This document shows, in pieces, positions 1 through 64,000 of a DNA stretch of 64,000 nucleotides (its first letter is position 1; each line of letters starts with the position of its first letter). The notes beneath the pieces are model-generated. The model was given only the letters and a program-made list of their open reading frames with translations. It was not told where the DNA came from and searched no databases. Both the position numbers and the translations under genes were made by a program. The stretch is from positions 1-64,000 of IMG/VR virus record IMGVR_UViG_3300036832_000330; one strand, written 5' to 3'. Source of the stretch: a virus.

Positions 1-454
1 CCTCTGCGAAGTTGGGGTCATCGAAGTCCACGCCCCACCGCTTCAGCACCTCCTTGGGGATCATGTCCTTGCGGGCGTTGCCGTTGCCGGCCACGAACTT
101 CTTGAGTTGCTGGGGAGCCACCAGCGTGGGATAGGCCCGCCGGTCCTGGGGGTCGAACTGGGCCAGGACGGCCAGCTTGATCGCCGCCCCTACCTCCCCG
201 GAGGCGTGCTGGCCGTACTTCTCGGCCATGCTGTAGCTCTCCATGGCGATCATGCAGATGCAGCCCTGGAGGTCGTCGCGGGCCAGCATGAGGAACTGCT
301 GGCCGATGTCATGCATGAGCTTGTTCAGCCGTAGTACCCCCTTGGGCATGGTGCCCTTCGGCTTCCACACGGCCACCAGGCCCCTGGTGGGAGACCACAC
401 CACCATGGCGCAGTTCTTGGAGCCGGGGTCGATCCCGATGTAGAGGTCAGTCAC
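1..454 (-). CDS. RuvC-like Holliday junction resolvase (partial, 3' end outside window)
   Basis: Resolves four-way DNA junctions during phage recombination or packaging, inferred from the RNase H-fold signature. The N-terminus reads YIGIDPGSKN, the first acidic strand of RuvC-type resolvases. A second acidic strand (MESYS, about residue 75) and the LKKFVAGNGNARKD segment follow. The gene runs off the left edge, so the C-terminal catalytic acids are not visible. The start is a GTG at 454 overlapping the stop of the upstream gene as GTGA. It is the last visible gene of the minus-strand replication/recombination run, which also holds RecA, a Cas4-like nuclease and a second resolvase-type nuclease. 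Confidence 0.85.
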   Translation of the reverse strand, partial: MTDLYIGIDPGSKNCAMVVWSPTRGLVAVWKPKGTMPKGVLRLNKLMHDIGQQFLMLARDDLQGCICMIAMESYSMAEKYGQHASGEVGAAIKLAVLAQFDPQDRRAYPTLVAPQQLKKFVAGNGNARKDMIPKEVLKRWGVDFDDPNFAE

Positions 455-672
455 CGGACGTACCCACTGCAAGCATCGTGGCACTCTTTCCGCTGGTAGC
501 CGTCGTGGTCGATGATCGGGCGCTCGCAGACCGGGCAGAGGACACCACCTCGCACGGTCACCGACTCCTCGACGTGCTTCTCGATGTCCCGGAACAGGTA
601 CTGACAGGTGTCGCACATGGTCAGGAGGGTGACGGTGCCGTCGTCCTCCATCAACAGGTAGTTAGTCGGCAT
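451..672 (-). CDS. small zinc-ribbon protein
   Basis: 73 residues with three cysteine pairs: C20-x2-C23, C46-x2-C49 and C64-x3-C68, enough to bind at least one zinc ion. No enzyme motif is visible and I cannot assign a function. The protein ends SGYVR. It overlaps the RuvC-like gene by four bases (GTGA) and the gene upstream by about 11 bases, so it is translated as part of the same operon. It could be a nucleic-acid-binding or protein-binding adaptor. Confidence 0.7.
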   Translation of the reverse strand: MPTNYLLMEDDGTVTLLTMCDTCQYLFRDIEKHVEESVTVRGGVLCPVCERPIIDHDGYQRKECHDACSGYVR

Positions 673-823
673 ACAGCCTCACCGCCGGCATACAGGGGTC
701 TTGCCCGTCCTCCCACATGGCGTCCTCCTCGTCGGTGGAGGGCAGGCCGTCATGGGTGTTACAGACCGGCTCGGAGCAGTACCCCAGCTTGACACCGGTC
801 TCGATCCACTCCTGGAAGGTCAC
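662..823 (-). CDS. conserved small phage protein (VTFQEWIETG type)
   Basis: 53 residues beginning VTFQEWIETGVKLGYCSEP with an acidic middle. The motif EWIE.G..LG.C..PVC.THDG is one I associate with short hypothetical proteins of actinobacteria and their phages; no function is known to me. An ATG ten codons earlier (853) is possible. The GTG at 823 is preferred because it makes a GTGA overlap with the upstream stop, the coupling used throughout this operon. Confidence 0.65.
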   Translation of the reverse strand: MTFQEWIETGVKLGYCSEPVCNTHDGLPSTDEEDAMWEDGQDPCMPAVRLYAD

Positions 824-1011
824 ACTGAGGCCAGGCCCTGCTCCTGCTTCCATCTCTCCATCTTCCTTGCTCCATGAAGCTGCTCAGCATGGCGTTGGGC
901 GATCATCTCGATACGCTCGGGATCCACCTCAGACCCATGCCTAGCGAGTCGACTCGTCACGCCGGCACGAGCGGTTTCCAGAGCATCACTGAACTCCTGA
1001 CTGCGACTCAT
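820..1011 (-). CDS. hypothetical protein
   Basis: 63 residues starting MSRSQEFSDAL, helical and highly charged (repeated E, R and K), without cysteines or a membrane segment. Longer starts in the same frame would enter the DUF3310 gene and look like antisense translation, so the ATG at 1011 is preferred; it overlaps the upstream stop by 26 bases. Function unknown. It lies among very small genes typical of the distal part of a phage early operon. Confidence 0.55.
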   Translation of the reverse strand: MSRSQEFSDALETARAGVTSRLARHGSEVDPERIEMIAQRHAEQLHGARKMERWKQEQGLASV

Positions 1012-1222
1012 GTTGGACCCCCAACCTCTGAATCTCCCTGGCAACATACCACTGCGCTTTTTTGAGATCCTCGATGGGATCAATGCCCTCCTTGAGGCCC
1101 GCCCTCCAGAGGTACTTGATCGCATTCCCCACGTTGAAGTTGTAATGCTCTGCTATCCGAATGCACTCCACCCCGGAGGGATGGCTGCTGTAGTGAGGAG
1201 GATGGTTGACGAGGTCAGGCAT
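986..1222 (-). CDS. DUF3310 family protein
   Basis: 78 residues starting MPDLVNHPPHYSSHPSGVEC. The sequence NHPPHY....GVECI.I..HYNFN.GNAIKYLWRAG.K...D...DLKKA.WY matches the DUF3310 family, common in phages and sometimes labelled nucleotide kinase without proof. The ATG at 1222 is chosen over a GTG two codons earlier. It overlaps the upstream zinc-ribbon gene by eight bases. Confidence 0.85.
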   Translation of the reverse strand: MPDLVNHPPHYSSHPSGVECIRIAEHYNFNVGNAIKYLWRAGLKEGIDPIEDLKKAQWYVAREIQRLGVQHESQSGVQ

Positions 1223-1349
1223 CCTCACGCACCACCCACCATGCCAGTCGGCACTTCGGGCAACTTGGTTCCTGACGAGCGCCCATGACGACGATGTCGT
1301 ACGTGTGCTTGAACCTGACCTGGCAGGACTGACAACGGAAGACCATCAT
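1215..1349 (-). CDS. small zinc-ribbon protein
   Basis: 44 residues starting MMVFRCQSCQVRFKH with C-x2-C near the N-terminus and a second C-P-x-C pair (CPKC) near residue 32, a simple zinc ribbon. The reading frame is open upstream, but the start at 1349 fits best: its ATG overlaps the TGA of the preceding 35-residue gene as ATGA. Function unknown; possibly a nucleic-acid-binding accessory factor. Confidence 0.6.
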   Translation of the reverse strand: MMVFRCQSCQVRFKHTYDIVVMGARQEPSCPKCRLAWWVVREDA

Positions 1350-1453
1350 GGCGCTCCTCGACGGTGTGTGAGCCATTCCTGCCAGCACTCGTCGCACACA
1401 CCCAGGTCGTTGGCGGCGGCTGGTCGTTTCTCGCAGTGCCAGCAGAGCTTCAT
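1346..1453 (-). CDS. very small zinc-finger protein
   Basis: 35 residues starting MKLCWHCEKRP and containing C-x2-C (CWHC) and C-x2-C (CDEC), a compact treble-clef or zinc-knuckle pattern. The ATG at 1453 overlaps the stop of the upstream 188-residue gene (ATGA), and its own TGA overlaps the next ATG, so both boundaries show translational coupling. Function unknown. Confidence 0.6.
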   Translation of the reverse strand: MKLCWHCEKRPAAANDLGVCDECWQEWLTHRRGAP

Positions 1454-2016
1454 GGCGCACCTCGATCTGCTCGTCGGTACCCAGGATTTTTTACATCAGT
1501 CCTCCTGGTGAGTTCCCGGCTGACCACGGCGGCGTCCCGCTCGGAGGACTCAAACAGCATCTGCTTCAGCTTGCGCCTGGCGTAGTACAGCTTGAGCGCA
1601 TCTCGGGCCGCACGTATTTCGGGATCGGCTTCCATCGCCGCCCGCACCCAGGTGACCGGTTCTGACGCCTTTTCAGGACGGTTGCGTGTGAGGTACAGCC
1701 CTTCCAGCTTTCGGACTTCCATCTCTGCATGGTGTTCGTAGATCTCCTCGATGGCTAGCTGGCTCTGAAAATAATCGGTCCACCGGGTGAAGCGGACGAA
1801 CAGATCCATCAACTGTTTGTCGGTGATGTCATCGATGTCGGTCTGGAGGGTGGGTGGCGTGCTGTCGGGAGCGGTTGGCTCATCGATCCCCAGATCGGTG
1901 TAGACGCCGCGGCTGTGGCCGTTGACCATTTGCTTCAGGGTCTCGCGCAGGTCTAGCGGGGGCCGGCGCTTGATCCGGCGCGGCACGTCGGACGAGGACT
2001 CTTCCGTTACGGTCAT
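1450..2016 (-). CDS. hypothetical helical protein of the recombination operon
   Basis: 188 residues starting MTVTEESSSDVPRRIKRR. The N-terminus is basic and probably disordered. The rest is mostly helical and charged, with a strongly basic segment near the C-terminus (LKLYYARRKLKQ). No catalytic motif recognised. The start at 2016 overlaps the Cas4-like gene by 137 bases; a later ATG at 1929 would reduce this to 50. Its position just after RecA, WhiB and Cas4-like genes suggests an accessory role in DNA metabolism, an inference from context only. Confidence 0.6.
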   Translation of the reverse strand: MTVTEESSSDVPRRIKRRPPLDLRETLKQMVNGHSRGVYTDLGIDEPTAPDSTPPTLQTDIDDITDKQLMDLFVRFTRWTDYFQSQLAIEEIYEHHAEMEVRKLEGLYLTRNRPEKASEPVTWVRAAMEADPEIRAARDALKLYYARRKLKQMLFESSERDAAVVSRELTRRTDVKNPGYRRADRGAP

Positions 2017-2881
2017 GCTTCTCCTCATAGCGGTGACAGTCGGCGCACCCATCGAAGGGGCAGGGTGGGATAGGCCCGCCCTGGAGCGCCATGGTGATTC
2101 GACTACATAGGTCTAGCCGATCTTGGATGCGCTCTTCCCGGTACCGGACGATCATCTCCTTGACCTTCTGGTTCCACTTGGATTCATACAGGAAGAGGAC
2201 TTCGCGATATTTCCGGCTCATGTAGCAGTAAAAATCACCCTGCCTGACGTGGGAGGGGAAGGGCATGCGGATGGAGTCCCACAGCCCGTCGTAGTCCAGG
2301 AACGACCTGGATTTTCCGTTGAGTTGGAACTGGTAGGTATGGGCCTTGATCAGGCCGGGGTTCTCAAAGCGGACAGTGCCCAGGCCGATGGACTTGATCT
2401 CGATGATGGGGCCGTCCCAGCCGTCCAGACCGTCTGCGTGACCCGCCATGTTCAGGTTCTGATTGAGCAGTGGCACCTCGTGGTAACGCAGGAACTGCCG
2501 GCCCTGGTGGCACTTCTCGCACTCCTGGGGAGCCAGGGCCGAGAAGGCGTAGTGACAGGCCGCGCAATAAAATGTACCGGCCAGTCGGCCCAGATCCCAG
2601 ATCCTTTTTTGCCACTTGTGATGGATCTCCTTGCCCTCATCGAAGACCATCTGGAGTTGCCAGTAGCTACCCGCTGGCGCTGAGAGAGCCTCCCGCCCTG
2701 ACAGCCGGTAGTAGCTCGCCCTGGGGCACCAGTCGCTGTGGCTGATCTCCGATGGGTGCAGAGCGTCGACTCTCGGCCCGTTCTCGCTTCCAGGCTGCAA
2801 TAAGAGTCTTTGAACATCCCCAAGGAGTCGGGTGGTCCGCTTCGTCGTTTCTAACAACGCTCGCAAATCTTTGTCGATCAC
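1880..2881 (-). CDS. Cas4-like PD-(D/E)XK exonuclease
   Basis: Probably a 5'-3' DNA exonuclease with an iron-sulphur cluster, for end resection before RecA-type recombination. Visible motifs: HPSEISHSDWCPRASYYRL near the N-terminus (first cluster cysteine), a C-x2-C....C-x2-C zinc-like insertion (CAACH, CEKCH), the nuclease core GHADGL....IIEIKSIG, then QFQLNGK, and a C-terminal cysteine trio (CPFDGCADC). The GTG at 2881 is the only sensible start and overlaps the WhiB frame by 215 bases. About 45 residues after the last cysteines are Arg/Pro-rich and may be a read-through tail. No CRISPR genes are nearby; phage Cas4-like proteins are usually recombination enzymes. Confidence 0.8.
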   Translation of the reverse strand: MIDKDLRALLETTKRTTRLLGDVQRLLLQPGSENGPRVDALHPSEISHSDWCPRASYYRLSGREALSAPAGSYWQLQMVFDEGKEIHHKWQKRIWDLGRLAGTFYCAACHYAFSALAPQECEKCHQGRQFLRYHEVPLLNQNLNMAGHADGLDGWDGPIIEIKSIGLGTVRFENPGLIKAHTYQFQLNGKSRSFLDYDGLWDSIRMPFPSHVRQGDFYCYMSRKYREVLFLYESKWNQKVKEMIVRYREERIQDRLDLCSRITMALQGGPIPPCPFDGCADCHRYEEKHDRNGRVLVRRAAPDQAPAPARPARDPEANGQRPQPRRLHRSGDR

Positions 2882-3218
2882 TGGCCGACGCGGTGATGAC
2901 CCACCCGGCCTGGATAGCCGCGTCACGATGCCTCTGGCGCTTGATCCGACGCCGCTCCCTTTCGCTGGTTCCGCCCCACACGCCCCACCGCTCGCCGTTC
3001 TCGATCGCGTAGTCCAGACAAGCCTCCAGCACGGGGCAACGGCCTGGGTGGTCCGGGTGGGTTCCCAGGCACACGCTTCGGGCCTCCTGCACCTGGGTGT
3101 TGTTGTGCTGGCGGTCGCTGTAGAACAGGTTTCCTGGCAGTCCTTTGCACTTTGCGGAGTCGAGCCACTGGGGATGGATCCGCTCGTAGATGGCCGGCAG
3201 TACCTGCTGGCGGTCCAC
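2667..3218 (-). CDS. WhiB-family transcription factor with atypical cysteine spacing
   Basis: WhiB proteins are iron-sulphur regulators that bind the host sigma factor. Visible: C24, C50, C61 and C67, then GERWGVWGGTSERERRRIKRQRH, the usual glycine-rich turn and basic tail. The second and third cysteines are ten residues apart (C-LGTHPDHPGR-C) rather than the canonical two. The GTG at 3218 is the best start I can find. The frame has no stop until 2667, overlapping the Cas4-like gene by 215 bases; the last 70 or so residues look like incidental translation. It lies almost entirely inside the open frame of the upstream nuclease. Confidence 0.75.
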   Translation of the reverse strand: MDRQQVLPAIYERIHPQWLDSAKCKGLPGNLFYSDRQHNNTQVQEARSVCLGTHPDHPGRCPVLEACLDYAIENGERWGVWGGTSERERRRIKRQRHRDAAIQAGWVITASASDRQRFASVVRNDEADHPTPWGCSKTLIAAWKRERAESRRSAPIGDQPQRLVPQGELLPAVRAGGSLSASG

Positions 3219-3519
3219 GTAGAACCAGTTCGTGATAACTGGGTTCTGGGAGTACGACCCACTCCCTTCCACCAAGCTCAAAGACGAGAACAGGGCGGCG
3301 AGACTCTGCCATGGCGTGACGGTAGAGACTGATGAGGTCGTCGTAGAGGAGGGTGATGGAGCGACGGTTATCGGTGCGCTTGAACTCGACAAGCTCGGTG
3401 CGGCTACGACCGTCGTTCTTACGGTCCCAACGCGCACCAGAACGCGGGTTCGTGACACCTCCAAACCGCTCCATTCCCTTCTTCTCTTGCCGCCTCCACA
3501 GGCGGGTTCGCGTCCTCAT
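2923..3519 (-). CDS. Hjc/VSR-like PD-(D/E)XK endonuclease
   Basis: Likely a junction-resolving or structure-specific endonuclease. The core is in the first 105 residues: GVTNPRSGAR.D.KNDGRSRTELVEFKRTD (E...D..E.K catalytic pattern), SIT, helices, then PVLVFELGGREWVVLP. This resembles the small Hjc-type nucleases encoded by many phages. The ATG at 3519 overlaps the recA stop (ATGA). The frame stays open for about 95 further residues of Pro/Arg-rich sequence that overlaps the WhiB gene, so the true C-terminus is uncertain. Confidence 0.7.
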   Translation of the reverse strand: MRTRTRLWRRQEKKGMERFGGVTNPRSGARWDRKNDGRSRTELVEFKRTDNRRSITLLYDDLISLYRHAMAESRRPVLVFELGGREWVVLPEPSYHELVLRGPPAGTAGHLRADPSPVARLRKVQRTARKPVLQRPPAQQHPGAGGPKRVPGNPPGPPRPLPRAGGLSGLRDRERRAVGRVGRNQRKGAASDQAPEAS

Positions 3520-4610
3520 TTCTTGGCTCTGACGAGCCGCCGACTGGAGGGGCGGGGACCAGGCTCCTCGCGGCGAATGCCCTTCACTACGTGGTTCTGG
3601 ATAGCCTCCTGCAACTTCTGCTGCAATGTCAAGTCCCATCTGGCCTGTTCCTCCAGGGCGGCGCGGCCATGCCAGGACTCGGTGTCCAGGTGGTAGTAGC
3701 TGCCCTTGATCGAGAACACCTCGTAAAGAACGCCCAGCGTGACCAACTCCTTGCCCAGGTCATACGATCCGGGTGAGATGCCGGCGCTGTTGTGGTCGAA
3801 GTAGAAGTCGAACACGGCCACCCGCTCGGGCGGGAAGCTCTTGTTCTTCTTGGTCAGGGCCTTGACGGTGATGCCCACCTTGCGCTGGTTCTTGCGGTCT
3901 CCCTCTGTCAGCCAGTCGTCGCGCTTCAACTCCAGCCGGCTGGTGAACCAGTAGTTCTTGGCTCGGCCCCCTGGGGTGGTGCGGGGATCACCGAACAGGA
4001 CGCCGATCTTCTCCCGCCACTGGTTGACGACGAAGCAGGTCACGGCCCGGTCGTCCTCCACCAGGGATCGCTTCATGGCGGTGTAGCTCTTCCTGAAGAA
4101 CTTGCCGATCAGGCGCGCCGCCAGGCCCACCTGGGTGTCGTCCATGGTGCCCTCGCCCTCACTTATCGGTGATAGGGCGGGCATGGAGTCGATGACCAGA
4201 ACATCGGCGGTTCTACTCTCCAGAACCATGATGGCGGCGTTGCACGCCTCCTCCAGGATGTTGGTCTGCATGACCAGGATCTTGTCGGTGTCGCAGCCCA
4301 GGTCACGCGCCCAGCCCGGTACGAACTCCTCAGCCGCCACCCAGAAGGTGACGTGGTCAGGGTTGAGGGCCTGCTGGACGGCGATGGTCTTCAGGATGAT
4401 GGTGGTCTTGCCTGAACTCTCGTCGCCGTATAGCTCGTGGAAGGCGTTGGTCTGCCAGCCGCCCCCCAGGGCCATGTCCAGGCTGTAGCTCCCGGTGGAG
4501 ATACGAGGCAGGTCGGAGTAGCGGATCTGGCTGCCCCAGACCACGGTCTCGGGACCGTACTCCTTGTTGATCTCGGCCATCACCGTGGTGATGGTGTCGG
4601 TCTTGGTCAT
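3516..4610 (-). CDS. recA: RecA/UvsX-type recombinase
   Basis: ATP-dependent strand-exchange protein. The Walker A motif is GDESSGKT (residues 62-69), Walker B is VLVIDSMPAL (about 136-145), and NQWREKIGVLFGDPRTTPGG matches the L2-loop region of RecA proteins. 364 residues, normal for phage RecA/UvsX. The C-terminus ends RPSSRRLVRAKK, a tail seen on unrelated proteins here. The ATG at 4610 overlaps the upstream stop (ATGA), and its stop overlaps the nuclease start, giving a coupled recombination cassette with the resolvase-type and Cas4-like nucleases. Confidence 0.95.
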   Translation of the reverse strand: MTKTDTITTVMAEINKEYGPETVVWGSQIRYSDLPRISTGSYSLDMALGGGWQTNAFHELYGDESSGKTTIILKTIAVQQALNPDHVTFWVAAEEFVPGWARDLGCDTDKILVMQTNILEEACNAAIMVLESRTADVLVIDSMPALSPISEGEGTMDDTQVGLAARLIGKFFRKSYTAMKRSLVEDDRAVTCFVVNQWREKIGVLFGDPRTTPGGRAKNYWFTSRLELKRDDWLTEGDRKNQRKVGITVKALTKKNKSFPPERVAVFDFYFDHNSAGISPGSYDLGKELVTLGVLYEVFSIKGSYYHLDTESWHGRAALEEQARWDLTLQQKLQEAIQNHVVKGIRREEPGPRPSSRRLVRAKK

Positions 4611-4927
4611 CGTGGGCGATCCCTCCTGCCCTCTCTGCGCCGATCATGGAACAGGTCTTCCCAGGCACTCATCTCGTGCTCGCCGGCCTGGGGACTCCAA
4701 CGCATGGCGTCGGGGCCAAGCTCGGTGTCGACCGGATCATGTGGCTCCAGGCGACGCTCGGTCCAGGACCGGACTGCGTTTGAAGGCTCGTAGTGGGGTT
4801 CCTGCGCCTGAGTGCCTCGCTGCGCGGCCCAGGCCGCAGCCTGTTGGCGCGCTGCCCGTTCACCGTGAATCCGGTGGATAGGCACGCCCCGGCGCTGAGC
4901 TTCCTCCTGTAGACCTTCGCGGGCCAC
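4607..4927 (-). CDS. hypothetical protein with LFHDRR motif
   Basis: 106 residues, Gln/Ala/Arg-rich, without recognisable domains. The C-terminus is WEDLFHDRRREGRRDRPR, one of at least five copies in this window of the short LFHDRR.EGRR peptide. The start is a GTG at 4927 directly after the Lys-rich gene; the stop overlaps the recA ATG (ATGA). The role is unknown; the position upstream of recA could mean a RecA accessory factor, but nothing in the sequence proves this. Confidence 0.6.
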   Translation of the reverse strand: MAREGLQEEAQRRGVPIHRIHGERAARQQAAAWAAQRGTQAQEPHYEPSNAVRSWTERRLEPHDPVDTELGPDAMRWSPQAGEHEMSAWEDLFHDRRREGRRDRPR

Positions 4928-4929
4928 AA

Positions 4930-5055
4930 CTACTTCTTCTTGGCTGCGGTCTTCTTGGCCGGGGCCTTCTTAACCTCTTCCTTCTTCTCCTCGCCCTTCT
5001 TACCGAACGGCGCGGCCCGCTTGCCGCCGAATGGCTCCTTCTTAGTGGTTGCCAT
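4930..5055 (-). CDS. small histone-tail-like lysine-rich protein
   Basis: 41 residues starting MATTKKEPFGGKRAAPFGKK and continuing as Lys/Glu/Ala sequence to AKKTAAKKK. The composition resembles the basic tails of histone H1-like and HupB-like proteins, so it may bind DNA without sequence preference. A good Shine-Dalgarno sequence (GAGAGGAA) precedes the ATG at 5055. The start overlaps the end of the winged-helix gene by 14 bases. Most of it is probably disordered. Confidence 0.6.
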   Translation of the reverse strand: MATTKKEPFGGKRAAPFGKKGEEKKEEVKKAPAKKTAAKKK

Positions 5056-5446
5056 TGTGATTCCTCTCTTGGTGTTGTTCGTAGAAGGCGGTCAGTAGTT
5101 GTGTCGAGTGATGGAGCAGGCTGTTCGGCTCGATGGCTTCATACGAGGTACTGGGGTCTGTGTTCCTGACCCGATGGTTGAACTCGACGGTCAGGTCGTC
5201 GTAGTCACCGTCCTCCACCTTCCGTATGCCTTTCTTGGTGATCCAGTACACCTGGCCTGCCTTTCCCTTGGACATGAGCCGCTGATGCGGTCTCTTGGTC
5301 ACGGTGTTGAAGCGGACCTCAAGGAGACCCTTTCTTCGTAACTCGGGGATTCGCCTGTGAGCTTCCTCTCTATCAAGGCCAGATTTAACTGCGGCTTCCT
5401 CGTGGGTCATGCCTGGATCCCATGGCCTTGCGAGATACCGCCGCAT
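5042..5446 (-). CDS. winged-helix-like DNA-binding protein
   Basis: 134 residues. The N-terminal half (MRRYLARPWDPGMTHEEAA, then L.REEAHRRIPELRRKGLLEV) has the helix-turn-helix and beta-wing pattern of MarR/phage winged-helix proteins, followed by VYWITKKGIRKVE, typical of a wing strand. The C-terminal part is polar and helical. The ATG at 5446 overlaps the previous stop (TGATG). It may be a regulator or a replication accessory protein. Confidence 0.6.
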   Translation of the reverse strand: MRRYLARPWDPGMTHEEAAVKSGLDREEAHRRIPELRRKGLLEVRFNTVTKRPHQRLMSKGKAGQVYWITKKGIRKVEDGDYDDLTVEFNHRVRNTDPSTSYEAIEPNSLLHHSTQLLTAFYEQHQERNHNGNH

Positions 5447-5595
5447 CACTTCCTCCGGTTTTTGAACTCTCTCATGTTGTGTGTGTCCTTGTCCTTGGGC
5501 TTGCCCTTGGCGATGGTGGACTCGGCCTTCTTCTTGGTTGCCTCGTTGCTCTTCTTGGCCGCGGCGGCTCTGGCATCGCCCTGTCGCCCAGGCAT
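5446..5595 (-). CDS. small basic protein
   Basis: 49 residues starting MPGRQGDARAAAAKKSNEA, very rich in Lys and Ala, ending MREFKNRRK. TGATG overlaps at both ends show that it is translated with its neighbours. It may bind nucleic acid through its charge. One of three consecutive short Lys-rich proteins in this segment (with 4930-5055 and 5595-5846). Confidence 0.55.
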   Translation of the reverse strand: MPGRQGDARAAAAKKSNEATKKKAESTIAKGKPKDKDTHNMREFKNRRK

Positions 5596-5846
5596 CACTT
5601 CCCTCGGTTTTCGGGCTTGTTGTAGCGGCTCCTGGTGGGCTTGGCTTCGCCGGTCTTGGGCATGGGCTTGCGCCCAGACTCACGGGTCTCAGCCGCCTTC
5701 TCGCCCATGGCGTGACGCCTGGCCTTGCCCTGGGCCTGGGCGTTGGAGATGGCAGCCGCTTTGCTCTTGGAAAAACCCTTCTCCTTCAGGGCCTCGTATG
5801 AGTCGGCTTTTTTGATGGATGGTCCGGGTTCTTTTCCTCCTGGCAT
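5595..5846 (-). CDS. small basic protein, SKSKAAAISNAQA type
   Basis: 83 residues starting MPGGKEPGPSIKKADSYEAL. The block SIKKADSYEALKEKGFSKSK and then AAAISNAQAQG resembles short conserved actinobacterial proteins (SIK...YE.LR.KG.SKEKAARI.NA) of unknown function; I believe this family is listed as DUF7218 but cannot check. A strong ribosome binding site (AGGAGG) precedes the ATG. The C-terminal half is basic and low-complexity. Confidence 0.65.
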   Translation of the reverse strand: MPGGKEPGPSIKKADSYEALKEKGFSKSKAAAISNAQAQGKARRHAMGEKAAETRESGRKPMPKTGEAKPTRSRYNKPENRGK

Positions 5847-5854
5847 GGTTCCTC

Positions 5855-6361
5855 CTATCTGACGTTGCTCCAACTGAAGTCGGTGCCACTGAGGCTGGCA
5901 TCTACACCGAACTGACTGGCCCCTGACGAGTTGTCGCTGCGGGCGAACTGGACCGGCCCGGATGACTTCATGCCGATGGAGTTGAGCAGGGTGCCTGACT
6001 GCTCAAACAGGTCACCGTTGTACCCGCAATCAACGCAGAGAGGAGCCGCCTCAAACTGGCCTGACTTGCGCCGGAAGAAGCTGGACCCATTGCAGCGGGG
6101 GCACCGTCCCGACGTGCCCAGGCTGTTGGGGGCCTTCTCCACGTATCCCTGGCGGTTGACCCGGTGCCAATTATCGTCGGTGTCGCTCCCCGGCTGGTCC
6201 CACTCCGTCACCTCCTGGCGGGGGCCAGTCGGGGGGTACTGGGGTTGCCACCGGACGGCCTTCTGGGGGTAGCCCGTGGTCTGGCTGGGAGGGGGCGGGG
6301 GCGCAGCCGGCCTCCGGGCGACGCCCCCCAGTGCCCGCTCCCACCACCCAACGTCGCTCAT
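5855..6361 (-). CDS. zinc-ribbon protein with proline-rich N-terminus
   Basis: 168 residues. Starts MSDVGWWERALGG, then a proline-rich linker (PAAPPPPPSQ). A central zinc ribbon, CPRCNG....C.DCGYNG (about residues 87-113), is followed by a Ser/Gly-rich C-terminus. The N-terminal W-W-x-R-A-L-G pattern followed by proline is one I associate with actinophage hypothetical proteins. Function unknown. The ATG overlaps the upstream stop as ATGA. Confidence 0.65.
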   Translation of the reverse strand: MSDVGWWERALGGVARRPAAPPPPPSQTTGYPQKAVRWQPQYPPTGPRQEVTEWDQPGSDTDDNWHRVNRQGYVEKAPNSLGTSGRCPRCNGSSFFRRKSGQFEAAPLCVDCGYNGDLFEQSGTLLNSIGMKSSGPVQFARSDNSSGASQFGVDASLSGTDFSWSNVR

Positions 6362-6537
6362 TGCCTCATCTCACTTAGCTCGTCCAGTTCCTCGCGCCGA
6401 TCATGGAAGAGGTCCGGGGCGATCTTGTGGGCGCTGAAGCGGTAGCACTTGCACTCCAGGCGTCCGACCATGCCGGAACAGCCACGGGTGTTGTGCTGCT
6501 CCATGGGATGACCGCATTTGGTGCAGGTCTGGCTCAT
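6358..6537 (-). CDS. small zinc protein with LFHDRR motif
   Basis: 59 residues starting MSQTCTKCGHPMEQHNTRGC. It has C-x2-C, a His-rich loop and two later cysteines (LECKCYRF), a likely zinc site. The C-terminus is DLFHDRREELDELSEMRQ, a variant of the recurring LFHDRREEGRR peptide. ATGA overlap with the polymerase stop. Unknown function; the tail may be a docking peptide, by inference from its recurrence. Confidence 0.65.
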   Translation of the reverse strand: MSQTCTKCGHPMEQHNTRGCSGMVGRLECKCYRFSAHKIAPDLFHDRREELDELSEMRQ

Positions 6538-8558
6538 TTGGCCTCGCTCCAGTTCTTTCCGACACCGATGTTGACCTCCAGGGGTACGTCCAGCACCGGG
6601 CGACCCTCCAGGCGGATGTTCTCCATGGCCTCCTTGATAAACGGTATGGCGTCGAGGGCCTCCCGCTCGTCGCACTCGATCACGAACTCATCGTGGATCT
6701 GAAGCACCAGGGCGGCGTGGAACTCCCGCAGGGCCTCATGGACCCTGACGATGGCGATCTTGGCGATGTCGGCGGCACTGCCCTGGATGGGGTGGTTGAC
6801 GGCCTGGCGCTCCGCATAGCTGCGGTCCTTGGGGTTGCCGGATGCGATGTCCTTGAGCCGGCGCTTGCGCCCGTACAGGGTCTCGACGTAACCGTTCTGC
6901 AAGCAGGACCGCTTGGTCTTGGCCCCCCACTGGCGCACGCCGGGGTACGCCTGGTGCCAGGCGGTGTAGACCTTCTCGGCCTCCCGCAGGGGGATGCCCG
7001 ACAGATCCACCACCCGGCCAGCGCGGCCCTCAAAGGCGAAGTTGAAGTTGCAGTTCTTGGCGATGGCCCGCTGCTCGACGGCGACCTTGTCCTGTGGCAC
7101 CTTGTAGATCAGGCTGGCTGTCTGGGTGTGCAGATCCAGGCCATGGGTGTAGGCGTAGAGGAGCAGCCGGTCCTTGGTCTGGTGGGCCAGGATGCGTAGC
7201 TCGATCTGGCTGTAGTCGGCCACGATCAGGACACGGCCCGGTGGTGCCACGAACAGCCGGCGGATCAGGGTGGCCTCGACGGTCTCCTTATACCTGGCCG
7301 GGATGTTCTGGAGGTTGGGGGCGCTGCACGAGAGGCGACCGGTGCGGGCCACGGCCTGGTTGAAGCTGGCCCGGATGCGGCTGTCCTCATCGATGTGGGG
7401 CATGAACCCGACGACGTAGGTGGACAGCAGCTTGTTCACGTCCTTGTACTCCAGGAGCCGGCGGGGTTCCTGGTGGCGCTTCGCCAGGGTCTTGAGAGCG
7501 TTGGCGGCGGTGGAACGCTGGCCGGTCTCGGTGATGAAGCCGCAGGGCAGGCGCAGTTCGTCGTAGAGCCAGCGACCCAGTTGCTGGGTGGAGTTCAGGT
7601 TGATCTCGTGGCCCACCATGGCCTGGATGTCGTCCCTGATCTCGTCGCGCTGGCGCTCCAGCTTGGGCCGTAGCTCCTGGAACCCCGCCATATCGACGTA
7701 GGCCCCCTGCTGGCGCATCTGGAGTAGTACCCGAAGCACAGCCATCTCCAGGCTGAACAGCGCGCCCAGCTTGGGCTTGTCCTCCAGGACGCCGTGGAGC
7801 TTCCACCACAGCATCCAGGCCATCTTGGCGTCGACAATCGAGTACCTCATGGCTCGCCGCCACTCCACCTTGTACGCCTCCTCACCGAGTTTCTCGGCGT
7901 AGGTGAACCCGATGTAGTGCTGAGCAAGAAAGCCCAGGTTGTACGCCTTGAGGTTCTCATTGATCAGAAAAATCATGGTCATCACGTCGGCATACGGAGG
8001 TGGTGGTATTTCGCCGTAGTACTTGGCAATCGAGAGCAGATCAAAGCCCACGTTCTGGTTGATCTTGCGCCGGTCGGAGAAGAACAGGGGCTTCAGGGCG
8101 GCGAACACCTCGCTGCGGTGTAGCTGTTGGCGTCGGTCAGGGTGTCCCATGGGTATGACATGGGACACTCCCGGACCAGCGAGGGAAAGACACCAGACTT
8201 CGTTGGTCCGGGCGTCCAGAGCCGGCTTATCCTTGTCAGCCGCCTTGCGGCACTCGTCGGAGCAGTAGGTGCGTCGTCGGGGTGGGATGGGCCGGCGACA
8301 GGACAGGCAGGGGGTGGACTGCTCGCTGTAGCGCGACAGCACCCGGCGCTCGCTCTGGAGCATGCGGACCTGCCGGCCCCCACGGGTCTCCACGTCGAAG
8401 GCGAACTCAGAAAAACCGGAGTAGATCGAGACCACGGCTTCTAGCTCGACCATGGTGCGAATGGTCTTGATGGGGCTGCCAGGGGTGGGGGAAGGGGACC
8501 GGTGGCGGGTCCGATCCCCTTCCCGTTCCGACACGGCAGCGGGTCTTACCGGCACCAC
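6534..8558 (-). CDS. DNA polymerase, family A, with 3'-5' exonuclease and zinc-knuckle insertion
   Basis: Replicative polymerase of the phage. Exonuclease motifs: FAFDVET (residues 53-58 or so), NQNVGFDLL and YSIVDAKMAW. Polymerase motif A is VADYSQIELRILAH, motif C is LVLQIHDEFVIE. Motif B (O-helix) is RAIAKNCNFNFAFEG, where the usual Tyr-Gly after NFG.. is Phe-Glu. Between the DVET and DARTNEVWCL parts of the exonuclease there is a C84-x2-C87....C99-x3-C103 zinc knuckle that this family normally lacks. The start is uncertain: GTG 8558, GTG 8534 or ATG 8453; the longer forms keep an N-terminal strand expected before DVET. No 5'-3' exonuclease domain. Confidence 0.95.
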   Translation of the reverse strand: MVPVRPAAVSEREGDRTRHRSPSPTPGSPIKTIRTMVELEAVVSIYSGFSEFAFDVETRGGRQVRMLQSERRVLSRYSEQSTPCLSCRRPIPPRRRTYCSDECRKAADKDKPALDARTNEVWCLSLAGPGVSHVIPMGHPDRRQQLHRSEVFAALKPLFFSDRRKINQNVGFDLLSIAKYYGEIPPPPYADVMTMIFLINENLKAYNLGFLAQHYIGFTYAEKLGEEAYKVEWRRAMRYSIVDAKMAWMLWWKLHGVLEDKPKLGALFSLEMAVLRVLLQMRQQGAYVDMAGFQELRPKLERQRDEIRDDIQAMVGHEINLNSTQQLGRWLYDELRLPCGFITETGQRSTAANALKTLAKRHQEPRRLLEYKDVNKLLSTYVVGFMPHIDEDSRIRASFNQAVARTGRLSCSAPNLQNIPARYKETVEATLIRRLFVAPPGRVLIVADYSQIELRILAHQTKDRLLLYAYTHGLDLHTQTASLIYKVPQDKVAVEQRAIAKNCNFNFAFEGRAGRVVDLSGIPLREAEKVYTAWHQAYPGVRQWGAKTKRSCLQNGYVETLYGRKRRLKDIASGNPKDRSYAERQAVNHPIQGSAADIAKIAIVRVHEALREFHAALVLQIHDEFVIECDEREALDAIPFIKEAMENIRLEGRPVLDVPLEVNIGVGKNWSEAK

Positions 8559-8569
8559 CGTTCGGACAC

Positions 8570-9289
8570 CTAGTCCGAGAAGGCGTCAGCTACTTTTTGT
8601 AGCTCAGCCTTGGAAGCAACGTCGAGGGATGTGTCGTCCCAGAGGCGGTCGTCAAACTTGGCGATCTCCTCTTCGGACAGTGGCTCAAAATTCCAGTCCT
8701 CTTTGAGGTCTCGGTTTTTGATGGGGCGAATCTGAGTGCGGCGGCTGTTCTTCGGCCCCCTCATGGCGACGGCAAAATACCGACCACTCAGAGGCTCATC
8801 CTGAGAATACTCCTCCAGGGCCTCAGTGACCGACACACCACATTCAAAGGTGGTCAGGATGGGTGTGTCGCCTCCGCAGTCCAGGATATTGAAGCGGACC
8901 CTGGCACCGGGCTTGGGGTCGACATCGTCCAGAGGGCAATCCTCCTGGAGGCACACGTAGCTGAGCCGGCTGCCCCTGGGCATCCACTCACACCAGTGCA
9001 TGAGGAAGCTGGCGTAGGGGCCATCCTCCAGGAACATGATCAGGGCCTCCTCGTCCTGAACCTTGTACAGCTTGGTGAACTGGGAGGGGGCGTTGGCCTT
9101 GGTGCGGCGGTAGCCACTCCAGCCCTTGGCTACGGCCAGGCCGCGGTCATCGTCGGCGTTATCACGGGCCGGGGCGCGCCGGGTCTTGGCCGGCTCGGGT
9201 GCTTCACGCCGCAGACGGCGGGGTTCGGCTGGGGCCTCGTCGTATTCCTCCGCTGGACGGGGGCGAACCAGTCTTCTTGTCGGTGCCAT
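8570..9289 (-). CDS. possible single-stranded DNA-binding protein
   Basis: 239 residues. N-terminus MAPTRRLVRPRPAEE and a charged, disordered first 50 residues, then GWSGYRRTKA....FLEDGPYASFLMHWCE....SYVCLQEDCPLDD....PGARVRFNILD. This order (F.LEDGP....HW.....Y.C....CP) resembles the zinc-containing gp32-like SSB proteins of several phages, so an SSB role next to the polymerase is reasonable, but identity is low by eye. A perfect Shine-Dalgarno sequence (AAAGGAG) precedes the ATG at 9289. The C-terminus is acidic, as in SSBs. Confidence 0.55.
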   Translation of the reverse strand: MAPTRRLVRPRPAEEYDEAPAEPRRLRREAPEPAKTRRAPARDNADDDRGLAVAKGWSGYRRTKANAPSQFTKLYKVQDEEALIMFLEDGPYASFLMHWCEWMPRGSRLSYVCLQEDCPLDDVDPKPGARVRFNILDCGGDTPILTTFECGVSVTEALEEYSQDEPLSGRYFAVAMRGPKNSRRTQIRPIKNRDLKEDWNFEPLSEEEIAKFDDRLWDDTSLDVASKAELQKVADAFSD

Positions 9290-9602
9290 GTTGACTCCTT
9301 TGTTGTGTGGGTGCAGGGGACAGGGGTGCAGAGGACAGGAAGTCTTCAGCAAGGTTGGGGGAGATCTCGGACCACTGGTTGATCTGGTGCAGTTCCTCTC
9401 GGGCCAGCTTCTCCACTTCGGTGATGACCAGTAGCTCAAGCTGGTCGATCCAGGAGGGCCGAGTCTCCCGGAGTGCGGCCCAGTCCTCGTCGGACCAGCC
9501 CAGGTCATGGTGGTCAGCCTCAGCCCCCACCTCCACATGGACGGTCTCGTAGTCCCGGACCCGCACGAGGTAGCGGATGTTCTTGGTGAGCTTCACCGCC
9601 AT
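9204..9602 (-). CDS. hypothetical protein
   Basis: 132 residues starting MAVKLTKNIRYLVRVRDYETV. A beta-type N-terminus is followed by an acidic helical region (WSDEDWAALRE..., ELLVITEVEKLAREELHQ). The last 30 residues overlap the next gene by 86 bases and look like tail read-through. The ATG at 9602 overlaps the MerR-like gene by ten bases. Function unknown. Confidence 0.6.
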   Translation of the reverse strand: MAVKLTKNIRYLVRVRDYETVHVEVGAEADHHDLGWSDEDWAALRETRPSWIDQLELLVITEVEKLAREELHQINQWSEISPNLAEDFLSSAPLSPAPTQQRSQHGTDKKTGSPPSSGGIRRGPSRTPPSAA

Positions 9603-10054
9603 GACCTCCAGGCCGCGACCACACGGGCCGTGAAGTTGGTCTCCACCAGGCGAGGCGGCTTCTCCTGGAGCAGGCCCTCCTCCTGGGCGATGGCGACGAT
9701 GCCCTCGATCTGGGCGCGGGTCCACAGCTTGAGGCCGGCGTCGCCCCTGGTGCCATAGCGAGGGCTGGTCTGGTACATGTTGCGGGGCAGCCAGCCCTTG
9801 CGTATCCAGGCCCGCATGGTGACGCTGTCACGCCCCAGGGCCTTGGCGAGCGCGCCGACGCGGAACATCTCGTAGCGGACCCCCTTGATGAAGACCTCCA
9901 GGGGGTGGGCGTCCCAGGGTTCGTCCTCACGGGCCACCCGGCGCTCCTCCACCCGTCGTTCGTGACGCATCTCCTGGGACTCCCGCCGCTTGCGCTTGGA
10001 GCCGGGGTAGTACTCGTCCTGGAGGGTGTCGAACACCCTCATCAGGTCGCTCAT
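9593..10054 (-). CDS. MerR-like helix-turn-helix protein
   Basis: 153 residues. An N-terminal charged helix (KRKRRESQEMRHERRVEERR) precedes a helix-turn-helix, FRVGALAKALGRDSVTMRAW, then IRKGWLPRNMY, the winged MerR/excisionase pattern. The C-terminal portion (TRAQIEGIVAIAQEEGLL) also fits the second HTH-helix region. Likely a DNA-binding regulator or replication accessory protein. ATGA overlap with the upstream gene. Confidence 0.7.
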   Translation of the reverse strand: MSDLMRVFDTLQDEYYPGSKRKRRESQEMRHERRVEERRVAREDEPWDAHPLEVFIKGVRYEMFRVGALAKALGRDSVTMRAWIRKGWLPRNMYQTSPRYGTRGDAGLKLWTRAQIEGIVAIAQEEGLLQEKPPRLVETNFTARVVAAWRSWR

Positions 10055-10524
10055 GCCCGCACCGGCTTCTCATCCTCATCCAGGAGGAAGAACCGGTAGG
10101 AGGTGACGGCAGGGAACATGCGGGCCAACTCGTCGTCGGAGATGCGGTTGTCGTAGTAGGCAGCCCGGATGCGCTCCTCGTTGGGCACCCGGACGGGGTC
10201 GCTCAACTCCTCCCAGATGTCCTTGCCGCGGAGGATCTCCTCCGCTACCTCGTCGTTGATCTGGTTCTTGGAGACCACGCACAGGTTCTTCAGGTACCGG
10301 ATGTTCTGATCCCCAATCGGCTCCTCCAGATCTAAATAAATAGAGCCGTCAGTGGGATCCTTGTCGCCGTATTTTGCCAGGAGTTCCTTGAACCGGTCTG
10401 TACCCTTCTTTAGTTTGGGGGTGAGCAGGGCGTCCTGGCGCTTGAGGGCGTACCACTCGCGCACCTCCTGACGCAGGGCTTTCAGATCCAATCTCTCCTT
10501 GACGGCGGCTCGCTTCGTAGGCAT
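10051..10524 (-). CDS. hypothetical protein
   Basis: 157 residues starting MPTKRAAVKERLDLKALRQE. Helical N-terminus, a beta hairpin (DPTDGSIYLDLEEPIG), then helices with ISDDELARMFPAVTSYRF. A role in DNA metabolism is plausible from the operon only; no catalytic residues recognised. The stop overlaps the MerR-like gene (ATGA). Confidence 0.65.
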   Translation of the reverse strand: MPTKRAAVKERLDLKALRQEVREWYALKRQDALLTPKLKKGTDRFKELLAKYGDKDPTDGSIYLDLEEPIGDQNIRYLKNLCVVSKNQINDEVAEEILRGKDIWEELSDPVRVPNEERIRAAYYDNRISDDELARMFPAVTSYRFFLLDEDEKPVRA

Positions 10525-10554
10525 GTCAGTAAGGGTAACTGGGGGGTGTGACCG

Positions 10555-10911
10555 TTAAGAGGGCGCTCGGGGATCACCTCCCCTGTCATGGGCGTTGCCG
10601 ACGACGTACCAGGGGCGTCCGTTCTCGTCGGCCACGGCCAGCAGCCGCTCTGTGGCGCGGTTGTGGCTCATACGATCCATGAAGGCGATCACGATGTTGG
10701 GGTCACGCCATTCGTAGACCCGGCGGTGTCGGAGGTACTTGAACTGCTCCACCTCAAACTGGAGGTCGACCAGGCTGCCGTCGTCCTGGATGATGATGGT
10801 CTCGCCCCAGTGACGGGCCTGGGTGTTCAGCCCCTCCAGGATCACTCGCAGGAGCAGGGTGTCGCTGGTCAGCCGGCTGCCACAAAGCAGGTACTGGGGG
10901 CCGTCCTTCAA
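10555..10911 (-). CDS. possible SLOG-fold protein
   Basis: 118 residues starting with TTG (TTGA overlap) and reading LLCGSR.....LL..ILEGLNTQA...GETIIIQDDGSLVDLQFE and later NIVIAFMDRMSHNRATERLL.VADENGRPWYVV. The glycine-rich start, central strands and GT-like end resemble small phage SLOG (YspA/DprA-like) proteins that bind nucleotides. Confidence is moderate because the GG motif of the classic family is weak. Confidence 0.5.
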   Translation of the reverse strand: MKDGPQYLLCGSRLTSDTLLLRVILEGLNTQARHWGETIIIQDDGSLVDLQFEVEQFKYLRHRRVYEWRDPNIVIAFMDRMSHNRATERLLAVADENGRPWYVVGNAHDRGGDPRAPS

Positions 10912-11564
10912 GAACGACCTGAAGTCGCTCGTCGTACCCTTCTGCCGTTACCGTTGTTGTTACGACGGGGTGTGGGTGGGGGAGGAGGCGAGGGACGATG
11001 TCGATTACCCACCCGGACAAGTCTTATGAGCCTTGGACCCTCAGTCTTGGGTTGGTTGCCAACTAGTCTCACGAATGCATGCCCTTGATCGGTCGCAAGT
11101 TTCGCTAGTGCTAGGTACGCATCGCAGCGCACCTTTACGGCGTCGTACGCCTTGTGGGCCTCACCTTTTTGGAATCGATCCGCTGTTCGGAAGTCTTCCG
11201 GTGTTACTACGTCGTACCGTACCTTCTCGTACTTGCTGATCGAGATGGGAAGACGTTTGACTTCATCCCAATCGAGTTCGACCTCACCAGACCCCCACCC
11301 ATAAAAGATCTTGTTTCCAAGTTTATTTTCCTGGCCTTCGATCTGATTGACATCCCGTTCGACCTGCTTGGTTATCGCTGACGTGTCGTTCGGATAGTTC
11401 TGTCGCCCAACGGCGATGGCACGGTTTTTCCAGTCTTTGTCAGTGGTTTTGTAGCGGTCAGGCCGATCCGCACGCAAAGCCGCCCGGATGCGGCTGCGAT
11501 AGGTGTCATCCAGTTCATCGTAGGTTACGACGGTGACAGGCTCGTCTGAGGGTCTTCTGGGCAT
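10908..11564 (-). CDS. hypothetical protein with basic C-terminus
   Basis: 218 residues starting MPRRPSDEPVTVVTYDELD. An N-terminal helical domain contains DWKNRAIAVGRQNYPNDTSA, a middle part with GWGSGEVELDWDEV is followed by a predicted helix, and the C-terminus is GPRLIRLVRVGN followed by Pro/Asn/Arg-rich sequence. RLIRLVRVGN resembles the RRLVR tails seen elsewhere. Codon usage is less GC-biased than in neighbours. An inverted repeat CGGAAG-T-CTTCCG (11,188-11,200) lies within it. Function unknown. Confidence 0.6.
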   Translation of the reverse strand: MPRRPSDEPVTVVTYDELDDTYRSRIRAALRADRPDRYKTTDKDWKNRAIAVGRQNYPNDTSAITKQVERDVNQIEGQENKLGNKIFYGWGSGEVELDWDEVKRLPISISKYEKVRYDVVTPEDFRTADRFQKGEAHKAYDAVKVRCDAYLALAKLATDQGHAFVRLVGNQPKTEGPRLIRLVRVGNRHRPSPPPPPTPRRNNNGNGRRVRRATSGRS

Positions 11565-11567
11565 TTT

Positions 11568-12467
11568 TTACTTCACCTCCGTGATGTTTTTTAACTGCTC
11601 CAGTTCGTCTGGCTCAAGCAGATCCACGATCTCATCCGGGATGGGAGCGCCGATCATCGGGGCGAGTGTCTGAAGACTTTCCTGGATCTTGGTGGCCCAT
11701 ACTCGTACACGTTCTTGGCGCTGGCTCTGTATGTCTTCTGCTTCGTCAAGGCTGAGGCTGCCAGACTGGACGCGCTCTGCAAGATCGTCTGACAATTGAG
11801 ACATACGCTCTTCATCGTGTACTCTCTCCAGAGCTTCCTCCAGGGTTAGGCTCTTCGACTCCACAAGGGCGAGCAGTTTTGGATCAAGGCCGTCGAGTTC
11901 CTCCTTGCGCTGCTTGATTTTGTTAGCCGTTTTGTACGCCTCATCCAGGGCCATTCCCCCGGCTAGCACCTTGTCGCTCAACTCTCTAGCGTGATCGAGG
12001 ACGACACCAGCTTGGTGCATCGCTTTCAACCAACCGCTATCGGAAGATCTTCCGATAGCGGTTTTGGTGCCCCGCCTCCAACGCCTGTTGACTCGTTTCC
12101 CTTCCGCCTCCTCACCAATGGCGACGGCCATGGCCTTCACGCCTTCGCTGAGGGTTCGACGGCGGGCGTTGGCGTCGATGATGCACCGGACAGGGTCACC
12201 CTGCTCAACTTTCCACTGGGGTTCCAGGCCAACCAGGGCGCATGCTGCCACTCGGCCAATCCCGTCCAAGCCAAGACCGTTGGGGTCCATGACACATGGC
12301 TCACGTTGCCCGCCAACCTCCATCGAGTCAGCAATGACGCGGATTGCGTCTTCGGAGTGTGGAGGGAAGGACTCGGCCAGGGGGTGCCATCTTCCATTCC
12401 AGGTCACCTGTCCGTTCGATGGGGTTTCTGTGGGCTGTGACCGTCTGATAGTCCGTGCTGGTGCCAT
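11568..12467 (-). CDS. ParB/sulfiredoxin-like nuclease-domain protein
   Basis: 299 residues. After a short N-terminus comes HPLAESFPPHSEDAIRVIA....GGQREPCVMDPNGLGLDGIGRV, the ParB N-terminal box pattern (hP..f...........sI...G...P..v......ldG..R). Then a helix-rich C-terminal half with repeated SLTLEEA/SLSLDEA segments. It may partition or regulate by DNA binding. The ATG at 12,467 is preceded by TATATAGGTGGGC (a Shine-Dalgarno and possible -10). It carries a perfect 32-bp palindrome (12,032-12,063). Confidence 0.7.
   Translation of the reverse strand: MAPARTIRRSQPTETPSNGQVTWNGRWHPLAESFPPHSEDAIRVIADSMEVGGQREPCVMDPNGLGLDGIGRVAACALVGLEPQWKVEQGDPVRCIIDANARRRTLSEGVKAMAVAIGEEAEGKRVNRRWRRGTKTAIGRSSDSGWLKAMHQAGVVLDHARELSDKVLAGGMALDEAYKTANKIKQRKEELDGLDPKLLALVESKSLTLEEALERVHDEERMSQLSDDLAERVQSGSLSLDEAEDIQSQRQERVRVWATKIQESLQTLAPMIGAPIPDEIVDLLEPDELEQLKNITEVK
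12032..12063. repeat. perfect 32-bp palindrome
   Basis: The sequence reads the same on both strands over 32 bases with no spacer, centred on AGATCT within a GGAAGATCTTCC core. It lies in the coding sequence of the ParB-like gene and encodes TAIGRSSDSGW. A shorter palindrome with the same 12-base core occurs at 36,919-36,932, and a related arrangement CGGAAG-T-CTTCCG at 11,188-11,200. It could be a protein-binding site (possibly for the ParB-like protein) or a strong hairpin. Confidence 0.8.
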
Positions 12468-12538
12468 GCCCACCTATATAGCAGCAGGGTAGTTGGTCAC
12501 GTCCTGGGCTAGGGGATTACCTCCCGGACCCCCTGGTC

Positions 12539-14095
12539 TCAGACAGCACTCTCTCGGAGCCACTCCGACAGGGACTTGAGATCCAGGGTGACGCTGCCCC
12601 TGGGGTTGATGCCCTTGCCATCGATCACCGCCGCCGCCACCTTGGCCTTCTGGCCCAGCAGCTTGTGTTGGTATTCCTCGATGGTGCCCGTGGCCTGGAT
12701 CGTCAACAGCGTGACCTGGGGAAACTGACTGGACAGGCGCACGATGCGGGCCTGGCGTTGAGCAAAAGCCCCTGCTGACCAGGGGAGGTCGAAGCTGATC
12801 AGGAAGTTGGCGACGGGCAGGTCGAGGCCCACGCCCCCGGCGTCGGAGGACAGGAACAACCGGGTGTCGGGGTCGGTGGCGAAGGTCTGCTTGGCCCGGT
12901 CGCGCCGGGTGACCGACACCGCCCCGGTGAATAGCACGCTCTTGGTCATGCCCTTGGTGGCTTCGGCTACCAGATCGAGCATGTCCTTGAAGAATGAAAA
13001 AAATACGATCTTGTTACGCGGATCCGCCTCCAATATTTCCTGCATCAGTTCCAGGGCGGCGTCCAGCTTGGGGGCCTTGGGCAGCTTCTCCAGCCGGCCC
13101 GCTTCGTGTAGCTCCTGGGCGTATTCGCTGCCGGCCCGGTTGCCAGGTAGTACCCCCCGATAGTGGGCGGCTGAGATGCGGAGCAGGTCCGGGTGATCAC
13201 ACAGCATTCGCATGCAGACCAGCTTGCTCATGATCCGGCCACGGGCCTCGCTCTGCTCCTCGCCCCGGTAGAACCCCGACAGGGAGAAGTTGCCCCAGGC
13301 GTTGAGGGCCTCAGCCAGTTCGGCCTGGAGGTCATGCACCATGCGCCTATACAGGACCGCGCCAGCGGTGTCAAGGTCGACCAGTAGGGGGGCCGGGGTG
13401 ACCACCGCCGGCAATTGATCGGCTACCTCCGCTCGGGTACGGCGCACCATGTGGTCGGACAGCAGCCGGTGAAGGGTGGGCAGGTTGCGATAGGACCGGA
13501 CCCGGCCCCAGTGGTCGCGCTTGACGAAGGCGGCATCGAAGTTCTTGAAGTGGCCCAGGACGGTGGAGTCCACCCACTGCATGATGGAGAAGACCTCTTC
13601 GGCCCGGTTCTCGATGGGCTGGCCGGTCAGCGCCCATCGGTAGGTGGCGGTCAGCCGCTTGATCTTCTTGGACCGCTGAGGCTTGAAGTTCTTGAACCAC
13701 GTTGCTTCGTCGGCCACGATGAAGTCACGCGGCAGCCGGCTCACGATCTCCCAGTCGTTCGTCATCTGCTCCGGGTTGAGGATGCAGTACTCACCCTGGC
13801 CCTGCTTGTAGCGGAGGTATTGGGCCTGGCGCTGTGCGGCGGTGCCGTTGACGACGATGACGTTGGCCTCTGGGGCGAACTCCTCGATCATGCGCTTCCA
13901 CTGGAGCTTGATCGAGGCTGGGCAGATGATCAGGCCCCCGCCGATCTTGCCGGCCTCGATCAGTTCCTCGATGGCGGCGATGGTGATGACGGTCTTCCCT
14001 AACCCCATCTCATAGGCCACCAGCAGGCTCTTCATGTCGAGCATGCGCTCGACGGCCTGGGTCTGGAATGGGTAGAGGGTGCCCTTGAAGCTCAC
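12539..14095 (-). CDS. SNF2-family superfamily II helicase/ATPase
   Basis: 518 residues. GTLYPFQTQAVERML is followed by Walker A (MGLGKT), motif Ia (ICPASIKLQWKRM), motif II (VADEATWFKN), motif III (WALTGQPIENR), motif V (SSDAGGVGLDLP) and motif VI (FAQRQARIVRL). Translocates on double-stranded DNA using ATP; in phages it is placed with replication and recombination genes. The start is a GTG at 14,095 overlapping the primase stop (GTGA). Length is normal. Confidence 0.9.
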   Translation of the reverse strand: MSFKGTLYPFQTQAVERMLDMKSLLVAYEMGLGKTVITIAAIEELIEAGKIGGGLIICPASIKLQWKRMIEEFAPEANVIVVNGTAAQRQAQYLRYKQGQGEYCILNPEQMTNDWEIVSRLPRDFIVADEATWFKNFKPQRSKKIKRLTATYRWALTGQPIENRAEEVFSIMQWVDSTVLGHFKNFDAAFVKRDHWGRVRSYRNLPTLHRLLSDHMVRRTRAEVADQLPAVVTPAPLLVDLDTAGAVLYRRMVHDLQAELAEALNAWGNFSLSGFYRGEEQSEARGRIMSKLVCMRMLCDHPDLLRISAAHYRGVLPGNRAGSEYAQELHEAGRLEKLPKAPKLDAALELMQEILEADPRNKIVFFSFFKDMLDLVAEATKGMTKSVLFTGAVSVTRRDRAKQTFATDPDTRLFLSSDAGGVGLDLPVANFLISFDLPWSAGAFAQRQARIVRLSSQFPQVTLLTIQATGTIEEYQHKLLGQKAKVAAAVIDGKGINPRGSVTLDLKSLSEWLRESAV

Positions 14096-14970
14096 CAGAA
14101 TGCCGCCAGGGTGGCTTTCTCCAGGCCCCTGTGAACTGCCAGCGGCGATAGCTCCCCTGGATCCTTGCCGTTCAGACCCCGGTAGTTGAACATCGTCATA
14201 GGGATCCGATGGTGCCACTTCTCTATCTGGAGGCGTCGGGTCTCCTTCCGACCGGCGGCGTCATCGTCCAGGGCCAGCACCAGGCGGTGCAGCCGCTCCA
14301 CCAGGAGCTTCATCTGCATGTCGGACACCTGGCAGCCGAAGGCGGCGAGCGCCGGCACGCCCAGGGTGTCCAGGTAGGCCACGTCCAGGGGCGACTCCAC
14401 CAAGACCGCCTGGTCAGAGCGCAGCACGTCGAGGCCAAAGAGGGTCTTGCCCTTCTTGATCCCCGGCGGGTGGTTGCGGATCTCGGCCCCCTTGGACTGC
14501 CAGCCCCACTTATCCCCAGTTGGGGACAAGATGGGGATAACCCAGGCAGCCTCCTCGCAGTCCCAGCGAAGCTGGAAGCGGTCGCACACCTCGGGGGTCA
14601 GGTGCCGACGCTCCAGGGCACGGGGCGGGGGCGGGCCGAACTCCTCCAGCCTGCTCTCCACTACCAGGCCGATAGGCGGCTCCCAAGGGGCCTCGTCGTA
14701 GCTGCCCAGGTCTACGTCGAAGCGCCGGATCATCTGGCGGGCCTCCCACACGCCCACCCCGGCCATGTCCATGATGAGCCGGGTCAGGCTGCCGGCGTAC
14801 TCGCACGAGAAGCAGTGGTGCGCCCCTGAGTGGCGGTTGATCGACCAGTGGTCAGGCCGGCGCTCCAGTTCCCCGGTGCGCTTCTCGTGCATGGGACAGC
14901 GGGCCTGTACCTCCGCGCCCAGGGTGCGGATGTCCTCGACGCCGATGTGTTCCAGTAGCTCCTCGATCAC
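14092..14970 (-). CDS. DnaG-type primase (CHC2 zinc finger and TOPRIM)
   Basis: 292 residues. CHC2 zinc site: C25-x2-H28 and C53-x2-C56. TOPRIM: AVLVESPLDVAYLDTLG, then LVLALDDDAAGRK. Synthesises RNA primers for the phage fork; the short C-terminus lacks a helicase-binding domain. The GTG start overlaps the helicase gene stop (GTGA). An inverted repeat TTATCCCCA/TGGGGATAA lies at 14,510-14,540. Confidence 0.9.
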   Translation of the reverse strand: MIEELLEHIGVEDIRTLGAEVQARCPMHEKRTGELERRPDHWSINRHSGAHHCFSCEYAGSLTRLIMDMAGVGVWEARQMIRRFDVDLGSYDEAPWEPPIGLVVESRLEEFGPPPPRALERRHLTPEVCDRFQLRWDCEEAAWVIPILSPTGDKWGWQSKGAEIRNHPPGIKKGKTLFGLDVLRSDQAVLVESPLDVAYLDTLGVPALAAFGCQVSDMQMKLLVERLHRLVLALDDDAAGRKETRRLQIEKWHHRIPMTMFNYRGLNGKDPGELSPLAVHRGLEKATLAAFW

Positions 14971-16241
14971 CGTTCCTCTGCACCCAGGTCGTCGTCGTCC
15001 TCGTACTCGATCTCTTCACCCTCCAGGATGGAGCCGTGGTCAAGGTCGACTATCAGCATGACATCCCTGGGCGAGCAGTTGCGAGATGCCAGGATCCGCA
15101 GCAGGGCCTCGTGGTCGTTGGTCTGGCCCTCCCCATCCCTGGTGGACTCCACGCCAAAAACCACGTCGCTGTCCTGGCCGAAGCTGGAGGAATATCCGAT
15201 GGAGTTGAGGCTGAGCTTGCCCCTGGGGGTCTTCCAGGTGAGAGCCTGGGTGGTCTGCACGATAGGCAAGTCAGCCTGCTGAGCCAGCCGCTTGAGGCTC
15301 CTGGTGATCGAGGTCAGGGCCTGGGGCGAGTTGGGCGTGACGCCCGGATCCTCGCACTCCATCATGTACGCACCATCTATATAGACGGCGTCGGGCCGGT
15401 GCTGGGCGATCTTGGCCCGGATGGCCGACACGGTGGTAGCGCCCATGGGGTCATGTACCAGGACGAAGGAGGGCCGGTCCTCTAGCTCGTGCGTCATCCG
15501 CTTGAGCTTCTTCCACTCCCAGTCCAGCATCTGGGCCGGGGCCTGGAGGTGGGACAGGCTGATGCCGGCCCGCAGGGCGTCATGACGGGTGGACTGCTCC
15601 CGGTTGGACATCTCAAAGCTGACGTACATGGTCTTGGCCCCGGCCTGGTTGGCGGCTATATCCATGCACATCAACAGCAGGCTCTTCTTGACCTTGGGGT
15701 TGCCGGCCAGGGTGATCAACTGCCCCTTCTGGAGGCCCCCGGTGGCGCGGTCCATGGAGGGGAAGCCAGTAGGCCAGCCCAGGAGACCCCGGTGCGTGGT
15801 CATGGTCTGGTAGTAGCTCACCCGTTCCTCCCCGGTGTCGTTCATCCGCTCGTCCAGTAGCTCGGTGACCTCCAGGTGCAGGCCCTCTAAGCCCATCGCC
15901 AGGAGTCTCACGGCGATGTCGGTGTCATTGTTGTTGAGCGGCTCCTTGAGACCGTCGAGCATCTCCATAAGCAGGGCGTACTTGCGCTGCTCCCGTAGCT
16001 CATCGATGTAGTAGGCCAGCGGCTCGGGGGTCTCGATCAGGCTGTCGGCGGGGTACTCCCGGTGGAAGGCGTCCGCGCTGGGCGACTCCCCATACCGGGA
16101 CCAGTGGTCCCGCGCCCAGTCGAACATGGCAGCGTTGTCGGGATCAATGAAGAAGGCGGTGGTGATGCGGGCGTGGGCCAGGGCGTCAAAGTCGCGGTCC
16201 TGGATGGTGCGGCAAATGGTCTGGTACTCGATGTCGGGCAT
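14967..16241 (-). CDS. DnaB-like replicative helicase
   Basis: 424 residues, RecA-fold hexameric helicase type. The N-terminal helical domain (about 1-130) resembles the DnaB N domain. Walker A is GNPKVKKS (180-187), where the usual GK[ST] is KKS. Later YVSFEMSNREQSTR, DAVYIDGAYMMECE (Walker B), VQTTQAL and SSSFGQDSDVVFGVE match DnaB motifs. Acidic C-terminus (EYEDDDDLGAEE). Unwinds DNA at the phage fork together with the primase encoded next to it and the loader encoded upstream. Confidence 0.9.
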   Translation of the reverse strand: MPDIEYQTICRTIQDRDFDALAHARITTAFFIDPDNAAMFDWARDHWSRYGESPSADAFHREYPADSLIETPEPLAYYIDELREQRKYALLMEMLDGLKEPLNNNDTDIAVRLLAMGLEGLHLEVTELLDERMNDTGEERVSYYQTMTTHRGLLGWPTGFPSMDRATGGLQKGQLITLAGNPKVKKSLLLMCMDIAANQAGAKTMYVSFEMSNREQSTRHDALRAGISLSHLQAPAQMLDWEWKKLKRMTHELEDRPSFVLVHDPMGATTVSAIRAKIAQHRPDAVYIDGAYMMECEDPGVTPNSPQALTSITRSLKRLAQQADLPIVQTTQALTWKTPRGKLSLNSIGYSSSFGQDSDVVFGVESTRDGEGQTNDHEALLRILASRNCSPRDVMLIVDLDHGSILEGEEIEYEDDDDLGAEER

Positions 16242-16690
16242 TAGCTCACCGTGAGGGGGGTGTCGGGGCCGATGAAGTAGCCCTGTGGGCCGAAGGAGAA
16301 GCGGTGTTCCTCCAGGCCGTAGTAGACGCGGTGGATGTCGGGGGAGTGGGCCAGGGACCGGCCCAGCCGCTGCGCGGTGTCCGCGAAGACGTACCTGACC
16401 GGCCAGTTATCCCGCTCGCTCCTGCGCGCCACGGCCCTGGCGAAGCGGGGGGCGCGGGCGGTGACGCAGATGTCGATGATGTAGTCGGTGCGGATCAGGA
16501 GGGACCACATCAGGCCCAGGGTCCGGTCCTGGATCTGCCATAGGTTCATGGCCTGGTCGAAGAGGCCCATGCGCCGCTTGAAGGACTCCAGGGTGTGTAC
16601 CACGGGGTAATCCGGGAGGGTGGCGATGGCACCCTCCCAGATGAAGATGACTCGTGGCCGGATGTCGGTACCTATCTCTCCCCGACGCAC
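16241..16690 (-). CDS. hypothetical protein of the helicase-primase cassette
   Basis: 149 residues from a GTG start (MRRGEIGTDIRPRVIFIWEG). Strands and helices alternate (RVIFIWEGAI, DYIIDICVTARAP, VRYVFAD), suggesting an alpha/beta fold, but no catalytic motif is certain. It lies between loader and helicase, overlapping the loader by 19 bases and the helicase start by TAATG. A replisome accessory role is inferred from context only. Confidence 0.65.
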   Translation of the reverse strand: MRRGEIGTDIRPRVIFIWEGAIATLPDYPVVHTLESFKRRMGLFDQAMNLWQIQDRTLGLMWSLLIRTDYIIDICVTARAPRFARAVARRSERDNWPVRYVFADTAQRLGRSLAHSPDIHRVYYGLEEHRFSFGPQGYFIGPDTPLTVS

Positions 16691-17283
16691 CGATAGTCCT
16701 CACCCTCCATCGCTACCAGGACCGTGCCCTCACGCAAGAAGCTGGACAGCCCTGGGGTGTACTGCTCATCCAGTTCTGGGAACGACAAGTTGGTGGTGAC
16801 GATGGTGACCATGTTGCGGTTATGGCGGTAGCGCAGCAAGTTGAACACCTGATGGTTCGACCAACCTGATCGTGACTCGGTCTCCCGCCCCAGATCGTCC
16901 AGGAGCAGGAACTGGGACTGCCTCTCGATGTACCGGAGCCGTTCGTCAAGTTTGTCCAGCTTGAAGGCCCGCTCTCCATCTTCGTCAGAGTTAAGGCGGG
17001 CGCTGAGACTGAACTTCTCCATATAGATGTCGATGTAGCTGCTGAGTTCGATGCACTCAATGCGGTAGCCGGCGTCGTTCGCGGCAGTTAGCACAGCACA
17101 GGCAAGGTGGGTCTTACCCACTCCATTCGGACCTGCGAAGGTGATGCCCTTGCCCTGATCCTTCATCACCTTCAGGACGGTGAGATAGTCCCTGGTGACC
17201 TCGACAGCCCTCTCTAGGTCGCCGTTGATGGTCTCAAAGTCATCGAGGCCCTTCTCCTGGTAGTACGGGAATACTTGTTTCAC
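16672..17283 (-). CDS. DnaC/IstB-like AAA+ helicase loader
   Basis: 203 residues. Walker A is GPNGVGKTHL (51-60), Walker B is FLLLDDLGRE (about 124-133), sensor 1 is TIVTTNLS, then an arginine-finger-like SSFLREG. Loads the DnaB-like helicase on single-stranded DNA using ATP. The start is GTG (GTGA overlap). The gene order loader, unknown, helicase, primase is a compact replication-initiation cassette. Confidence 0.88.
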   Translation of the reverse strand: MKQVFPYYQEKGLDDFETINGDLERAVEVTRDYLTVLKVMKDQGKGITFAGPNGVGKTHLACAVLTAANDAGYRIECIELSSYIDIYMEKFSLSARLNSDEDGERAFKLDKLDERLRYIERQSQFLLLDDLGRETESRSGWSNHQVFNLLRYRHNRNMVTIVTTNLSFPELDEQYTPGLSSFLREGTVLVAMEGEDYRCVGER

Positions 17284-17810
17284 AGTTCCTCTCCTTGGAA
17301 GTTACGGTTGCAGTTACGGCAGTGGTAGCGTTGGCGATCCGGTTGCCCGCGGTGGGTCTGGCGTCCGTTGCGGGACACATAGTCCTGCTGGTCACAGAGG
17401 GGGCAGGGCGGCATGTCGGTTTTAGCCAGTGAGCGTTTGCGCTCGCCGGCCAGGTACCTCTCCCGGAGGGTCTTCGCGGCCAGGCGCGCCTTCCAGTGCC
17501 GGCGGTTCCACTCCTGCCGCCAGTCGTAGTAGGTCTCCTTGCCCTGATAGATCCGCCGCCGCACGTCCTGGGTCAGGCCGGCGAAGGTGCCGTACTCCAG
17601 GTTCTCGTAGTTCGCCAAGGCCCACCGGGTGCAGTCCCGGAACACCGGGCAGCGCACACAGATGGACTGGCACGTCGCCAGGGCCTCGATGCCCTCATCG
17701 AAGTAGACCTCGTTGACCCGGCCCGTGGCGGTCATACAGGCCCTCCGGGGGTCGGTGCTGAAGTCTGGGTCCAGGACGCCCCGGACCCAGAGAGGGGTAC
17801 GCCGGGTCAT
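17280..17810 (-). CDS. WhiB-family domain fused to a transposase-type zinc ribbon
   Basis: 176 residues. WhiB part: C25, C51-x2-C54-x5-C60, then EYGTFAGLT in place of the G[VI]WGG turn and a basic helix; the pattern C-x2-C-x5-C is canonical. C-terminal part (136-170): CPLCDQQDYVSRNGR....YHCRNCNRNF, the zinc ribbon found at the N-terminus of IS1 InsA-type proteins. This combination is not one I recognise. Probably a host sigma-factor-binding regulator with a second DNA-binding module. ATGA coupling on both sides. Confidence 0.75.
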   Translation of the reverse strand: MTRRTPLWVRGVLDPDFSTDPRRACMTATGRVNEVYFDEGIEALATCQSICVRCPVFRDCTRWALANYENLEYGTFAGLTQDVRRRIYQGKETYYDWRQEWNRRHWKARLAAKTLRERYLAGERKRSLAKTDMPPCPLCDQQDYVSRNGRQTHRGQPDRQRYHCRNCNRNFQGEEL

Positions 17811-18577
17811 GTGGCGTAGTTAACACGGGGGGTGTGACGAGCAGTCTGGGCGAACCAATCCTTGCTCCGGGTGTTCTGCTTTGCTCGCTGGACAACCAGA
17901 CCGGAAAGATCCTCCCGCCGGCTCACGAAGACTCGCCAGGGGGGTCTGGTGGAATGCCGACACCATTCCGGGTGTCGAACAAACTCCTCCATCATCAGCT
18001 TCATGAAGGAGAGGTCGACGCCCTGGAGCTTCCACCGGTTCAGGTGATGGGCCAGGGCAGGACCGTTGGTCTGGAGAGGAACCATCTGGATCCCGGCTTC
18101 CCGCACTACACCGGGGAAAAAATACTTCGCCAGATAGGTCGTTGTTGCCACTGGTTTTTGGGCAGACTCCGACTTAACCCCGTTAAAGACACCAGAACCT
18201 CCAACACCCTCACCAACCGACAACGAGTGCTTAGAGCGGTCGCTCATCCCATCGCTTCGCGATAGAATAAGCTCCCACCGCGGGGCGGGGGACGAACTTT
18301 GGGGATTACCTCCCGACCCCTCGCACAGGCAGAAGATCAGCACGCGGTACCGGTAGCTCTCCCCGATGGTGACCCTCTCGACGTAGCCGGCGTCTTCCAG
18401 GTGGTCGAATGTCCCCATATCCGCACCGGGTACCGCTCGCTCCACCCGATACTCCAGCCTGTTCTCGCTGAGCAGGAGCAAGTCCTGCCGTCCAGTGTGT
18501 CTCCCGGCCCAGGTCAGGAGCCTATGCTCCGGGCTGCTACCCAGTTCTAGGCATGGTGGAACCACACCTCTGTCCAT
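17807..18577 (-). CDS. winged-helix, possible replication initiation protein
   Basis: 256 residues. N-terminal region with a winged-helix look (RHTGRQDLLLLSENRLEYRV....MGTFDHLEDAGYVERVTIG), then a Ser/Gly linker, and a C-terminal helical domain (LQGVDLSFMKLMMEEFVRHP). First gene of the long minus-strand run and directly upstream of the WhiB fusion and helicase loader, the usual place of a DnaD/DnaA-like organiser or an early regulator. A strong Shine-Dalgarno (GGAGGAGG) precedes the ATG. Confidence 0.6.
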   Translation of the reverse strand: MDRGVVPPCLELGSSPEHRLLTWAGRHTGRQDLLLLSENRLEYRVERAVPGADMGTFDHLEDAGYVERVTIGESYRYRVLIFCLCEGSGGNPQSSSPAPRWELILSRSDGMSDRSKHSLSVGEGVGGSGVFNGVKSESAQKPVATTTYLAKYFFPGVVREAGIQMVPLQTNGPALAHHLNRWKLQGVDLSFMKLMMEEFVRHPEWCRHSTRPPWRVFVSRREDLSGLVVQRAKQNTRSKDWFAQTARHTPRVNYAT

Positions 18578-18594
18578 GCTGCCTCCTCCCGGCG

Positions 18595-18614
18595 AAGCCC
18601 TGTGACCAGGGCTT
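18595..18614 (-). promoter_or_regulatory. leader hairpin of the left operon
   Basis: AAGCCCTG and CAGGGCTT form a perfect 8-bp stem with a 4-base loop, between the promoter and the ribosome binding site of the first minus-strand gene. It may stabilise the mRNA or hide the leader from nucleases; no attenuator peptide is visible. Confidence 0.6.
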
Positions 18615-18662
18615 TCCTATGTCCAGCCCGCCGGCTCTCTCGGAGTCGGACAGGTAACCGCA

Positions 18663-18692
18663 TACATTGCCCCCGGCTGAGCCGGATGTCAA
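18663..18692 (-). promoter_or_regulatory. putative sigma-70 promoter of the left replication operon
   Basis: On the minus strand a perfect -35 hexamer TTGACA (18,692-18,687) is followed after 18 bases by AATGTA, a plausible -10. The expected start lies roughly 80 bases before the first ATG at 18,577. It is the only consensus host-type promoter I see here and would make the replication genes early-transcribed. Confidence 0.65.
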
Positions 18693-18693
18693 G

Positions 18694-18727
18694 TGCGAAT
18701 GAGGGAGGTCTTGATCAATGCGAATGA
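18694..18727. repeat. direct repeat TGCGAATGA (two copies)
   Basis: The 9-base sequence TGCGAATGA occurs at 18,694-18,702 and 18,719-18,727, 25 bases apart, immediately upstream of the -35 of the left promoter. The spacing and position suit a regulator-binding pair. Confidence 0.5.
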
Positions 18728-18757
18728 TGTAAATCACCGCTTGCTGGGGCTTGCCTT

Positions 18758-18788
18758 CTACAGGCGTCTACAGCGCCGCCTACAGGCG
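18758..18788. repeat. CTACAGGCG iteron-like repeats (three copies)
   Basis: CTACAGGCG (18,758-18,766), CTACAGCGC (18,768-18,776) and CTACAGGCG (18,780-18,788) lie in tandem about ten bases apart, roughly one DNA turn. Similar CTACAG words recur at 56,174-56,211 where plus- and minus-strand blocks converge. They may be replication iterons or operator repeats. Confidence 0.5.
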
Positions 18789-18861
18789 CGTTAATCATTA
18801 GGTCAGTCCCACCCGCCGGGAAAAAACCTAGCCCTTTCTGCCCGCCCTCGCAAGGGCCGCT

Positions 18862-19048
18862 TTTTCCACAGGTTGTCCCCTTCCTAGGCTGGAGGGGGCA
18901 TGACCTACGTAGACGATCCTAGCCTCGCTGACCAGGACGAAGATGACCGCGCCGACGACAGCGAGGGTCTCTCCGATGACCTGGAGCAATACGCCCCGCC
19001 GGTCTTAGACCCGGCCCAGCAGGGCTTTGTGGATCACCTTGTGGATAA
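18862..19048. other. DnaA-box-like sites near the divergent region
   Basis: TTTTCCACA (18,862-18,870, plus strand) fits TTWTNCACA. TTATCCACA, the perfect box, lies on the minus strand at 19,040-19,048, with a one-mismatch TGATCCACA at 19,029-19,037; the last two are inside the terminase gene. Together with the nearby CTACAGGCG repeats this is a candidate replication origin. An AT-rich unwinding element is not obvious. Confidence 0.4.
18885..18890 (+). promoter_or_regulatory. putative late promoter -10 (TAGGCT) of terL
   Basis: TAGGCT followed by GGAGGGGGC and the terL ATG. It belongs to the TANNCT family seen before several other genes in this window. The purine-rich run after it is the ribosome binding site. 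No -35 consensus at 16-18 bases. Confidence 0.45.
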
Positions 19049-20546
19049 GGTGTGGAGCTTTACGGTGATCTTCTCCGGGGTGGAGATGTTCCCCTACCAG
19101 GCAGCCCTGGGCCGGCGCATCATTGAGAGCGTCATCAGCGGAGATGGGGCCACCATCACGGGGGAACTCAGCCGTCAGAGCGGAAAGACAGAGGTGGTGG
19201 CGAACGTCGCCAGCAGTCTCATGATTCTGCTACCGCGGTTAGCGGAGATGTTCCCAGAGTTTGAGCCGTTGCAGAAGTTCCGCACGGGGTTGATGGTGGG
19301 ATGCTTCGCCCCGGTTGAGCAGCAGGTCGAGACCCTCTTCGGTCGGATCGTGGATCGCCTGACCTCTGAGCGTGCCCTGGAGATGCTGGAAGACCCGGAG
19401 ATCGATGATCAGGTCAAGCCTGGCTCTCGGAAGGTGCGCCTGAAAAAATGCCAGTCGTTTTGCGCCATGCAGACCGCCAACCCTCGCGCCAAGATCGAGT
19501 CCAAGTCTTACCATGTGATTTTTGTGGACGAGTCCCAGTCGGTGGACGAGTACGTTCTCAATAAGAGCATCACGCCTATGGGGGCATTTTACCTGGCGAC
19601 TATGGTCATGACCGGCACCCCAGACATCGTGAAGGGCGTGTTTTATAAGACAATCCAGCACAACCGTCGCCAGGAGCTACGCCGGGGCGGGAAGAAGAAC
19701 CACTTCCGCTTCGACTGGCACTACTGCGCCCGATTTAATAAAAACTATGCCGCCTACATCCGGGGCGAGGCCATGCGGATCGGGGAGGACAGCGATGAGT
19801 TCCGGCTCAACTACCGGCTGGAGTGGCTTCTGGAGCGGGGCATGCTCATCACTGAGACTCGTATGGACGAGCTTGGTGACCCCACCATGCCCATCGTCCA
19901 GGCGTACTGGAGATCGCCCCTGGTGGCGGGCATCGACTTCGCCAGACGCATGGACTCCACCGTGGTCACCATCGTCTGGGTGGACTGGGACCGTCCTGAT
20001 GAACTGGGCCTCTACGACCACCGGATCCTGAACTGGCTGGAGATGCACGGGGAGGAGTGGGAAGACCAGTACTTCAGGATCGTGGACTTCCTCTCCAACT
20101 ACTCGGTGGTGGCGTGCGGTGTCGACGCTCAAGGAGTTGGTGACGTAGCTGCTGACCGGCTGAAGCGACTGTTGCCGCGTATCCAGGTGGAACCACTGTC
20201 GTCACAGATCGCGGATCAGTCAGCCAGGTGGAAGCACCTTCAGCAGCTACTGCAACGAGGTTTGATGTCCTGGCCGGCGCATCCCAGGGCCAAGCGGACC
20301 AAGAACTGGCGGCGTTTTCGCCAGCAGATGGTGGATGTGGAGAAGAGCTACAAGGGTGCCCACCTCGTGGTGGCTGCGCCGAACGAGGCCGGCGTGCATG
20401 ACGACTACGTCGACTCACTGGCCTGCGCCACCATCATGTCCCAGGTGATGATGGTGCCTGAGGTTGAGATGCAGGCGACGCCCTGGGCGTCGTCGGTTCG
20501 GCGGTCGAGGGCTGCTCGTCCTCGCCAGCGGCGTCGGACAGCATAG
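18900..20546 (+). CDS. terL: terminase large subunit
   Basis: 548 residues. Walker A is SRQSGKTE (91-98), Walker B is HVIFVDESQSVDEY (about 207), coupling motif TGTP, and the C-terminal RNase H-like nuclease begins LVAGIDFARRMDSTVV with a later HDDYVDSLA. Packages DNA into the prohead through the portal using ATP. The first 40 residues are acidic and the end is Arg-rich. First gene of the plus-strand morphogenesis block; no small terminase subunit was recognised beside it. Confidence 0.93.
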   Translation: MTYVDDPSLADQDEDDRADDSEGLSDDLEQYAPPVLDPAQQGFVDHLVDKVWSFTVIFSGVEMFPYQAALGRRIIESVISGDGATITGELSRQSGKTEVVANVASSLMILLPRLAEMFPEFEPLQKFRTGLMVGCFAPVEQQVETLFGRIVDRLTSERALEMLEDPEIDDQVKPGSRKVRLKKCQSFCAMQTANPRAKIESKSYHVIFVDESQSVDEYVLNKSITPMGAFYLATMVMTGTPDIVKGVFYKTIQHNRRQELRRGGKKNHFRFDWHYCARFNKNYAAYIRGEAMRIGEDSDEFRLNYRLEWLLERGMLITETRMDELGDPTMPIVQAYWRSPLVAGIDFARRMDSTVVTIVWVDWDRPDELGLYDHRILNWLEMHGEEWEDQYFRIVDFLSNYSVVACGVDAQGVGDVAADRLKRLLPRIQVEPLSSQIADQSARWKHLQQLLQRGLMSWPAHPRAKRTKNWRRFRQQMVDVEKSYKGAHLVVAAPNEAGVHDDYVDSLACATIMSQVMMVPEVEMQATPWASSVRRSRAARPRQRRRTA

Positions 20547-20547
20547 A

Positions 20548-20562
20548 GGCAGCGTTGCTGCC
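20548..20562 (+). terminator. weak hairpin after terL
   Basis: GGCAGC-GTT-GCTGCC, a 6-bp stem directly after the terL stop codon. No T-run follows, so it may be a weak terminator or processing site ahead of the promoter at 20,660. Confidence 0.35.
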
Positions 20563-20626
20563 GGTGGCCCGCTGCATCGAGGTGCGGTGCGCCCACTGGT
20601 CTGAGATCGACACGTTCCTAGGGTAC

Positions 20627-20667
20627 TGGGTGGTCAGGGGGCGCGCTGGCACCGGACCTAGCCTCAT
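20627..20667 (+). promoter_or_regulatory. phage promoter element of the head operon
   Basis: GGGTGGTCAGGGGG, a short spacer, then CACCGGACCTAGCCT. The same words occur in the divergent region at 36,385-36,424. TAGCCT is the likely -10, with transcription starting near 20,670 and a 25-30 base leader carrying AGGAGGAG before the next ATG (20,697). The block between terL and this gene (about 150 bases) holds nothing else I can identify. Confidence 0.5.
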
Positions 20668-20696
20668 ATACACAGCCCTCGACAGGAGGAGAAGAC

Positions 20697-21098
20697 ATGT
20701 CTCTTGGCCCTGTGCCGATGTTCCCGGAGCGGGGACGGTACCAGTACGACCAGACCGTGGCGAACAACGCGCCCGGTGGACGGGGACCGCTCCGCTTTGA
20801 AGAGGGCCTGGGCACCGACACCGACATCCCCAACGACTTCCAGCGGGGGATGATCGAGTTCATGGTGTCGGCTCCTGGCCGCATCAACCATGTCGACCCC
20901 AACGTCCAGTTCAAGATGCCTGAGGAGACCCTGGCTGAGCGGTCCCACGTCGGCTCTGCGGCCTGGATCGACGCTCCGACGATGCTCGGGGAGTTCGCTC
21001 GGGGAAGCTTCACGGATTCTGCGGAAGTGACCTACGAGGAGGTGCAACGCTCGGGCGGCATCCAGAAGCGGCGTGCCCCTGAGGTTGTCATCGACTGA
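20697..21098 (+). CDS. hypothetical head-region protein
   Basis: 133 residues starting MSLGPVPMFPERGRYQYDQT. No domain recognised. It is preceded by an excellent Shine-Dalgarno (AGGAGGAG) and by the phage promoter element, so it is the first gene of the head operon. Its location after terL suggests a packaging or virion role. Confidence 0.65.
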   Translation: MSLGPVPMFPERGRYQYDQTVANNAPGGRGPLRFEEGLGTDTDIPNDFQRGMIEFMVSAPGRINHVDPNVQFKMPEETLAERSHVGSAAWIDAPTMLGEFARGSFTDSAEVTYEEVQRSGGIQKRRAPEVVID

Positions 21099-21099
21099 G

Positions 21100-21312
21100 A
21101 TGGCCTCGATAGGTGGTGGCCGGGAGTTAGACGAGCATCGGAAGGTCCGCATCCTCGCCATGGCGGTGCAGCACCACGGTGCTGATCCCTCGACGGTGAA
21201 GCAGATGCTGGACGATCCGAACTTTGGCATGGACCCCAGTGTCAGCGACAGGGTCCATGCCCATGCCATGGCGATGGCTGCGAACACCAGGGGCGGTCGA
21301 CATGAGCGGTGA
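21100..21312 (+). CDS. hypothetical protein
   Basis: 70 residues starting MASIGGGRELDEHRKVRILA, helical. The segment HHGADPSTVKQMLDDPNF looks like a small helical-bundle protein. The start lies one base after the previous stop; an in-frame start 27 bases earlier overlaps that gene and is less likely. Function unknown. Confidence 0.6.
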   Translation: MASIGGGRELDEHRKVRILAMAVQHHGADPSTVKQMLDDPNFGMDPSVSDRVHAHAMAMAANTRGGRHER

Positions 21313-21502
21313 ACCTGGCAGCTTTCGCCACAGTCTCAAGTGGGGCCTTCTCGGACTTGTTGGGAGGGCAGGAAGACCTCCTGCTGAACCTGGCTTCCTC
21401 CATGACGTTGGTCAGGGCATCAATGCGCTTCGCCACCCTGAGTACTTCCATGACCGGCGGGAAGAGGGCCGGCGAGAGGGACCAGCGAATGCCGCGCCGT
21501 GA
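21302..21502 (+). CDS. small protein with FHDRREEGRR motif
   Basis: 66 residues starting MSGEPGSFRHSLKWGLLGLV, then HPEYFHDRREEGRREGPANA. The hydrophobic stretch LKWGLLGLVG could be an amphipathic helix. Overlaps neighbours on both sides (ten and 14 bases). One of the recurring LFHDRR peptides; no enzyme motif. Confidence 0.6.
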   Translation: MSGEPGSFRHSLKWGLLGLVGRAGRPPAEPGFLHDVGQGINALRHPEYFHDRREEGRREGPANAAP

Positions 21503-22991
21503 CCCACCTCCACCGAAGGCCATCCCGGCAGCCACCCCGGAGATAGCGGAGCAGCAACAGCAAGGGCGCGCCGAATCCATCAAAGGCCCGCTGCGCTCCA
21601 ATAATCCCAGGGGTCGTAAGACCATCCGGGCCAGGTCTCAACACCCCACCCAGACCACGCCTCGCCCCCAGAGTGACTGGGAGAAGGAGCATTACGGGGG
21701 CGATCCCACCAGTGGCAGCGATCTGGAGCGGATGCGGGCCGGCGGTGGGCTGGCTACCGGTCGTCCCTCGCCCCGGATCCCCAAGCGCGTCAACGTGGCG
21801 AACGCGGTGCTGGTGGAGCGTGGTCTGGCTGACCCCGGTGACGTGGATCCGAACCAGGGCCGGCTGTTCGGTCACGCCGAGATGGGCAAGTTGACCAAGA
21901 CCGACAAGGAGATGGCTGAGCAGACCGGGGTGCCCTACCGTCGCCCCGCCGGCCAGGGCTGGATGACCGGGGTGGGCCGCACCAAGAGAGCGCCCTACGA
22001 CACCGCCGCGGAGGCACGGGCGGCTGGTGACACCAAGGCCGAAGCTGCTATCCATGCGCGCAAGGCTGAGGTAGGCCAGCAGGCCAAAGAGAAGGTGCGG
22101 GAGCCAGACACGGGGGAGCCGTCCCAGACCCCGGTTAGAACGGCCATGAGCAACCGTGCCCGGTACGAGTCTGATCGCCCCACTACTTGGTATGCCGGCG
22201 AGGCCACTCAGGCGGTCGAGCGGGAGGCCCTCAAGAGCGGCCTGGGTGGGCACCCCCAGGGGTTCAACATCATGCGGCGGGCCACGGCGCTACTCAGCCC
22301 CCAGAAGCCCTGGGACATGGGCCACCACCAGGACGACAACTACACCCAGCCGAACGTCGAGGTGGCTGGGCATCTGGTGCGGTTCCTCCGGGGTGAGCAG
22401 GCGCGACTGGGGGAGGAGTACGACCCGGACAAGGCAGCCAAAGAGTTCCGTATGCCAGGTGTGGGACACACAGAGGAGACCCCGAACTTGGTGCAGGGAC
22501 AGAGCTTGCCCATGAGGAAGGCGGTAGCTCGTCACCTGGACAAGCCCACCCACGAGGAGCCGAAGTTGGCGACTGAGGTGCAGAAGGTCCGTAACTTCGA
22601 CCCGGCCCTGGCGGCAGGGCATCGTGTTCGTTGGGCACGCCGTCAGGCGTTGCAGCGGTACACGTCGGACACCCATGACATCCGGGCTGCTGGCATCACC
22701 GGGCTGTACCAGAGCTTCGTCGGTTCTAACGCTCCTGGGGGCTACGAGTTCGCCGCCATGACCGGGCGACGTGGTGCCATGCGCCAGTCGGTACGGGCGC
22801 TCAAGGAGGGCCGTGATCCTCGCACCTCCTCCGAGTACCAGGAGAACGTCTGGGTGGGCAAGCGCGGCCCTAACCAGCCCAGGGTCCACAAGGGGCCGGG
22901 TGGCACAGGCCGACAGGTGCTGTTTGAGCAGAACAAGAAGACCGGCCAGGAGAAGCCGGCCCGGAGGGCATTACCGCCGAAGAAGAAGTGA
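21489..22991 (+). CDS. hypothetical virion-associated protein (500 residues)
   Basis: Starts MPRRDPPPPKAIPAATPEIA and has a long Pro/Arg/Gln-rich first third, then DPNQGRLFGHAEMGKLTKTD and a folded region: NVEVAGHLVRFLRGEQARLG, then KVRNFDPALAAGHRVRWARR and TSDTHDIRAAGI. The order (FL.G......, VRNF, T.DTH...A.G) recalls phage DUF7178-like proteins, but I am unsure. It ends in a Lys-rich tail (RRALPPKKK). Function unknown. Confidence 0.6.
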   Translation: MPRRDPPPPKAIPAATPEIAEQQQQGRAESIKGPLRSNNPRGRKTIRARSQHPTQTTPRPQSDWEKEHYGGDPTSGSDLERMRAGGGLATGRPSPRIPKRVNVANAVLVERGLADPGDVDPNQGRLFGHAEMGKLTKTDKEMAEQTGVPYRRPAGQGWMTGVGRTKRAPYDTAAEARAAGDTKAEAAIHARKAEVGQQAKEKVREPDTGEPSQTPVRTAMSNRARYESDRPTTWYAGEATQAVEREALKSGLGGHPQGFNIMRRATALLSPQKPWDMGHHQDDNYTQPNVEVAGHLVRFLRGEQARLGEEYDPDKAAKEFRMPGVGHTEETPNLVQGQSLPMRKAVARHLDKPTHEEPKLATEVQKVRNFDPALAAGHRVRWARRQALQRYTSDTHDIRAAGITGLYQSFVGSNAPGGYEFAAMTGRRGAMRQSVRALKEGRDPRTSSEYQENVWVGKRGPNQPRVHKGPGGTGRQVLFEQNKKTGQEKPARRALPPKKK

Positions 22992-22992
22992 G

Positions 22993-23040
22993 GTGGAGCA
23001 AGCCATGCCGGCTCTAGACCGGAAGCTCAAGGCATCATGA
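22993..23040 (+). CDS. putative micro-ORF (15 residues)
   Basis: VEQAMPALDRKLKAS from a GTG, or 11 residues from the ATG at 23,003. The TGA overlaps the next ATG (ATGA), the junction type used by the real genes around it, and together with 23,037-23,096 it fills an otherwise non-coding gap. No function can be inferred. Confidence 0.3.
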   Translation: MEQAMPALDRKLKAS

Positions 23041-23096
23041 CCGACTCCACCGCCGCCAGTGTACAGGGTGAACACAAGCATGTGGGAGCGCGTTGA
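23037..23096 (+). CDS. putative micro-ORF (19 residues)
   Basis: MTDSTAASVQGEHKHVGAR. Linked to the ORF before by ATGA and to the next gene by TGATG. It may simply couple ribosomes across the gap. Confidence 0.3.
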   Translation: MTDSTAASVQGEHKHVGAR

Positions 23097-23305
23097 TGGC
23101 TGAGATAAGTCCTCTGAGAACCAAGGGTGTGCCAGTCGAGTACATGGATCTCAACACCCTGTGGAACGACCGGCGTGACCCCCACGCCAACCCCTTGTCG
23201 TCCTCGCCCCGGCGTGAGTCGGCTCGTCCTGGACCCAGTGCCCTGGGTGGCCTGGTACACCAGATCTACCGTGGGACACCCTCCCACACGGTGGGCGATG
23301 AGTGA
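23096..23305 (+). CDS. small protein with LWNDRRDP motif
   Basis: 69 residues starting MAEISPLRTKGVPVEYMDLN; TLWNDRRDPHANPLS looks like a diverged form of the LFHDRREEG peptide. The C-terminus (LGGLVHQIYRGTPSHTVG) is short. TGATG overlap with the preceding micro-ORF and an 8-base overlap with the next gene. Unknown role; one of a cluster of tiny proteins directly before the portal gene. Confidence 0.55.
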   Translation: MAEISPLRTKGVPVEYMDLNTLWNDRRDPHANPLSSSPRRESARPGPSALGGLVHQIYRGTPSHTVGDE

Positions 23306-23513
23306 CCTGCCCGTCCTCCTGGCGACAGCCCCGCCCGTCATCCTGTCTCAGTCGATCCTGAGCCAGCGGGTGAAGCCGCGCCATGCCGCCATCGCTGCCC
23401 AGTCCGAGACCAAGCAACTCCAGAAGCAGGCAGCGCGCCGGCAGCTACAGCAGGCAGAGCGCCGCCGGCTGCCCCTGACCCAGCAGGACTTCTATCAGAG
23501 GCTGGCCCGGTGA
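23298..23513 (+). CDS. small Gln/Arg-rich helical protein
   Basis: 71 residues starting MSDLPVLLATAPPVILSQSI. The second half is a charged helix (KQLQKQAARRQLQQAERRRL). It may be a short coiled coil. Coupled to both neighbours by ATGAGTGA and GTGA overlaps. Function unknown. Confidence 0.6.
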   Translation: MSDLPVLLATAPPVILSQSILSQRVKPRHAAIAAQSETKQLQKQAARRQLQQAERRRLPLTQQDFYQRLAR

Positions 23514-23800
23514 ATGGTAACGGCGACGGCGATGGCAACGGGCACGGCAACCCTCGTCCTGACCTCTTCCATGACCGACGTGGTGAGGGCAAGCGCACCG
23601 CTCCCTACGCCTTGACGCCTATGGCGAAGCCCTCTATTGCCAAGGTCGTATACGGCGGTGACATGGGCGTCTTCCACAAGACCATCTTGTCTGCGCCTGG
23701 TGGGCGTAAGAGTTATGAGTCCTTGTTCCCGAAGTTCAGCGCAAAGGAGCATGGCCCCGGTACTTCCTTCGGCACTCACGTCCCTATCAGGTACTCATGA
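23510..23800 (+). CDS. LFHDRR-motif protein, paralogue of next gene
   Basis: 96 residues from a GTG (GTGA overlap): a Gly/Asn/Asp repeat, then PDLFHDRRGEGKRTAP and a C-terminal LFPKFSAKEHGPGTSF. The next gene has the same order (LFHDRREEGRRTAP, then LPKFNPSAS), so the two are duplicates. Unknown role; immediately upstream of portal, where internal head or packaging proteins often lie. Confidence 0.65.
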   Translation: MNGNGDGDGNGHGNPRPDLFHDRRGEGKRTAPYALTPMAKPSIAKVVYGGDMGVFHKTILSAPGGRKSYESLFPKFSAKEHGPGTSFGTHVPIRYS

Positions 23801-24042
23801 ACATCACCGGTGACGGTCTCTTCCATGACCGACGTGAAGAAGGACGCCGAACCGCGCCTTCGCACTTCTCCTACCCGCATGGAGGTGAGATGGGTGATCG
23901 TGAGGGGCAGATAGATCCATACCTCAGGAAGAACATCTACGCGCTCAAGGCGATGCCCCAACAGAGTGGATTGCCCAAGTTCAATCCTTCCGCTTCGCAG
24001 AAAGGAACGCCTCCTGAGGGTTACGCACCCTCGTACTCCTGA
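23797..24042 (+). CDS. LFHDRR-motif protein, paralogue of previous gene
   Basis: 81 residues starting MNITGDGLFHDRREEGRRTA. The motif is very near the N-terminus. The C-terminus (GLPKFNPSASQKGTPPEGYA) parallels that of the previous gene. ATGA at its start and TGATG at the portal start. Function unknown. Confidence 0.65.
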   Translation: MNITGDGLFHDRREEGRRTAPSHFSYPHGGEMGDREGQIDPYLRKNIYALKAMPQQSGLPKFNPSASQKGTPPEGYAPSYS

Positions 24043-25796
24043 TGTCTATCCAGTTCCAGTCCCCCAGCTATAGAGCGGCATCGTCTGACCTGACGATCCA
24101 GATAAGTCCCCTGGGACTTGTCGAGCTAGCCGACGAAGAGTTTGAGGTACATGGCCCCAGGCTCAATCGCTACGCCATGAACTGGGCCTTTTACTTGGGG
24201 TACCACTGGGCACAGCGACCGGACCTGGGTGAGCCACAACTCACGTTCAACTACACCCGTGCCCTCAGTGACTTCACCACCAACTTCGTGTTCGGCAAGG
24301 GCGTTGGCTTTCGCTCCCCAGACGCCACCGGGGCCATCGTGCCCACCCGGTTACAGCGGATCTGGGAGAAGGACAACAAGAAGGACTCGCTCCTCTGGGA
24401 GATGGGGTCCATGGGTAGCGTCACGGGGGACTGTTTCATCAAGGTGGCGTATGAAGAGCCGTGGGCTGACCCGTCCGGGATGCCGCATCCAGGACGGGTA
24501 CGCATCCTGCCCTTGAACGCGGCCTTCTGCTTTCCCGAATGGCACCCTCATGATCGCAAGCGGCTCATCCGCTTCAAGCTGAAGTACCGGTTCTGGGGCA
24601 CCACTCAGGAAGGTACCCGTCAGGTCTTCACCTATACCGAGTTGCTGACCGAGAACCAGATCGAGGAGTACGTCAACGACGAACTGATCGACACCAGGGA
24701 GAACCCCCTGGGCGAGATCCCCATTGTCCACATCAGCAACTTGCCAATCGCTTCATCGCCCTGGGGCATGCCCGACATCCAGGACGTGACGGTGTTGAAC
24801 CGCACCTACAACGAGGTTGCCACCGACATCACCGACATCGTGAACTACCACGCTGCTCCGGTGACGGTGGTGATCGGCGCTCGGGCCTCCAACCTGGAGA
24901 AGGGCAGTCATCAGACCTGGAGTATCCCTAACAAGGACGCCAAGGTGGAGAACTTGCTCTTCGACCCACGCGGCATCGAGGAGGCCATCAAGCTGCTGGA
25001 TGTCCTGAAGAACGCCATGCATGAGATGACCGGTGTTCCCAAAACCGCCCTGGGCGAAGAGCAGGCCATCTCCAATACCTCTGGGGTAGCTCTGGCGATC
25101 CAGTACCAGCCCCTCATGAATCGGTTCAACCTGAAGAAGACTCAGTACGGAGAGGGCCTGGCTGAGGTCAATAGGTTGGCGCTGAAGACCTTGTTCATGA
25201 AGGAGCCGGAAACCCTGGTCTACAACCCCACCTGGGATCCGCCTCTCCAGGATGACCAGATGCCGATGCTGGATCCCATGGACCCTCTCACCTACGAGAA
25301 CACGGTCCACTTCCAGCCTCCGCTCCCCGTCGACAAGCTGGTGCTGCTCAACGAGCTACAGGTCAAGATGGCCCTGGGCCTGGAATCCAAGCGTGGTGCC
25401 CTTCAGGAACTGGGTGAGGAGTTCCCGGATGAGAAGCTCCAGGAGCTTTTCCACGAGTTAATCGATGACGCAGAGCAGCAAGCTGCTCTGGAGCTACTCA
25501 AGGCCCAGGTGGCCTCCTTCGTCGCCAACATGACCGGCATGGTCAGCCCGGAGGGTCCGCAGCCCATGCCGCCGCCGCCGGCTAACGGGAATGGGAACGG
25601 CAGCAGCAACGGTGGTGGGGTGAAGTCGGCGGGTGGTCCCAATGTGAACAGCGCCCCTCAGGCCAAGATCGGTGCTTTGCCGGGGATCGACCTCAAGGAC
25701 AATGAGGACATCAAGAAGATGTTCCAGCGCATCGTCACCCTGTCCCAGGGCACCACCATCCCGCAGCGGCGGGTGCCTGAGGAAGACGAGACATGA
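24042..25796 (+). CDS. portal protein
   Basis: 584 residues, the ring at the capsid vertex through which DNA passes. The N-terminal core (FYLGYHWAQRPDLGEPQLTF), YTRALSDFTTNFVFGKGVGF, ENPLGEIPIVHISN and MHEMTGVPKTALGEEQAISN match the SPP1 gp6-like portal family. An acidic C-terminal region follows a Pro/Gly/Asn-rich linker. It overlaps the upstream gene (TGATG) and the following metalloprotease by four bases. Confidence 0.9.
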   Translation: MSIQFQSPSYRAASSDLTIQISPLGLVELADEEFEVHGPRLNRYAMNWAFYLGYHWAQRPDLGEPQLTFNYTRALSDFTTNFVFGKGVGFRSPDATGAIVPTRLQRIWEKDNKKDSLLWEMGSMGSVTGDCFIKVAYEEPWADPSGMPHPGRVRILPLNAAFCFPEWHPHDRKRLIRFKLKYRFWGTTQEGTRQVFTYTELLTENQIEEYVNDELIDTRENPLGEIPIVHISNLPIASSPWGMPDIQDVTVLNRTYNEVATDITDIVNYHAAPVTVVIGARASNLEKGSHQTWSIPNKDAKVENLLFDPRGIEEAIKLLDVLKNAMHEMTGVPKTALGEEQAISNTSGVALAIQYQPLMNRFNLKKTQYGEGLAEVNRLALKTLFMKEPETLVYNPTWDPPLQDDQMPMLDPMDPLTYENTVHFQPPLPVDKLVLLNELQVKMALGLESKRGALQELGEEFPDEKLQELFHELIDDAEQQAALELLKAQVASFVANMTGMVSPEGPQPMPPPPANGNGNGSSNGGGVKSAGGPNVNSAPQAKIGALPGIDLKDNEDIKKMFQRIVTLSQGTTIPQRRVPEEDET

Positions 25797-26671
25797 CCTC
25801 TCCAGGTGTAGCTGGGCCGCAGTTGAGGCCGTACTATCCCCATCGGGGTAGCCCGGAGAAGCGCGCCCAGCCCACCCAGGGCAAGCTATTCCGCGACCCC
25901 AAGCCCAATGATGAGGCCCGCTACCCCCGTGGCTACACCCCGGAGCGGATGCAAGAAGTGCGGGACATGCCCATCGAGATCCAGCAGGGCCATGAGGGGG
26001 CCTTCTCTGGCCCTGCGGGTCCGCATCAAGTGCGTGAGGTCATCGCCCGTTCCACCACGCCGGCCACCGAACTCCCACACGATCAGGGCACCCTCCAGGT
26101 TGAACTGGGTCATGACATGCCTCATGCACACGGTGCTTATGGCTACGCCTTCGGGGGGCGGCTGGGCAGGATCCGCCTCGACATCGGTCATCACTACAAC
26201 GTGAGCGATTGGTTCTGGCGGCAGAACCAGAGGAGTCAGGGGCAGACGCTTATGCACGAGCTTGGGCACGCTCGCTCTGACGTGGAGCGGAGACCCCACT
26301 CCTACCCCCGCACACAGACGGCACTGGGCCAGGAGGAAGCCTTCGCGGACGAGAACATGCTCCAACGCTGGAGGCCCGATCCCCGTGACGTGCGCCGGGG
26401 CGAGTCATATGGCCCTCCAAGTCCCAGCTACGAGCATGAGGACGCCTTTGAGGGCTTGACCCCACCAGGGGCCAGGAAGCAGACTCCCGCTGGGCAGGTT
26501 GGCAAGGCTGCCAAGACCGCCCATCGGGCCTACCTCAAGGCCCGGACCACCCCCATAGTGAAGGCCCAGCACGAGAAGCTCGTCCATGAGATCCTGCACG
26601 GTCCTCAGCAGCCCCCCCTTCAGAATCAGCAGTTCCATCCCAGTGAGTGGGAACAGACAGAAAGGAGCTAA
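25793..26671 (+). CDS. zinc metalloprotease-like protein in the prohead-protease position
   Basis: 292 residues. HELGHARS at 155-162 is an HExxH zinc site, and EEAFADENM (181-189) supplies a possible third ligand, the pattern of gluzincin-type proteases. The N-terminus carries TQGKLFRDPKP and the C-terminus is basic and disordered. It lies between portal and scaffold, where other phages place the capsid maturation protease; no serine-type prohead protease was found. Prohead processing is therefore a reasonable inference, not proved. Confidence 0.7.
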   Translation: MTSPGVAGPQLRPYYPHRGSPEKRAQPTQGKLFRDPKPNDEARYPRGYTPERMQEVRDMPIEIQQGHEGAFSGPAGPHQVREVIARSTTPATELPHDQGTLQVELGHDMPHAHGAYGYAFGGRLGRIRLDIGHHYNVSDWFWRQNQRSQGQTLMHELGHARSDVERRPHSYPRTQTALGQEEAFADENMLQRWRPDPRDVRRGESYGPPSPSYEHEDAFEGLTPPGARKQTPAGQVGKAAKTAHRAYLKARTTPIVKAQHEKLVHEILHGPQQPPLQNQQFHPSEWEQTERS

Positions 26672-26680
26672 CGCCAGTCC

Positions 26681-27481
26681 ATGACCGTCACCGAACCAGG
26701 GACCGTTCCGCCCGAAGGCGAGCCAGCGCCGCCTGATCCCAACAGCATCACCGTCCCTGTCACCCCGCCGGCAGAGCCACCTCCCACCGCTCGTGCCCCT
26801 CGTACCGCCGAGTCGCCCCAGCAGCCGTTCACCCAGGAGGATGTCGAGCGCATCCGTCAGGAAGAGCGCGCTCGGGTGCTGGCAGAGCAGCAGCGTGCGG
26901 ACCAGCTAGAAAATGAGTTGGCTCAGTTCCGCAAGGATGCTGAGGATCGCCAGAAGGCGGAAGAGAAGCTCCAGCGGGACGCGGCCCGTGCGGCCAAGAA
27001 AAAAGAAGAGGAGGAAATGGAGCTTCGTGACCTCATCACTCGGAAGGATCAGGAGTGGGAGGAGCGGCTCCAGGCAGAGCGGGCAGAGCGGGAAAAGGCT
27101 TTCGCCATGCTGGAACAGGAGCGTCGGCACGCTTCGCTCCAGACGTACCTGGCTGCACGAATGGCAGAAATAGGGGACGACATCATGCCTGAGTTGCGTG
27201 ATCTCGTCGCCGGGAACTCAGAGCAAGAGATCGATGCCTCCATCGTTCTTCTCTCCAAAAAATCTGAGTTGATGAAAAACAATGCTGTAACGGCCATGAG
27301 AAATATCAACGCTGGTCGTCCCATGGTGGGCGTCACCGCGCCCCCAGTCGGTCCCATGGAAACCAGCCAAACGTCCCGCACATATACCGCCGATGAACTC
27401 AAGGCGATGACCCCCGAAGAGTACGCTGCTGAACGAGAGAACTTGCTTCGTGCAGCTTCAAACAGCCGTCGAGGACAGTAG
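26681..27481 (+). CDS. scaffold protein
   Basis: 266 residues. An N-terminal Pro/Thr-rich segment is followed by a long charged coiled coil (about 45-150, for example ERIRQEERARVLAEQQRA), then a helical C-terminal part. Composition and position directly before the major capsid protein are typical of phage scaffolds that guide capsid assembly and leave before DNA entry. Confidence 0.85.
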   Translation: MTVTEPGTVPPEGEPAPPDPNSITVPVTPPAEPPPTARAPRTAESPQQPFTQEDVERIRQEERARVLAEQQRADQLENELAQFRKDAEDRQKAEEKLQRDAARAAKKKEEEEMELRDLITRKDQEWEERLQAERAEREKAFAMLEQERRHASLQTYLAARMAEIGDDIMPELRDLVAGNSEQEIDASIVLLSKKSELMKNNAVTAMRNINAGRPMVGVTAPPVGPMETSQTSRTYTADELKAMTPEEYAAERENLLRAASNSRRGQ

Positions 27482-27513
27482 AGGTAGTACCCGAAAACAG
27501 GAGGTAAGGCACA

Positions 27514-28524
27514 GTGCCTTCAGCCATCACCGGCACCCCGCTGCTGAGTGCGTCACCCACCGGTTATCCGGGTACCAACTCACAGCTTTCCCCGGCCATC
27601 CAGGTCATCTGGTCGAAAGAGATCCTCTTTCAGTCGATGCCCGTACTGCGTTATGAGCAGTTTGCTGTAAAGAAGACGGAACTCGGTGTACAACCGGGTC
27701 TTCAAGTGAACTTCATGCGTTATAACAACCTGGGCGACGCCTCGCAACTGGTTGAAGGCGTTCGCATGCAGACCGCCGCCCTGACGGCCTCCCAGTACGC
27801 CATCACGGTGGCTGAGCAGGGCTACGCCGTGGCCGTGAGCGAGCTACTGCTCAATGCGTCCTTCGATGACGTGATGGCCTCGTCCTCCAGGTTGCTCGGG
27901 CGCAACATGGCGAAGTACCTGGACGGCAGTGCCCGTGACACGCTGTACCAGGCGTCCTCGGCCATCTTCGGCTACCAGTTGCCCACTGGTGCCATCACGC
28001 CGATCTCGCCCTACGACGCTGGCACAGTGGCTGCCAACTACAGCGCCCTGGCCGGGACGTACTACTTCAGCGTCAACGTCGCGAAAGATGCGGTCGAGAC
28101 CCTGGCTACCAAGAACGTCCCCCGCATCGGTGAGACCTACGTTTCCTTCATCGACCCTCACCAGTCTAGAAGGTTACGAGATAACCCCGAGTTCATCGAA
28201 ATGACAAAATATGCAGCAGCGGGTAATTTCATGATCGGGGAGATCGGACGCCTCAACGACGTGGTCTACATCGAGACCACCCAGGTGCGTCAGTACGCCG
28301 TCAACACCGGGCCGGCGGGCATGGGTGCCACCACCAACGCGGGCGTCACTCACGGGGCCATGTTCCTGGGCGACAATGCCTTCGGTCACGCCATTGCATT
28401 GCCTGTCGAGCTACGTGATGGCGGTGTATTGGATTTCGGTAGAGAACATGCACTTTGCTGGTATGCCATCTGGGGATTCGGCCTCATAACGGACCAGAGC
28501 GTGGTTATCGCTTGGACTAACTGA
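27514..28524 (+). CDS. major capsid protein (N4 gp56-like)
   Basis: 336 residues, GTG start with a strong Shine-Dalgarno AGGAGGTAAG. PGTNSQLSPAIQVIWSKEIL, YEQFAVKKTELGVQPGLQVN, TVAEQGYAVAVSELLLNASF and the C-terminal GVTHGAMFLGDNAFGHAI are typical of the N4-gp56/HK97-fold capsid family. Directly follows the scaffold. Codon use in parts is less GC-rich than in neighbours, as often for highly expressed genes. Confidence 0.92.
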   Translation: MPSAITGTPLLSASPTGYPGTNSQLSPAIQVIWSKEILFQSMPVLRYEQFAVKKTELGVQPGLQVNFMRYNNLGDASQLVEGVRMQTAALTASQYAITVAEQGYAVAVSELLLNASFDDVMASSSRLLGRNMAKYLDGSARDTLYQASSAIFGYQLPTGAITPISPYDAGTVAANYSALAGTYYFSVNVAKDAVETLATKNVPRIGETYVSFIDPHQSRRLRDNPEFIEMTKYAAAGNFMIGEIGRLNDVVYIETTQVRQYAVNTGPAGMGATTNAGVTHGAMFLGDNAFGHAIALPVELRDGGVLDFGREHALCWYAIWGFGLITDQSVVIAWTN

Positions 28525-28535
28525 GAAACGTCGAT

Positions 28536-29063
28536 ATGCCTAGAGCGCAGCGTGGCGACTTCACTGGTGCCCAGCGTCAGCAATTGGCTGAGGAGAAGGC
28601 CGCAGAGTTAGCGGAGCGCCAGCAGGAAATCGGCCTGGTGAATCAGGTCGACATAGTGAATGAGGAAGAGGGGATCTGGGATCCTTCTACCGGTCAGGTG
28701 ATGGAGTTGTCGCCTGATGCTGCGGAGAAGATCCGCCAGGCTGAAGAGCCGGTTACGGTCGACACCGATCCGATCCTGGACCCCTCTGTCCCCGTGCCTG
28801 GTTATGACCCCATGAAGGACTTCCAGGACACACAAATCCAGCAACGGAAGGTGCAGCATTCAGTGAATACCCTGGAGGTGCAAGACCTGGGGCCTGAGCC
28901 GATGACCGTCGACACCGAGTGGAAGGTCATCCGGGTCAACACCGACATCGAGGACATGACCTACGGGGTGGGCACCAGCTACACCTTCCTGCGGGGCCGG
29001 CGCTATCGCGTCCCCTTCCCCCTGTACCAGTGGCTTGAGAGTCGGGGCGTGATTTACCATTGA
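28536..29063 (+). CDS. hypothetical head protein
   Basis: 175 residues starting MPRAQRGDFTGAQRQQLAEE. The N-terminal third is helical, the middle acidic with VTVDTDPILDPS, and the C-terminal third has WKVIRVNTDIEDMTYGVG and RYRVPFPLYQWLESRGVIY, a beta-rich domain. Position after the capsid suggests a head accessory or head-tail connector protein. No family identified. Confidence 0.6.
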   Translation: MPRAQRGDFTGAQRQQLAEEKAAELAERQQEIGLVNQVDIVNEEEGIWDPSTGQVMELSPDAAEKIRQAEEPVTVDTDPILDPSVPVPGYDPMKDFQDTQIQQRKVQHSVNTLEVQDLGPEPMTVDTEWKVIRVNTDIEDMTYGVGTSYTFLRGRRYRVPFPLYQWLESRGVIYH

Positions 29064-29371
29064 CCGACACTGAGCCTGAGCTAATCGAGCGCGAGTGTGC
29101 CAAGTGCGGGGCCTCCGACACGGAGCCGCATCATTTAAGTTACGTTTCCCTCAGGCACCCGGTGAGCGGCGAGGGCGTGGACTTGTCGGTGAGCAAGCAC
29201 ATCCAGTGCTGCGCTGAGGATGGCTGCCCCATCTGCTCGGCTGATGTTGAGCGCGCTGCCCAGGAAGGGGTTGATCCCTCCCGGTTACGGAGCTTCCTCC
29301 AGAACCGCCCTGCTGACCATCAGCAGATGCTCCAGGAACAGTTCGGGATAGCGACCGCCCAGGAGGAGTAA
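29060..29371 (+). CDS. zinc-binding small protein
   Basis: 103 residues from a TTG (TTGA overlap). ECAKCGASDTEPHHLSYVSL, then H.QCCAEDGCPICSAD, giving several C-x2-C/His pairs. Might be an HNH-like or treble-clef zinc fold, but the catalytic His-Asn pattern is not clear. Function unknown. Confidence 0.6.
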   Translation: MTDTEPELIERECAKCGASDTEPHHLSYVSLRHPVSGEGVDLSVSKHIQCCAEDGCPICSADVERAAQEGVDPSRLRSFLQNRPADHQQMLQEQFGIATAQEE

Positions 29372-29763
29372 TGGCGAACCTCGTCACCACCGAAGCCAAC
29401 AACATCCTGGCGGCAAGCTCGGGCCAGGCTGCTTATGTCGCCCCCATCGGCAACATCATGGTGGCCCTGGTGACCTCCTTGGGCACAGCCCTCCAGGCCG
29501 GCGCGGAGGTGACGAACACTGGTGGGAGTCAGTACGCCCGCCAGCAGATCACCTTCGCTGCGCCCAACGCCGGCAGCATCGCCTCCAGCAATGCCCTGAC
29601 CTACGCCAACATGCCGGCGGTAACCGTGGTGGGTGTGGACGAGTACGACTCGGCACCCACCCCGGTCAGACGCTGGACCGGCTCGCTGTCGACCACCAAG
29701 TCAGTGAACGCAGGCGACACCTTCTCGATCTCGATAGGTAGCTATAGCAAGAGCATGTCATGA
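29371..29763 (+). CDS. head/tail structural protein, actinophage type
   Basis: 130 residues starting MANLVTTEANNILAASSGQA, then VALVTSLGTALQAGAEVTNT, GGSQYARQQITFAAPNAGS and a beta-rich end. The pattern (A.YV.P..NI.VALVT..GT....G.EVT.TGGS.YARQ..TF.A) is a small all-beta protein widely found in actinophage structural operons. Likely a head decoration or minor tail component. Confidence 0.65.
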   Translation: MANLVTTEANNILAASSGQAAYVAPIGNIMVALVTSLGTALQAGAEVTNTGGSQYARQQITFAAPNAGSIASSNALTYANMPAVTVVGVDEYDSAPTPVRRWTGSLSTTKSVNAGDTFSISIGSYSKSMS

Positions 29764-29942
29764 GCGTCGTCAGCGGCGTGGTAACCATGACGGCATCGAC
29801 CACCATGGTGGTGACTCCTCTTCAACCACCTCCACTGGTCGACCAGATCATCGCCCTGTCCGGTCAAGATCCAGCCCTGCTGGGGGCCATGGGCTACATG
29901 GACGATGTCTTCACCACTCGTCTGGTGGGTGACATCAACTAG
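29760..29942 (+). CDS. short hypothetical protein
   Basis: 60 residues starting MSVVSGVVTMTASTTMVVTP; Val/Thr-rich then LVDQIIALSGQDPALLGAMG. No domain recognised. ATGA coupling to the previous gene. It is the last plus-strand gene before the inverted block; its stop overlaps the end of the convergent collagen-like gene. Confidence 0.55.
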   Translation: MSVVSGVVTMTASTTMVVTPLQPPPLVDQIIALSGQDPALLGAMGYMDDVFTTRLVGDIN

Positions 29943-30520
29943 CGCATACAGGCCAGGAAGTTGAAGACCTGGCTCTTCTCCTTGATGGAGATGGGTTTCA
30001 GGGAGTATCCGGCTGGGCAGGTAGTTCCCGTAGGCCCTGCTGGCCCCCGTGGTCCGGTCGAACCGGTTTGCCCCGTAGCTCCCTTCGTTCCTTGGGGACC
30101 GGGAGGCCCAGCAGGGCCAGCAGGTCCGCTACGCCCAGTCGCGCCAGTTGCACCCGGTTGCCCCTGCGATCCTGCGGATCCGGTGGATCCTGTCTGGCCT
30201 TGTGTTCCCGTCGCTCCCGCCGTGCCGGTGCTTCCCGCTGCTCCCACTGCTCCCGCCTGGCTCGCAGTTGTTGATCCGGTTGATCCGGTTCCGGCTGGTC
30301 CGATGGCACCTCTTTCTCCTTGTGGTCCCCGTTGGCCTGTTGGCCCTGGCGGTCCAGTTTTCCCCTGCGGTCCAGGGGGGCCATGTACTCCTGGTGGCCC
30401 TGCTGCCGCAGGTTCGGGAGGATTCCCCACTACCAGAGCTATGGCGCAGGCAATAAATAGGGCAGCGGCGATGAGTAGCAAGGCCACCCCGCTACTAAAG
30501 ACTCTTCGGATCCACCCCAT
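29939..30520 (-). CDS. membrane-anchored collagen-like protein
   Basis: 193 residues from the ATG at 30,520 (alternative 30,556). N-terminus: a basic stretch, then a membrane segment [20 protein letters not shown]. Then about 120 residues of Gly-x-Y collagen repeats ([16 protein letters not shown] style), ending in a short cysteine-containing domain with [10 protein letters not shown]. Placed with the holins. Could be a trimeric envelope-spanning stalk with a lysis or exclusion role. Confidence 0.7.
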
Positions 30521-30773
30521 CCTCTTCCCCGTTCTGTTTCGGCGGCTTGATGCCATGTTCCGCCAGATCGAGTAGAAGCTCATAGTTGTGACGTTCCGCC
30601 TCGATGCGTAGACGACGCTCGTCGGCCAGCATGTGGCTCATGCTGTCGAGGTCTTCTTTGGCTCCCTTGCGCTCCTTGTTACGCACGGTCCTGATCGCCA
30701 GCAAGACACCCCCGATGGCGGCGACGATCCCCCCTATCCCGGCGATGAGGGCGATGAGATCGGTGACACTCAT
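30495..30773 (-). CDS. holin-like membrane protein
   Basis: 92 residues. One membrane segment near the N-terminus ([20 protein letters not shown]) followed by a charged helix ([20 protein letters not shown], then [20 protein letters not shown]). This is the shape of short class III holins or holin accessory proteins. Next to a second holin-like gene and the endolysin. Confidence 0.65.
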
Positions 30774-31048
30774 TCATCTCGTCTGCGACGCCTGGTCATG
30801 GCGAGGAGCATGGTCTCCACTGGGATGATGCCGATCAGGATCAGTCCCGTGATGATGTAGGCGATGTTCTTGCTGCTGGCGCTGACCGAGTAGGTGATGA
30901 TCCACACCCCCAGCAGGAAGACGGCTACCTGTCGGACGATAGCTACCCATCGTGGGTATTCCTGATCCTTGTTGACACGCTGAGCCAGCCACTCAAGCCG
31001 ACTGACCTCCTTCGGTTCCTCAGATTCTCGGCCTGGTACCGAACTCAT
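30770..31048 (-). CDS. holin-like membrane protein
   Basis: 92 residues. Two membrane segments, VAVFLLGVWIITYSVSA and IAYIITGLILIGIIPV, with charged ends (RRRRRDE), typical of class II holins. Directly follows the endolysin gene by one base. The pair of holin-like genes, endolysin and the collagen-like gene form the lysis module. Confidence 0.7.
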   Translation of the reverse strand: MSSVPGRESEEPKEVSRLEWLAQRVNKDQEYPRWVAIVRQVAVFLLGVWIITYSVSASSKNIAYIITGLILIGIIPVETMLLAMTRRRRRDE

Positions 31049-31882
31049 TCATGTGACCGGAGCGGTCCATGAGGTAGCCCAAGTCTGTGATCCCACTAGA
31101 CCATCTACGGTCAAGCCCTTCTCGGATTGGAAGCTGCGGGCCACGCTGTATGACTGATCACCGAAGTCACCGTCCACGCTTATGGCCCATCCTCTGTGCG
31201 CCATCTGCTGTTGCCAGGTGCGGACGTTCGTGCTATCCACGCCACCGTAATGGCCGGAATGACAATATGGGCTGGGGTCCGGTCGCCCCAGGTAGTGACC
31301 CGCCGGATAGGGAAAGGGTGGGGCTTTACCTGCCGGGGGAGGCGTGGGCGTAGGTCCGGGTGATGGTGCTGGTTGCCCCCCGGCCATGGCGATGACCTCG
31401 TCCATGGGGAAGCCACTCCCGCAATCGACGTGCCCGCCCCCCCAGCTACCGAGATCGATGTGCTGGCATACACCCCGTCCATTGGACTGGGCCTGCTGGG
31501 CGTTCAGCTTGGTCAATGGGATGCCGAAAGCAGCACTCTCCTCACGTAGCCAGGACGCCACGTTGGAGAGCATGTTGGGGTGCCTGTGCCACTCGGCGCT
31601 GTCCCAGGCGGCAAACGCACAGATTTCTGCCTGACAGGCCACTGGATTAGCATTGCTCGCGGTCCAGGCTTTATCACCACGTTTTACGTAGACGCCGATA
31701 GTGCCCAAAGTGTCGTCTATGCCAGCATGGCTGGAGACACCGCTTGAAGAAGACGCAAAATAGTTACCCAACGACTGGTACGTCCTCGATCCCTCAGCCG
31801 TATGCAGCACCAGGAGGCGCACACCGGCCCCGCCCCGGCTGGAGTAGTTCGGACTGGGGATAGCAACACGGTTCAGCGCCAT
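31049..31882 (-). CDS. endolysin (amidase_2 plus peptidoglycan-binding domain)
   Basis: 277 residues. Amidase: LLVLHTAEGSRTYQSLGNYF with His27, later QHIDLGSWGGGHVDCGSGFP holding the second His and Cys zinc ligands. A Pro-rich linker PAPSPGPTPTPPP precedes a C-terminal domain, NVRTWQQQMAHRGWAISVDG.FG.QSYSVARSFQSEKGLTVDG, matching the PG_binding_1 fold. N-acetylmuramoyl-L-alanine amidase that degrades the host wall. Confidence 0.92.
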   Translation of the reverse strand: MALNRVAIPSPNYSSRGGAGVRLLVLHTAEGSRTYQSLGNYFASSSSGVSSHAGIDDTLGTIGVYVKRGDKAWTASNANPVACQAEICAFAAWDSAEWHRHPNMLSNVASWLREESAAFGIPLTKLNAQQAQSNGRGVCQHIDLGSWGGGHVDCGSGFPMDEVIAMAGGQPAPSPGPTPTPPPAGKAPPFPYPAGHYLGRPDPSPYCHSGHYGGVDSTNVRTWQQQMAHRGWAISVDGDFGDQSYSVARSFQSEKGLTVDGLVGSQTWATSWTAPVT

Positions 31883-32028
31883 CTACGATCCTCCTCATCG
31901 TCCAGGGGAGTCTTGGCATGATCGTGGATTGGTTCCTTGTTCGGCTCTTCCGCGGGATCGGGCCATAGGACACCGACGCTCTCGTGGAAATTCTCGGGAT
32001 CTGGATCCCGCGATCGATCTCTTTCCAT
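31873..32028 (-). CDS. small acidic hypothetical protein
   Basis: 51 residues starting MERDRSRDPDPENFHESVGV and ending DEEDRRWR, rich in Asp, Glu and Arg. The stop lies 10 bases inside the endolysin start. No domain recognised. Confidence 0.5.
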   Translation of the reverse strand: MERDRSRDPDPENFHESVGVLWPDPAEEPNKEPIHDHAKTPLDDEEDRRWR

Positions 32029-32035
32029 GTAGCTC

Positions 32036-32215
32036 CTAGTTGATCTGTTCGCCTGTGGTGGGGTTGAACTCGCTGGCAGGGTCTTCGGTGCCGGGAGGAA
32101 CGTCCTCTTCCGGCTCTGGGGTCTCCTCTTCCGGCTCTGGGGTCACCTCAGCAGACTTCTCTGTCTCGGTGTCGGGGCCTTCACCCTCAGGCGTTGGCTC
32201 TTCAGTGGTGGACAT
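32036..32215 (-). CDS. small acidic repeat protein
   Basis: 59 residues starting MSTTEEPTPEGEGPDTETEK; a duplicated TPEPEEE/TPEPEED repeat (also visible at DNA level) precedes EFNPTTGEQIN. Probably disordered. A DNA-mimic or linker role is possible, but nothing specific can be said. Confidence 0.5.
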   Translation of the reverse strand: MSTTEEPTPEGEGPDTETEKSAEVTPEPEEETPEPEEDVPPGTEDPASEFNPTTGEQIN

Positions 32216-32256
32216 GGTCTAAAGGTAGTTCTCGACTGGTCGACGCTCGGCGTCAA

Positions 32257-33060
32257 CTAGTTCGCCCACAGTTCGGCGTAGATCGTCATGGCACCAGCAG
32301 ACACAGGCGTGTACTGGTAAAGAGCGACCCTCTCTCCTGGCCGGATGGCAGGAGCTTCGGTGCTACGGATGTACTGACCGGAGAAGGTGCCCCCACCGCT
32401 CACCTGTGACCCACAAACGACGTTGTTCGCGCTGTCATAAACCATCACGTAGATCTGCCCACCGGTCTCGTTGGCAGTGCAGTTCTCCCGATAGGTGAAG
32501 ATGACCGAGTGCAGGTTGCCGTCGTTGGGGGCGGTCCAGGTCACGATGTCCTGGGTTCCGTTGACGAGGGCCACGCCACTCGCTCCGGTAGAGGCGACAC
32601 GCTGTAAGCCGGCAGCCGTCCCCGCAGGACCGGTCGCTCCAGTCGGACCAAGTGGCCCCTGTGCCCCGGTAGGTCCGACCTGACCCTGCACCCCTTGAGG
32701 CCCCAAAGGACCGGGTATTCCCTGGACGCCCTGAGGTCCGACCGCGATGTCCAGGGCCATCCAGCCCTGGATCGAGTCGTAGAACCAGACCACAGGCGGG
32801 GTGCCTACCAGCCACACCATGCCGGCCTGAGCCGGCGTAGGAACAGCGGGTAGGTGGGTGTTGTCAGCGACTGATCCGGCGACGAGGAAGCCGCCTGGAG
32901 GCCCCTGTGGCCCGCTGGGACCGACTGGGCCGGCGGGACCGGTTGGCCCCTGCATCCCACCTGGACCCTGTGGCCCTGGTTTGCCTGGAGGCCCAGGTAG
33001 TCCTGGGACAGTGATCTCGATCACGTCCGCAGTCGGCCCGGTGACCGTGATGTCACTCAT
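32257..33060 (-). CDS. collagen-like tail fibre or appendage protein
   Basis: 267 residues. Short N-terminus ([20 protein letters not shown]), two collagen-like Gly-x-Y blocks separated by [20 protein letters not shown], and a C-terminal beta-sandwich ([20 protein letters not shown]....[18 protein letters not shown]). This order fits a trimeric appendage with a host-contact head. It is encoded on the inverted block, far from the other fibre genes. Confidence 0.65.
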
Positions 33061-33505
33061 AGCTGCCTCGCTCTCCGATGGTGAGGGCCAGGTTGGTGTT
33101 GGGCTTGGCCGGCTGGGTGATGTTCGGGTCCACGTTGAAGAAGCCGCGCATGATGCGGTCCTGCACTCCGCTGGCGGTGTAGGTGGCGAAGAGGTCATAC
33201 AGGTACGACCGGCCAATGCCCCAGAACCCGACAGCCTGGACGGCCCCTGGATAGTTGCCCTGGGCGAAGTAGGTCAGCGAGTCTTCCTGGCTGATGTGGA
33301 GTGCAATGGTGGCCCCGTCCTCCAGGATGGTGCAGCGGCTGGAGGCGGCGTCGAGGCGCATGACCAGTACCCAGTTGGTGTTGCGGATCTCCATGACCGC
33401 GTCGCTCAGTGGCACCAGTTGCGCCGTTTGGGAGTCTCTGATCGCCACGGTTCTTTGCCAGTCGGCCCAGGCGTCGAGATAGAGGTCGTATTGAGCTAGT
33501 GCCAT
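33053..33505 (-). CDS. LtfC-like beta-sandwich protein
   Basis: 150 residues starting [20 protein letters not shown]. An extended beta pattern ([59 protein letters not shown], then [12 protein letters not shown]) resembles the LtfC/p132 beta-sandwich domain of actinophage tails. Likely a neck or tail structural protein. Confidence 0.55.
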
Positions 33506-33506
33506 A

Positions 33507-34013
33507 TCACCACGTCATGGTCTGTACGAAGAAGTCCTGCTGCTGGGTGTCGTTGACCACCTCTTCGGCCTTGATCTGCTCGCCCAGCGCAGAGATGGTC
33601 ATATAAGTGCCGTGGACGAAGCCTTGTTTTTCATACTTCGTCACCTTGTAGACGATGTTGTCGTAGCTGAACCGATCACGAAAATGGTTGGCGGTGTTGA
33701 GCGGGCTGATGCGAAAGCGGTCCATAGCCGCCGTCACCTGGAACACGATGCTGGCGGTGGAGAGGACGTAGAAGCCCTCGTCGGTCTCCAAGGGGTCATC
33801 CTGGCGGAAGTCGACAAACATGACGGGTAGTACCACGGGTGGGTACCAGGCGCGGCTCGGTCCCTCGTCGTAGACCTGATGCTTGGTCGAGGCCATGGGG
33901 TCGTACTCAGCCCACAGGACGGCCTCGCCCCAGTATCGCTGGTAGTTCCGCATGACCTCGTTCATGCGGATGATCTGATCCTTCTGGTACCAGGCCGGCG
34001 TGTAGAGAGGCAT
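33507..34013 (-). CDS. putative head-tail neck protein
   Basis: 168 residues starting MPLYTPAWYQKDQIIRMNEV. Includes VLWAEYDPMASTKHQVYDEG, PPVVLPVMFVDFRQDDPLET, ASIVFQVTAAMDRFRI and VYKVTKYEKQGFVHGTYMTI, mixed alpha/beta with barrel-like strands. It lies with connector-type genes; similarity to known neck proteins cannot be confirmed by eye. Confidence 0.5.
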   Translation of the reverse strand: MPLYTPAWYQKDQIIRMNEVMRNYQRYWGEAVLWAEYDPMASTKHQVYDEGPSRAWYPPVVLPVMFVDFRQDDPLETDEGFYVLSTASIVFQVTAAMDRFRISPLNTANHFRDRFSYDNIVYKVTKYEKQGFVHGTYMTISALGEQIKAEEVVNDTQQQDFFVQTMTW

Positions 34014-34654
34014 CAGAACAGCTTCCCTTGTGCTGACTTTGGCTTGAGCTTGGCTTTGCGCTTCTTGTCGGCTGCCGCCCTCTGAGCTAGCTCCTCCCGC
34101 TGATAGGGGTGGAAGCCGTAGTGGACGTTCTCCCAGATGGGAGGTTCATGAGCAGGCTTGCCTAGTGGGGCGTGTACCTCTTCGGTGCGGTAGTTGGCCC
34201 AGACATCAGGCTTGAGGTCTGGTCGCACCCGGTTGGAGAAGCGTTCGCCGGCCTCAGAGCGTTCGGGTGAGTGGATGGGCACGGTCTCCTGGCCGAAGTT
34301 CCAGTAGTGCGCTGAATGAAATAGCGCGCCGGCCAGGCCCCTGGCTCTGGCATCTCCCTCTTTGGTGTGCCCGGTGGCGAGGTTCTCCACCATGGTGACT
34401 TCACCAGGGGTACCGGACCCTTTCCTGGCCCAGGACAACTCTGCCGCCACTGAGGGGTACTTCGGGTGCGATACGTCGACCGCAGCCAGGTGATGCTCGT
34501 GCGGTGACTGCTGCATATCGAGCATGTAGCCGTGGGCTATGGGACCGGCCCAGGGGTGGGCCAGGTGTTCCATGCCAGGCAGGGCTAGTTGGTGCGGGTT
34601 GATCTCGCGCTTGGTGCCGGCGAACTGCTCAGGGTTGAGGGCCTCGTGACTCAT
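34013..34654 (-). CDS. MSHEALN-tag protein, possible GNAT-like domain
   Basis: 213 residues. The N-terminus MSHEALNPEQFAGTKREINP shares MSHEALN.EQF with the next gene upstream. The middle has AHGYMLDMQQSPHEHHLAAV, VTMVENLATGHTKEGDARAR and GLAGALFHSAHYWNFGQETV, a layout compatible with a small transferase-like fold. C-terminus SAQGKLF, a clamp-binding-like end. It may be a virion-associated or injected protein. Confidence 0.55.
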   Translation of the reverse strand: MSHEALNPEQFAGTKREINPHQLALPGMEHLAHPWAGPIAHGYMLDMQQSPHEHHLAAVDVSHPKYPSVAAELSWARKGSGTPGEVTMVENLATGHTKEGDARARGLAGALFHSAHYWNFGQETVPIHSPERSEAGERFSNRVRPDLKPDVWANYRTEEVHAPLGKPAHEPPIWENVHYGFHPYQREELAQRAAADKKRKAKLKPKSAQGKLF

Positions 34655-35256
34655 CGAGCCAACCTGTGCGCCACAGTGCGGTGATGACCCTCAGCGAGCC
34701 AGGTCTTGCCTCCATGCTCGTAGGTTTCTGGCTCGTAAGGCACGCTTTCACCGGGGTAGTCCGGGTCATGTCGCGGTACATCACCCTGGGCGTACTCCCG
34801 CAGGGTGGGCAAGTGGAGGTGGGCCTGGGATGTCCAGACTTCGCCATGTGGATAGCCACGGCTCTCCCCGTACCCCTCAGCGGCACCGACGAGGTGGGGG
34901 GCAGCTACGAGGGGATCGGTATAAGGCTTGTGGGCCTCAGGGTTACGACTGGTCTGGCGAATATCAGCCTGGGCGAAGACATGCTTGGCAACTCGGCCTC
35001 GGATCACATCAGGAGCTTCTTCACCACCCAGGGAGGGATGTACCCCTAGCAACTGGGCGACATTCTCAGGCTCTTCCTGGAAATCCCGCCAGGGGCGAGG
35101 GTCACCTCTACGTGCTGCTGTCTGCGCTCGCCCCAGACGAGCTTGGTTCTCAGGATCGAGCTTGGGCCGGTTGGCTGCGATGTGTTCTTGCACGCCTGTG
35201 GTGATGCGGTTCTTCCACTGCTCAAACTGCTCGTCGTTGAGAGCTTCGTGGCTCAC
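34651..35256 (-). CDS. MSHEALN-tag protein with ParB-like EGHHR end
   Basis: 201 residues from a GTG. N-terminus MSHEALNDEQFEQWKNRITT, nearly identical to its neighbour over 11 residues. The C-terminus is GGKTWLAEGHHRTVAHRLAR, the DGHHR box found in ParB-type nuclease domains. The shared leader suggests a common destination or partner for the two proteins. ATGA coupled. Confidence 0.6.
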   Translation of the reverse strand: MSHEALNDEQFEQWKNRITTGVQEHIAANRPKLDPENQARLGRAQTAARRGDPRPWRDFQEEPENVAQLLGVHPSLGGEEAPDVIRGRVAKHVFAQADIRQTSRNPEAHKPYTDPLVAAPHLVGAAEGYGESRGYPHGEVWTSQAHLHLPTLREYAQGDVPRHDPDYPGESVPYEPETYEHGGKTWLAEGHHRTVAHRLAR

Positions 35257-35257
35257 G

Positions 35258-36370
35258 TCACCACCAGCCGACCCAGCCTGTATTGATGGTGGTGTAGGCC
35301 CAGTAGTACCCGTAGCCGGTGGTGGGGTCCACGTCCCTGGTGGGGTCGATATTGGTGCTGGGCTGGAGGGCCACGTAGCGACGGTTCTGGTAGTCGATGA
35401 GATCCTGGGGTTGGTAGGTGTGTGTGGAGTTCCACAGGCCCTGGTAGCTGTACATCTTCTGGGTCACATCGATCTGTGGCATCTCCCGCTGGGGCCAGGT
35501 CAGGTCGTCGTACTCCTTGGACCGGTAGATGGGCACCAGCCGCTTGGTGGTGCGCGACACCCGCCGCAGCCTCGATTGGGTGATGCGGTACAGGCCCACG
35601 CCCAGGGCGCTCGACAGTGCCATGTACTGGCCGTTGAGCCGGTCGATCATCTGGGTGATCTGATTGAAGGTCTGGCTGATCGGGATGGTGACGCCGTCCG
35701 GTGTATGGACATCGTGCTGCTGGGCTACGCCAGTGGCGATGTCCCACAGGGCCATGACCGTGACCAGGATGGAGATGGGGTACTCCTCCACCTCAGTGAT
35801 CATCATGGGGGCCGGTGTCCCGTAGTCGATGGGCTGGCCGGTAGTACCCAGTGGAGGAGGTAGTACCGGGGGGTAGCCCTCATCGATCTCGCCGGCTGGG
35901 CTGGTGCCATAGGTGTGCTGCACATAGGCCGTGCGGACGTAGAGGTCAAGCTCGGCGGGCAGCAGGTCACGGTAGTAGGTGCCCTGGGCCACCAGGAGCA
36001 TGCCGATGGCGGGGGCCTGGGTGAAGACCAGGACGCCACCATGCTCGTCCAGGACGTAGTCGAAGCCCAGGTTGGCTGAGGTAGTACCTCCTGCCGTGGT
36101 GTCGGTCAAGACCACCTGGAGGTTGGACGATGACACGTTCTCGACGGGAAGCTCAAAGCGAAAGGCCACGCCAGAGCAGGTCTGCCGGCAGATGAAGGGC
36201 CGGGGCAGATCCCGAAGTCGGAGTCGCGCCATCTGGGCGATCCGCTGCGTCGAAGAGGGGCTGACCGGCGGGTAGGCCAGCCCCTGATCGGTGTCGGGGT
36301 ACTGCCCCGGCGATCCTGCCGTGATGTCATATGGGTTCGGAAGCCCGGAGACCGGCCCAGAGACTGACAC
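35258..36370 (-). CDS. putative structural protein with carbohydrate-binding-like C-terminus
   Basis: 370 residues, GTG start six bases after TAGCCT. The N-terminal region (RIAQMARLRLRDLPRPFICR) and middle (LDLYVRTAYVQHTYGTSPAG) look structural. The C-terminus YQGLWNSTHTYQPQDLIDYQ, NRRYVALQPSTNID....YYWAY has the W..ThtY..gD.V.Y....Y.A pattern of CBM5/12-like domains and phage fibres. Might be an adaptor or decoration protein; first gene of the inverted block. Confidence 0.55.
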   Translation of the reverse strand: MSVSGPVSGLPNPYDITAGSPGQYPDTDQGLAYPPVSPSSTQRIAQMARLRLRDLPRPFICRQTCSGVAFRFELPVENVSSSNLQVVLTDTTAGGTTSANLGFDYVLDEHGGVLVFTQAPAIGMLLVAQGTYYRDLLPAELDLYVRTAYVQHTYGTSPAGEIDEGYPPVLPPPLGTTGQPIDYGTPAPMMITEVEEYPISILVTVMALWDIATGVAQQHDVHTPDGVTIPISQTFNQITQMIDRLNGQYMALSSALGVGLYRITQSRLRRVSRTTKRLVPIYRSKEYDDLTWPQREMPQIDVTQKMYSYQGLWNSTHTYQPQDLIDYQNRRYVALQPSTNIDPTRDVDPTTGYGYYWAYTTINTGWVGWW

Positions 36371-36376
36371 ACACCC

Positions 36377-36423
36377 AGGCTAGGTCCGGGTGGTCAGGGG
36401 GGACGCGACACCCGGACCTAGCA
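36377..36423. promoter_or_regulatory. divergent promoter pair within a 14-bp inverted repeat
   Basis: GCTAGGTCCGGGTG (36,379-36,392) and CACCCGGACCTAGC (36,409-36,422) are perfect inverted repeats around a 16-base spacer containing GGTCAGGGGG-like sequence. On the minus strand CACCCGGACC-TAGCCT is followed by six bases and the GTG of the gene at 36,370. On the plus strand CACCCGGACC-TAGCAT faces the gene at 36,496. The same words occur at 20,627-20,667. Not a terminator, because both genes start here. The rest of the region to 36,495 shows only a leader. Confidence 0.55.
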
Positions 36424-36495
36424 TTGTGGCTATCCGGTCTGATTCCACCGGTCAGGTAGTACAGCTAGAAAATGCCCAGCCTTTTGTGAGGAAAA

Positions 36496-36912
36496 ATGCC
36501 TTCCTCGTCGTATAACTGCGTCAAAAAATCAGACGTGGCAAAGCTGGGAAAAGCTGTCTCTCAATACAAGAGGATCTCGGATTCCAAGACGGTCAGGAAG
36601 CAGGCGTCGAAAGCCGGCCAGCCGTTGCTGGAGCAGATGCAGGGTCTGATCCGGGGTGAACCCAGCCTGTCTGACTTCGGCCACATAGCCGACGCCATGC
36701 GGGTCTTCAGCCATGACGACAACGTCAGCGTCGGCTTGCCGGCGGATCACCCCCTGCTGCCCTCAGCCCAACAGATGCACAACGTCTTCCAGGTCAGCGA
36801 CGTGGCCTTCGACTTGGCCCAGCAGAGTGGTGAGGTGGAGGGGGCCTTCCATGACAACCTGGGCCTGCGGTCTCAGCCCTGGTGGCGACGCATGGTGGAG
36901 CAGATGCGATGA
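36496..36912 (+). CDS. putative neck or tail-completion protein
   Basis: 138 residues starting MPSSSYNCVKKSDVAKLGKA. Basic N-terminal helices (QYKRISDSKTVRKQASKAGQ) followed by an acidic C-terminal half. The N-terminal pattern is similar to small HK97-gp10-type neck proteins. First gene of the tail operon. Function inferred mainly from position before the sheath. Confidence 0.5.
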   Translation: MPSSSYNCVKKSDVAKLGKAVSQYKRISDSKTVRKQASKAGQPLLEQMQGLIRGEPSLSDFGHIADAMRVFSHDDNVSVGLPADHPLLPSAQQMHNVFQVSDVAFDLAQQSGEVEGAFHDNLGLRSQPWWRRMVEQMR

Positions 36913-36918
36913 CGATAA

Positions 36919-36932
36919 AGGAAGATCTTCCT
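36919..36932. repeat. 14-bp palindrome AGGAAGATCTTCCT
   Basis: Perfect 14-base palindrome between two tail genes, with the same GGAAGATCTTCC core as the 32-bp palindrome at 12,032-12,063. It lies about 20 bases before the next ATG and overlaps the position of a ribosome binding site (AAGGAAG), so it may also regulate translation. Confidence 0.6.
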
Positions 36933-36949
36933 ATATCGGGGGTGGTGTC

Positions 36950-37675
36950 ATGACCCTGACCAACCCGCCCAACGATGTCGTCCCCAACCCTCCCTTCCTG
37001 GGTCTTTATACCGAAGAGGACATGGGCCTGAAGACGCACCTCCAGGGCCTCTATGTCAGTGATCTGAACGCCCCCAACGAGACCCGCCAGGTACCGGTGT
37101 GGTTTCACAATCCCGAAAGGGAGGAGCGGAGGATCACCTATCCCAACATCACCATCAACTTCACCGGAGAGCGGATAGCTCACGAGCGCGAGCATCGGGG
37201 CTGGGTGGGGATCGGCTATCGGTACCTCCAGGGCGTCCCCTTCGTCCTGGGATCAGAGCAAACCCCGCCGTCCATGGAGTACCCCATCCCCATGGACTTC
37301 GACTACACCGTCACGGCCAGCGCCCGGATCAACCAGCACATCTCCCAGATCTCTGGCAGCTTGGCGATGAGCAAGCTCCATCCCCGCTTCGCCCAGATGG
37401 AGTGCCCCGGTGGCACGGTGCGGAGGATCACGGTCATGGGCGTGAGCCGCACCAATAGCATGGAGTCCGACAAGCGGCTCTTTCGCCAGATCTACCAGCT
37501 TCGGATCTCCACCGAGATCGAGGATGTTGTCACTGCGCTCGGCACCAGGGTGGCCTGTGTTGTCCTGAGCGTCTTGGGTCAGGTGAATGTGAAGCTAGAT
37601 GGCGGGTTGACGATCAGGGATATGCAGGGCGGCGTCCTGTGGGGTCCGCACACAATCACATCGGAGGAAGAATAA
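36950..37675 (+). CDS. virion structural protein upstream of sheath
   Basis: 241 residues starting MTLTNPPNDVVPNPPFLGLY. An extended beta-type sequence with repeated aromatic strands (VPVWFHNPEREERRITYPNI, WVGIGYRYLQGVPFVLG) and a conserved-looking QHISQISGSLAMSKLHPRFA. It overlaps nothing upstream; the sheath ATG follows its stop directly. Probably a tail-completion or head-tail joining protein. Confidence 0.6.
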   Translation: MTLTNPPNDVVPNPPFLGLYTEEDMGLKTHLQGLYVSDLNAPNETRQVPVWFHNPEREERRITYPNITINFTGERIAHEREHRGWVGIGYRYLQGVPFVLGSEQTPPSMEYPIPMDFDYTVTASARINQHISQISGSLAMSKLHPRFAQMECPGGTVRRITVMGVSRTNSMESDKRLFRQIYQLRISTEIEDVVTALGTRVACVVLSVLGQVNVKLDGGLTIRDMQGGVLWGPHTITSEEE

Positions 37676-39541
37676 ATGCCCACCTTGACCAGGCCGGGGG
37701 TTTACGTCGATGAGTCGTCGTTCCCCACCTACATCGGTGCCACTCCCGGCACAGCCGCGGCGTGCTTCGTCGGCCCGTGCCCTCGCGGCCCGTGCCAGGT
37801 GGGTCAGTCGGGTGGGGCCAACCTGCCTGTCGCCTATGGGGTGACACCGACGCGTGTCAACTCCTGGAGAGAGTTCACGGCCTGGTTCGGTGGCTTTGAG
37901 ACTGCCTATCCCCCCAGCCTCCTGCACTTAGCTGTCTATTGCTTCTTCTCTGCGGGCGGCACCAATGCCACGGTCATTCGATCCATTCGTCAGGACGCCT
38001 CTGGGCCAGTGGTGGCGAGCCACACCTTCAATGACTCCCAGACCGTAGCGCCCCGAACCGTGACTGATGGCGTGACGACGAGTACGTCGGCCACGGTAAC
38101 GTCAGCCACCGCCAACTTCACCACCAACGACATCGGCAGGACGATCTCGGGTGCCGGCATCCCTGCCAACAGCACGATCATCACGATCAACAGTGGCACC
38201 AGTGTCGTCATCTCCGCGAATGCCACGGCCACCGCTACCGCAGTCTCTCTGACTATCAGCGGCGGCGGCTTGCCTACCCTGGAGGTTGACGCAGCGAATC
38301 CAGGTGCGTGGGCCTCTGGTACGACCCAGAATCCCAACGGGGGACTGTGGATCGACATCCTGCCGGGAACCATCAGGGACTCCCACTCAAACATCATCAG
38401 CTTCACTATCCAAGTGAAGTATCAGGGCAATGGCCCCAACAATGTCGTAGAGCATTGGCCGGATCTATCCATGATCCCCGGTTCGACCAACCTGGGCCAG
38501 GCCAACTACGCCCCTGACATCATCAACAACCCCTACACCGGGTCGAAGTACATCCATCTGGTGGACAAGGGAAATGTGCCCACTCCCCCGGCTATACGCG
38601 ACTACACCTGGAACCCGTCCACCACCACCGCTTCGCAACAGTTGACCGGTGGCTCTGACGGCCAGCCCATCACCTTCCAGGATCAACTGTCTGCTCTCCA
38701 ACAACTGGATGCGTACCCGGAGCAGCCCTTCGTGATCAACATGCCGGGGCTGATCACCGGGTCGGACATCTCTAGCGTGGTGGGCTACGCCCAGACTCGT
38801 GGCGATAGCTTCGTGGTCATCGATTGCCCGCCGGCCTACAGCCCCAGCGCCATGGTCACCTTTGCCCAGGCTCTGTCGTCCAGTGCCCAGTGCGCCATCT
38901 ACTACCCCCAGGTGAAGATCTCCGACCCGTACTCGGCGGTGCCGGGAGTGACGCGCATGGTGGCACCGGGTGGCTTCGTGGTCGGTCAGTACATCGCCAC
39001 TGACGCCAGGCGGGGGGTGCAGAAGGCTCCCGCCGGCCTGGGCAACTCCCTCCTGGGGGCCTTCGGCGTGGAGACCATCCTCACCAACACTGACCAGGGC
39101 AACCTGACCCAGGCCAACGTCAACTGCATCATCTCGGTGCCTGGCGCAGGCGTGGTGATCTGGGGCGCTCGCACCCTGTCGCCTTACCTCGTCACCCGGT
39201 ACGTCCCCGTCGAGCGCACTCTGCTCTATCTCGCCACTGAGATGACGGCCATGACCAAGTTCGCGGTCTTTGAGCCGAACGACTGGGTGTTGTGGAACAT
39301 GATCACGTCGGTCCTCAGCCAGTTCTTGACCTCGTTCTGGCAGAGCGGTGGTCTGCGGGGGACGAGTATCTCGGAGGCGTTCTACGTCACCTGTGACAGC
39401 AGCGTCAATACGCCTCAGTCCATTCAGCAGGGCATCGTCAACGTCGAGGTCGGTGTGTCGCTCCAGTACCCCGCTGAGTTCGTCATCATCTCCATCGGCC
39501 AGTGGGCCGGTGGTCAGAGCGTCAGCGTCACCACTACCTGA
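37676..39541 (+). CDS. contractile tail sheath protein
   Basis: 621 residues. MPTLTRPGVYVDESSFP is the usual sheath N-terminus; FAVFEPNDWVLWNMITSVLS is the conserved C-terminal contraction domain, and the end VEVGVSLQYPAEFVIISIG is typical. Between residues about 105 and 205 there is a Thr/Ser/Val-rich insert (TTSTSATVTSATANFTT) resembling a surface Ig-like domain. Sheath proves a myovirus. Followed directly by the tube gene. Confidence 0.93.
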   Translation: MPTLTRPGVYVDESSFPTYIGATPGTAAACFVGPCPRGPCQVGQSGGANLPVAYGVTPTRVNSWREFTAWFGGFETAYPPSLLHLAVYCFFSAGGTNATVIRSIRQDASGPVVASHTFNDSQTVAPRTVTDGVTTSTSATVTSATANFTTNDIGRTISGAGIPANSTIITINSGTSVVISANATATATAVSLTISGGGLPTLEVDAANPGAWASGTTQNPNGGLWIDILPGTIRDSHSNIISFTIQVKYQGNGPNNVVEHWPDLSMIPGSTNLGQANYAPDIINNPYTGSKYIHLVDKGNVPTPPAIRDYTWNPSTTTASQQLTGGSDGQPITFQDQLSALQQLDAYPEQPFVINMPGLITGSDISSVVGYAQTRGDSFVVIDCPPAYSPSAMVTFAQALSSSAQCAIYYPQVKISDPYSAVPGVTRMVAPGGFVVGQYIATDARRGVQKAPAGLGNSLLGAFGVETILTNTDQGNLTQANVNCIISVPGAGVVIWGARTLSPYLVTRYVPVERTLLYLATEMTAMTKFAVFEPNDWVLWNMITSVLSQFLTSFWQSGGLRGTSISEAFYVTCDSSVNTPQSIQQGIVNVEVGVSLQYPAEFVIISIGQWAGGQSVSVTTT

Positions 39542-39552
39542 GAGGAGGACAC

Positions 39553-40188
39553 ATGACGCGTCCCTTGAACAGTGATCCACTGCGGAACTTCCGCTTCCTG
39601 GTCACCATCACCTCACCCAACCATACGGCTGTGCCCACCACTATTGGTCGCATGGGATTCATGGCCGTATCCGGTCTATCTGTTAACAACGAGGTCATTC
39701 CTTACCGTGAAGGTGGGAACAACACAACGACCCGTAAAATGCCCGGGCAATCTGACTTTGGCCCTCTTACTCTTACAAGAGGGTTCATGGCTATCCCTGT
39801 TGATGGCGGCAATGGTGGCACAGATGAGATCTATAAGTGGTTCCAAATGATCTTCTCTGTAGCGGGAGCAGCCGGCAGTGGTACTGGCGCACCGGGCATG
39901 AACTTCCGTAGCGGAGTAACCATTGACGTGCTGGAACACCCTATCACCAAGACCGCTTATGCGGCTGGTGTTTCCGGAGGCACGCCGGCTATCAAGGCTC
40001 GCTTTGCAGTTTATAACGCTTGGCCTATGGGCTATTCATTCAGCGACTTGGAAGCCGGTGGCAACGCAGTGTTTATAGAAAACCTTACGCTTGCACATGA
40101 AGGCTTTGGCGTATTAGCCGGTAAGCAGGATCCGGGTCTCTTTATCGGCGGATCTGAGTATCCAGCGGCAGGTAATCCAGGTGCCTGA
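39553..40188 (+). CDS. tail tube protein (T4 gp19-like)
   Basis: 211 residues. RNFRFLVTITSPNH..., GFMAVSGLSVNNEVIPYREG, NNTTTRKMPGQSDFGPLTLT and RGFMAIP match the T4 gp19/pvc tube family: strands of the inner tube with the conserved kinked G...P...RG pattern. Preceded by GAGAGGAGG. The coding is visibly richer in A and T (for example third positions) than its neighbours. Pairs with the sheath. Confidence 0.9.
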   Translation: MTRPLNSDPLRNFRFLVTITSPNHTAVPTTIGRMGFMAVSGLSVNNEVIPYREGGNNTTTRKMPGQSDFGPLTLTRGFMAIPVDGGNGGTDEIYKWFQMIFSVAGAAGSGTGAPGMNFRSGVTIDVLEHPITKTAYAAGVSGGTPAIKARFAVYNAWPMGYSFSDLEAGGNAVFIENLTLAHEGFGVLAGKQDPGLFIGGSEYPAAGNPGA

Positions 40189-41002
40189 TCCGCTCGCTGA
40201 GTTCACCGCGACAATCATTGATCCGGCTTCTAGCCCGGAGATCGTCCACGAACTGACCAAGCCGGCGGTGCCATTGATGCCGTCCCTGCCGGCTGACACC
40301 GTGACGCTCCCAGGCGGTCTCCTGGACAGCGACGGTGTGCTGCACGCCGAAGCACGTATCCGGGAGATCAACGGGTCCGACGAAGAGGCCATGGCCCGTG
40401 AGCTACGTAGCCCCACCGTCAACATCCCCAAGGTGGTGGATCTCATCCTCAAGAGGTGCGTGCTGTCGGTGGGTCCGTACGAGTCGACCCCCAAGCTGCT
40501 GCTGGGCATGCTGACCGGGGATCGGTCTGCTCTCATGCTGGCGATCAGGATCCTGACCTTTGGCCCGGATTGGGAGGTGCCTGACTTCCCCTGCCGGATA
40601 TGCGGCAAGTCCTTCGGTGTCATCGTGGAACTCGACAAGGACATCGAGATCAAGAAGATGGACAACCCGATGGTGCAGGACATCGAGGTGCCGCTCCGCA
40701 ATGGTCACCTGGCGCTCGTCCACATGCTGACCGGGGATGTTCAGCTTGAGATGGTGGGCGATGGCAACAGGACCGGCCCGGAGGAGGCCACCATCGCCAT
40801 CGACCGTAGCCTCCGCTCGCTGAACGGCAGCCCGGTGATGGGCAACATCGCTCAGAAGATGAGCATGGCTGATCGGCGCAAGATCATCCAGGCCATGACT
40901 GACGCGCAACCTGGCCCGCGTATGGAGGAGGTGATGGTCACATGCACCGAATGCGGCCAGGAAGCCGCCTACCAGTTGAGTCTGGTGGATCTCTTTCGCT
41001 AA
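40181..41002 (+). CDS. tail assembly chaperone-type protein (unshifted product)
   Basis: 273 residues, GTG start overlapping the tube stop. N-terminal part polar, middle helical with a cysteine pair FPCRICGKSFGV and a second CTECG near the C-terminus, which could bind zinc. It lies between tube and tape measure, the position of phage tail assembly chaperones. Ends VDLFR followed by TAA; a +1 shift just before the stop would extend it by about 50 residues. Confidence 0.7.
   Translation: MPDPLAEFTATIIDPASSPEIVHELTKPAVPLMPSLPADTVTLPGGLLDSDGVLHAEARIREINGSDEEAMARELRSPTVNIPKVVDLILKRCVLSVGPYESTPKLLLGMLTGDRSALMLAIRILTFGPDWEVPDFPCRICGKSFGVIVELDKDIEIKKMDNPMVQDIEVPLRNGHLALVHMLTGDVQLEMVGDGNRTGPEEATIAIDRSLRSLNGSPVMGNIAQKMSMADRRKIIQAMTDAQPGPRMEEVMVTCTECGQEAAYQLSLVDLFR
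40991..41002 (+). other. +1 programmed frameshift site (CTC TTT CGC TAA)
   Basis: The Phe codon TTT sits two codons before the zero-frame TAA. Moving one base forward reads TTC, a better match for Phe tRNA, the usual setting for +1 slippage. Tail chaperone genes of many phages use frameshifting to make two products; a +1 form is less common than -1. Confidence 0.55.
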
Positions 41003-41144
41003 CTACGTCACCCCGTTCGACCTCCTCTACCTCCAGTACCGCCGGATCGCTGAGCGATTCTCGGGCTGGAGCCTGTCCGAGATCAAGACCATGAGCTACC
41101 CGGAACGCATGCACTGGGTCGAAGTCGTCCTGGAGACTAAGTAA
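40995..41144 (+). CDS. frameshifted extension of the tail chaperone
   Basis: Reads FANYVTPFDLLYLQYRRIAE, then RFSGWSLSEIK....RMHWVEVVLETK, a protein-like sequence with no start codon before residue 34 and an in-frame stop 20 bases upstream, so it cannot be a separate gene. It follows CTC TTT CGC TAA in the first frame; a +1 slip of TTT to TTC joins the frames. The stop overlaps the tape measure ATG (TAATG). Confidence 0.65.
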   Translation, partial: FANYVTPFDLLYLQYRRIAERFSGWSLSEIKTMSYPERMHWVEVVLETK

Positions 41145-43987
41145 TGCCCGGTGGTGGGTATGGCGTCGGGCTGTTCGACTCCTCGGGACCGGACAAGTTC
41201 GCGGAGTCGATCAAGAAGATCACGTCTGCCCTGACCGGGGTCCAGGGCGGCTTCACCAACTTTGGGAATGCCGCCAACAAGAGCCTGAGTGGCCTCGGGA
41301 CACTCATCGACAACCTGACCAAGAAGCTGGGTGACTTCCAGAAGCAGGCCCAGGCAGCCAGCAGCGCCATGGGTGGTGGCGGTGGTGGAGGCGGTGGAGG
41401 AGGCACTCCTGCCGGCGGTGGAAGTGGGGGCACCGGAGCAGCCGATGGCTCGTGGACTGCGCCCAGTGCCAAAGGTAACCCCGGTGGCTACAACCAGGGT
41501 CCGCTCGACACCGGCCAGGGCACCCAGCCGGATGGCAGCGCGGCGGCGGCGCAACTGAAGGATCAGTGGGGTCGGATGCCTGAGGGCACGCCCAAGCCCA
41601 AAACGGACTCCATGGTCAGTCCTGGCAATGACCAGAGCAGCATGCTAGGCAAGGCAGCCGGCTCCATGATCCCGGCTGCCATGGGCAAGATGGCGACCTC
41701 TGTGCAGCAGGGAGCCGCCGGCAACCTGATCGCTTCGTCTATTCAGGGGGCGACCATCGGACAGATGCTGGCCCCGGCTTATGGGGTCAGCGCCAAGAGC
41801 ATTTACACCTTCGGTACCGGTACGTGGGCGCAGAATCCCCAGGACGTGGCGCAGTCCGCTATGTATGCCTCCACCTACATGGGTGCCGGCCCTGGTACTA
41901 GGAACTGGTCGACTGTCAACCGTGGCGCTAACCAACTCATGGCATTGTCGCCTGGCATGACCCGGCAGCAGGCCATGGTCACCCAGAATCAGATGCAGCA
42001 GCCAGGGACGCTCAACGCTGGCCTGATGTTTGGCTTGAACTTCAAGCCTGGCGGGAAAATGATGGAGACCACTCAGCAGTACAGCATGATTTATCAGAAG
42101 TTGTTCTCCAGCTATCCAGGTGGCAAACCGACTGCTGATCAGTTCTCGGCGTACTTTGCTCCGGGTGGTCCGGGCGAGAACAACCTGGCTGCCATGGGCA
42201 TCCAGCCCGGTACTGATCAATACCAGGCGTTCATGAACTACGCCACTGCCCGTCTGGGCGTAGCCAATAAGGGCGGGGACATAACCAAGATGGATCTCAG
42301 CACGAAGAAGGGAGTGAAGCAGGCCGGTCTCGACACGCCGGCTTTTGCCCAGTTGCAGGCTCAGACTGCCAAGGCTTCCACCATGTCGAAGGCTGAGCCT
42401 GGTCTCGCCGGGGCTGCCACGAACCTCAACAACGCCGCCGCTGCTCTGTTGAAGGCCGTTGGCCCGCTAGCCAGTTTGGGCGGTGGTGTCATCGGCAAGA
42501 TCTTCGGCGGCAGCCATGGTCTGCTGGGTGGGCTTGGCCCTGAAGTGAGCATGATTGGCAAGCTCGGCGGTCACCTACCGGGCGTGGGTGGGATCATCAA
42601 GAGCATCTTCCAGCAGGGCGGTCAGGTGCCGGGGAATGGCCCTCAGTTGGCCGTTGTCCATGGCGGCGAGTACGTCCTGACCAAGGACGATGTCGACAAG
42701 ATGCAGGGCAAGAAGGGTGGGCATGGGGCCGGCGCAGGTAGCGTCCTGGGCAGTGTCGCGGGCGCGAGTGCGGGGCCGGGGGCTAAGGGCGGCGACTCTG
42801 CCCTCAAGCTGCTCTCGGAGAAGCCCTCCGACAACCCCACCATTGCGCTGTCGATGCTGTTGTCGCCCCCTCCACCTGGATCGCCTCTGGCTGCCCTCGC
42901 CAAGGGTGGCGCTCAACATCAGCTAGGTGCCGGCAAGACTGCTGCTCCTGCCCAGACTGGTGGAAAGGGAAATGCTGGAGTGGGTGGGGCCGGCATGCCT
43001 GGTCAGTGGGTGGTGAATGGCGCTCTCACTCCTGCTGGCATGGCAGCCTTGATGGGGACGGGAGGAATGGGTGCGGCGTTGGCAGCGACGCTGCCAGGAG
43101 CCGCCACCGGGACAGCAGGAGGCCAGCCCGCGACAGGAGGCAGTGCCTGGAACTACAAGTCAGCCGGCGTGGGTGCTAGCGATCTGTCGGGGATGTTCGC
43201 CGGTTCAGGCACGAACACCCAGACCTCTGACGGCTCTGGTAGTGGAGCGGGTGGCTCGGGTGGGACTGGTTCCGGCACGCCCACAAGTCTGAACGGTAGC
43301 GGCAACGTCCAGCAGGCGTACAACTACTACATCGGTAAGGGCCTGAAGGATTACCAGGCAGCCGCCATCATTGGGAACTTCGCCCAGGAGTCTGGGGTCA
43401 ACCCTAGCTCCAAGCAACCTGGCGGTGTTGGACGTGGTATCGCTCAGTGGTCGGTAGGTGGTCGATGGGATCAGCTTGTTGCCTGGGCCAAGGCATCGAA
43501 CCGAGACCCCAACAGCATGGCAACCCAGTTGGACTACACCTGGGTGGAGTTGACCGGTTCCTATGGCAGCGCCCTGTCGAATCTGAAGGCAGCCGGCAAC
43601 GTCAGTGATGCCACCACGGTCTTTGAAACAGGCTACGAGGCTGCTGGCAAATCGGCTATGTCGAGCCGGATCAAGTACGCCCAGAACGTCCTGGCCTCTA
43701 AGGGCCAGGGCTATGCCCGTGGCACCCAGCTTGTGGCTCGCAACCAGCTTGCCATGCTCCACCGGGGCGAGGCCGTGGTGCCGGCGGCTGACAACTATTC
43801 CACCACCCCCTACAACAAGGGTGGCGCTCAGGGTGGTAGCCCCATTGTCCAGTTGAACTTCAAGCCAGGCTCGGTGGTGTTGCAGGTTCCGGCCAACTCC
43901 ACCCAGCAGGACATGGACTCGCTCGCCAAGCAGTTCATCGCTGCGGTGTCCAAGCCCCAGAACCTGGCGTCAGTGAGGAGTACGTAA
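41144..43987 (+). CDS. tape measure protein with tail lysozyme domain
   Basis: 947 residues. Gly/Ala-rich, with a polyglycine linker near residue 80, hydrophobic central part, and a C-terminal phage_tail_lys domain (about 715-855): YIGKGLKDYQAAAIIGNFAQ, ESGVNPSSKQPGGVGRGIAQ. Sets tail length and helps cross the cell wall; the lysozyme domain cuts peptidoglycan on entry. Short for a contractile tail; a minimal tape measure plus other wall-hydrolysing proteins is likely. Confidence 0.85.
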   Translation: MPGGGYGVGLFDSSGPDKFAESIKKITSALTGVQGGFTNFGNAANKSLSGLGTLIDNLTKKLGDFQKQAQAASSAMGGGGGGGGGGGTPAGGGSGGTGAADGSWTAPSAKGNPGGYNQGPLDTGQGTQPDGSAAAAQLKDQWGRMPEGTPKPKTDSMVSPGNDQSSMLGKAAGSMIPAAMGKMATSVQQGAAGNLIASSIQGATIGQMLAPAYGVSAKSIYTFGTGTWAQNPQDVAQSAMYASTYMGAGPGTRNWSTVNRGANQLMALSPGMTRQQAMVTQNQMQQPGTLNAGLMFGLNFKPGGKMMETTQQYSMIYQKLFSSYPGGKPTADQFSAYFAPGGPGENNLAAMGIQPGTDQYQAFMNYATARLGVANKGGDITKMDLSTKKGVKQAGLDTPAFAQLQAQTAKASTMSKAEPGLAGAATNLNNAAAALLKAVGPLASLGGGVIGKIFGGSHGLLGGLGPEVSMIGKLGGHLPGVGGIIKSIFQQGGQVPGNGPQLAVVHGGEYVLTKDDVDKMQGKKGGHGAGAGSVLGSVAGASAGPGAKGGDSALKLLSEKPSDNPTIALSMLLSPPPPGSPLAALAKGGAQHQLGAGKTAAPAQTGGKGNAGVGGAGMPGQWVVNGALTPAGMAALMGTGGMGAALAATLPGAATGTAGGQPATGGSAWNYKSAGVGASDLSGMFAGSGTNTQTSDGSGSGAGGSGGTGSGTPTSLNGSGNVQQAYNYYIGKGLKDYQAAAIIGNFAQESGVNPSSKQPGGVGRGIAQWSVGGRWDQLVAWAKASNRDPNSMATQLDYTWVELTGSYGSALSNLKAAGNVSDATTVFETGYEAAGKSAMSSRIKYAQNVLASKGQGYARGTQLVARNQLAMLHRGEAVVPAADNYSTTPYNKGGAQGGSPIVQLNFKPGSVVLQVPANSTQQDMDSLAKQFIAAVSKPQNLASVRST

Positions 43988-45336
43988 TGCCTGTCCTCAA
44001 TCCTCCTGACGTTCCAGGCAGTGCCTACCCCGGCGCGGCCACCAAGCCGGCGGTCACCCAAGACCAGATCGACAAGATGGTGTCCTGGGCACTCAGCCAG
44101 GTGGGCAAGGGATACTCCGAAGGCGCAGGCGTGAGGTGTGGCCCGGACAAGTACGACTGCTCGGGGTTTGTTTACACCGCCTGTAAGCAAGCTGGCATAC
44201 GGCCTCCTGGTGGAATTCAGTCCTCTTGCACCACCACCTTCACCCAGTGGCCTGACCGGAACTCCAATGGCAATACGGAGGTGCAGCCCCCGTTCGCCAA
44301 GGGGGTCTTGATCTACTTCAACACCAGCAGCGGGGCACAGCCGGGTCACACCGCCATCTCACTGGGTGACGGGACCATGGTGAACGCCCTCGACACCCAG
44401 TACGGCATCATCACTTGTCCCCAAAGCTGGGGCGGGACGCCCATGGGCGGCATCTCCCTGGTCGGTGCTGGCAGCACGGGAGGAGCGGGATCCGACACGG
44501 GAGGAGGGTCTGGCTCTGGCTCTGGATCGGGCAATGCCCAAAGCACCACAGGGAAGACCTGGCAAGACGAGGTGGCTGCTCAGCAGGCCATCGTCGCCAA
44601 GCTCCCGGACCCACGAGACAACCTGCCCTTCTCCAAGTACTTCCAGACGATGCGTATGCCGCCGGCCAATAACCTCGTGCGCGGTGGGATCGCGGACCTC
44701 ACCACCAGGCAGTTCAAGTGCTACTTCATGATGAACCCCCAGCAGATCTCGATGGGGTCCAACATTGACACCAGCAACCTGACCTCGCCCCTGCAACAGG
44801 ATCCTTCGGTCATGCAGTACGGCGGTTACTGGGTGACCAACCAGACCGTCAGCTTCACCATCTATTTCAACCGCATGTATGAGGTGTGGCAGGGTGGGGT
44901 CAAAGGGCCGTCCGATATCGGGTGTCGCTGGGACATCCGCGCCATTGAACGGCTCATGGGCATCTTCGACGCCCAGACCAAGGGCGGGGCATCGGTTGGC
45001 ATTGGCAACTACGGAGCCGGTGGCTACCCGCCCATGACCTACCCGCTCCAGGTGGTCTTCGGTGGGTCCAACTCCTACCAGTTCCAGGGCACCATCGCCG
45101 GTATGGACTACACCTACACGCTCTTCTCCAAGGACATGATCCCCATCGAGGCGTTCTGTGACCTTCAGATCATGCGTATCTACCAGCCCAGCATGTCCAC
45201 CCCTGATCTGGTCAATGGCACCTTCATGACGGCGGCGAAAGCCAGTCAGTACGCGGCCAACCCCGCGGCCAATGCGTCGAAGTTTGCCAACACCCCCTTC
45301 AATCTGCCGAAGAAAGGCACGGCGAAGAAGAAGTGA
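43987..45336 (+). CDS. baseplate protein: NlpC/P60 peptidase fused to a contractile-tube-type domain
   Basis: 449 residues. N-terminal NlpC/P60: KYDCSGFVYTACKQAGIRPP with the catalytic Cys58, and PGHTAISLGDGTMVNALDTQ with His121. A Gly/Ser linker follows, then a C-terminal domain (about 205-425) with KCYFMMNPQQISMGSNIDTS and YWVTNQTVSFTIYFNRMYEV, resembling the CIS_tube/gp53-like baseplate family. Cleaves peptide cross-links and anchors the spike apparatus. C-terminus Lys-rich. Confidence 0.75.
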   Translation: MPVLNPPDVPGSAYPGAATKPAVTQDQIDKMVSWALSQVGKGYSEGAGVRCGPDKYDCSGFVYTACKQAGIRPPGGIQSSCTTTFTQWPDRNSNGNTEVQPPFAKGVLIYFNTSSGAQPGHTAISLGDGTMVNALDTQYGIITCPQSWGGTPMGGISLVGAGSTGGAGSDTGGGSGSGSGSGNAQSTTGKTWQDEVAAQQAIVAKLPDPRDNLPFSKYFQTMRMPPANNLVRGGIADLTTRQFKCYFMMNPQQISMGSNIDTSNLTSPLQQDPSVMQYGGYWVTNQTVSFTIYFNRMYEVWQGGVKGPSDIGCRWDIRAIERLMGIFDAQTKGGASVGIGNYGAGGYPPMTYPLQVVFGGSNSYQFQGTIAGMDYTYTLFSKDMIPIEAFCDLQIMRIYQPSMSTPDLVNGTFMTAAKASQYAANPAANASKFANTPFNLPKKGTAKKK

Positions 45337-45611
45337 CCATCGGCCTGTACTCTCGCTATCTGGGTCAGCCCGTGGTCGCGGTGCCTCTCGATACCTCTGG
45401 GCAGTACAAGTCGGCGGTGTTTGGCCCACCCACCACTGGCCCCACCCAGTTCGCCTACTACACCGTGGTGGACGGGGATCGCTTCGACACCATCTCCTAT
45501 GAGGTGTACGGCCTGCCGGATTACTGGTGGAAGATCGCCAATGCCAACCCTGAGGTGTTCTACCCGGACTACCTCGTCCCTGGCTCGATCCTGAGGATCC
45601 CAACCTCATGA
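45333..45611 (+). CDS. LysM-like baseplate protein (tail X type)
   Basis: 92 residues, GTG start (GTGA overlap). FAYYTVVDGDRFDTISYEVY is a LysM motif, then GLPDYWWKIANANPEVFYPD and LVPGSILRIP, the second half. In other contractile phages such a protein (gpX or gp53-like) links baseplate hub to tube and binds peptidoglycan. Confidence 0.8.
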   Translation: MTIGLYSRYLGQPVVAVPLDTSGQYKSAVFGPPTTGPTQFAYYTVVDGDRFDTISYEVYGLPDYWWKIANANPEVFYPDYLVPGSILRIPTS

Positions 45612-46795
45612 CCATTCAAGCCGTGGCGTATCCGACCTTCGATCCTGGTGGCATCGCGGCCAAGAAGACCGTCAGCACAGTCAAGGTGATGATGACTGAG
45701 GGCATGCATGACACTGCCATCATCACCCTGCGCTCGGAGGTGACTGATGCCCCGGAGCTTCAACCCGGCACCCCGGTGCAAGTGCAGTATGGCTGGAACC
45801 CCCTCGACATGGACTGGTTCTACGGCTACGTCGACCACGTCGAGGCCCACTACGACAAGTCCCTCCCCGATCAGTCCACCTTTGAGGACGTGGTCTGCCT
45901 GGGGGCTAGCTATTGCCTGAAAGATCCTTTCTCGGGGGCCTGGACGCACGTCCAGGCATCGAGCCTGGTGACTCAGATCGCCAGCCAGTACTTCCTGGCT
46001 TCGCTGATCGAGAACGACGACTACATCTGGCCGCAGTTGTCGAACCCCGGTTCGTCGGCCTGGTCGTTCCTCGTCCAGCTTGCCAACAAGAACGGCTACA
46101 GCCTGGCCGTGAACCAGACGCTGTTGCGGTTCCTCTCTATCGATGTCGGTGTGCGTTGCTACGGGCCAGCCATGCCGGTATTCAAGACCCGCAAGACCGC
46201 CGCCAGTGTGGTGCAGCAAGGAATCTCAAACTTTCAGGCTATTACCGGGGAGACTTTCACCACTCCAGGCGGCAACAAGGCCATCCGTACCATTGCCGGC
46301 CTCGATCTCACCACGGGCACGGTCGTCGGAGCGGTCAACACGGGCACCGAGAGCATCCTGGGACAGGACGCCGTCTATCCCTTCTTCACTCAGCAGGTCT
46401 CTGACACGGTGGTCAACTCTCAGGGATCGGCCCAGAACACGTTGATAGGCATGGCTGAGTACAACCGGCTCAGCTATCGGGCCACGGCCAGTCTCACTGG
46501 CCTGACCACAGTCAAGCAGGGCACACCCATCGTGCTGAATGGAATTGACGCCAACAACGATGGGGTGTGGTGGGTCATGGAGGTTACTCACCGGATCTCA
46601 TCGGTGGGCTACTCCATGGATGTCTGTTTGGGCCGTGACTCCAAGGGTGACAATGGCATGCGCCCGGTTCAGTCAGCAGCGGCGGCTTACACCCCTCAGA
46701 ACCCCATGTCCTACGCCGTCAAGAACGCTCCTCCCACCAGGCTCGTGAATAATCGCTGGCGCGCCGGGAACCAGTTCAATGTCAACATCAGTTAG
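45608..46795 (+). CDS. baseplate hub protein (gpD/gp27-like)
   Basis: 395 residues. Begins [20 protein letters not shown] and has [40 protein letters not shown] and [12 protein letters not shown], then [20 protein letters not shown] and [20 protein letters not shown], matching late control gene D / VgrG hub proteins. Forms the base of the spike with the next gene's OB-fold. Confidence 0.82.
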
Positions 46796-48548
46796 CCCCA
46801 CCTCCACTCCGCAGCTTTACCCTGGTGTCTATCCGGCCAAGGTCTTCGCCAACAATGATCCGCAGCACAAAGCCCGGATCCAGATGTACATCCCCCAGAT
46901 CTACGGGACCATGCCGGTCAAGATCTGGGCACCTCCGGTCTCCCAGGCATCCGGCTCGCCGGCAGTGGGCAGCGTGGTGTGGTGCCTGTTCCAGGGCGGT
47001 GACCCTGCCTACCCCACCTACCTGCCCCAGACGGCGGGTGGAGGTGGTGCCATTGGCCCGACAGGCCCCACCGGGCCACAGGGTCCAGTCGGTGCCCAGG
47101 GTCCACTAGGTCCGACTGGCCCAACGGGACCGCAGGGGATCGTTGGCCCCACTGGTCCCTCAGGTGGCCCACCTGGGCCTACGGGAGCGACGGGTCCGAC
47201 CGGCCCCACGGGATTGGTAGGGCCTCCAGGAGCGACCGGTCCTGCGGGTGCCATCGGTAGCCCTGGCCCGACTGGATCCACAGGACCGACTGGCCCTCAG
47301 GGTCCAGCCGGTGGCCCTACCGGACCCACCGGTCCTCAAGGCCCACCTGGACTCACCTACATCACCACGCTGACCTCGCCCACGGTGGCCGGCTCCCCTT
47401 ACACCGTCGTCCACAACCTGGGTGCCACCTATCCACTGGTCGAACTGTGGGATGCGGTGACTGGCTTCATGATCACCGCCGATGTCACGCGGGTGGACGC
47501 TAATACCATCCGGGTCTCTTTCCGACAGAACGCCGCCAACAACGTCACCGTGGTGGTCACGGGAGGAGCATCAGGCAGCGGACCTACCGGCTCCACTGGC
47601 CCCACTGGTGTCGCTGGTCCGACCGGCCCCACCGGGCCTACTGGAGCGACTGGGCAAGGCATCAGCATCAAAGGCTCGGTGCCCAACTCGGGCAGTCTGC
47701 CCTCCACTGGTAATCAGCCAGGTGACGGGTGGATCACTGCTGATACCGGGCACCTGTGGGTATGGGACGGGACCAAGTGGACAGACGCCGGCCTGGTTCA
47801 GGGTCCACCCGGTGTCGCTGGCCCCACGGGACCGACTGGAGCTATTGGCCCCACGGGTCCGACCGGCAACACGGGAGCCACTGGATCTCAAGGCATCCAG
47901 GGAGTGGCCGGTCCCACCGGGCCAACAGGAGCCACCGGGACGACAGGGGTCACTGGCGCGTCTGGATCCACTGGGCCGACAGGGCCGACTGGTGCGGCCT
48001 CCACTGTCCCTGGCCCCACTGGGCCGACTGGGTCGACCGGTCCTGCCGGCACGGGCCTCGTCTACACGGCAACGCTCACCACTCCTACGGTGGCCGGTTC
48101 TCCCTACACAGTGACTCACACCCTGGGCGTTCAGTATCCCTTGGTGGAACTGTGGGACTCTGTCACTGGCTCCATGATCCAGGCCGATGTCGCCACTGTC
48201 GACACCAACAGCATCCGGGTCACGTTTCGTCAGGATGCCGCCCACAACGTCACAGTGGTCGTCACTGGCTCGACTTCAGGGAGCGGCCCCGCCGGTCCTC
48301 CCGGCCCCACCGGTCCCACAGGAGCCACTGGCCCCGCCGGTACGGGAGCCGGTCAGACCTTGACCTGGAACCAGGCCAGCGCAGCCACGGTGTGGACGAT
48401 CCCTCACAATCTTGGCTACTACCCCAACGTGACCGCAGTGGACTCGGCGGGCACTGAGATCTTCCCAGGCACGGTGAAGTACATAAGCGCCACCACAGTT
48501 GAACTCGACTTCTCGGCTGCCGTGGGCGGCTCGGCGTACCTGAGTTAG
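46779..48548 (+). CDS. spike protein: OB-fold fused to collagen-like and beta-domain repeats
   Basis: 589 residues. The N-terminal OB-fold ([59 protein letters not shown]) matches gp5/VgrG-type spike tips. Then three collagen-like Gly-Pro-Thr blocks alternate with two copies of a beta-domain beginning [20 protein letters not shown] and ending NVTVVVTG, and a C-terminal domain with [21 protein letters not shown] spike continuing as fibre-like repeats is unusual; the collagen parts may trimerise. Confidence 0.75.
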
Positions 48549-48557
48549 GAGCGAACC

Positions 48558-50039
48558 ATGCCCACCTTCTACGGCGCTGTTGACCTGATCCAGAACGAGC
48601 TTCGCAACGCCACCGTCCAGAACCTGGGATCGGCCCCGGCCACACCACATGCCGGTCAGCTTTACTACAACACCGCCAATAACACACTGTGGTGGTGGAA
48701 TGGCACAGCCTGGATAGCAGCTTCAGGAGCTACACCGGGCAGCACAGTCACCACCCAGGCAGTCGGTGATGCTGCGGTCGTTGGTGCCCTCACCAGTTTT
48801 GCCCGTGAGGATCACAAGCACGGGCGAGAAGCATTCGGTGGCACGGTCACGGCAGACACCACCTTTGGTGCTGGTTCAGCAGTCGGTAGTGCTACCACGC
48901 TGCCGCACTCTGACCATAGTCATGGTTCTCCCACCCATGACGCCACGGCGCACAGTGCCCTGTTAGGTACGGTCACGGCGGAACCGACCTTTGGTAGCGC
49001 CAGCACCAACGGTGCAGCAGGCACGATCTCACGCTCGGATCATGCCCACGGTAACCCCACCCACGGTGCGGCTGACCACACGGCCTTGTTGGGAGCGGTC
49101 ACTCCCGAACCCACCTTTGGCTCAGCCAGTGCCAATGGTGCGGCCACCACCATCTCTCGTTCAGACCATGCTCACGGCAATCCCACCCACCTGGCCGGCG
49201 ATCACTCCTCGATCTCGCTGTCGGCCTTCGCTGTGCCTACGGCGGCGCTGAACCTCAACAACCAGAACATCAACAACCTGGCGGATCCCACTACCGCTCA
49301 GCAGGCTGCCACCAAGAACTACGTCGACAATGCGGTAGCGGGCCTGTCCTGGAAGGCCCCGGCTCGGGGTGCATCCACCGCCAACATCGCCGCTCTGTCG
49401 GGCACCATGACCCTGGACGGCGTGGCCCTGATCGCGGGCGACCGTGTCCTGGTCAAGAACCAGACCACACAGTCAGCCAACGGTGTCTATGTGGTGGCGG
49501 CGGGAGCGTGGGCCAGGGCCACTGACTGTGCCACCGCGGCCCAGCTTCTCAACATGGCGGTCTACATCGAGGAAGGCACCACCCAGGCCGACACGGGCTG
49601 GGTCATGACCACCAACGCTCCCATCACGGTGGGCAGCACGAACCTCGTCTACGTGCAGTTCACTGGGGCGGGCACCTATACCGCCGGCAATGGCCTGCAA
49701 CTTACTGGCAACGTCTTCTCGGTCCTGAATGCTGACACGAGCATCACGGTGGCGGGAGGTGGCATCTCGGTCAACACCGCAGTCATCGCCACTCAGGCGT
49801 ACGTCAACACCGCCGTCACCGGGGTGACCAAGAAATACGCCGCCAACCTGACCGGCACGGCCTCGCCGGAAACCGTGACCCATAACCTCAACACAAGGGA
49901 TGTGCAAGTGACTGTACTGAATGGCGCATCGCCCTACGGTGCCGTCGAGGTGGATTGGCAGGCCACTACTGTCAACACCGTGACCATCAGCTACAACCCC
50001 AACCTGGGAGCGGGTTATCGAGTGGTGGTGCAAGGCTGA
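48558..50039 (+). CDS. tail fibre with histidine-rich SDHAHG repeats
   Basis: 493 residues. MPTFYGAVDLIQNELRNATV begins a capping domain; then REDHKHG, SDHSHGSPTH, SDHAHGNPTH (twice) form tandem HxH repeats like the iron-binding fibre tips of T4 gp37. The C-terminal half has TKNYVDNAVAGLSWKAPARG, LSGTMTLDGVALIAGDRVLV and VYVVAAGAWARATDCATAAQ, a common fibre-shaft unit, ending with a VTHNLNTRDVQV repeat. Long-fibre or baseplate fibre. Confidence 0.8.
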   Translation: MPTFYGAVDLIQNELRNATVQNLGSAPATPHAGQLYYNTANNTLWWWNGTAWIAASGATPGSTVTTQAVGDAAVVGALTSFAREDHKHGREAFGGTVTADTTFGAGSAVGSATTLPHSDHSHGSPTHDATAHSALLGTVTAEPTFGSASTNGAAGTISRSDHAHGNPTHGAADHTALLGAVTPEPTFGSASANGAATTISRSDHAHGNPTHLAGDHSSISLSAFAVPTAALNLNNQNINNLADPTTAQQAATKNYVDNAVAGLSWKAPARGASTANIAALSGTMTLDGVALIAGDRVLVKNQTTQSANGVYVVAAGAWARATDCATAAQLLNMAVYIEEGTTQADTGWVMTTNAPITVGSTNLVYVQFTGAGTYTAGNGLQLTGNVFSVLNADTSITVAGGGISVNTAVIATQAYVNTAVTGVTKKYAANLTGTASPETVTHNLNTRDVQVTVLNGASPYGAVEVDWQATTVNTVTISYNPNLGAGYRVVVQG

Positions 50040-51625
50040 TGCCCCGTACTTATGGCACCACCAACGTCATGCCCTACGCCTCTGCGCCGGCAGTGGGCGC
50101 GGTGGGCGACGAGTACTACAACACCACCAACAAGTTCCTGTACCTCTCGGACGGCACGGCCTGGAACGCCATTATGGGTGGGGGAGGAGGAGGTGGTGGC
50201 TCGCCGGCCTGGGTGGGCACCATCACCTCGCCGGTAGCGGGGACCACCTACACCCTGACCCACAACCTCAACACCTCGACGCCCTTCGTGCAGCTATGGG
50301 ATGCCGTCACGCTGGTGCAGGTCATCGGTCAGGTGGTGGCTGTCAACGCCAATCAGGTACAGGTCACCTTCTCGGCCACCCCGGCCCACAACGTGACGGT
50401 GGTGGTAGGCGGCATCTCGGCGGTAGGCACGGCCACCTCCACTGGCCCCTGGACTGGGACCATCTCCACGCCCGCCGCCAATACCGCCTACACCCTGACC
50501 CACAGTCTGAATACCGCCACCCCCATCGTGCAGATGTACGACGCCGTGACCAGGGCACAGATCATGGGTCAGATCGTGGCGACCACCGTCAACTCCATCA
50601 CGGTCACCTTCACCCAGGCCCCGCCCAACAACGTCACGGTGGTCATCAGCACGGGCGGCATAGCCGCCTCTGGTGTCGCGCCCTCTGGTCCCTGGACTTC
50701 CGCCATCGTCAGTCCCGCTGCCCTGACCACCTACACCCTGACCCACAGCCTGAATAGCTCTACACCTTTGGTGCAACTCTGGGATGCGGTCACCAAGCTC
50801 CAGGTGCAGGCCCAGGTGACGGCGCTCGACGCCAACCGCATAGCGGTCCTCTTCGCCACGGCCCCACCCAACAACGTCAACGTGGTGGTGAGCAGCGGAG
50901 GTGGCACGCCCGGACCCACGGCTGCCAATGTCTATTACCTGACCTACTACCAGACCATCCCGGCAGTGCAGGCCGGCTCGCCCTACACCCTGAACCACAG
51001 GCTCAACAGCACCCAGATCATCGTGCAGCTATGGGACGCGACCACCCTCCAGTTGGTGCAGGCCCAGGTTCAGATCATCGACGCCAATAACATCCGCATC
51101 AGCGTGGCTCAGTCCATGCCCAACGCCGTGAACGCGGTGGTGATGATCGGTCCTAGCACTCCTGCGGCGGTCAACCCTGGCGACATGGCGAGCAAATCCT
51201 ACGTTGATACCGCAGGGTCCACCCGCTATGCCTTCAGGGGTGTGCGGACTGCTGCGCTTAACTCATCTGGCACAGCAGCCACTTCACAGATCGTGGTGTT
51301 CGATCAGGCACCTGTCAATCAGGGCAACTGTTACAACACTACTACCGGTCTGTATACCTGCCCGGTTGCTGGTGTGTACATGGTTCACGGCGGGTTAGGG
51401 TGGAACCTGAGTGCGTCGGGCCAGGGTTTTACACAAATATTTAAAAACGGTGCCGAAGTGCGACGTGTAGGTATTACCAGCTCTGGATATGCCGAGACTA
51501 GTGTTACATACATCGATCTGTGCGTGGCAGGGGACACATTCCAACTGAATAATCAGAGTTCGTTGACTACCCAAGGTATTCGGCTCGGCACTGAAACCTA
51601 CTTCAATGCTGTATTCATGGGATAG
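50039..51625 (+). CDS. fibre with four THNLN repeats and a C1q-like head
   Basis: 528 residues. An N-terminal cap (GDEYYNTTNKFLYLSDGTAW) and polyglycine, then four tandem about 85-residue units with YTLTHNLNTSTPFVQLWDAV and NVTVVV, then a C-terminal C1q-like domain (TRYAFRGVRTAALNSSGTAA, YTCPVAGVYMVHGGLGWNLS). The last 200 bases or so are visibly less GC-rich than the repeats, suggesting a separately acquired receptor-binding head. TGATG start. Confidence 0.75.
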   Translation: MPRTYGTTNVMPYASAPAVGAVGDEYYNTTNKFLYLSDGTAWNAIMGGGGGGGGSPAWVGTITSPVAGTTYTLTHNLNTSTPFVQLWDAVTLVQVIGQVVAVNANQVQVTFSATPAHNVTVVVGGISAVGTATSTGPWTGTISTPAANTAYTLTHSLNTATPIVQMYDAVTRAQIMGQIVATTVNSITVTFTQAPPNNVTVVISTGGIAASGVAPSGPWTSAIVSPAALTTYTLTHSLNSSTPLVQLWDAVTKLQVQAQVTALDANRIAVLFATAPPNNVNVVVSSGGGTPGPTAANVYYLTYYQTIPAVQAGSPYTLNHRLNSTQIIVQLWDATTLQLVQAQVQIIDANNIRISVAQSMPNAVNAVVMIGPSTPAAVNPGDMASKSYVDTAGSTRYAFRGVRTAALNSSGTAATSQIVVFDQAPVNQGNCYNTTTGLYTCPVAGVYMVHGGLGWNLSASGQGFTQIFKNGAEVRRVGITSSGYAETSVTYIDLCVAGDTFQLNNQSSLTTQGIRLGTETYFNAVFMG

Positions 51626-51634
51626 GACGGGCTG

Positions 51635-52192
51635 ATGACACTCCTCAACTACACCTACCCGATCCCTCTCCCGGCCCCGGTTACGTCGGGGTCAGGTATC
51701 CAGAGCTATACCGATCCGATGGGTGACGTATGGGTAGCTGCCAATGGGGTGAACTCGGGCAACTGGAAGCGGGCCAGAGATGCGTTGCATTGTGAGTATT
51801 ATCGGGCGGCTGCCTGGACGACTCCAACTTCGTTGTCGGCGGTAGCTATGGATCAGGTCATCGAGGATTTCTATGGCCTATACAATGCCAACACTGGTGT
51901 GTTCTCGGTTCCGGTCACAGGACTGTACCTGCTTAACTTTTCCGTAGCGGCGACGGCGACCGCGATCAACCAATGGCTGAACTGCGTTCTCGTTAACACT
52001 GGCGGTAGCATGGTAGCGCAGTTCCAGAACTACGCCGGTGCCGCCGCCAACTTTACCTCTGCCACCATTTACCAACGTGCCCTCGCTAACACGGAGACAA
52101 TCACTACCAAGGTGAACGCTAGTGTTGGCATGACAGGGAGTATCGGTGTGAATGCGAGTCGATTTGGGGCCGTATACCTGGGGACAAGCTGA
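51635..52192 (+). CDS. C1q-like tail protein 1 of tandem paralogous set
   Basis: 185 residues. YPIPLPAPVTSGSGIQSYTD, PMGDVWVAANGVNSGNWKRA and RDALHCEYYRAAAW begin it; GVFSVPVTGLYLLNFSVAAT is the C1q/TNF-fold strand pair, ending FGAVYLGTS. First of four consecutive paralogues sharing the PVTSG...YTD..GDVWVA.NG..GNW.RARD leader with diverging heads. Likely receptor-binding or decoration proteins. TGATG coupling to the next. Confidence 0.65.
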   Translation: MTLLNYTYPIPLPAPVTSGSGIQSYTDPMGDVWVAANGVNSGNWKRARDALHCEYYRAAAWTTPTSLSAVAMDQVIEDFYGLYNANTGVFSVPVTGLYLLNFSVAATATAINQWLNCVLVNTGGSMVAQFQNYAGAAANFTSATIYQRALANTETITTKVNASVGMTGSIGVNASRFGAVYLGTS

Positions 52193-52752
52193 TGAGCTTT
52201 CCTACCTACGCCGATCCCATCCCCACCCCGGCTCCCCTCACGTCGGGCACCACCACTCAGAGCTTCACTGACCCTCTGGGTGACGTGTGGGTAGCCAAGA
52301 ACGGGGTCAGAGGTGGCAACTGGTACCGGGCCAGGGACGTGCTGCGTTGTCACTACAGTCGGGCCGCAGCCTTCAACTTCACCAACGCCAATGTTGTCCT
52401 CGCATATGACACGGTGAACACGGGTGGCGATTCATACGGCCTTATGGCGGGGGGTGCCTTCACGGCACCAGTAGCCGGTGTCTATATGTGGTTCCTTCAG
52501 GTTTGTGGCACGGCTACAGCCGCCGCTCAGTGGTTTCAGTTGACGGGTCTAAACAATGGGGCGTTTGGCTGGAGCCAAAACCGTGTCTATGCTGTGGGGG
52601 CGGGCAACGTCACCCTTTCAGTGACCGATTCACAGCCCCTGAACGCTACTGACACCATACAGCCGCAGATCATCTGTTCAGCAGCTTCTCTGGCTGGTGT
52701 TGCCAACGGACTACTCACCTATGGATTCTTCAACTACATGGGGACGGGCTGA
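52192..52752 (+). CDS. C1q-like tail protein 2 of tandem paralogous set
   Basis: 186 residues. Leader DPIPTPAPLTSGTTTQSFTD, PLGDVWVAKNGVRGGNWYRA, RDVLRCHYSRAAAF; head FTAPVAGVYMWFLQVCGTAT. Ends FFNYMGTG. The leader is about as close to paralogues 1 and 4 as they are to each other; the head is different. Coupled by TGATG on both sides. Confidence 0.65.
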   Translation: MSFPTYADPIPTPAPLTSGTTTQSFTDPLGDVWVAKNGVRGGNWYRARDVLRCHYSRAAAFNFTNANVVLAYDTVNTGGDSYGLMAGGAFTAPVAGVYMWFLQVCGTATAAAQWFQLTGLNNGAFGWSQNRVYAVGAGNVTLSVTDSQPLNATDTIQPQIICSAASLAGVANGLLTYGFFNYMGTG

Positions 52753-53339
52753 TGAGCTTTATCGAAGTACCTAGCTACGCGCCCATGATCAACCTGCCAC
52801 CTCCGGTCACGTCAGGCAGTGGGCTTCAGACCTTCACTGATGTGCTGGGTGACCTGTGGGTGGCGCAGAATGGCACGGCAGGGGGAGCCTGGAAGCGAGC
52901 CAGGGACGTGTTGCATGCTCGGGTCTACCGCAATGCCGCTTTCAACTGCAACAGCGGCACCTTGACCCTGGTGCCGATGGACGGGGTGTATCGGGACGCC
53001 TGGGGGATGAGTGATGGCAGCGGGATCGCTTTCCTCGTCACCGGAGCGTTCGCCGTCACCATGCAACTTGGCTTCGTGGCGACGGTAGCGGCACAGTGGA
53101 TGATGACCCGTGCCTATGTTGGGCCGGTTGGGTCAGAACTACTCCTCGGAGCGGCACAGAACGCTTCGGCCATCGCATCCGGCACTTGGTCGGCCAGTGT
53201 GACGTTCAACCATGTGGTTACGAACGCCGCTTCTCATGTGCTGACCCAAGTGACCGCCAGCGGGACCATGGCGTTATCGGTGGCTGCCGGAAGCCCGACT
53301 TGGTGCTGGCTGTCAGTGAGCTATCTAGGGACGGGCTGA
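52752..53339 (+). CDS. C1q-like tail protein 3 of tandem paralogous set
   Basis: 195 residues. Leader PMINLPPPVTSGSGLQTFTD, VLGDLWVAQNGTAGGAWKRA, RDVLHARVYRNAAF; the head has FLVTGAFAVTMQLGFVATVA and ends WLSVSYLGTG. The most diverged head of the four. Coupled by TGATG. Confidence 0.65.
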   Translation: MSFIEVPSYAPMINLPPPVTSGSGLQTFTDVLGDLWVAQNGTAGGAWKRARDVLHARVYRNAAFNCNSGTLTLVPMDGVYRDAWGMSDGSGIAFLVTGAFAVTMQLGFVATVAAQWMMTRAYVGPVGSELLLGAAQNASAIASGTWSASVTFNHVVTNAASHVLTQVTASGTMALSVAAGSPTWCWLSVSYLGTG

Positions 53340-53905
53340 TGTCAACTACTGAGTTTGCTGCTTACGTTCCGCTCATTCCGCTGCCTGCCCCGGTCACCTC
53401 GGGCAGCGCCATCCAGGTCTACACCGACCCCTATGGCGATGTGTGGGTGGCGAAGAACGGTGTGGACAGTGGCAACTGGCATCGAGCCAGGGATGTGCTG
53501 TACTGCCGGATTACCCGAACCGCTGCCTACACCCTCCCGGCTAGCCCCAACGGGGTGGCAATGCCGTGGGACGGAGCAGTAGCGGGCCAAGACAAATATG
53601 GCATGTACAATGGCACCGGCATCACGGTCCCTATTGGCGGGATTTGGATGTTTGGGGCGGTTATTGAGCTAAACAATACGGCAGTGAATCAAGTCCTTGG
53701 TTACTATGTGGGGGCGAGTCGATCATCTACCAACCAGATGCCTGGCACTGGCTTCCCGCTGCGTGTAGCTCACACCACCACACAGATTACGGCAGCCAAT
53801 GCGGCTGTCAACGTCGTATTTGAGTACACGACAGCAAGCCTGGTGATGACGGTTGGTACCGGGGATCGTTGCCACATGTGGGCGCAATACTTGGGGACGA
53901 GCTAA
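53339..53905 (+). CDS. C1q-like tail protein 4 of tandem paralogous set
   Basis: 188 residues. Leader PLIPLPAPVTSGSAIQVYTD, PYGDVWVAKNGVDSGNWHRA, RDVLYCRITRTAAY; head ITVPIGGIWMFGAVIELNNT, ending MWAQYLGTS. TGATG coupling to paralogue 3 ends the chain. Confidence 0.65.
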   Translation: MSTTEFAAYVPLIPLPAPVTSGSAIQVYTDPYGDVWVAKNGVDSGNWHRARDVLYCRITRTAAYTLPASPNGVAMPWDGAVAGQDKYGMYNGTGITVPIGGIWMFGAVIELNNTAVNQVLGYYVGASRSSTNQMPGTGFPLRVAHTTTQITAANAAVNVVFEYTTASLVMTVGTGDRCHMWAQYLGTS

Positions 53906-53917
53906 AAGGAGGAACAT

Positions 53918-54499
53918 GTGAGTTATCTGACCTACGCCCTGCTGACTGAGGACGTGAACTTCGGGAGGAGATCACGGGCCTGCATCAACTACACAGCCAA
54001 CCTCAAGAACCAGGACAGTGATCCTGCCATAGCGGCACTGGCGAACGACTTGCTGAAGCAGGAGCCGTTGCAGACTGTCGTCCTGCTGAACTCCATCTGT
54101 GCTGGCCCGAACTTCAGCGACATCGTGGACAACGGCGACGGCACCATCGACTCGTCCAAGATCACTGACGAGGACATCACTTCCCACACCGACAATATGT
54201 TCTCTGAGGTGGCGAGGATCTTCTATCCGTACTCGGCAGACACTCCACCTTCACAGCCGGTGATCAGCGGAGTGGATCCGACCAGCGGTAGCAAGGGCAC
54301 CACCATCACTATCTCTGGGGTAGCACTGAGCGGGACCACGAATGTCGCCCTGAATGATCTTGACTGCACCAACCTCAACGTGGTCAGCGACACTGAGGTC
54401 ACGGCAGACACGCCACTCGATACCGGCAAGGGTGTCTGGCCCCTCGTGGTGACGGTGGATGGCACCGACATCACCGGCCCAATCTTCCAGGTCACCTAG
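53918..54499 (+). CDS. protein with IPT/TIG domain
   Basis: 193 residues, GTG start with AAAGGAGG ahead. The N-terminal half is helical (LANDLLKQEPLQTVVLLNSI), then a C-terminal IPT/TIG fold: PVISGVDPTSGSKGTTITIS, LSGTTNVALNDLDCTNLNVV, VTADTPLDTGKGVWPLVVTV. Ig-like surface domain for carbohydrate or protein contact. Another IPT/TIG protein lies at 56,406-57,038. Confidence 0.65.
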   Translation: MSYLTYALLTEDVNFGRRSRACINYTANLKNQDSDPAIAALANDLLKQEPLQTVVLLNSICAGPNFSDIVDNGDGTIDSSKITDEDITSHTDNMFSEVARIFYPYSADTPPSQPVISGVDPTSGSKGTTITISGVALSGTTNVALNDLDCTNLNVVSDTEVTADTPLDTGKGVWPLVVTVDGTDITGPIFQVT

Positions 54500-54509
54500 G
54501 ATCTGACCA

Positions 54510-54851
54510 GTGATTGACGGCCCGCGCCCGGTGCGCCTTCAGAACTCTGGCGACATCTACCAGGAGCTTGGCCCCAACTATTCCTCCCAGGAGCTACTGG
54601 TCACCGCGGCCCTGCGGACGGCCATGATCCCCGGCCAGGAGATCGTGGCTGAGGTGCGGCCCCCCATCCCTACTCTGGGCGATCCCTTCCCGCCCCGGTA
54701 CGGGTACGCCCCCTACCAGGATCGCCAGGCCACCATCCAGGAGGCCCTCGACGTGAACCGGAGCTACCCGAATCGTCGCTGGGATCTCTCGGGCGGGGTA
54801 GCCGGCTGGCAGGGCGCAGCGCGTAACGTAGGTGTGGAAGATGTCTGGTAG
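54510..54851 (+). CDS. hypothetical late protein
   Basis: 113 residues, GTG start. VIDGPRPVRLQNSGDIYQEL, then ELLVTAALRTAMIPGQEIVA, PRYGYAPYQDRQATIQEALD. No recognised family. Gly/Pro-rich second half. Confidence 0.55.
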   Translation: MIDGPRPVRLQNSGDIYQELGPNYSSQELLVTAALRTAMIPGQEIVAEVRPPIPTLGDPFPPRYGYAPYQDRQATIQEALDVNRSYPNRRWDLSGGVAGWQGAARNVGVEDVW

Positions 54852-54859
54852 GAGGACAC

Positions 54860-55144
54860 ATGTCTGATCTGTTCGGAGGAGGTCGGGGAGCGCCCGAAGG
54901 GATCGGCCCCATCGAGGGCCTGGCACCCTCACCAGGAGCGGGACCGGGACGCATCCTGGGCCTGTCCCAGGCCCTCAAGCTCGGTGGTGACCTGGGTGGC
55001 CCCCTGGCTCAGCACTTCATCAATCGGGCCAAGGCCCGAAAGGACTTCAACGACGCCCCGGCGGATGATCCTCTTGGCGCAGACGATGGCAACTTGATCA
55101 AGACTGCTGGCGCTGGACCCATTGATCCAGCGGTGGTCCCCTAG
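54860..55144 (+). CDS. hypothetical late protein
   Basis: 94 residues starting MSDLFGGGRGAPEGIGPIEG. Gly-rich N-terminus, LGGDLGGPLAQHFINRAKAR helix, acidic C-terminus (DDPLGADDGN). Preceded by GGAGG. Function unknown. Confidence 0.55.
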   Translation: MSDLFGGGRGAPEGIGPIEGLAPSPGAGPGRILGLSQALKLGGDLGGPLAQHFINRAKARKDFNDAPADDPLGADDGNLIKTAGAGPIDPAVVP

Positions 55145-55152
55145 GAGGACGC

Positions 55153-55395
55153 ATGGCTGAGAACAGAGACCGCAGCATGAATGCCGAACTCATAGACGGC
55201 ATGGTCGATGGCACCTACAAGCGTGTCATCCGCGACCGCTCCAACTACCCGGACCCTGACCGCCGGCTCCAGCGAGCCGACAGGCTGGCCCTCAACCATG
55301 GCACCAACGGCTTCGGTGTGGCTGAGGCCCCGGAGAAGCGCACGCCCGATGGCCGCTTCTCCCATGGCGTGGGCTTCATTCCCCCTGTCACCTGA
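55153..55395 (+). CDS. hypothetical late protein
   Basis: 80 residues starting MAENRDRSMNAELIDGMVDG. Highly charged; TYKRVIRDRSNYPDPDRRLQ in the middle. No domain recognised. Preceded by AGGAGG. TGATG overlap with the next start. Confidence 0.55.
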   Translation: MAENRDRSMNAELIDGMVDGTYKRVIRDRSNYPDPDRRLQRADRLALNHGTNGFGVAEAPEKRTPDGRFSHGVGFIPPVT

Positions 55396-55913
55396 TGCCA
55401 CGTCTGTTGGTCTGCCGGGAGTGCAAGACCATCGAGGAACTCCCGCTCTACAACGGCTCGCCCAAGCTTGAGGCCCAGGATCCCCTCCTGGACAACCTCG
55501 TGCGCCGGCACGTCCAGGCCCATGACACCAAGGACGACACCGCTGCCCTCCTGGTGGCGTCGGAGGAGGCGTGCAACTGCGTCAAGTGCAAGGGTCGCTA
55601 CACCTTCTGGCAGGCCCACCGGGACGAGGTGTTGAAGGGCCTGGGCGAGCGGTGGACTGGCTTCCACCCGGAGTTCTACGCCACCAAGGACACCTACAAA
55701 GAAGATGCCATGCGGTGCTACAACATCCACCGCCGGCCCAAGGGCACCGACTGCATCGACTACCGCGACGACGGGCGCAAGCTGACCGGGAAGAACTGGC
55801 CCAGGGATAAGGCCGTCTACCTCTGTGACTTCTGCCCGGTGGAGACCCAGGTGACCACGGCCATCCGCCATGCCGCCGGCATGTACAAGAGAGCGCCAGG
55901 CGAAGTTGACTGA
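55395..55913 (+). CDS. zinc-binding hypothetical protein
   Basis: 172 residues starting MPRLLVCRECKTIEELPLYN. Cysteine pairs: C7-x2-C10, CNCVKC, and CDFC near the end, with His residues between, so it likely binds zinc. The block RDEVLKGLGERWTGFHPEFY, then DAMRCYNIHRRPKG.DC is one I have seen in phages without an assigned role. Unknown function. Confidence 0.65.
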   Translation: MPRLLVCRECKTIEELPLYNGSPKLEAQDPLLDNLVRRHVQAHDTKDDTAALLVASEEACNCVKCKGRYTFWQAHRDEVLKGLGERWTGFHPEFYATKDTYKEDAMRCYNIHRRPKGTDCIDYRDDGRKLTGKNWPRDKAVYLCDFCPVETQVTTAIRHAAGMYKRAPGEVD

Positions 55914-56166
55914 CCTCAACGGCTCGGAGCCGCCGCCCCAGCAGGTACTCACCCTGTTCCTGGTGGTGGTCGACCTGGATGGCTCCTCCAGGGCGGTCCT
56001 GGACACTGAAGAGCGGTTCATGGCCCAGCGCATCGCTGGCCCCAAGGATGTCTACCCGGCCCTGGCGAACGTCCTGGCTGACTTCGCCGGCCTCAAGGCA
56101 GCGGAGGCCATGGTCTCCTTCCAGATGCAGATGGCGCGACAGGCTGCTGCTCACCAGGAAGGCTGA
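55906..56166 (+). CDS. hypothetical late protein
   Basis: 86 residues from a TTG overlapping the previous stop by eight bases. LTDLNGSEPPPQQVLTLFLV, VVDLDGSSRAVLDTEERFMA and the helical C-terminus AEAMVSFQMQMARQAAAHQE. Last plus-strand gene before the convergent junction. Start choice uncertain. Confidence 0.5.
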   Translation: MTDLNGSEPPPQQVLTLFLVVVDLDGSSRAVLDTEERFMAQRIAGPKDVYPALANVLADFAGLKAAEAMVSFQMQMARQAAAHQEG

Positions 56167-56205
56167 GGACTGTCTACAGAGGCCCCTACACGTCGCTGTG
56201 ACCGC

Positions 56206-56406
56206 CTACAGCCGACTCTGGGCAGTCCAGCCCTCCAGGTACTGGTAGGCGTCCTCCAGGGGCACTGAGGCATCGTGGGGGTGCCCACAGATCCACTCCC
56301 CCCAGCGGTCCCGGAAGCAAGGAGGACCGCTGGCGTCTTCCACCAGGAAGCTACGCCCAGAGGGACGTAGCTCCTGGGGAGTGCGGACGCCGCGCTGGAC
56401 TGCCAC
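56206..56406 (-). CDS. hypothetical protein
   Basis: 66 residues, GTG overlapping the upstream TAG (TAGTG). VAVQRGVRTPQELRPSGRSF, LVEDASGPPCFRDRWGEWIC and GHPHDASVPLEDAYQYLEGW. Two cysteines and two histidines may form a zinc site. Function unknown. The 39 bases between its end and the convergent gene hold CTACAG repeats. Confidence 0.55.
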   Translation of the reverse strand: MAVQRGVRTPQELRPSGRSFLVEDASGPPCFRDRWGEWICGHPHDASVPLEDAYQYLEGWTAQSRL

Positions 56407-57038
56407 TAGGTGAAGGTCATACCGCCGGCCAGGGTGGCAGAGCCGCCCGTGGTGGTCACCTTCACGTCGACTGCCGGCGGGCCTGCCACGTTGGTGGTGC
56501 CAGTGGTGCAGGTCAGTTCGCCGTCGTTGACTACGACCACTGACGTGCAAGCCACGCCACCGATGGTCACGCTCGGAGCCGACACGCTGAAGCCGCCACC
56601 CATGATGGTGACTGGGGTGGCTGCGCCGTGGACTGCCGTGGTGGGGCTGATGGTGCCCACGCTCGGTGCCCCGCCCGTGATGCCGTTGATGGCATTGATG
56701 GCGTTGGTGTTGCCGGTGCTGGAGTTGGTCAGCCGGGTCTTCTCGGCGTTCAGGGCGGTGTTGGCAGCCAGGTCACGCTCCATGATCTGGGCATCCGGCC
56801 AGGTGACAGAGGCCGTCGCCACCGGGCTGATGGCCTGGCCTGGAGAGGTGGTGGGCGCGCCCGGTCCCGGCTGGTTGGGGGCCACGTTCATCTGCCCCCA
56901 GTTGGGGGTGTAGTACGGCGACATGCACCATTGGCTGGCGCTGACGATCTTGGGCTGCACCAGGGCAGCGGCAGCCTGGTTGGCCGGCAGTTCCTTGACG
57001 TTGATGATGTAGGGGAGGGTGGCGGGATCGTAGGGCAT
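56406..57038 (-). CDS. protein with C-terminal IPT/TIG domain
   Basis: 210 residues. Starts MPYDPATLPYIINVKELPAN; an N-terminal half of unknown type is followed by an IPT/TIG domain: APSVGTISPTTAVHGAATPV, TIMGGGFSVSAPSVTIGGVA, ELTCTTGTTNVAGPPAVDVK. It probably recognises a surface or virion partner. Phage tail and capsid decoration proteins often carry this fold. Confidence 0.65.
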   Translation of the reverse strand: MPYDPATLPYIINVKELPANQAAAALVQPKIVSASQWCMSPYYTPNWGQMNVAPNQPGPGAPTTSPGQAISPVATASVTWPDAQIMERDLAANTALNAEKTRLTNSSTGNTNAINAINGITGGAPSVGTISPTTAVHGAATPVTIMGGGFSVSAPSVTIGGVACTSVVVVNDGELTCTTGTTNVAGPPAVDVKVTTTGGSATLAGGMTFT

Positions 57039-57814
57039 TACACATTCTCCTCTGTGACTTGTCCTGCTTCGGGATCAGAATGCGTGTGCGCGGGCACGTC
57101 CTCAGCTTGTTGCCCGTATCCAGCCTGTCGGTCCTGCTCTGTCTCTGGCTCTGGCTCTGACTCTGCCGCCACTTCCCGCTGCTGCTGCTCGGCCTCCGCT
57201 GCTGCCCCGGCTTCGGTCGGTCCCCTTCCTTCTCTCTCCTCGCCCTCTGCCACTTCCTCCTCTTCAGCTACGGGAGGCGTGTAGCCCTCCAGGCGGGGAT
57301 CCTCCACGATGACGCCGCTGGCAGCCATGGTCTCGACGTGATCCGCGATGTTGGCCTGGGCCATGGCGTGCTGCTCAGGAGGTAGCTGTAGACCCAGGTC
57401 TACGGACTCCGGGTTGCGCTCGATGAACTGCTGGGCGGCAGCGGTGTTGGCCGGCAGTTCGTCAGGGCTGTAGACCCGCTTGTAGGGGTCGACGGCCACC
57501 TCTACTGCCCCGGCCTCGACTTCACCCCTATCGACGGCCTCCTGCTCGGCCCTGGCCTGGGTGCCCTGGGGCGTGCCGGCAGCCTCCTGCTCAGCCTGAG
57601 CCTGGGTGCCCATCGGGGTGCCGGCAGCCTCCTGCTCGATCTCAGCCTGGGTGGGGCGACCGGCTTCTTGGCCTTCACTGGGCGCAGTGTCGGCGTCGTT
57701 CTGCTGAAGCCGGCTGATCAACTCGTCCTTGTTCCCTGAGGTGTGGAGGCTTCTGCTCCGAAGCTCGTCCCGTAGCTCTTCCACGGTCCTGTTCTGGTAC
57801 TGGTCATCAGCCAT
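57038..57814 (-). CDS. SAP-domain protein with acidic repeats
   Basis: 258 residues. Residues 8-38 are a SAP domain (NRTVEELRDELRSRSLHTSG, then NKDELISRLQQ), a helix-extended-helix DNA-binding motif. A repeated EQEAAGTP.GTQAQAEQEAAG region and an acidic tail follow. Possible roles include DNA organisation or virion packaging. The ATG at 57,814 is preferred over the TTG before it. Confidence 0.7.
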   Translation of the reverse strand: MADDQYQNRTVEELRDELRSRSLHTSGNKDELISRLQQNDADTAPSEGQEAGRPTQAEIEQEAAGTPMGTQAQAEQEAAGTPQGTQARAEQEAVDRGEVEAGAVEVAVDPYKRVYSPDELPANTAAAQQFIERNPESVDLGLQLPPEQHAMAQANIADHVETMAASGVIVEDPRLEGYTPPVAEEEEVAEGEEREGRGPTEAGAAAEAEQQQREVAAESEPEPETEQDRQAGYGQQAEDVPAHTHSDPEAGQVTEENV

Positions 57815-57867
57815 GCCCAAGTTTTACCCATGGCCTGGTCACCCCCTGTGTCACCCGACATGGGCAC

Positions 57868-57873
57868 TAGGCT
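57868..57873 (+). promoter_or_regulatory. TAGGCT leaderless-type promoter
   Basis: TAGGCT with exactly six bases before the ATG at 57,880, so transcription probably begins at or near the start codon. Same form as 60,649 and 61,675. No -35 hexamer. Confidence 0.5.
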
Positions 57874-57879
57874 CAAGCC

Positions 57880-58101
57880 ATGGCGTTTCTTGAAGCAGCA
57901 GCACCTCTACTGGAGGGTGGCGCAGAGGCTGGTGGCGCTGGTGAGGGTCTGGGTGGCCTGAGCAAGATGCTTCCAGGCATGACACATGATTTCAACGACA
58001 ATCCTGTCTCCAAGATCACCCATGCCTTCATGGGGAACATCGGTACCCACGGCGGTGACCAGGAGAAAGCCAACATCGGAACCCTCGGGTCTCTCGCCTG
58101 A
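57880..58101 (+). CDS. small glycine-rich protein, single-gene unit
   Basis: 73 residues starting MAFLEAAAPLLEGGAEAGGA. A hydrophobic, Gly/Ala-rich first half, then GMTHDFNDNPVSKITHAFMG. Alone on the plus strand between minus-strand genes, with a leaderless-type promoter before it and a strong hairpin after it, so it forms a monocistronic unit. Function unknown. Confidence 0.65.
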   Translation: MAFLEAAAPLLEGGAEAGGAGEGLGGLSKMLPGMTHDFNDNPVSKITHAFMGNIGTHGGDQEKANIGTLGSLA

Positions 58102-58120
58102 TTTTTCCAGGCTGGACGCG

Positions 58121-58147
58121 AAGAGGCCCCCCTGGAGGGGGCCTCTT
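58121..58147. terminator. strong bidirectional hairpin
   Basis: AAGAGGCCCCC, a short loop, then GGGGGCCTCTT: an 11-bp perfect stem between convergent units (57,880 plus, 58,243 minus). No long T-run, so it may act as a factor-dependent or hairpin-only terminator, as often in GC-rich genomes. The rest of 58,148-58,242 shows no gene. Confidence 0.65.
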
Positions 58148-58242
58148 GCATGGCTAACCATGGCTACCACACCATGACCGCAACACCGTCCCCGGAGACC
58201 GACAAGCGACCGGAAAGGTACCGCTTTTTGCAGTGTAGCGGA

Positions 58243-58608
58243 TCAGGACGCCTGACGCACCAGCACCCGGCGAGGTGGTGCCGGCTCCTCCTCCTCCTCC
58301 TCCACCTGGGGTCGGATGCGCTCGTTGGTGTCCCACTCCTGGAGGCCCCGGCGAGCCAGAGTCTGCTGTACGTACTGGTACGGCCAGTTGTTCAGGTTGC
58401 GGGAGATCTCCATGATGCCCTGGCCGTCGAGGAACATGGCGACGATGGTCTCGTCCCGGATCTGGGACTCGTCCCACTTGGACATGGGGGTCTCGGAGCA
58501 GTCCTCGCAGCACCAGAACACGAACCGTCCTATGCGGCGTCGGTAGCCCATGAACACCCCGCAGGCGCGGCAGCGCATCTCCTGGAGTTCATCATCCTGG
58601 TCAGCCAT
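58243..58608 (-). CDS. zinc-finger and HTH protein with RVLVR tail
   Basis: 121 residues. MRCRACGVFMGYRRRIGRFV, FWCCEDCSETPMSKWDESQI holds four zinc-binding cysteines. ETIVAMFLDGQGIMEISRNL is a helix-turn-helix. Acidic linker, then PRRVLVRQAS, one of the recurring tails. Likely a regulator. The start overlaps the upstream TGA (TGATG). Confidence 0.65.
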   Translation of the reverse strand: MADQDDELQEMRCRACGVFMGYRRRIGRFVFWCCEDCSETPMSKWDESQIRDETIVAMFLDGQGIMEISRNLNNWPYQYVQQTLARRGLQEWDTNERIRPQVEEEEEEPAPPRRVLVRQAS

Positions 58609-58730
58609 CAGTTCGGCCTCCCTCCAGAACGGCTGCATCTCTTCTTCGTGGCTGGGTCATTGTGGGTGTACAGCTTGCCCAGTTTGGTCAGAGTCACCTT
58701 CTTGGCGCAGTAAGGACAGCGGGTCTTCAT
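58608..58730 (-). CDS. 40-residue zinc-ribbon protein
   Basis: MKTRCPYCAKKVTLTKLGKL, then YTHNDP....CSRSG. CPYC plus His and a further Cys form a small zinc site of a type known in actinobacteria (CP.C...V..TK.G.L..H). Coupled on both sides (ATGA, TGATG). Confidence 0.6.
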   Translation of the reverse strand: MKTRCPYCAKKVTLTKLGKLYTHNDPATKKRCSRSGGRPN

Positions 58731-58972
58731 CAGCCCGCCTTTCTGAGAGCGGCGATGACATCGTCCAGGTAGCTGGCCGGGAAGACCGCGCCGCTCATGT
58801 TCTGGCCGTTGGGGAGCAGGTTGATGCCGACTCTGATGTAGTCGTCGTTCCCCCCGGTGGTGATCCTGGTGACCCGAACCTCTCGACTGTCGCCTAGTTT
58901 GACTCGGCTCATGACCTTGGGGGGGCGGATGGTCCTGGTGGGGTTGGGCTTGGTGCTGTTCTTTTCAGGCAT
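58730..58972 (-). CDS. small basic hypothetical protein
   Basis: 80 residues starting MPEKNSTKPNPTRTIRPPKV. Basic N-terminus, then REVRVTRITTGGNDDYIRVG and VFPASYLDDVIAALRKAG, an alpha/beta sequence. No family recognised. Confidence 0.6.
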   Translation of the reverse strand: MPEKNSTKPNPTRTIRPPKVMSRVKLGDSREVRVTRITTGGNDDYIRVGINLLPNGQNMSGAVFPASYLDDVIAALRKAG

Positions 58973-59204
58973 GGTTGTCTTTCATGTTAGTGGTTTTTTG
59001 AAGTCTTTCCTGCTCGTGCTTGAGGAACGTAAGGGTGTCCAGCCAGCCGGTGGTGTAGACCTTGCCGCCACCCACCACATAGATGGTGGCTCGACCACCC
59101 TTACGGACAACCCAGTCCCTGATGGTGCCTGCCTCCTTGGCGGCGCGTAGCTCGGAGCGCAGGATCGTCATGAGGTTGGGGGACAGCGGCTCGCTCACGG
59201 CCAT
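58965..59204 (-). CDS. hypothetical protein
   Basis: 79 residues starting MAVSEPLSPNLMTILRSELR; a GTG two codons later (59,198) would overlap the previous stop as GTGA and is nearly as likely. AKEAGTIRDWVVRKGGRATI, YVVGGGKVYTTGWLDTLTFL suggests a small alpha-beta fold. Unknown function. Confidence 0.55.
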   Translation of the reverse strand: MAVSEPLSPNLMTILRSELRAAKEAGTIRDWVVRKGGRATIYVVGGGKVYTTGWLDTLTFLKHEQERLQKTTNMKDNHA

Positions 59205-59656
59205 ACCGCGGTGGGATAGACATCGATCAGCCGGCGGCGGTACCTGTCGTAGGGCACCCAGACCGGCTGACCGGTGCGCTCGATCTCCTGCTGGATGTCC
59301 CAGTAGCGGTCGTAGCGGCGGCGATAGCGTGCCCGCACCGCCAGGTACCAGAGGGCGTAGATAGGCAGGGCCACGAAGACGAAGACGGCGTCGACTCCAC
59401 CGAAGACCGCCGCGCTGCCGAAGGCGATGAGCATGCCGGTGTACCAGCGTTCCCAGTGGTGCTTCTGGCTCTGCATCAGGGCTTCGCATCCGTAGGGATC
59501 CATGTAGCGCCCTAGTCTGCGCCGGCTCTTGACCTGGCGGAACGAGGGGGCTGGCGGCTTGGGAGAGCCGCGTAGCCCAGCCCAGTAGCTCTGAGAGTCG
59601 AGGAGGTAGCCGGCGTACTTCGGGTTCTGTTGCGGTGGTGGTAGTTGGATTGCCAT
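59195..59656 (-). CDS. membrane protein with two segments
   Basis: 153 residues starting MAIQLPPPQQNPKYAGYLLD. Two membrane segments (about 76-110): GMLIAFGSAAVFGGVDAVFV, FVALPIYALWYLAV. Basic C-terminus (RRRYDRYW). Function unknown; might alter the envelope during infection. Confidence 0.65.
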   Translation of the reverse strand: MAIQLPPPQQNPKYAGYLLDSQSYWAGLRGSPKPPAPSFRQVKSRRRLGRYMDPYGCEALMQSQKHHWERWYTGMLIAFGSAAVFGGVDAVFVFVALPIYALWYLAVRARYRRRYDRYWDIQQEIERTGQPVWVPYDRYRRRLIDVYPTAVWP

Positions 59657-59690
59657 GGCTACATGGTACCACATGTATGAGTGAACGTGG

Positions 59691-59858
59691 TCATGTTGCT
59701 AGGTCTTCTAGATTGATCTCGACCTTGCCCTTGACGAAGGCGTTGATGAGCAGGACTTCGGAGTTCATCAGGTCAACGGGCCGAAGCACGGCAGTGCCGT
59801 ACTCCGACTCGATCCTGATCCGCGGGTCAGTCTTGGGGGTCTGGATAGTGATCTTCAC
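59691..59858 (-). CDS. small hypothetical protein
   Basis: 55 residues, GTG start overlapping the upstream stop (GTGA). VKITIQTPKTDPRIRIESEY, then LLINAFVKGKVEINLEDLA. Beta-rich. Unknown function. Confidence 0.55.
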   Translation of the reverse strand: MKITIQTPKTDPRIRIESEYGTAVLRPVDLMNSEVLLINAFVKGKVEINLEDLAT

Positions 59859-60286
59859 GCCGCCTCCTTGTAGTAGTAGCCATACACGGCGCGGGTGCCG
59901 TCCCGGCTGGGATCACCAGTGTCATGGATGACCCCGTCGATGACGGCGGTGTAGTGCTTGGAGCAGGCCACTACGAGCCGGCCCATCGGTAGCTCGCCCT
60001 CCTTCAAGTGGACCGTGGTGCCACTGCCGATGCTCATGGTGGGCACCCATGTCCAGCCCAGTTGCTCCATGAACCGGCGGCATGTTCGCTTGGACACACC
60101 GTTGCGAGAGCTAGAGCGCGTTGTGCCCTTGCCGGGTCGCTCCAGCTTGACCACCTCGTTCATGGTCTCGTAGATGTTGTTGTAGCCAAGCTCGGTGGCG
60201 ATGGCGATGGCTCGCACCACGCAGTCGCCCGCCGATCCTTTCCAGCCGGCAGCCTTGCGGCCACCGTCGTCGTAGACCCAGTTCAT
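59855..60286 (-). CDS. papain-like cysteine-peptidase-fold protein
   Basis: 143 residues. GSAGDCVVRAIAIATELGYN holds the nucleophile-like Cys22, and SKHYTAVIDGVIHDTGDPSR holds His and Asp in the expected order. The pattern matches small phage proteins with a transglutaminase/papain-like fold. Target unknown. ATGA coupling. Confidence 0.6.
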   Translation of the reverse strand: MNWVYDDGGRKAAGWKGSAGDCVVRAIAIATELGYNNIYETMNEVVKLERPGKGTTRSSSRNGVSKRTCRRFMEQLGWTWVPTMSIGSGTTVHLKEGELPMGRLVVACSKHYTAVIDGVIHDTGDPSRDGTRAVYGYYYKEAA

Positions 60287-60543
60287 CGTGGCCTCTTCTT
60301 CAGCAGTGCCTTGGTCAGGGCCGCGCTCTGTGCCTGGAGAGCCTTCCTTTCCTCTTCAGTGAAGCGACTCTTCGGTGCGTTCTTTGCGTCTTCCCACTGG
60401 TAGGCGAGCTTGATGAGTTGACTGTCGGACATGGACTCCATGGAGTTGACTGTCTCCTCAGGGATCTCGGCGGTGACGAGGTCACCCTCCATCCCCCAGG
60501 TGCCAGTCTGTCGGTCAATGTATACGTGGTAGTTTTTTGCCAT
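60283..60543 (-). CDS. hypothetical protein, first of the 58.2-60.5 kb unit
   Basis: 86 residues starting MAKNYHVYIDRQTGTWGMEG. N-terminal beta hairpin, C-terminal helix (SDSQLIKLAYQWEDAKNAPK). Carries the divergent promoter and the CRP-type site upstream. Function unknown. Confidence 0.6.
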   Translation of the reverse strand: MAKNYHVYIDRQTGTWGMEGDLVTAEIPEETVNSMESMSDSQLIKLAYQWEDAKNAPKSRFTEEERKALQAQSAALTKALLKKRPR

Positions 60544-60549
60544 GTGGAC

Positions 60550-60555
60550 AGTTTA
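60550..60555 (-). promoter_or_regulatory. TAAACT leaderless-type promoter
   Basis: On the minus strand TAAACT is followed by six bases (GTCCAC) and the ATG at 60,543, the same layout as the plus-strand promoters in this region. Two CATGTGA words lie just upstream. Confidence 0.45.
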
Positions 60556-60599
60556 CCACACCGCATGTGAAGAGTGTTGGCAGCATGTGAGGTAGATTA

Positions 60600-60615
60600 T
60601 GTGACGTACGTCACA
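60600..60615. promoter_or_regulatory. CRP/GlxR-type operator TGTGA-N6-TCACA
   Basis: A perfect 16-bp palindrome TGTGACGTACGTCACA fits the CRP-family consensus TGTGA-N6-TCACA used by E. coli CRP, mycobacterial CRP and corynebacterial GlxR. It lies between divergent genes, 45-55 bases upstream of both putative -10 boxes. Confidence 0.7.
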
Positions 60616-60648
60616 CCGGAACAGCGCACATCCATCTGCTCACTATGA

Positions 60649-60654
60649 TATGCT
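60649..60654 (+). promoter_or_regulatory. TATGCT leaderless-type promoter
   Basis: TATGCT, six bases (GTACTC), then ATG at 60,661. TATGAT at 60,644 is an alternative. The CRP-type site centre is about 53 bases upstream of the predicted start. Confidence 0.5.
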
Positions 60655-60660
60655 GTACTC

Positions 60661-60900
60661 ATGGCTAACACCGATGACATCCGCAGGGAGATGATCGAGA
60701 CCGGGCAACCGGCAGTCGATCTCGCTGCCACCATAATCACTGACCAACCCACCTGGGACACCGACGCCCTGCGTCAGGAGTTTGAGGTGCTGGGCTTCGC
60801 CGCTCCCTTCGTCGTCGTTCGACGCAAGTCGGATGGTCAGAAGGGGTCGCTAGAGTTCACCCACAACCCGCGGGTGTACTTCAACTTCGTCGCTGACTGA
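60661..60900 (+). CDS. hypothetical protein
   Basis: 79 residues starting MANTDDIRREMIETGQPAVD. Helix, then EFEVLGFAAPFVVVRRKSDG, a beta hairpin; ends FNFVAD. First gene of a three-gene plus-strand unit. Unknown function. Confidence 0.6.
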   Translation: MANTDDIRREMIETGQPAVDLAATIITDQPTWDTDALRQEFEVLGFAAPFVVVRRKSDGQKGSLEFTHNPRVYFNFVAD

Positions 60901-60908
60901 GAGGGTAG

Positions 60909-61226
60909 ATGGAACAGCCCACTTACGAGAGTGAGTTCCCCAAGCATCTCGGCCCGCCTCCGGTTCCTAACGGGACCGGGGGCAAGCTGCACGATGCCAC
61001 CAAGCCCACCTACCTGCTCCAGCTTGACTCTGGAGCCTTCATGGCTGTCTGGGAACACATGGAAGCTGAGGCACGGCACCGCTTCCCCACCAGGGGCACC
61101 TATGCCCACGCTCGCGCTTACCTGCGCGCCGTCGAGGCATTCCGCAAGTGCTACTGGGCCAACCACGAGGCCCCGGATCCTCCCAAGCCGACGCCGGTTC
61201 GCCGGCTGGTGAGGAGGGGACGATGA
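60909..61226 (+). CDS. hypothetical protein with RRLVRRGR tail
   Basis: 105 residues. Starts MEQPTYESEFPKHLGPPPVP; helices with HMEAEARHRFPTRGTYAHAR, AYLRAVEAFRKCYW. Ends PTPVRRLVRRGR, a close match to RecA's tail here. Function unknown. ATGA coupled to the next gene. Confidence 0.6.
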   Translation: MEQPTYESEFPKHLGPPPVPNGTGGKLHDATKPTYLLQLDSGAFMAVWEHMEAEARHRFPTRGTYAHARAYLRAVEAFRKCYWANHEAPDPPKPTPVRRLVRRGR

Positions 61227-61474
61227 GTGAACTGATGGTCACCATCCCTCACCCGTTCGGGGACGTGACCATGCCCTTCACCCAGGCAGAGGCCGTGGGC
61301 CAGTGCATCGAGAAGCTGGCCTTCAAAGGCAAGGAAGCCACCTGGCACCGGGCCGAGTGCGCCTGCTGCATCGTCGTCCACGAGGCCGGCGTCGAACCCT
61401 GTTACGAGGGGTTCATCGTGGGCCGGGACGGTGCCTTCGACTGGGTCGAGCATGACCCAGTCGAAGAAAACTGA
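61223..61474 (+). CDS. hypothetical protein
   Basis: 83 residues starting MSELMVTIPHPFGDVTMPFT. CACCIVVHEAGVEPC has several cysteines and a His, perhaps a metal site. Acidic C-terminus. Unknown function. Confidence 0.6.
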   Translation: MSELMVTIPHPFGDVTMPFTQAEAVGQCIEKLAFKGKEATWHRAECACCIVVHEAGVEPCYEGFIVGRDGAFDWVEHDPVEEN

Positions 61475-61489
61475 GGGTGTAAGCAGGAG

Positions 61490-61654
61490 CTACCAGTAGT
61501 ACCTCCGCGTGCCGGTGTAGCCGCCCCGGAAGGTCGGTGCCGCCCAGAACAGAGCTAGGCAGACGGCAGCCACGATCAGGATGACGCCGATGATCCAACT
61601 CACGAACAGCAAGCAGACCAAGCCGACGATGAGAAGCAATCCAGCTAGAGCCAT
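61490..61654 (-). CDS. small membrane protein
   Basis: 54 residues. Almost entirely hydrophobic: LLLIVGLVCLLFVSWIIGVI, LIVAAVCLALFWA, then GGYTGTRRYYW. One or two membrane segments. Preceded by TAAGTA and six bases, similar to the leaderless promoters. Possibly an inner-membrane effector such as superinfection exclusion; only the location and hydrophobicity are seen. Confidence 0.55.
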   Translation of the reverse strand: MALAGLLLIVGLVCLLFVSWIIGVILIVAAVCLALFWAAPTFRGGYTGTRRYYW

Positions 61655-61674
61655 GGGCAGTACTTACCCACAAC

Positions 61675-61680
61675 TAGCCT
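61675..61680 (+). promoter_or_regulatory. TAGCCT leaderless-type promoter
   Basis: TAGCCT, six bases (TGGCAT), then ATG at 61,687. Same layout as 57,868 and 60,649. Confidence 0.5.
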
Positions 61681-61686
61681 TGGCAT

Positions 61687-61908
61687 ATGACTACTGCTCC
61701 CGCACCTGGACAGCCTGGTCAGCGTCGGTACTGGTACAACGCTCCCGCGGCGTACTCTCCCTTCCTCCGAGTGCTGGCCGTGGCATGTGTTATTGCCATC
61801 TTGATCGTCGGGATTCTCATCCTGGCTGACGACAAGGTGACCGTAGACCGAGTGGCCTCAGGATTCATCGCCACCGGAGTCTTGGGAGCCATCCTGGTCT
61901 TCCTCTGA
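61687..61908 (+). CDS. small membrane protein, single-gene unit
   Basis: 73 residues. Pro/Gly-rich cytoplasmic start (MTTAPAPGQPGQRRYWYNAP), then two membrane segments: VLAVACVIAILIVGILIL and FIATGVLGAILVFL. Convergently overlaps the SAP gene by 51 bases. Function unknown. Confidence 0.6.
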   Translation: MTTAPAPGQPGQRRYWYNAPAAYSPFLRVLAVACVIAILIVGILILADDKVTVDRVASGFIATGVLGAILVFL

Positions 61909-62055
61909 GTCGCTGCCCTGGTCGGACTCTTCCAGACGGGCTACGAGATCTTCCTTCTTGCCGGTCTTGGGCAGATCCCGCTCGGCTAGCTCGTCCTTCA
62001 ACTCAGCCACGGTCTGGCTCTCGTAGGGGGTCTCGGTTTCGTTCTCTTCGGGCAT
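61858..62055 (-). CDS. small SAP-domain protein
   Basis: 65 residues. SQTVAELKDELAERDLPKTG, then KKEDLVARLEES is a SAP motif like that at 57,038-57,814, followed by a very acidic tail (DSEEDQDGSQDSGGDES). Possibly binds DNA. Its last 51 bases overlap the convergent gene. Confidence 0.65.
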   Translation of the reverse strand: MPEENETETPYESQTVAELKDELAERDLPKTGKKEDLVARLEESDQGSDSEEDQDGSQDSGGDES

Positions 62056-62085
62056 GCCTCTACTCCTGCCCCTCTGGCCGGCGCG

Positions 62086-62343
62086 TCAATCAGCAGGGAT
62101 CAGGTTCTCCAGCATGCCCAGGCACGCCTCCAGGTGCAGGCGTAGCTCCAGTAGCTGATCGAGTTGGGTCTCTCGGTCATCGGCAAGCTGTCGGTACCGG
62201 GAGATGGTCTGGCCGCACTGCATGAGGATCAGGTCGACCTCGTTGACGAGTTCCGGCTCCCGCAGGGAGGCTGACCGGTCCCTGGCCTTCTTCCAGAACC
62301 CGGTGTCGCGTCGATCTCTTCGCCAGTCCTTAAGAACTGACAC
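62086..62343 (-). CDS. hypothetical helical protein
   Basis: 85 residues, GTG start. SVLKDWRRDRRDTGFWKKAR, then SRYRQLADDRETQLDQLLEL and LHLEACLGMLENLIPAD; long helices. Overlaps the upstream gene by 14 bases. Unknown function. Confidence 0.6.
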   Translation of the reverse strand: MSVLKDWRRDRRDTGFWKKARDRSASLREPELVNEVDLILMQCGQTISRYRQLADDRETQLDQLLELRLHLEACLGMLENLIPAD

Positions 62344-63160
62344 TGGCTGACTTGCCCACCCTGACCAGGCGTCGCCGCTGTGGAAGCTCGGTGATGGTGG
62401 CTAGCTCGGGCTTGCTCACCCGCTTCTTGGCCTCTCGCTCCTTGAGCCGCCTGGCTCGGGCCTTCTCCAGTTCCCTCTGCTTGGCCTTGTCAGCCGCCCT
62501 GGCCTCCTTGGACCCCGGCACCAGGCCGTCCTTCCTGGGACGGCCACGAGGCCGCTCGGAGGGGGTCTTGTTGGCTCCAGGAGGTGGGATGGAGAAGGCT
62601 GTCTTGGTGAAGGTGTGCCGGGGTCCGAACTTGGTCCGGGATCCCGGTGTGTTGAAGTCCAGGGTGGCCTTGGACTCCGACTCCAGGGGCACCGCCGGCA
62701 GGACGTACTGGGCCGGCTTGGTCTGCACCACGATCTTGAAGTCGCTGCCGGCCAGGGACAGGGCGTCCTGGACGTGAGCCGGCAGCCCGTTGGTTGGCCC
62801 GGTGTTGAAGATCGAGTTGGCCCACGCCTCGATGTCGGCCTGGGTCTTGATCTGCTTGTTCAGGAGGCCCTTGACCCTGATCCCCAGCTTCTCTAGTTGA
62901 GGGATGGTGTCAGGGAAGGCGGCTAGAAGCTCCAGGGCGTTCTGCCGCAGCTTGTCGACGCGCTCGGGGTTAGACGAGTACTCCATCCCCGGCCAGATGA
63001 CGGCAGTGTTCCTGAACCACGTCCAGGTGCCCCCGTTGTAGACCGGGATATAGCCCACTCTCCCCAGCTTGAGGCTGCCGTTGGAGGCAGTGATTTTTTG
63101 CCAAGCCTCAGTTCCGTTCAACTCCACTCTCCAGATCACTCGCTCTAGCCACGGCGTCAT
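62330..63160 (-). CDS. hypothetical protein with AT-hook and RRRLVR tail
   Basis: 276 residues. N-terminal alpha/beta domain (MTPWLERVIWRVELNGTEAW, LKLGRVGYIPVYNGGTWTWF), a middle region with LNKQIKTQADIEAWANSIFN, then ERPRGRPRKDG, an AT-hook (RGRPRK), a highly basic helix, and the tail LPQRRRLVRVGKSASVSS. The tail carries the recurring RRLVR. Possible DNA-binding protein. Confidence 0.6.
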   Translation of the reverse strand: MTPWLERVIWRVELNGTEAWQKITASNGSLKLGRVGYIPVYNGGTWTWFRNTAVIWPGMEYSSNPERVDKLRQNALELLAAFPDTIPQLEKLGIRVKGLLNKQIKTQADIEAWANSIFNTGPTNGLPAHVQDALSLAGSDFKIVVQTKPAQYVLPAVPLESESKATLDFNTPGSRTKFGPRHTFTKTAFSIPPPGANKTPSERPRGRPRKDGLVPGSKEARAADKAKQRELEKARARRLKEREAKKRVSKPELATITELPQRRRLVRVGKSASVSS

Positions 63161-63461
63161 GCCAGTCCCGCTCCAGGGGGGAGTCGCTCAGGATACGGGG
63201 TGGTTTCCCACGAATCCAGACGCCTGACGCGTAGGCATGATGTTTTTTCCTGAGCATGATACCCAGGCCGTGCCGCCAAGGAGGAGTGATCTCTCGGGTC
63301 AGGGCTACGGAGAGCCGGCGTTGCCAGGGGTTGGGCTGGCCGCTCCAGAAGTAGAAAATCGACCAGGACTTGGTGTTGTCAGGAACTGAGGAAGCGTCGG
63401 GGAGGTGGGGTAGTACCCAGTCGTTTTCCTCTGGGTCTCGGCTGTCGGGGTGGATCTCCAA
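63108..63461 (-). CDS. hypothetical protein
   Basis: 117 residues starting MEIHPDSRDPEENDWVLPHL. WSIFYFWSGQPNPWQRRLSV, then GLGIMLRKKHHAYASGVWIR, mixed strands. Overlaps the downstream gene by 53 bases and the upstream by 83, long even for this genome. Function unknown. Confidence 0.5.
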   Translation of the reverse strand: MEIHPDSRDPEENDWVLPHLPDASSVPDNTKSWSIFYFWSGQPNPWQRRLSVALTREITPPWRHGLGIMLRKKHHAYASGVWIRGKPPRILSDSPLERDWHDAVARASDLESGVERN

Positions 63462-63567
63462 GAGCTTTTTCGTTCTCTTCCAGGGCCTGGTCGATCTGGG
63501 CTAAAAGAGCGTCGATCCGCTCATTCAGCACCGGGGCTTTTTTGGGCGGATCGCACTTCTTCGCCAT
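63379..63567 (-). CDS. small helical protein
   Basis: 62 residues starting MAKKCDPPKKAPVLNERIDA. Helix LLAQIDQALEENEKALGD, then a Pro/Arg-rich tail overlapping the next gene, which may be shorter in reality. Function unknown. Confidence 0.5.
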   Translation of the reverse strand: MAKKCDPPKKAPVLNERIDALLAQIDQALEENEKALGDPPRQPRPRGKRLGTTPPPRRFLSS

Positions 63568-63569
63568 GG

Positions 63570-64000
63570 CTACTCAATGCTCCCCCAGCCGCCTTGACCG
63601 TAGGGGTAAGCGTTCAGGACGGCGTTGATGTATCGCCCAGGAGACTCCACCCGCTTGAAGCGGTTCCAGATCCTGGGGGGCACGTTGGAGTAGTGCCAGG
63701 GTGTGCCATCGCGGAAAATGACCTCCAGTTGTTGCAGGTTCCGGGAGTAGCGCGCCTGGAGGGTCCGGGGTCTAGGAGGGTTGATCGTCCTGGTGGGCCA
63801 GTAGTAGTCCCAGGCCGGATCCGGGGTGGGGCCGAATGGCCCCTGGGTGCCGTGTGGCTCCTCGTCGGAGACCAGGGGGAAGTCCTCAGGCCGCACGTAC
63901 TGGGGGTGCAGCTTGAGCATGGCGTTACGGGCGCGCTCCTCCCGTGCCTGGGAGTAGCTGTCGTAGCCGCGGGCCTTCTCCCGCTCGTTGCGGACTGCGT
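63570..64000 (-). CDS. KTSC-domain protein (partial, 5' end outside window)
   Basis: The visible part has REKARGYDSYSQAREERARN, a linker, then RYSRNLQQLEVIFRDGTPWH, YSNVPPRIWNRFKRVESPGR and YINAVLNAYPYG, matching the KTSC domain (conserved V.F..G..Y.Y..VP...W..F..A.S.G.Y.N..I...Y). The frame is open to the right edge, so the true start is missing; ATG at 63,920 is internal. KTSC function is unclear, often linked with nucleic-acid proteins. Confidence 0.75.
   Translation of the reverse strand, partial: AVRNEREKARGYDSYSQAREERARNAMLKLHPQYVRPEDFPLVSDEEPHGTQGPFGPTPDPAWDYYWPTRTINPPRPRTLQARYSRNLQQLEVIFRDGTPWHYSNVPPRIWNRFKRVESPGRYINAVLNAYPYGQGGWGSIE

Follow-up and report, generated by a model that had tools for sequence, protein, structure and literature searches.

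A short peptide, LFxDRRxEG[RK]RxxP, recurs on otherwise dissimilar small proteins in a clade that is a group of uncultured soil phages, and it is best read as a transplantable short linear docking peptide that would bind a receptor. It stands out by its strong conservation, its use at either protein end and its occurrence in more than 20 body families. The DNA analysed here (the window) comprises bases 1-64000 of a virus record of 93,647 bases (93.6 kb), which is distant kin of Streptomyces phage BRock, a myovirus (PMC7453282). The nearest cultured phages found were the Streptomyces phages BRock, Alone3, GiJojo, LuckySocke and pSt2308, with about 60% portal identity; related portals are encoded in 44 IMG/VR loci, most of which are far closer (80-96% identity). 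From the portal relatives alone we infer that the host of the tag-bearing clade would be an actinobacterium.

Tag copies in the window

Five LFHDRR-type copies were found in the window, where about 0.1 would be expected. Six-frame translation of the 93.6-kb record yielded FHDRR five times, against a mean of 0.075 and a maximum of 2 in 200 codon-block shuffles, and the peptide is therefore not a product of chance; for LFHDRR the figures are four copies and 0.005. A relative scan and a profile search found no further copy in the remaining 64-93.6 kb of the record. The five copies and a WNDRR variant lie where the initial annotation had placed them, except that the 11 residues of the first (LFHDRRREGRR) span 4622-4654 on the minus strand and do not begin at 4619. 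The features concerned are as follows (gene starts were picked mechanically, and body lengths are approximate).

4607-4927, minus: T1, small protein directly upstream of a RecA-like gene; C-terminal tag DLFHDRRREGRRDRPR at 4610-4657
6358-6537, minus: T2, 59-aa Cys-rich (zinc-ribbon-like) protein; C-terminal short tag DLFHDRREE at 6388-6414
18900-20546, plus: terminase large subunit (landmark)
21302-21502, plus: T3, 66-aa protein after the terminase; near-C-terminal tag EYFHDRREEGRREGPA at 21440-21487
21450-22991, plus: large late protein, 513 aa; ATG out of frame within the tag DNA of T3
23096-23305, plus: W, 69-aa conserved protein; core LWNDRRDPHANPLSSSPRR from 23159 on
23510-23800, plus: T4, 96-aa protein; Gly/Asn/Asp-rich N-terminus, then tag DLFHDRRGEGKRTAPY at 23561-23608
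23797-24042, plus: T5, 81-aa protein; tag GLFHDRREEGRRTAPS at 23815-23862; stop overlaps the portal start
24042-25796, plus: portal protein of the SPP1 type (landmark); 60% identity to BRock-like portals

A major capsid protein is recognisable in the record alongside the terminase and the portal, and the ORF at 26681-27481 occupies the position of the scaffold in BRock-like phages. Among the scanned head genes of the window, no prohead protease of a known family was recognised, only a zincin-like protein. Two collagen-like GxP-repeat proteins (29939-30583 and 32257-33216, both minus) lie in a minus-strand block separating the head and tail genes.

The bodies that carry the tag have diverse relationships (relatives are designated here by G and L numbers). 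The stop of T1 overlaps the RecA start (ATGA), and its body is related to tagged RecA-upstream proteins of G007 as well as to proteins in the head slot of G015 and G020, a single tagged body family thus spanning both the RecA-upstream slot and the terminase-portal head slot. T2 has tagged homologues in G002 and L065 and an untagged one in L234, and the homologues of T3 in G001 and L005 bear HHDRRVEGRR. The slot of the large late protein holds at least two dissimilar families across relatives: in L034/L035 it is filled by a protein of a different family, of about 500 residues, with the tag at its own N-terminus. The members of this slot that were scanned against Pfam, PHROGs and NCBIfam matched nothing. 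The T4 body has homologues of about 50% identity in L023/G017 and L008; for T5 no body homologue was found, the tag alone giving matches. T4 and T5 had been taken for clear paralogues, but this view lacks support, their bodies giving no match to each other beyond the tag at E 1e-3.

Conservation and modularity of the peptide

Across relatives the consensus is [LVIYF][FHYW]xDRRxEG[RK]RxxP, and the residue before it is usually D, often as RPD or NPRPD. The third residue varies (H, N, P, S, T, Y or W), while D4, R5, R6, E8, G9 and R11 are invariant in 35 of 35 distinct copies and P14 is present in 34 of the 35. With a profile of 16 columns, all full-length tags (core plus EGRRxxP) scored at least 36.5, against 12.8 for the top decoy among reversed proteins (1.37 Mb). 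Shorter tags, ending in DRREE or DRRGE, are carried by the Cys-rich T2 and its homologues and by RecA-upstream proteins in G007, and score 13-20 (6408, minus, in the window; G002 32356; G007).

That the bases vary while the peptide is kept, as first proposed, applies to the EGRRxxP half. There the codons are randomised, synonymous diversity over E8-P14 being equal to the codon-usage expectation, and the residues are invariant; therefore, selection acts on the peptide. The LFHD half does not follow this pattern as fully: synonymous diversity over L1-D4 is somewhat under the codon-usage expectation, with CAT at 19 of 23 His codons and CTC at 18 of 25, a DNA likeness that indicates probable common descent of the copies. 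Residues 2-3 are more alike within a genome (0.62) than between genomes (0.29; permutation P 0.0006), which would be expected if all copies in a phage fit one receptor, and gene conversion or shared ancestry could be an alternative source of this likeness.

Masking the tag separates the 42 tagged ORFs into 23 body families, among which no similarity was detected beyond the tag itself. C-terminal copies stop one residue past the proline (EGRRDRPx-stop), and N-proximal copies lie 5-20 aa from the start, behind Gly/Asn/Asp/Pro-rich linkers (NGDGDG/NPRP). Between 0 and 5 copies are present per record, and several relatives with a complete terminase-portal interval (e.g. L003, L007 and L020) have none, and the tag is therefore dispensable. 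It is absent from the whole of BRock and from the first 50 kb of Alone3, and a tblastn search of 50,697 phage records with the tag peptide returned nothing, a weak result given a query of 22 residues. Viral contigs were also scanned with DNA patterns covering part of codon space, and full-length tags were found in this clade only, to which L050, a short contig with the tag, presumably belongs. The other viral-contig pattern matches proved to be frame accidents, and the one match in a bacterial genome scan arose by chance.

The initial annotation had named background frequency elsewhere and absence from orthologues as observations against its reading. The frequency is far above background, and absence is seen in part: besides the T2 homologue in L234, orthologues of the large protein tagged in L035/L034 are untagged in L006/L039, an optional presence that is expected of an add-on tag. 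The proposal of a linear tag is upheld by the 23 unrelated bodies, the use of either terminus, the Gly/Asn/Asp-rich linkers, the selection at the peptide level and this optional presence.

Possible receptors and other explanations

We suppose that unrelated small accessory proteins gain the tag either at the C-terminus or, near the N-terminus, after a short flexible linker, and that it would bring them to a single common binding site, with one putative receptor per phage. Less certainly, this receptor would be a component of the head during its assembly (portal, scaffold or major capsid protein), and the tag would carry proteins into or onto the particle, much as the capsid-targeting sequence does for the internal proteins of T4. 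Docking to the head is a tentative conclusion, held at somewhat short of even confidence, and is favoured over a cytosolic hub because the terminase-portal interval holds most copies and also has W, with its similar core, at a fixed place. W was found in nearly every relative, with a core resembling the tag (LWNDRRDPH) kept in nearly all; its counterpart in L013/G009 reads FNDRRDPHANPLSS. This core is a possible relative of the tag, and W may be a fixed virion component on the same binding site as the tagged proteins. The likeness is short and could be due to chance, and the unrelated FFSDRR in the DNA polymerase calls for caution.

Two observations count against the head: T1 and T2 are encoded on the opposite strand, within the RecA/DNA polymerase cluster, a position that suggests expression together with the replication genes, and a second tag of the same phages (MSHxALNxxQF, below) fits capsid targeting better. 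The capsid targeting first suggested for the peptide is thus plausible from the terminase-portal location and weakened by these two points. A search for the receptor gene by presence and absence across relatives gave a lone candidate, which was dropped because it is confounded by kinship, and AlphaFold models were too poor for structure searches (pLDDT 53 for the tagged large protein and 42 for the zincin). With such a tag, sequence alone would suffice to recognise the accessory or effector proteins that uncultured phages encode, and cargo loading could be tested in an actinophage-like system.

It is possible, if rather doubtful, that the tag instead recruits proteins to a hub inside the infected cell (e.g. 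the replication/recombination machinery, the terminase-DNA machinery or a host protein), in which case the bodies would be host-takeover proteins or accessory factors brought to the phage DNA. T1, T2 and three copies in G007 adjoin RecA and DNA polymerase genes, and one body family has tagged members in the RecA cluster as well as in the head cluster. However, the late head cluster holds most copies, and no candidate hub was found. The bacterial sliding clamp, whose binding motif is QxxLF, was considered: motif and tag are alike in a hydrophobic-aromatic LF pair in a probably disordered tail, but the motif has no DRRxEGRR and the tag has essentially no Gln at position 1. The Gln four residues ahead of the aromatic is missing, only G009 (QIDLF) fitting among the listed copies, and the clamp motif was rejected.

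The codon evidence bears on an unlikely explanation by descent, in which the end of one ancestral gene was copied and joined to new bodies by recombination, with the shared stretch acting as a foothold for such exchange and docking nothing. The DNA likeness retained in the LFHD half, the bases that neighbouring copies within a genome have in common and the hypervariability of the slots all fit this explanation, but invariant residues over randomised E8-P14 codons require selection on the peptide, and DNA identity there is too low for a homology foothold.

Still less probable is a signal for processing or turnover, that is, a site cut by a phage protease or a signal for degradation by a host protease. 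The head cluster does contain a gene for a zincin-like protein with an HExGH motif (25793-26671), and a protease might recognise the invariant, Arg-rich core. However, the zincin was found in some tagged relatives only and also in the untagged contigs G012, G013 and L011, a degron at both protein ends would be unusual, and a tag placed exactly at the C-terminus leaves little for cleavage.

A DNA or RNA element, such as a ribosome-binding or regulatory site over gene starts, is very improbable: an ATG lies inside TTCCATGA with GAGGG ahead of the next start, the next ORF has its ATG within the tag DNA of T3 and C-terminal copies lie just ahead of the next gene, but N-proximal copies precede no gene start, H is swapped for N, P, S or T, second-half codons are randomised and the mean fold z is -0.02 relative to synonymous recodings. 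No signal of conserved pairing or synonymous constraint was seen (E8-P14 at expectation, L1-D4 somewhat below), and an RNA structural or regulatory element was rejected.

Other recurring tags and known systems

In 25 of its 26 distinct matches the second tag, [MV]S(H/Q/M)xAL[NS]xxQF, stands directly past the start codon, and reversed proteins have no match to it. It occurs on 24 proteins of at least 50 residues in 12 unrelated body families, which include GNAT (PF00583), ADP-ribosyltransferase (PF03496), a weaker ParB-like match and zincins (HExGH motif). Relatives that carry it are G001, G002, G005, G006 and G012, and a DNA-pattern scan with Ser as AGY found it in seven contigs. The loci in our record are as follows.

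34013-34654, minus: second-tag protein in the window
34654-35256, minus: second-tag protein in the window
66477, plus: second-tag locus in the same record
67256, plus: second-tag locus in the same record

By analogy this second tag is a strong candidate for a capsid-targeting-like sequence, and MSHxAL(N/S)xxQF may be the better candidate of the two for that role. A third peptide, C-terminal Q[GQ]xLF, recurs on dissimilar late-region proteins, mostly the large protein of the terminase-portal interval, at these sites and also in G013, G014, G020, G023 and L034.

34013-34654, minus: window
34415-35959: G004
10533-11948 and 81404-82108: G005
13511-14809: G010

One ADP-ribosyltransferase (G005 81470-82108, plus; PF03496, E 3.9e-9) bears both an N-terminal MSHxALSxxQF and a C-terminal QGKLF. 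The zincin-like protein at 25793-26671, between portal and scaffold, has an N-terminal PTQGKLFxxPKPxxxRYPRGYTPERM that is far better conserved than its body. The second tag and the recurring Q[GQ]xLF suggest that the clade might run a modular addressing code of at least two unrelated tags, perhaps with QGxLF as a third, each carried by many unrelated accessory proteins and directing them to a destination of its own in the particle or the infected cell; we consider such a code rather unlikely as yet, and it is the most promising lead.

Scanned tagged proteins gave nothing significant against Pfam, PHROGs and NCBIfam, only weak sub-threshold matches, and the tag peptide has no match among solved structures. 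Zincin, ADP-ribosyltransferase, GNAT and ParB-like domains are types found in phage polyvalent effectors (Iyer et al. 2017, PMC5512222). The same domains occur in these phages, some of them beside head genes. However, in polyvalent proteins the effectors are fused in one polypeptide, whereas here they are separate small proteins with short tags, mainly MSHxALNxxQF; the LFHDRR tag was not seen on the zincin, ADP-ribosyltransferase, GNAT or ParB-like proteins of these phages.

To our knowledge, few transplantable address tags occur in tailed phages, the capsid-targeting sequence (CTS) of T4 being the textbook case. The T4 CTS is N-terminal and is processed during maturation, and a 1996 paper by Mullaney and Black, listed in PMC9391042, mentions this processing in its title. 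The CTS of the T4 internal proteins and Alt resembles the present tag in being a short conserved peptide on hypervariable, unrelated small bodies that are accessory. The present tag differs in lying at the C-terminus or 5-20 residues inside the N-terminus, in its unrelated sequence and in having no known cleavage. Its position thus sets it apart from the T4 CTS as a class, although by analogy the two may work in a similar way.
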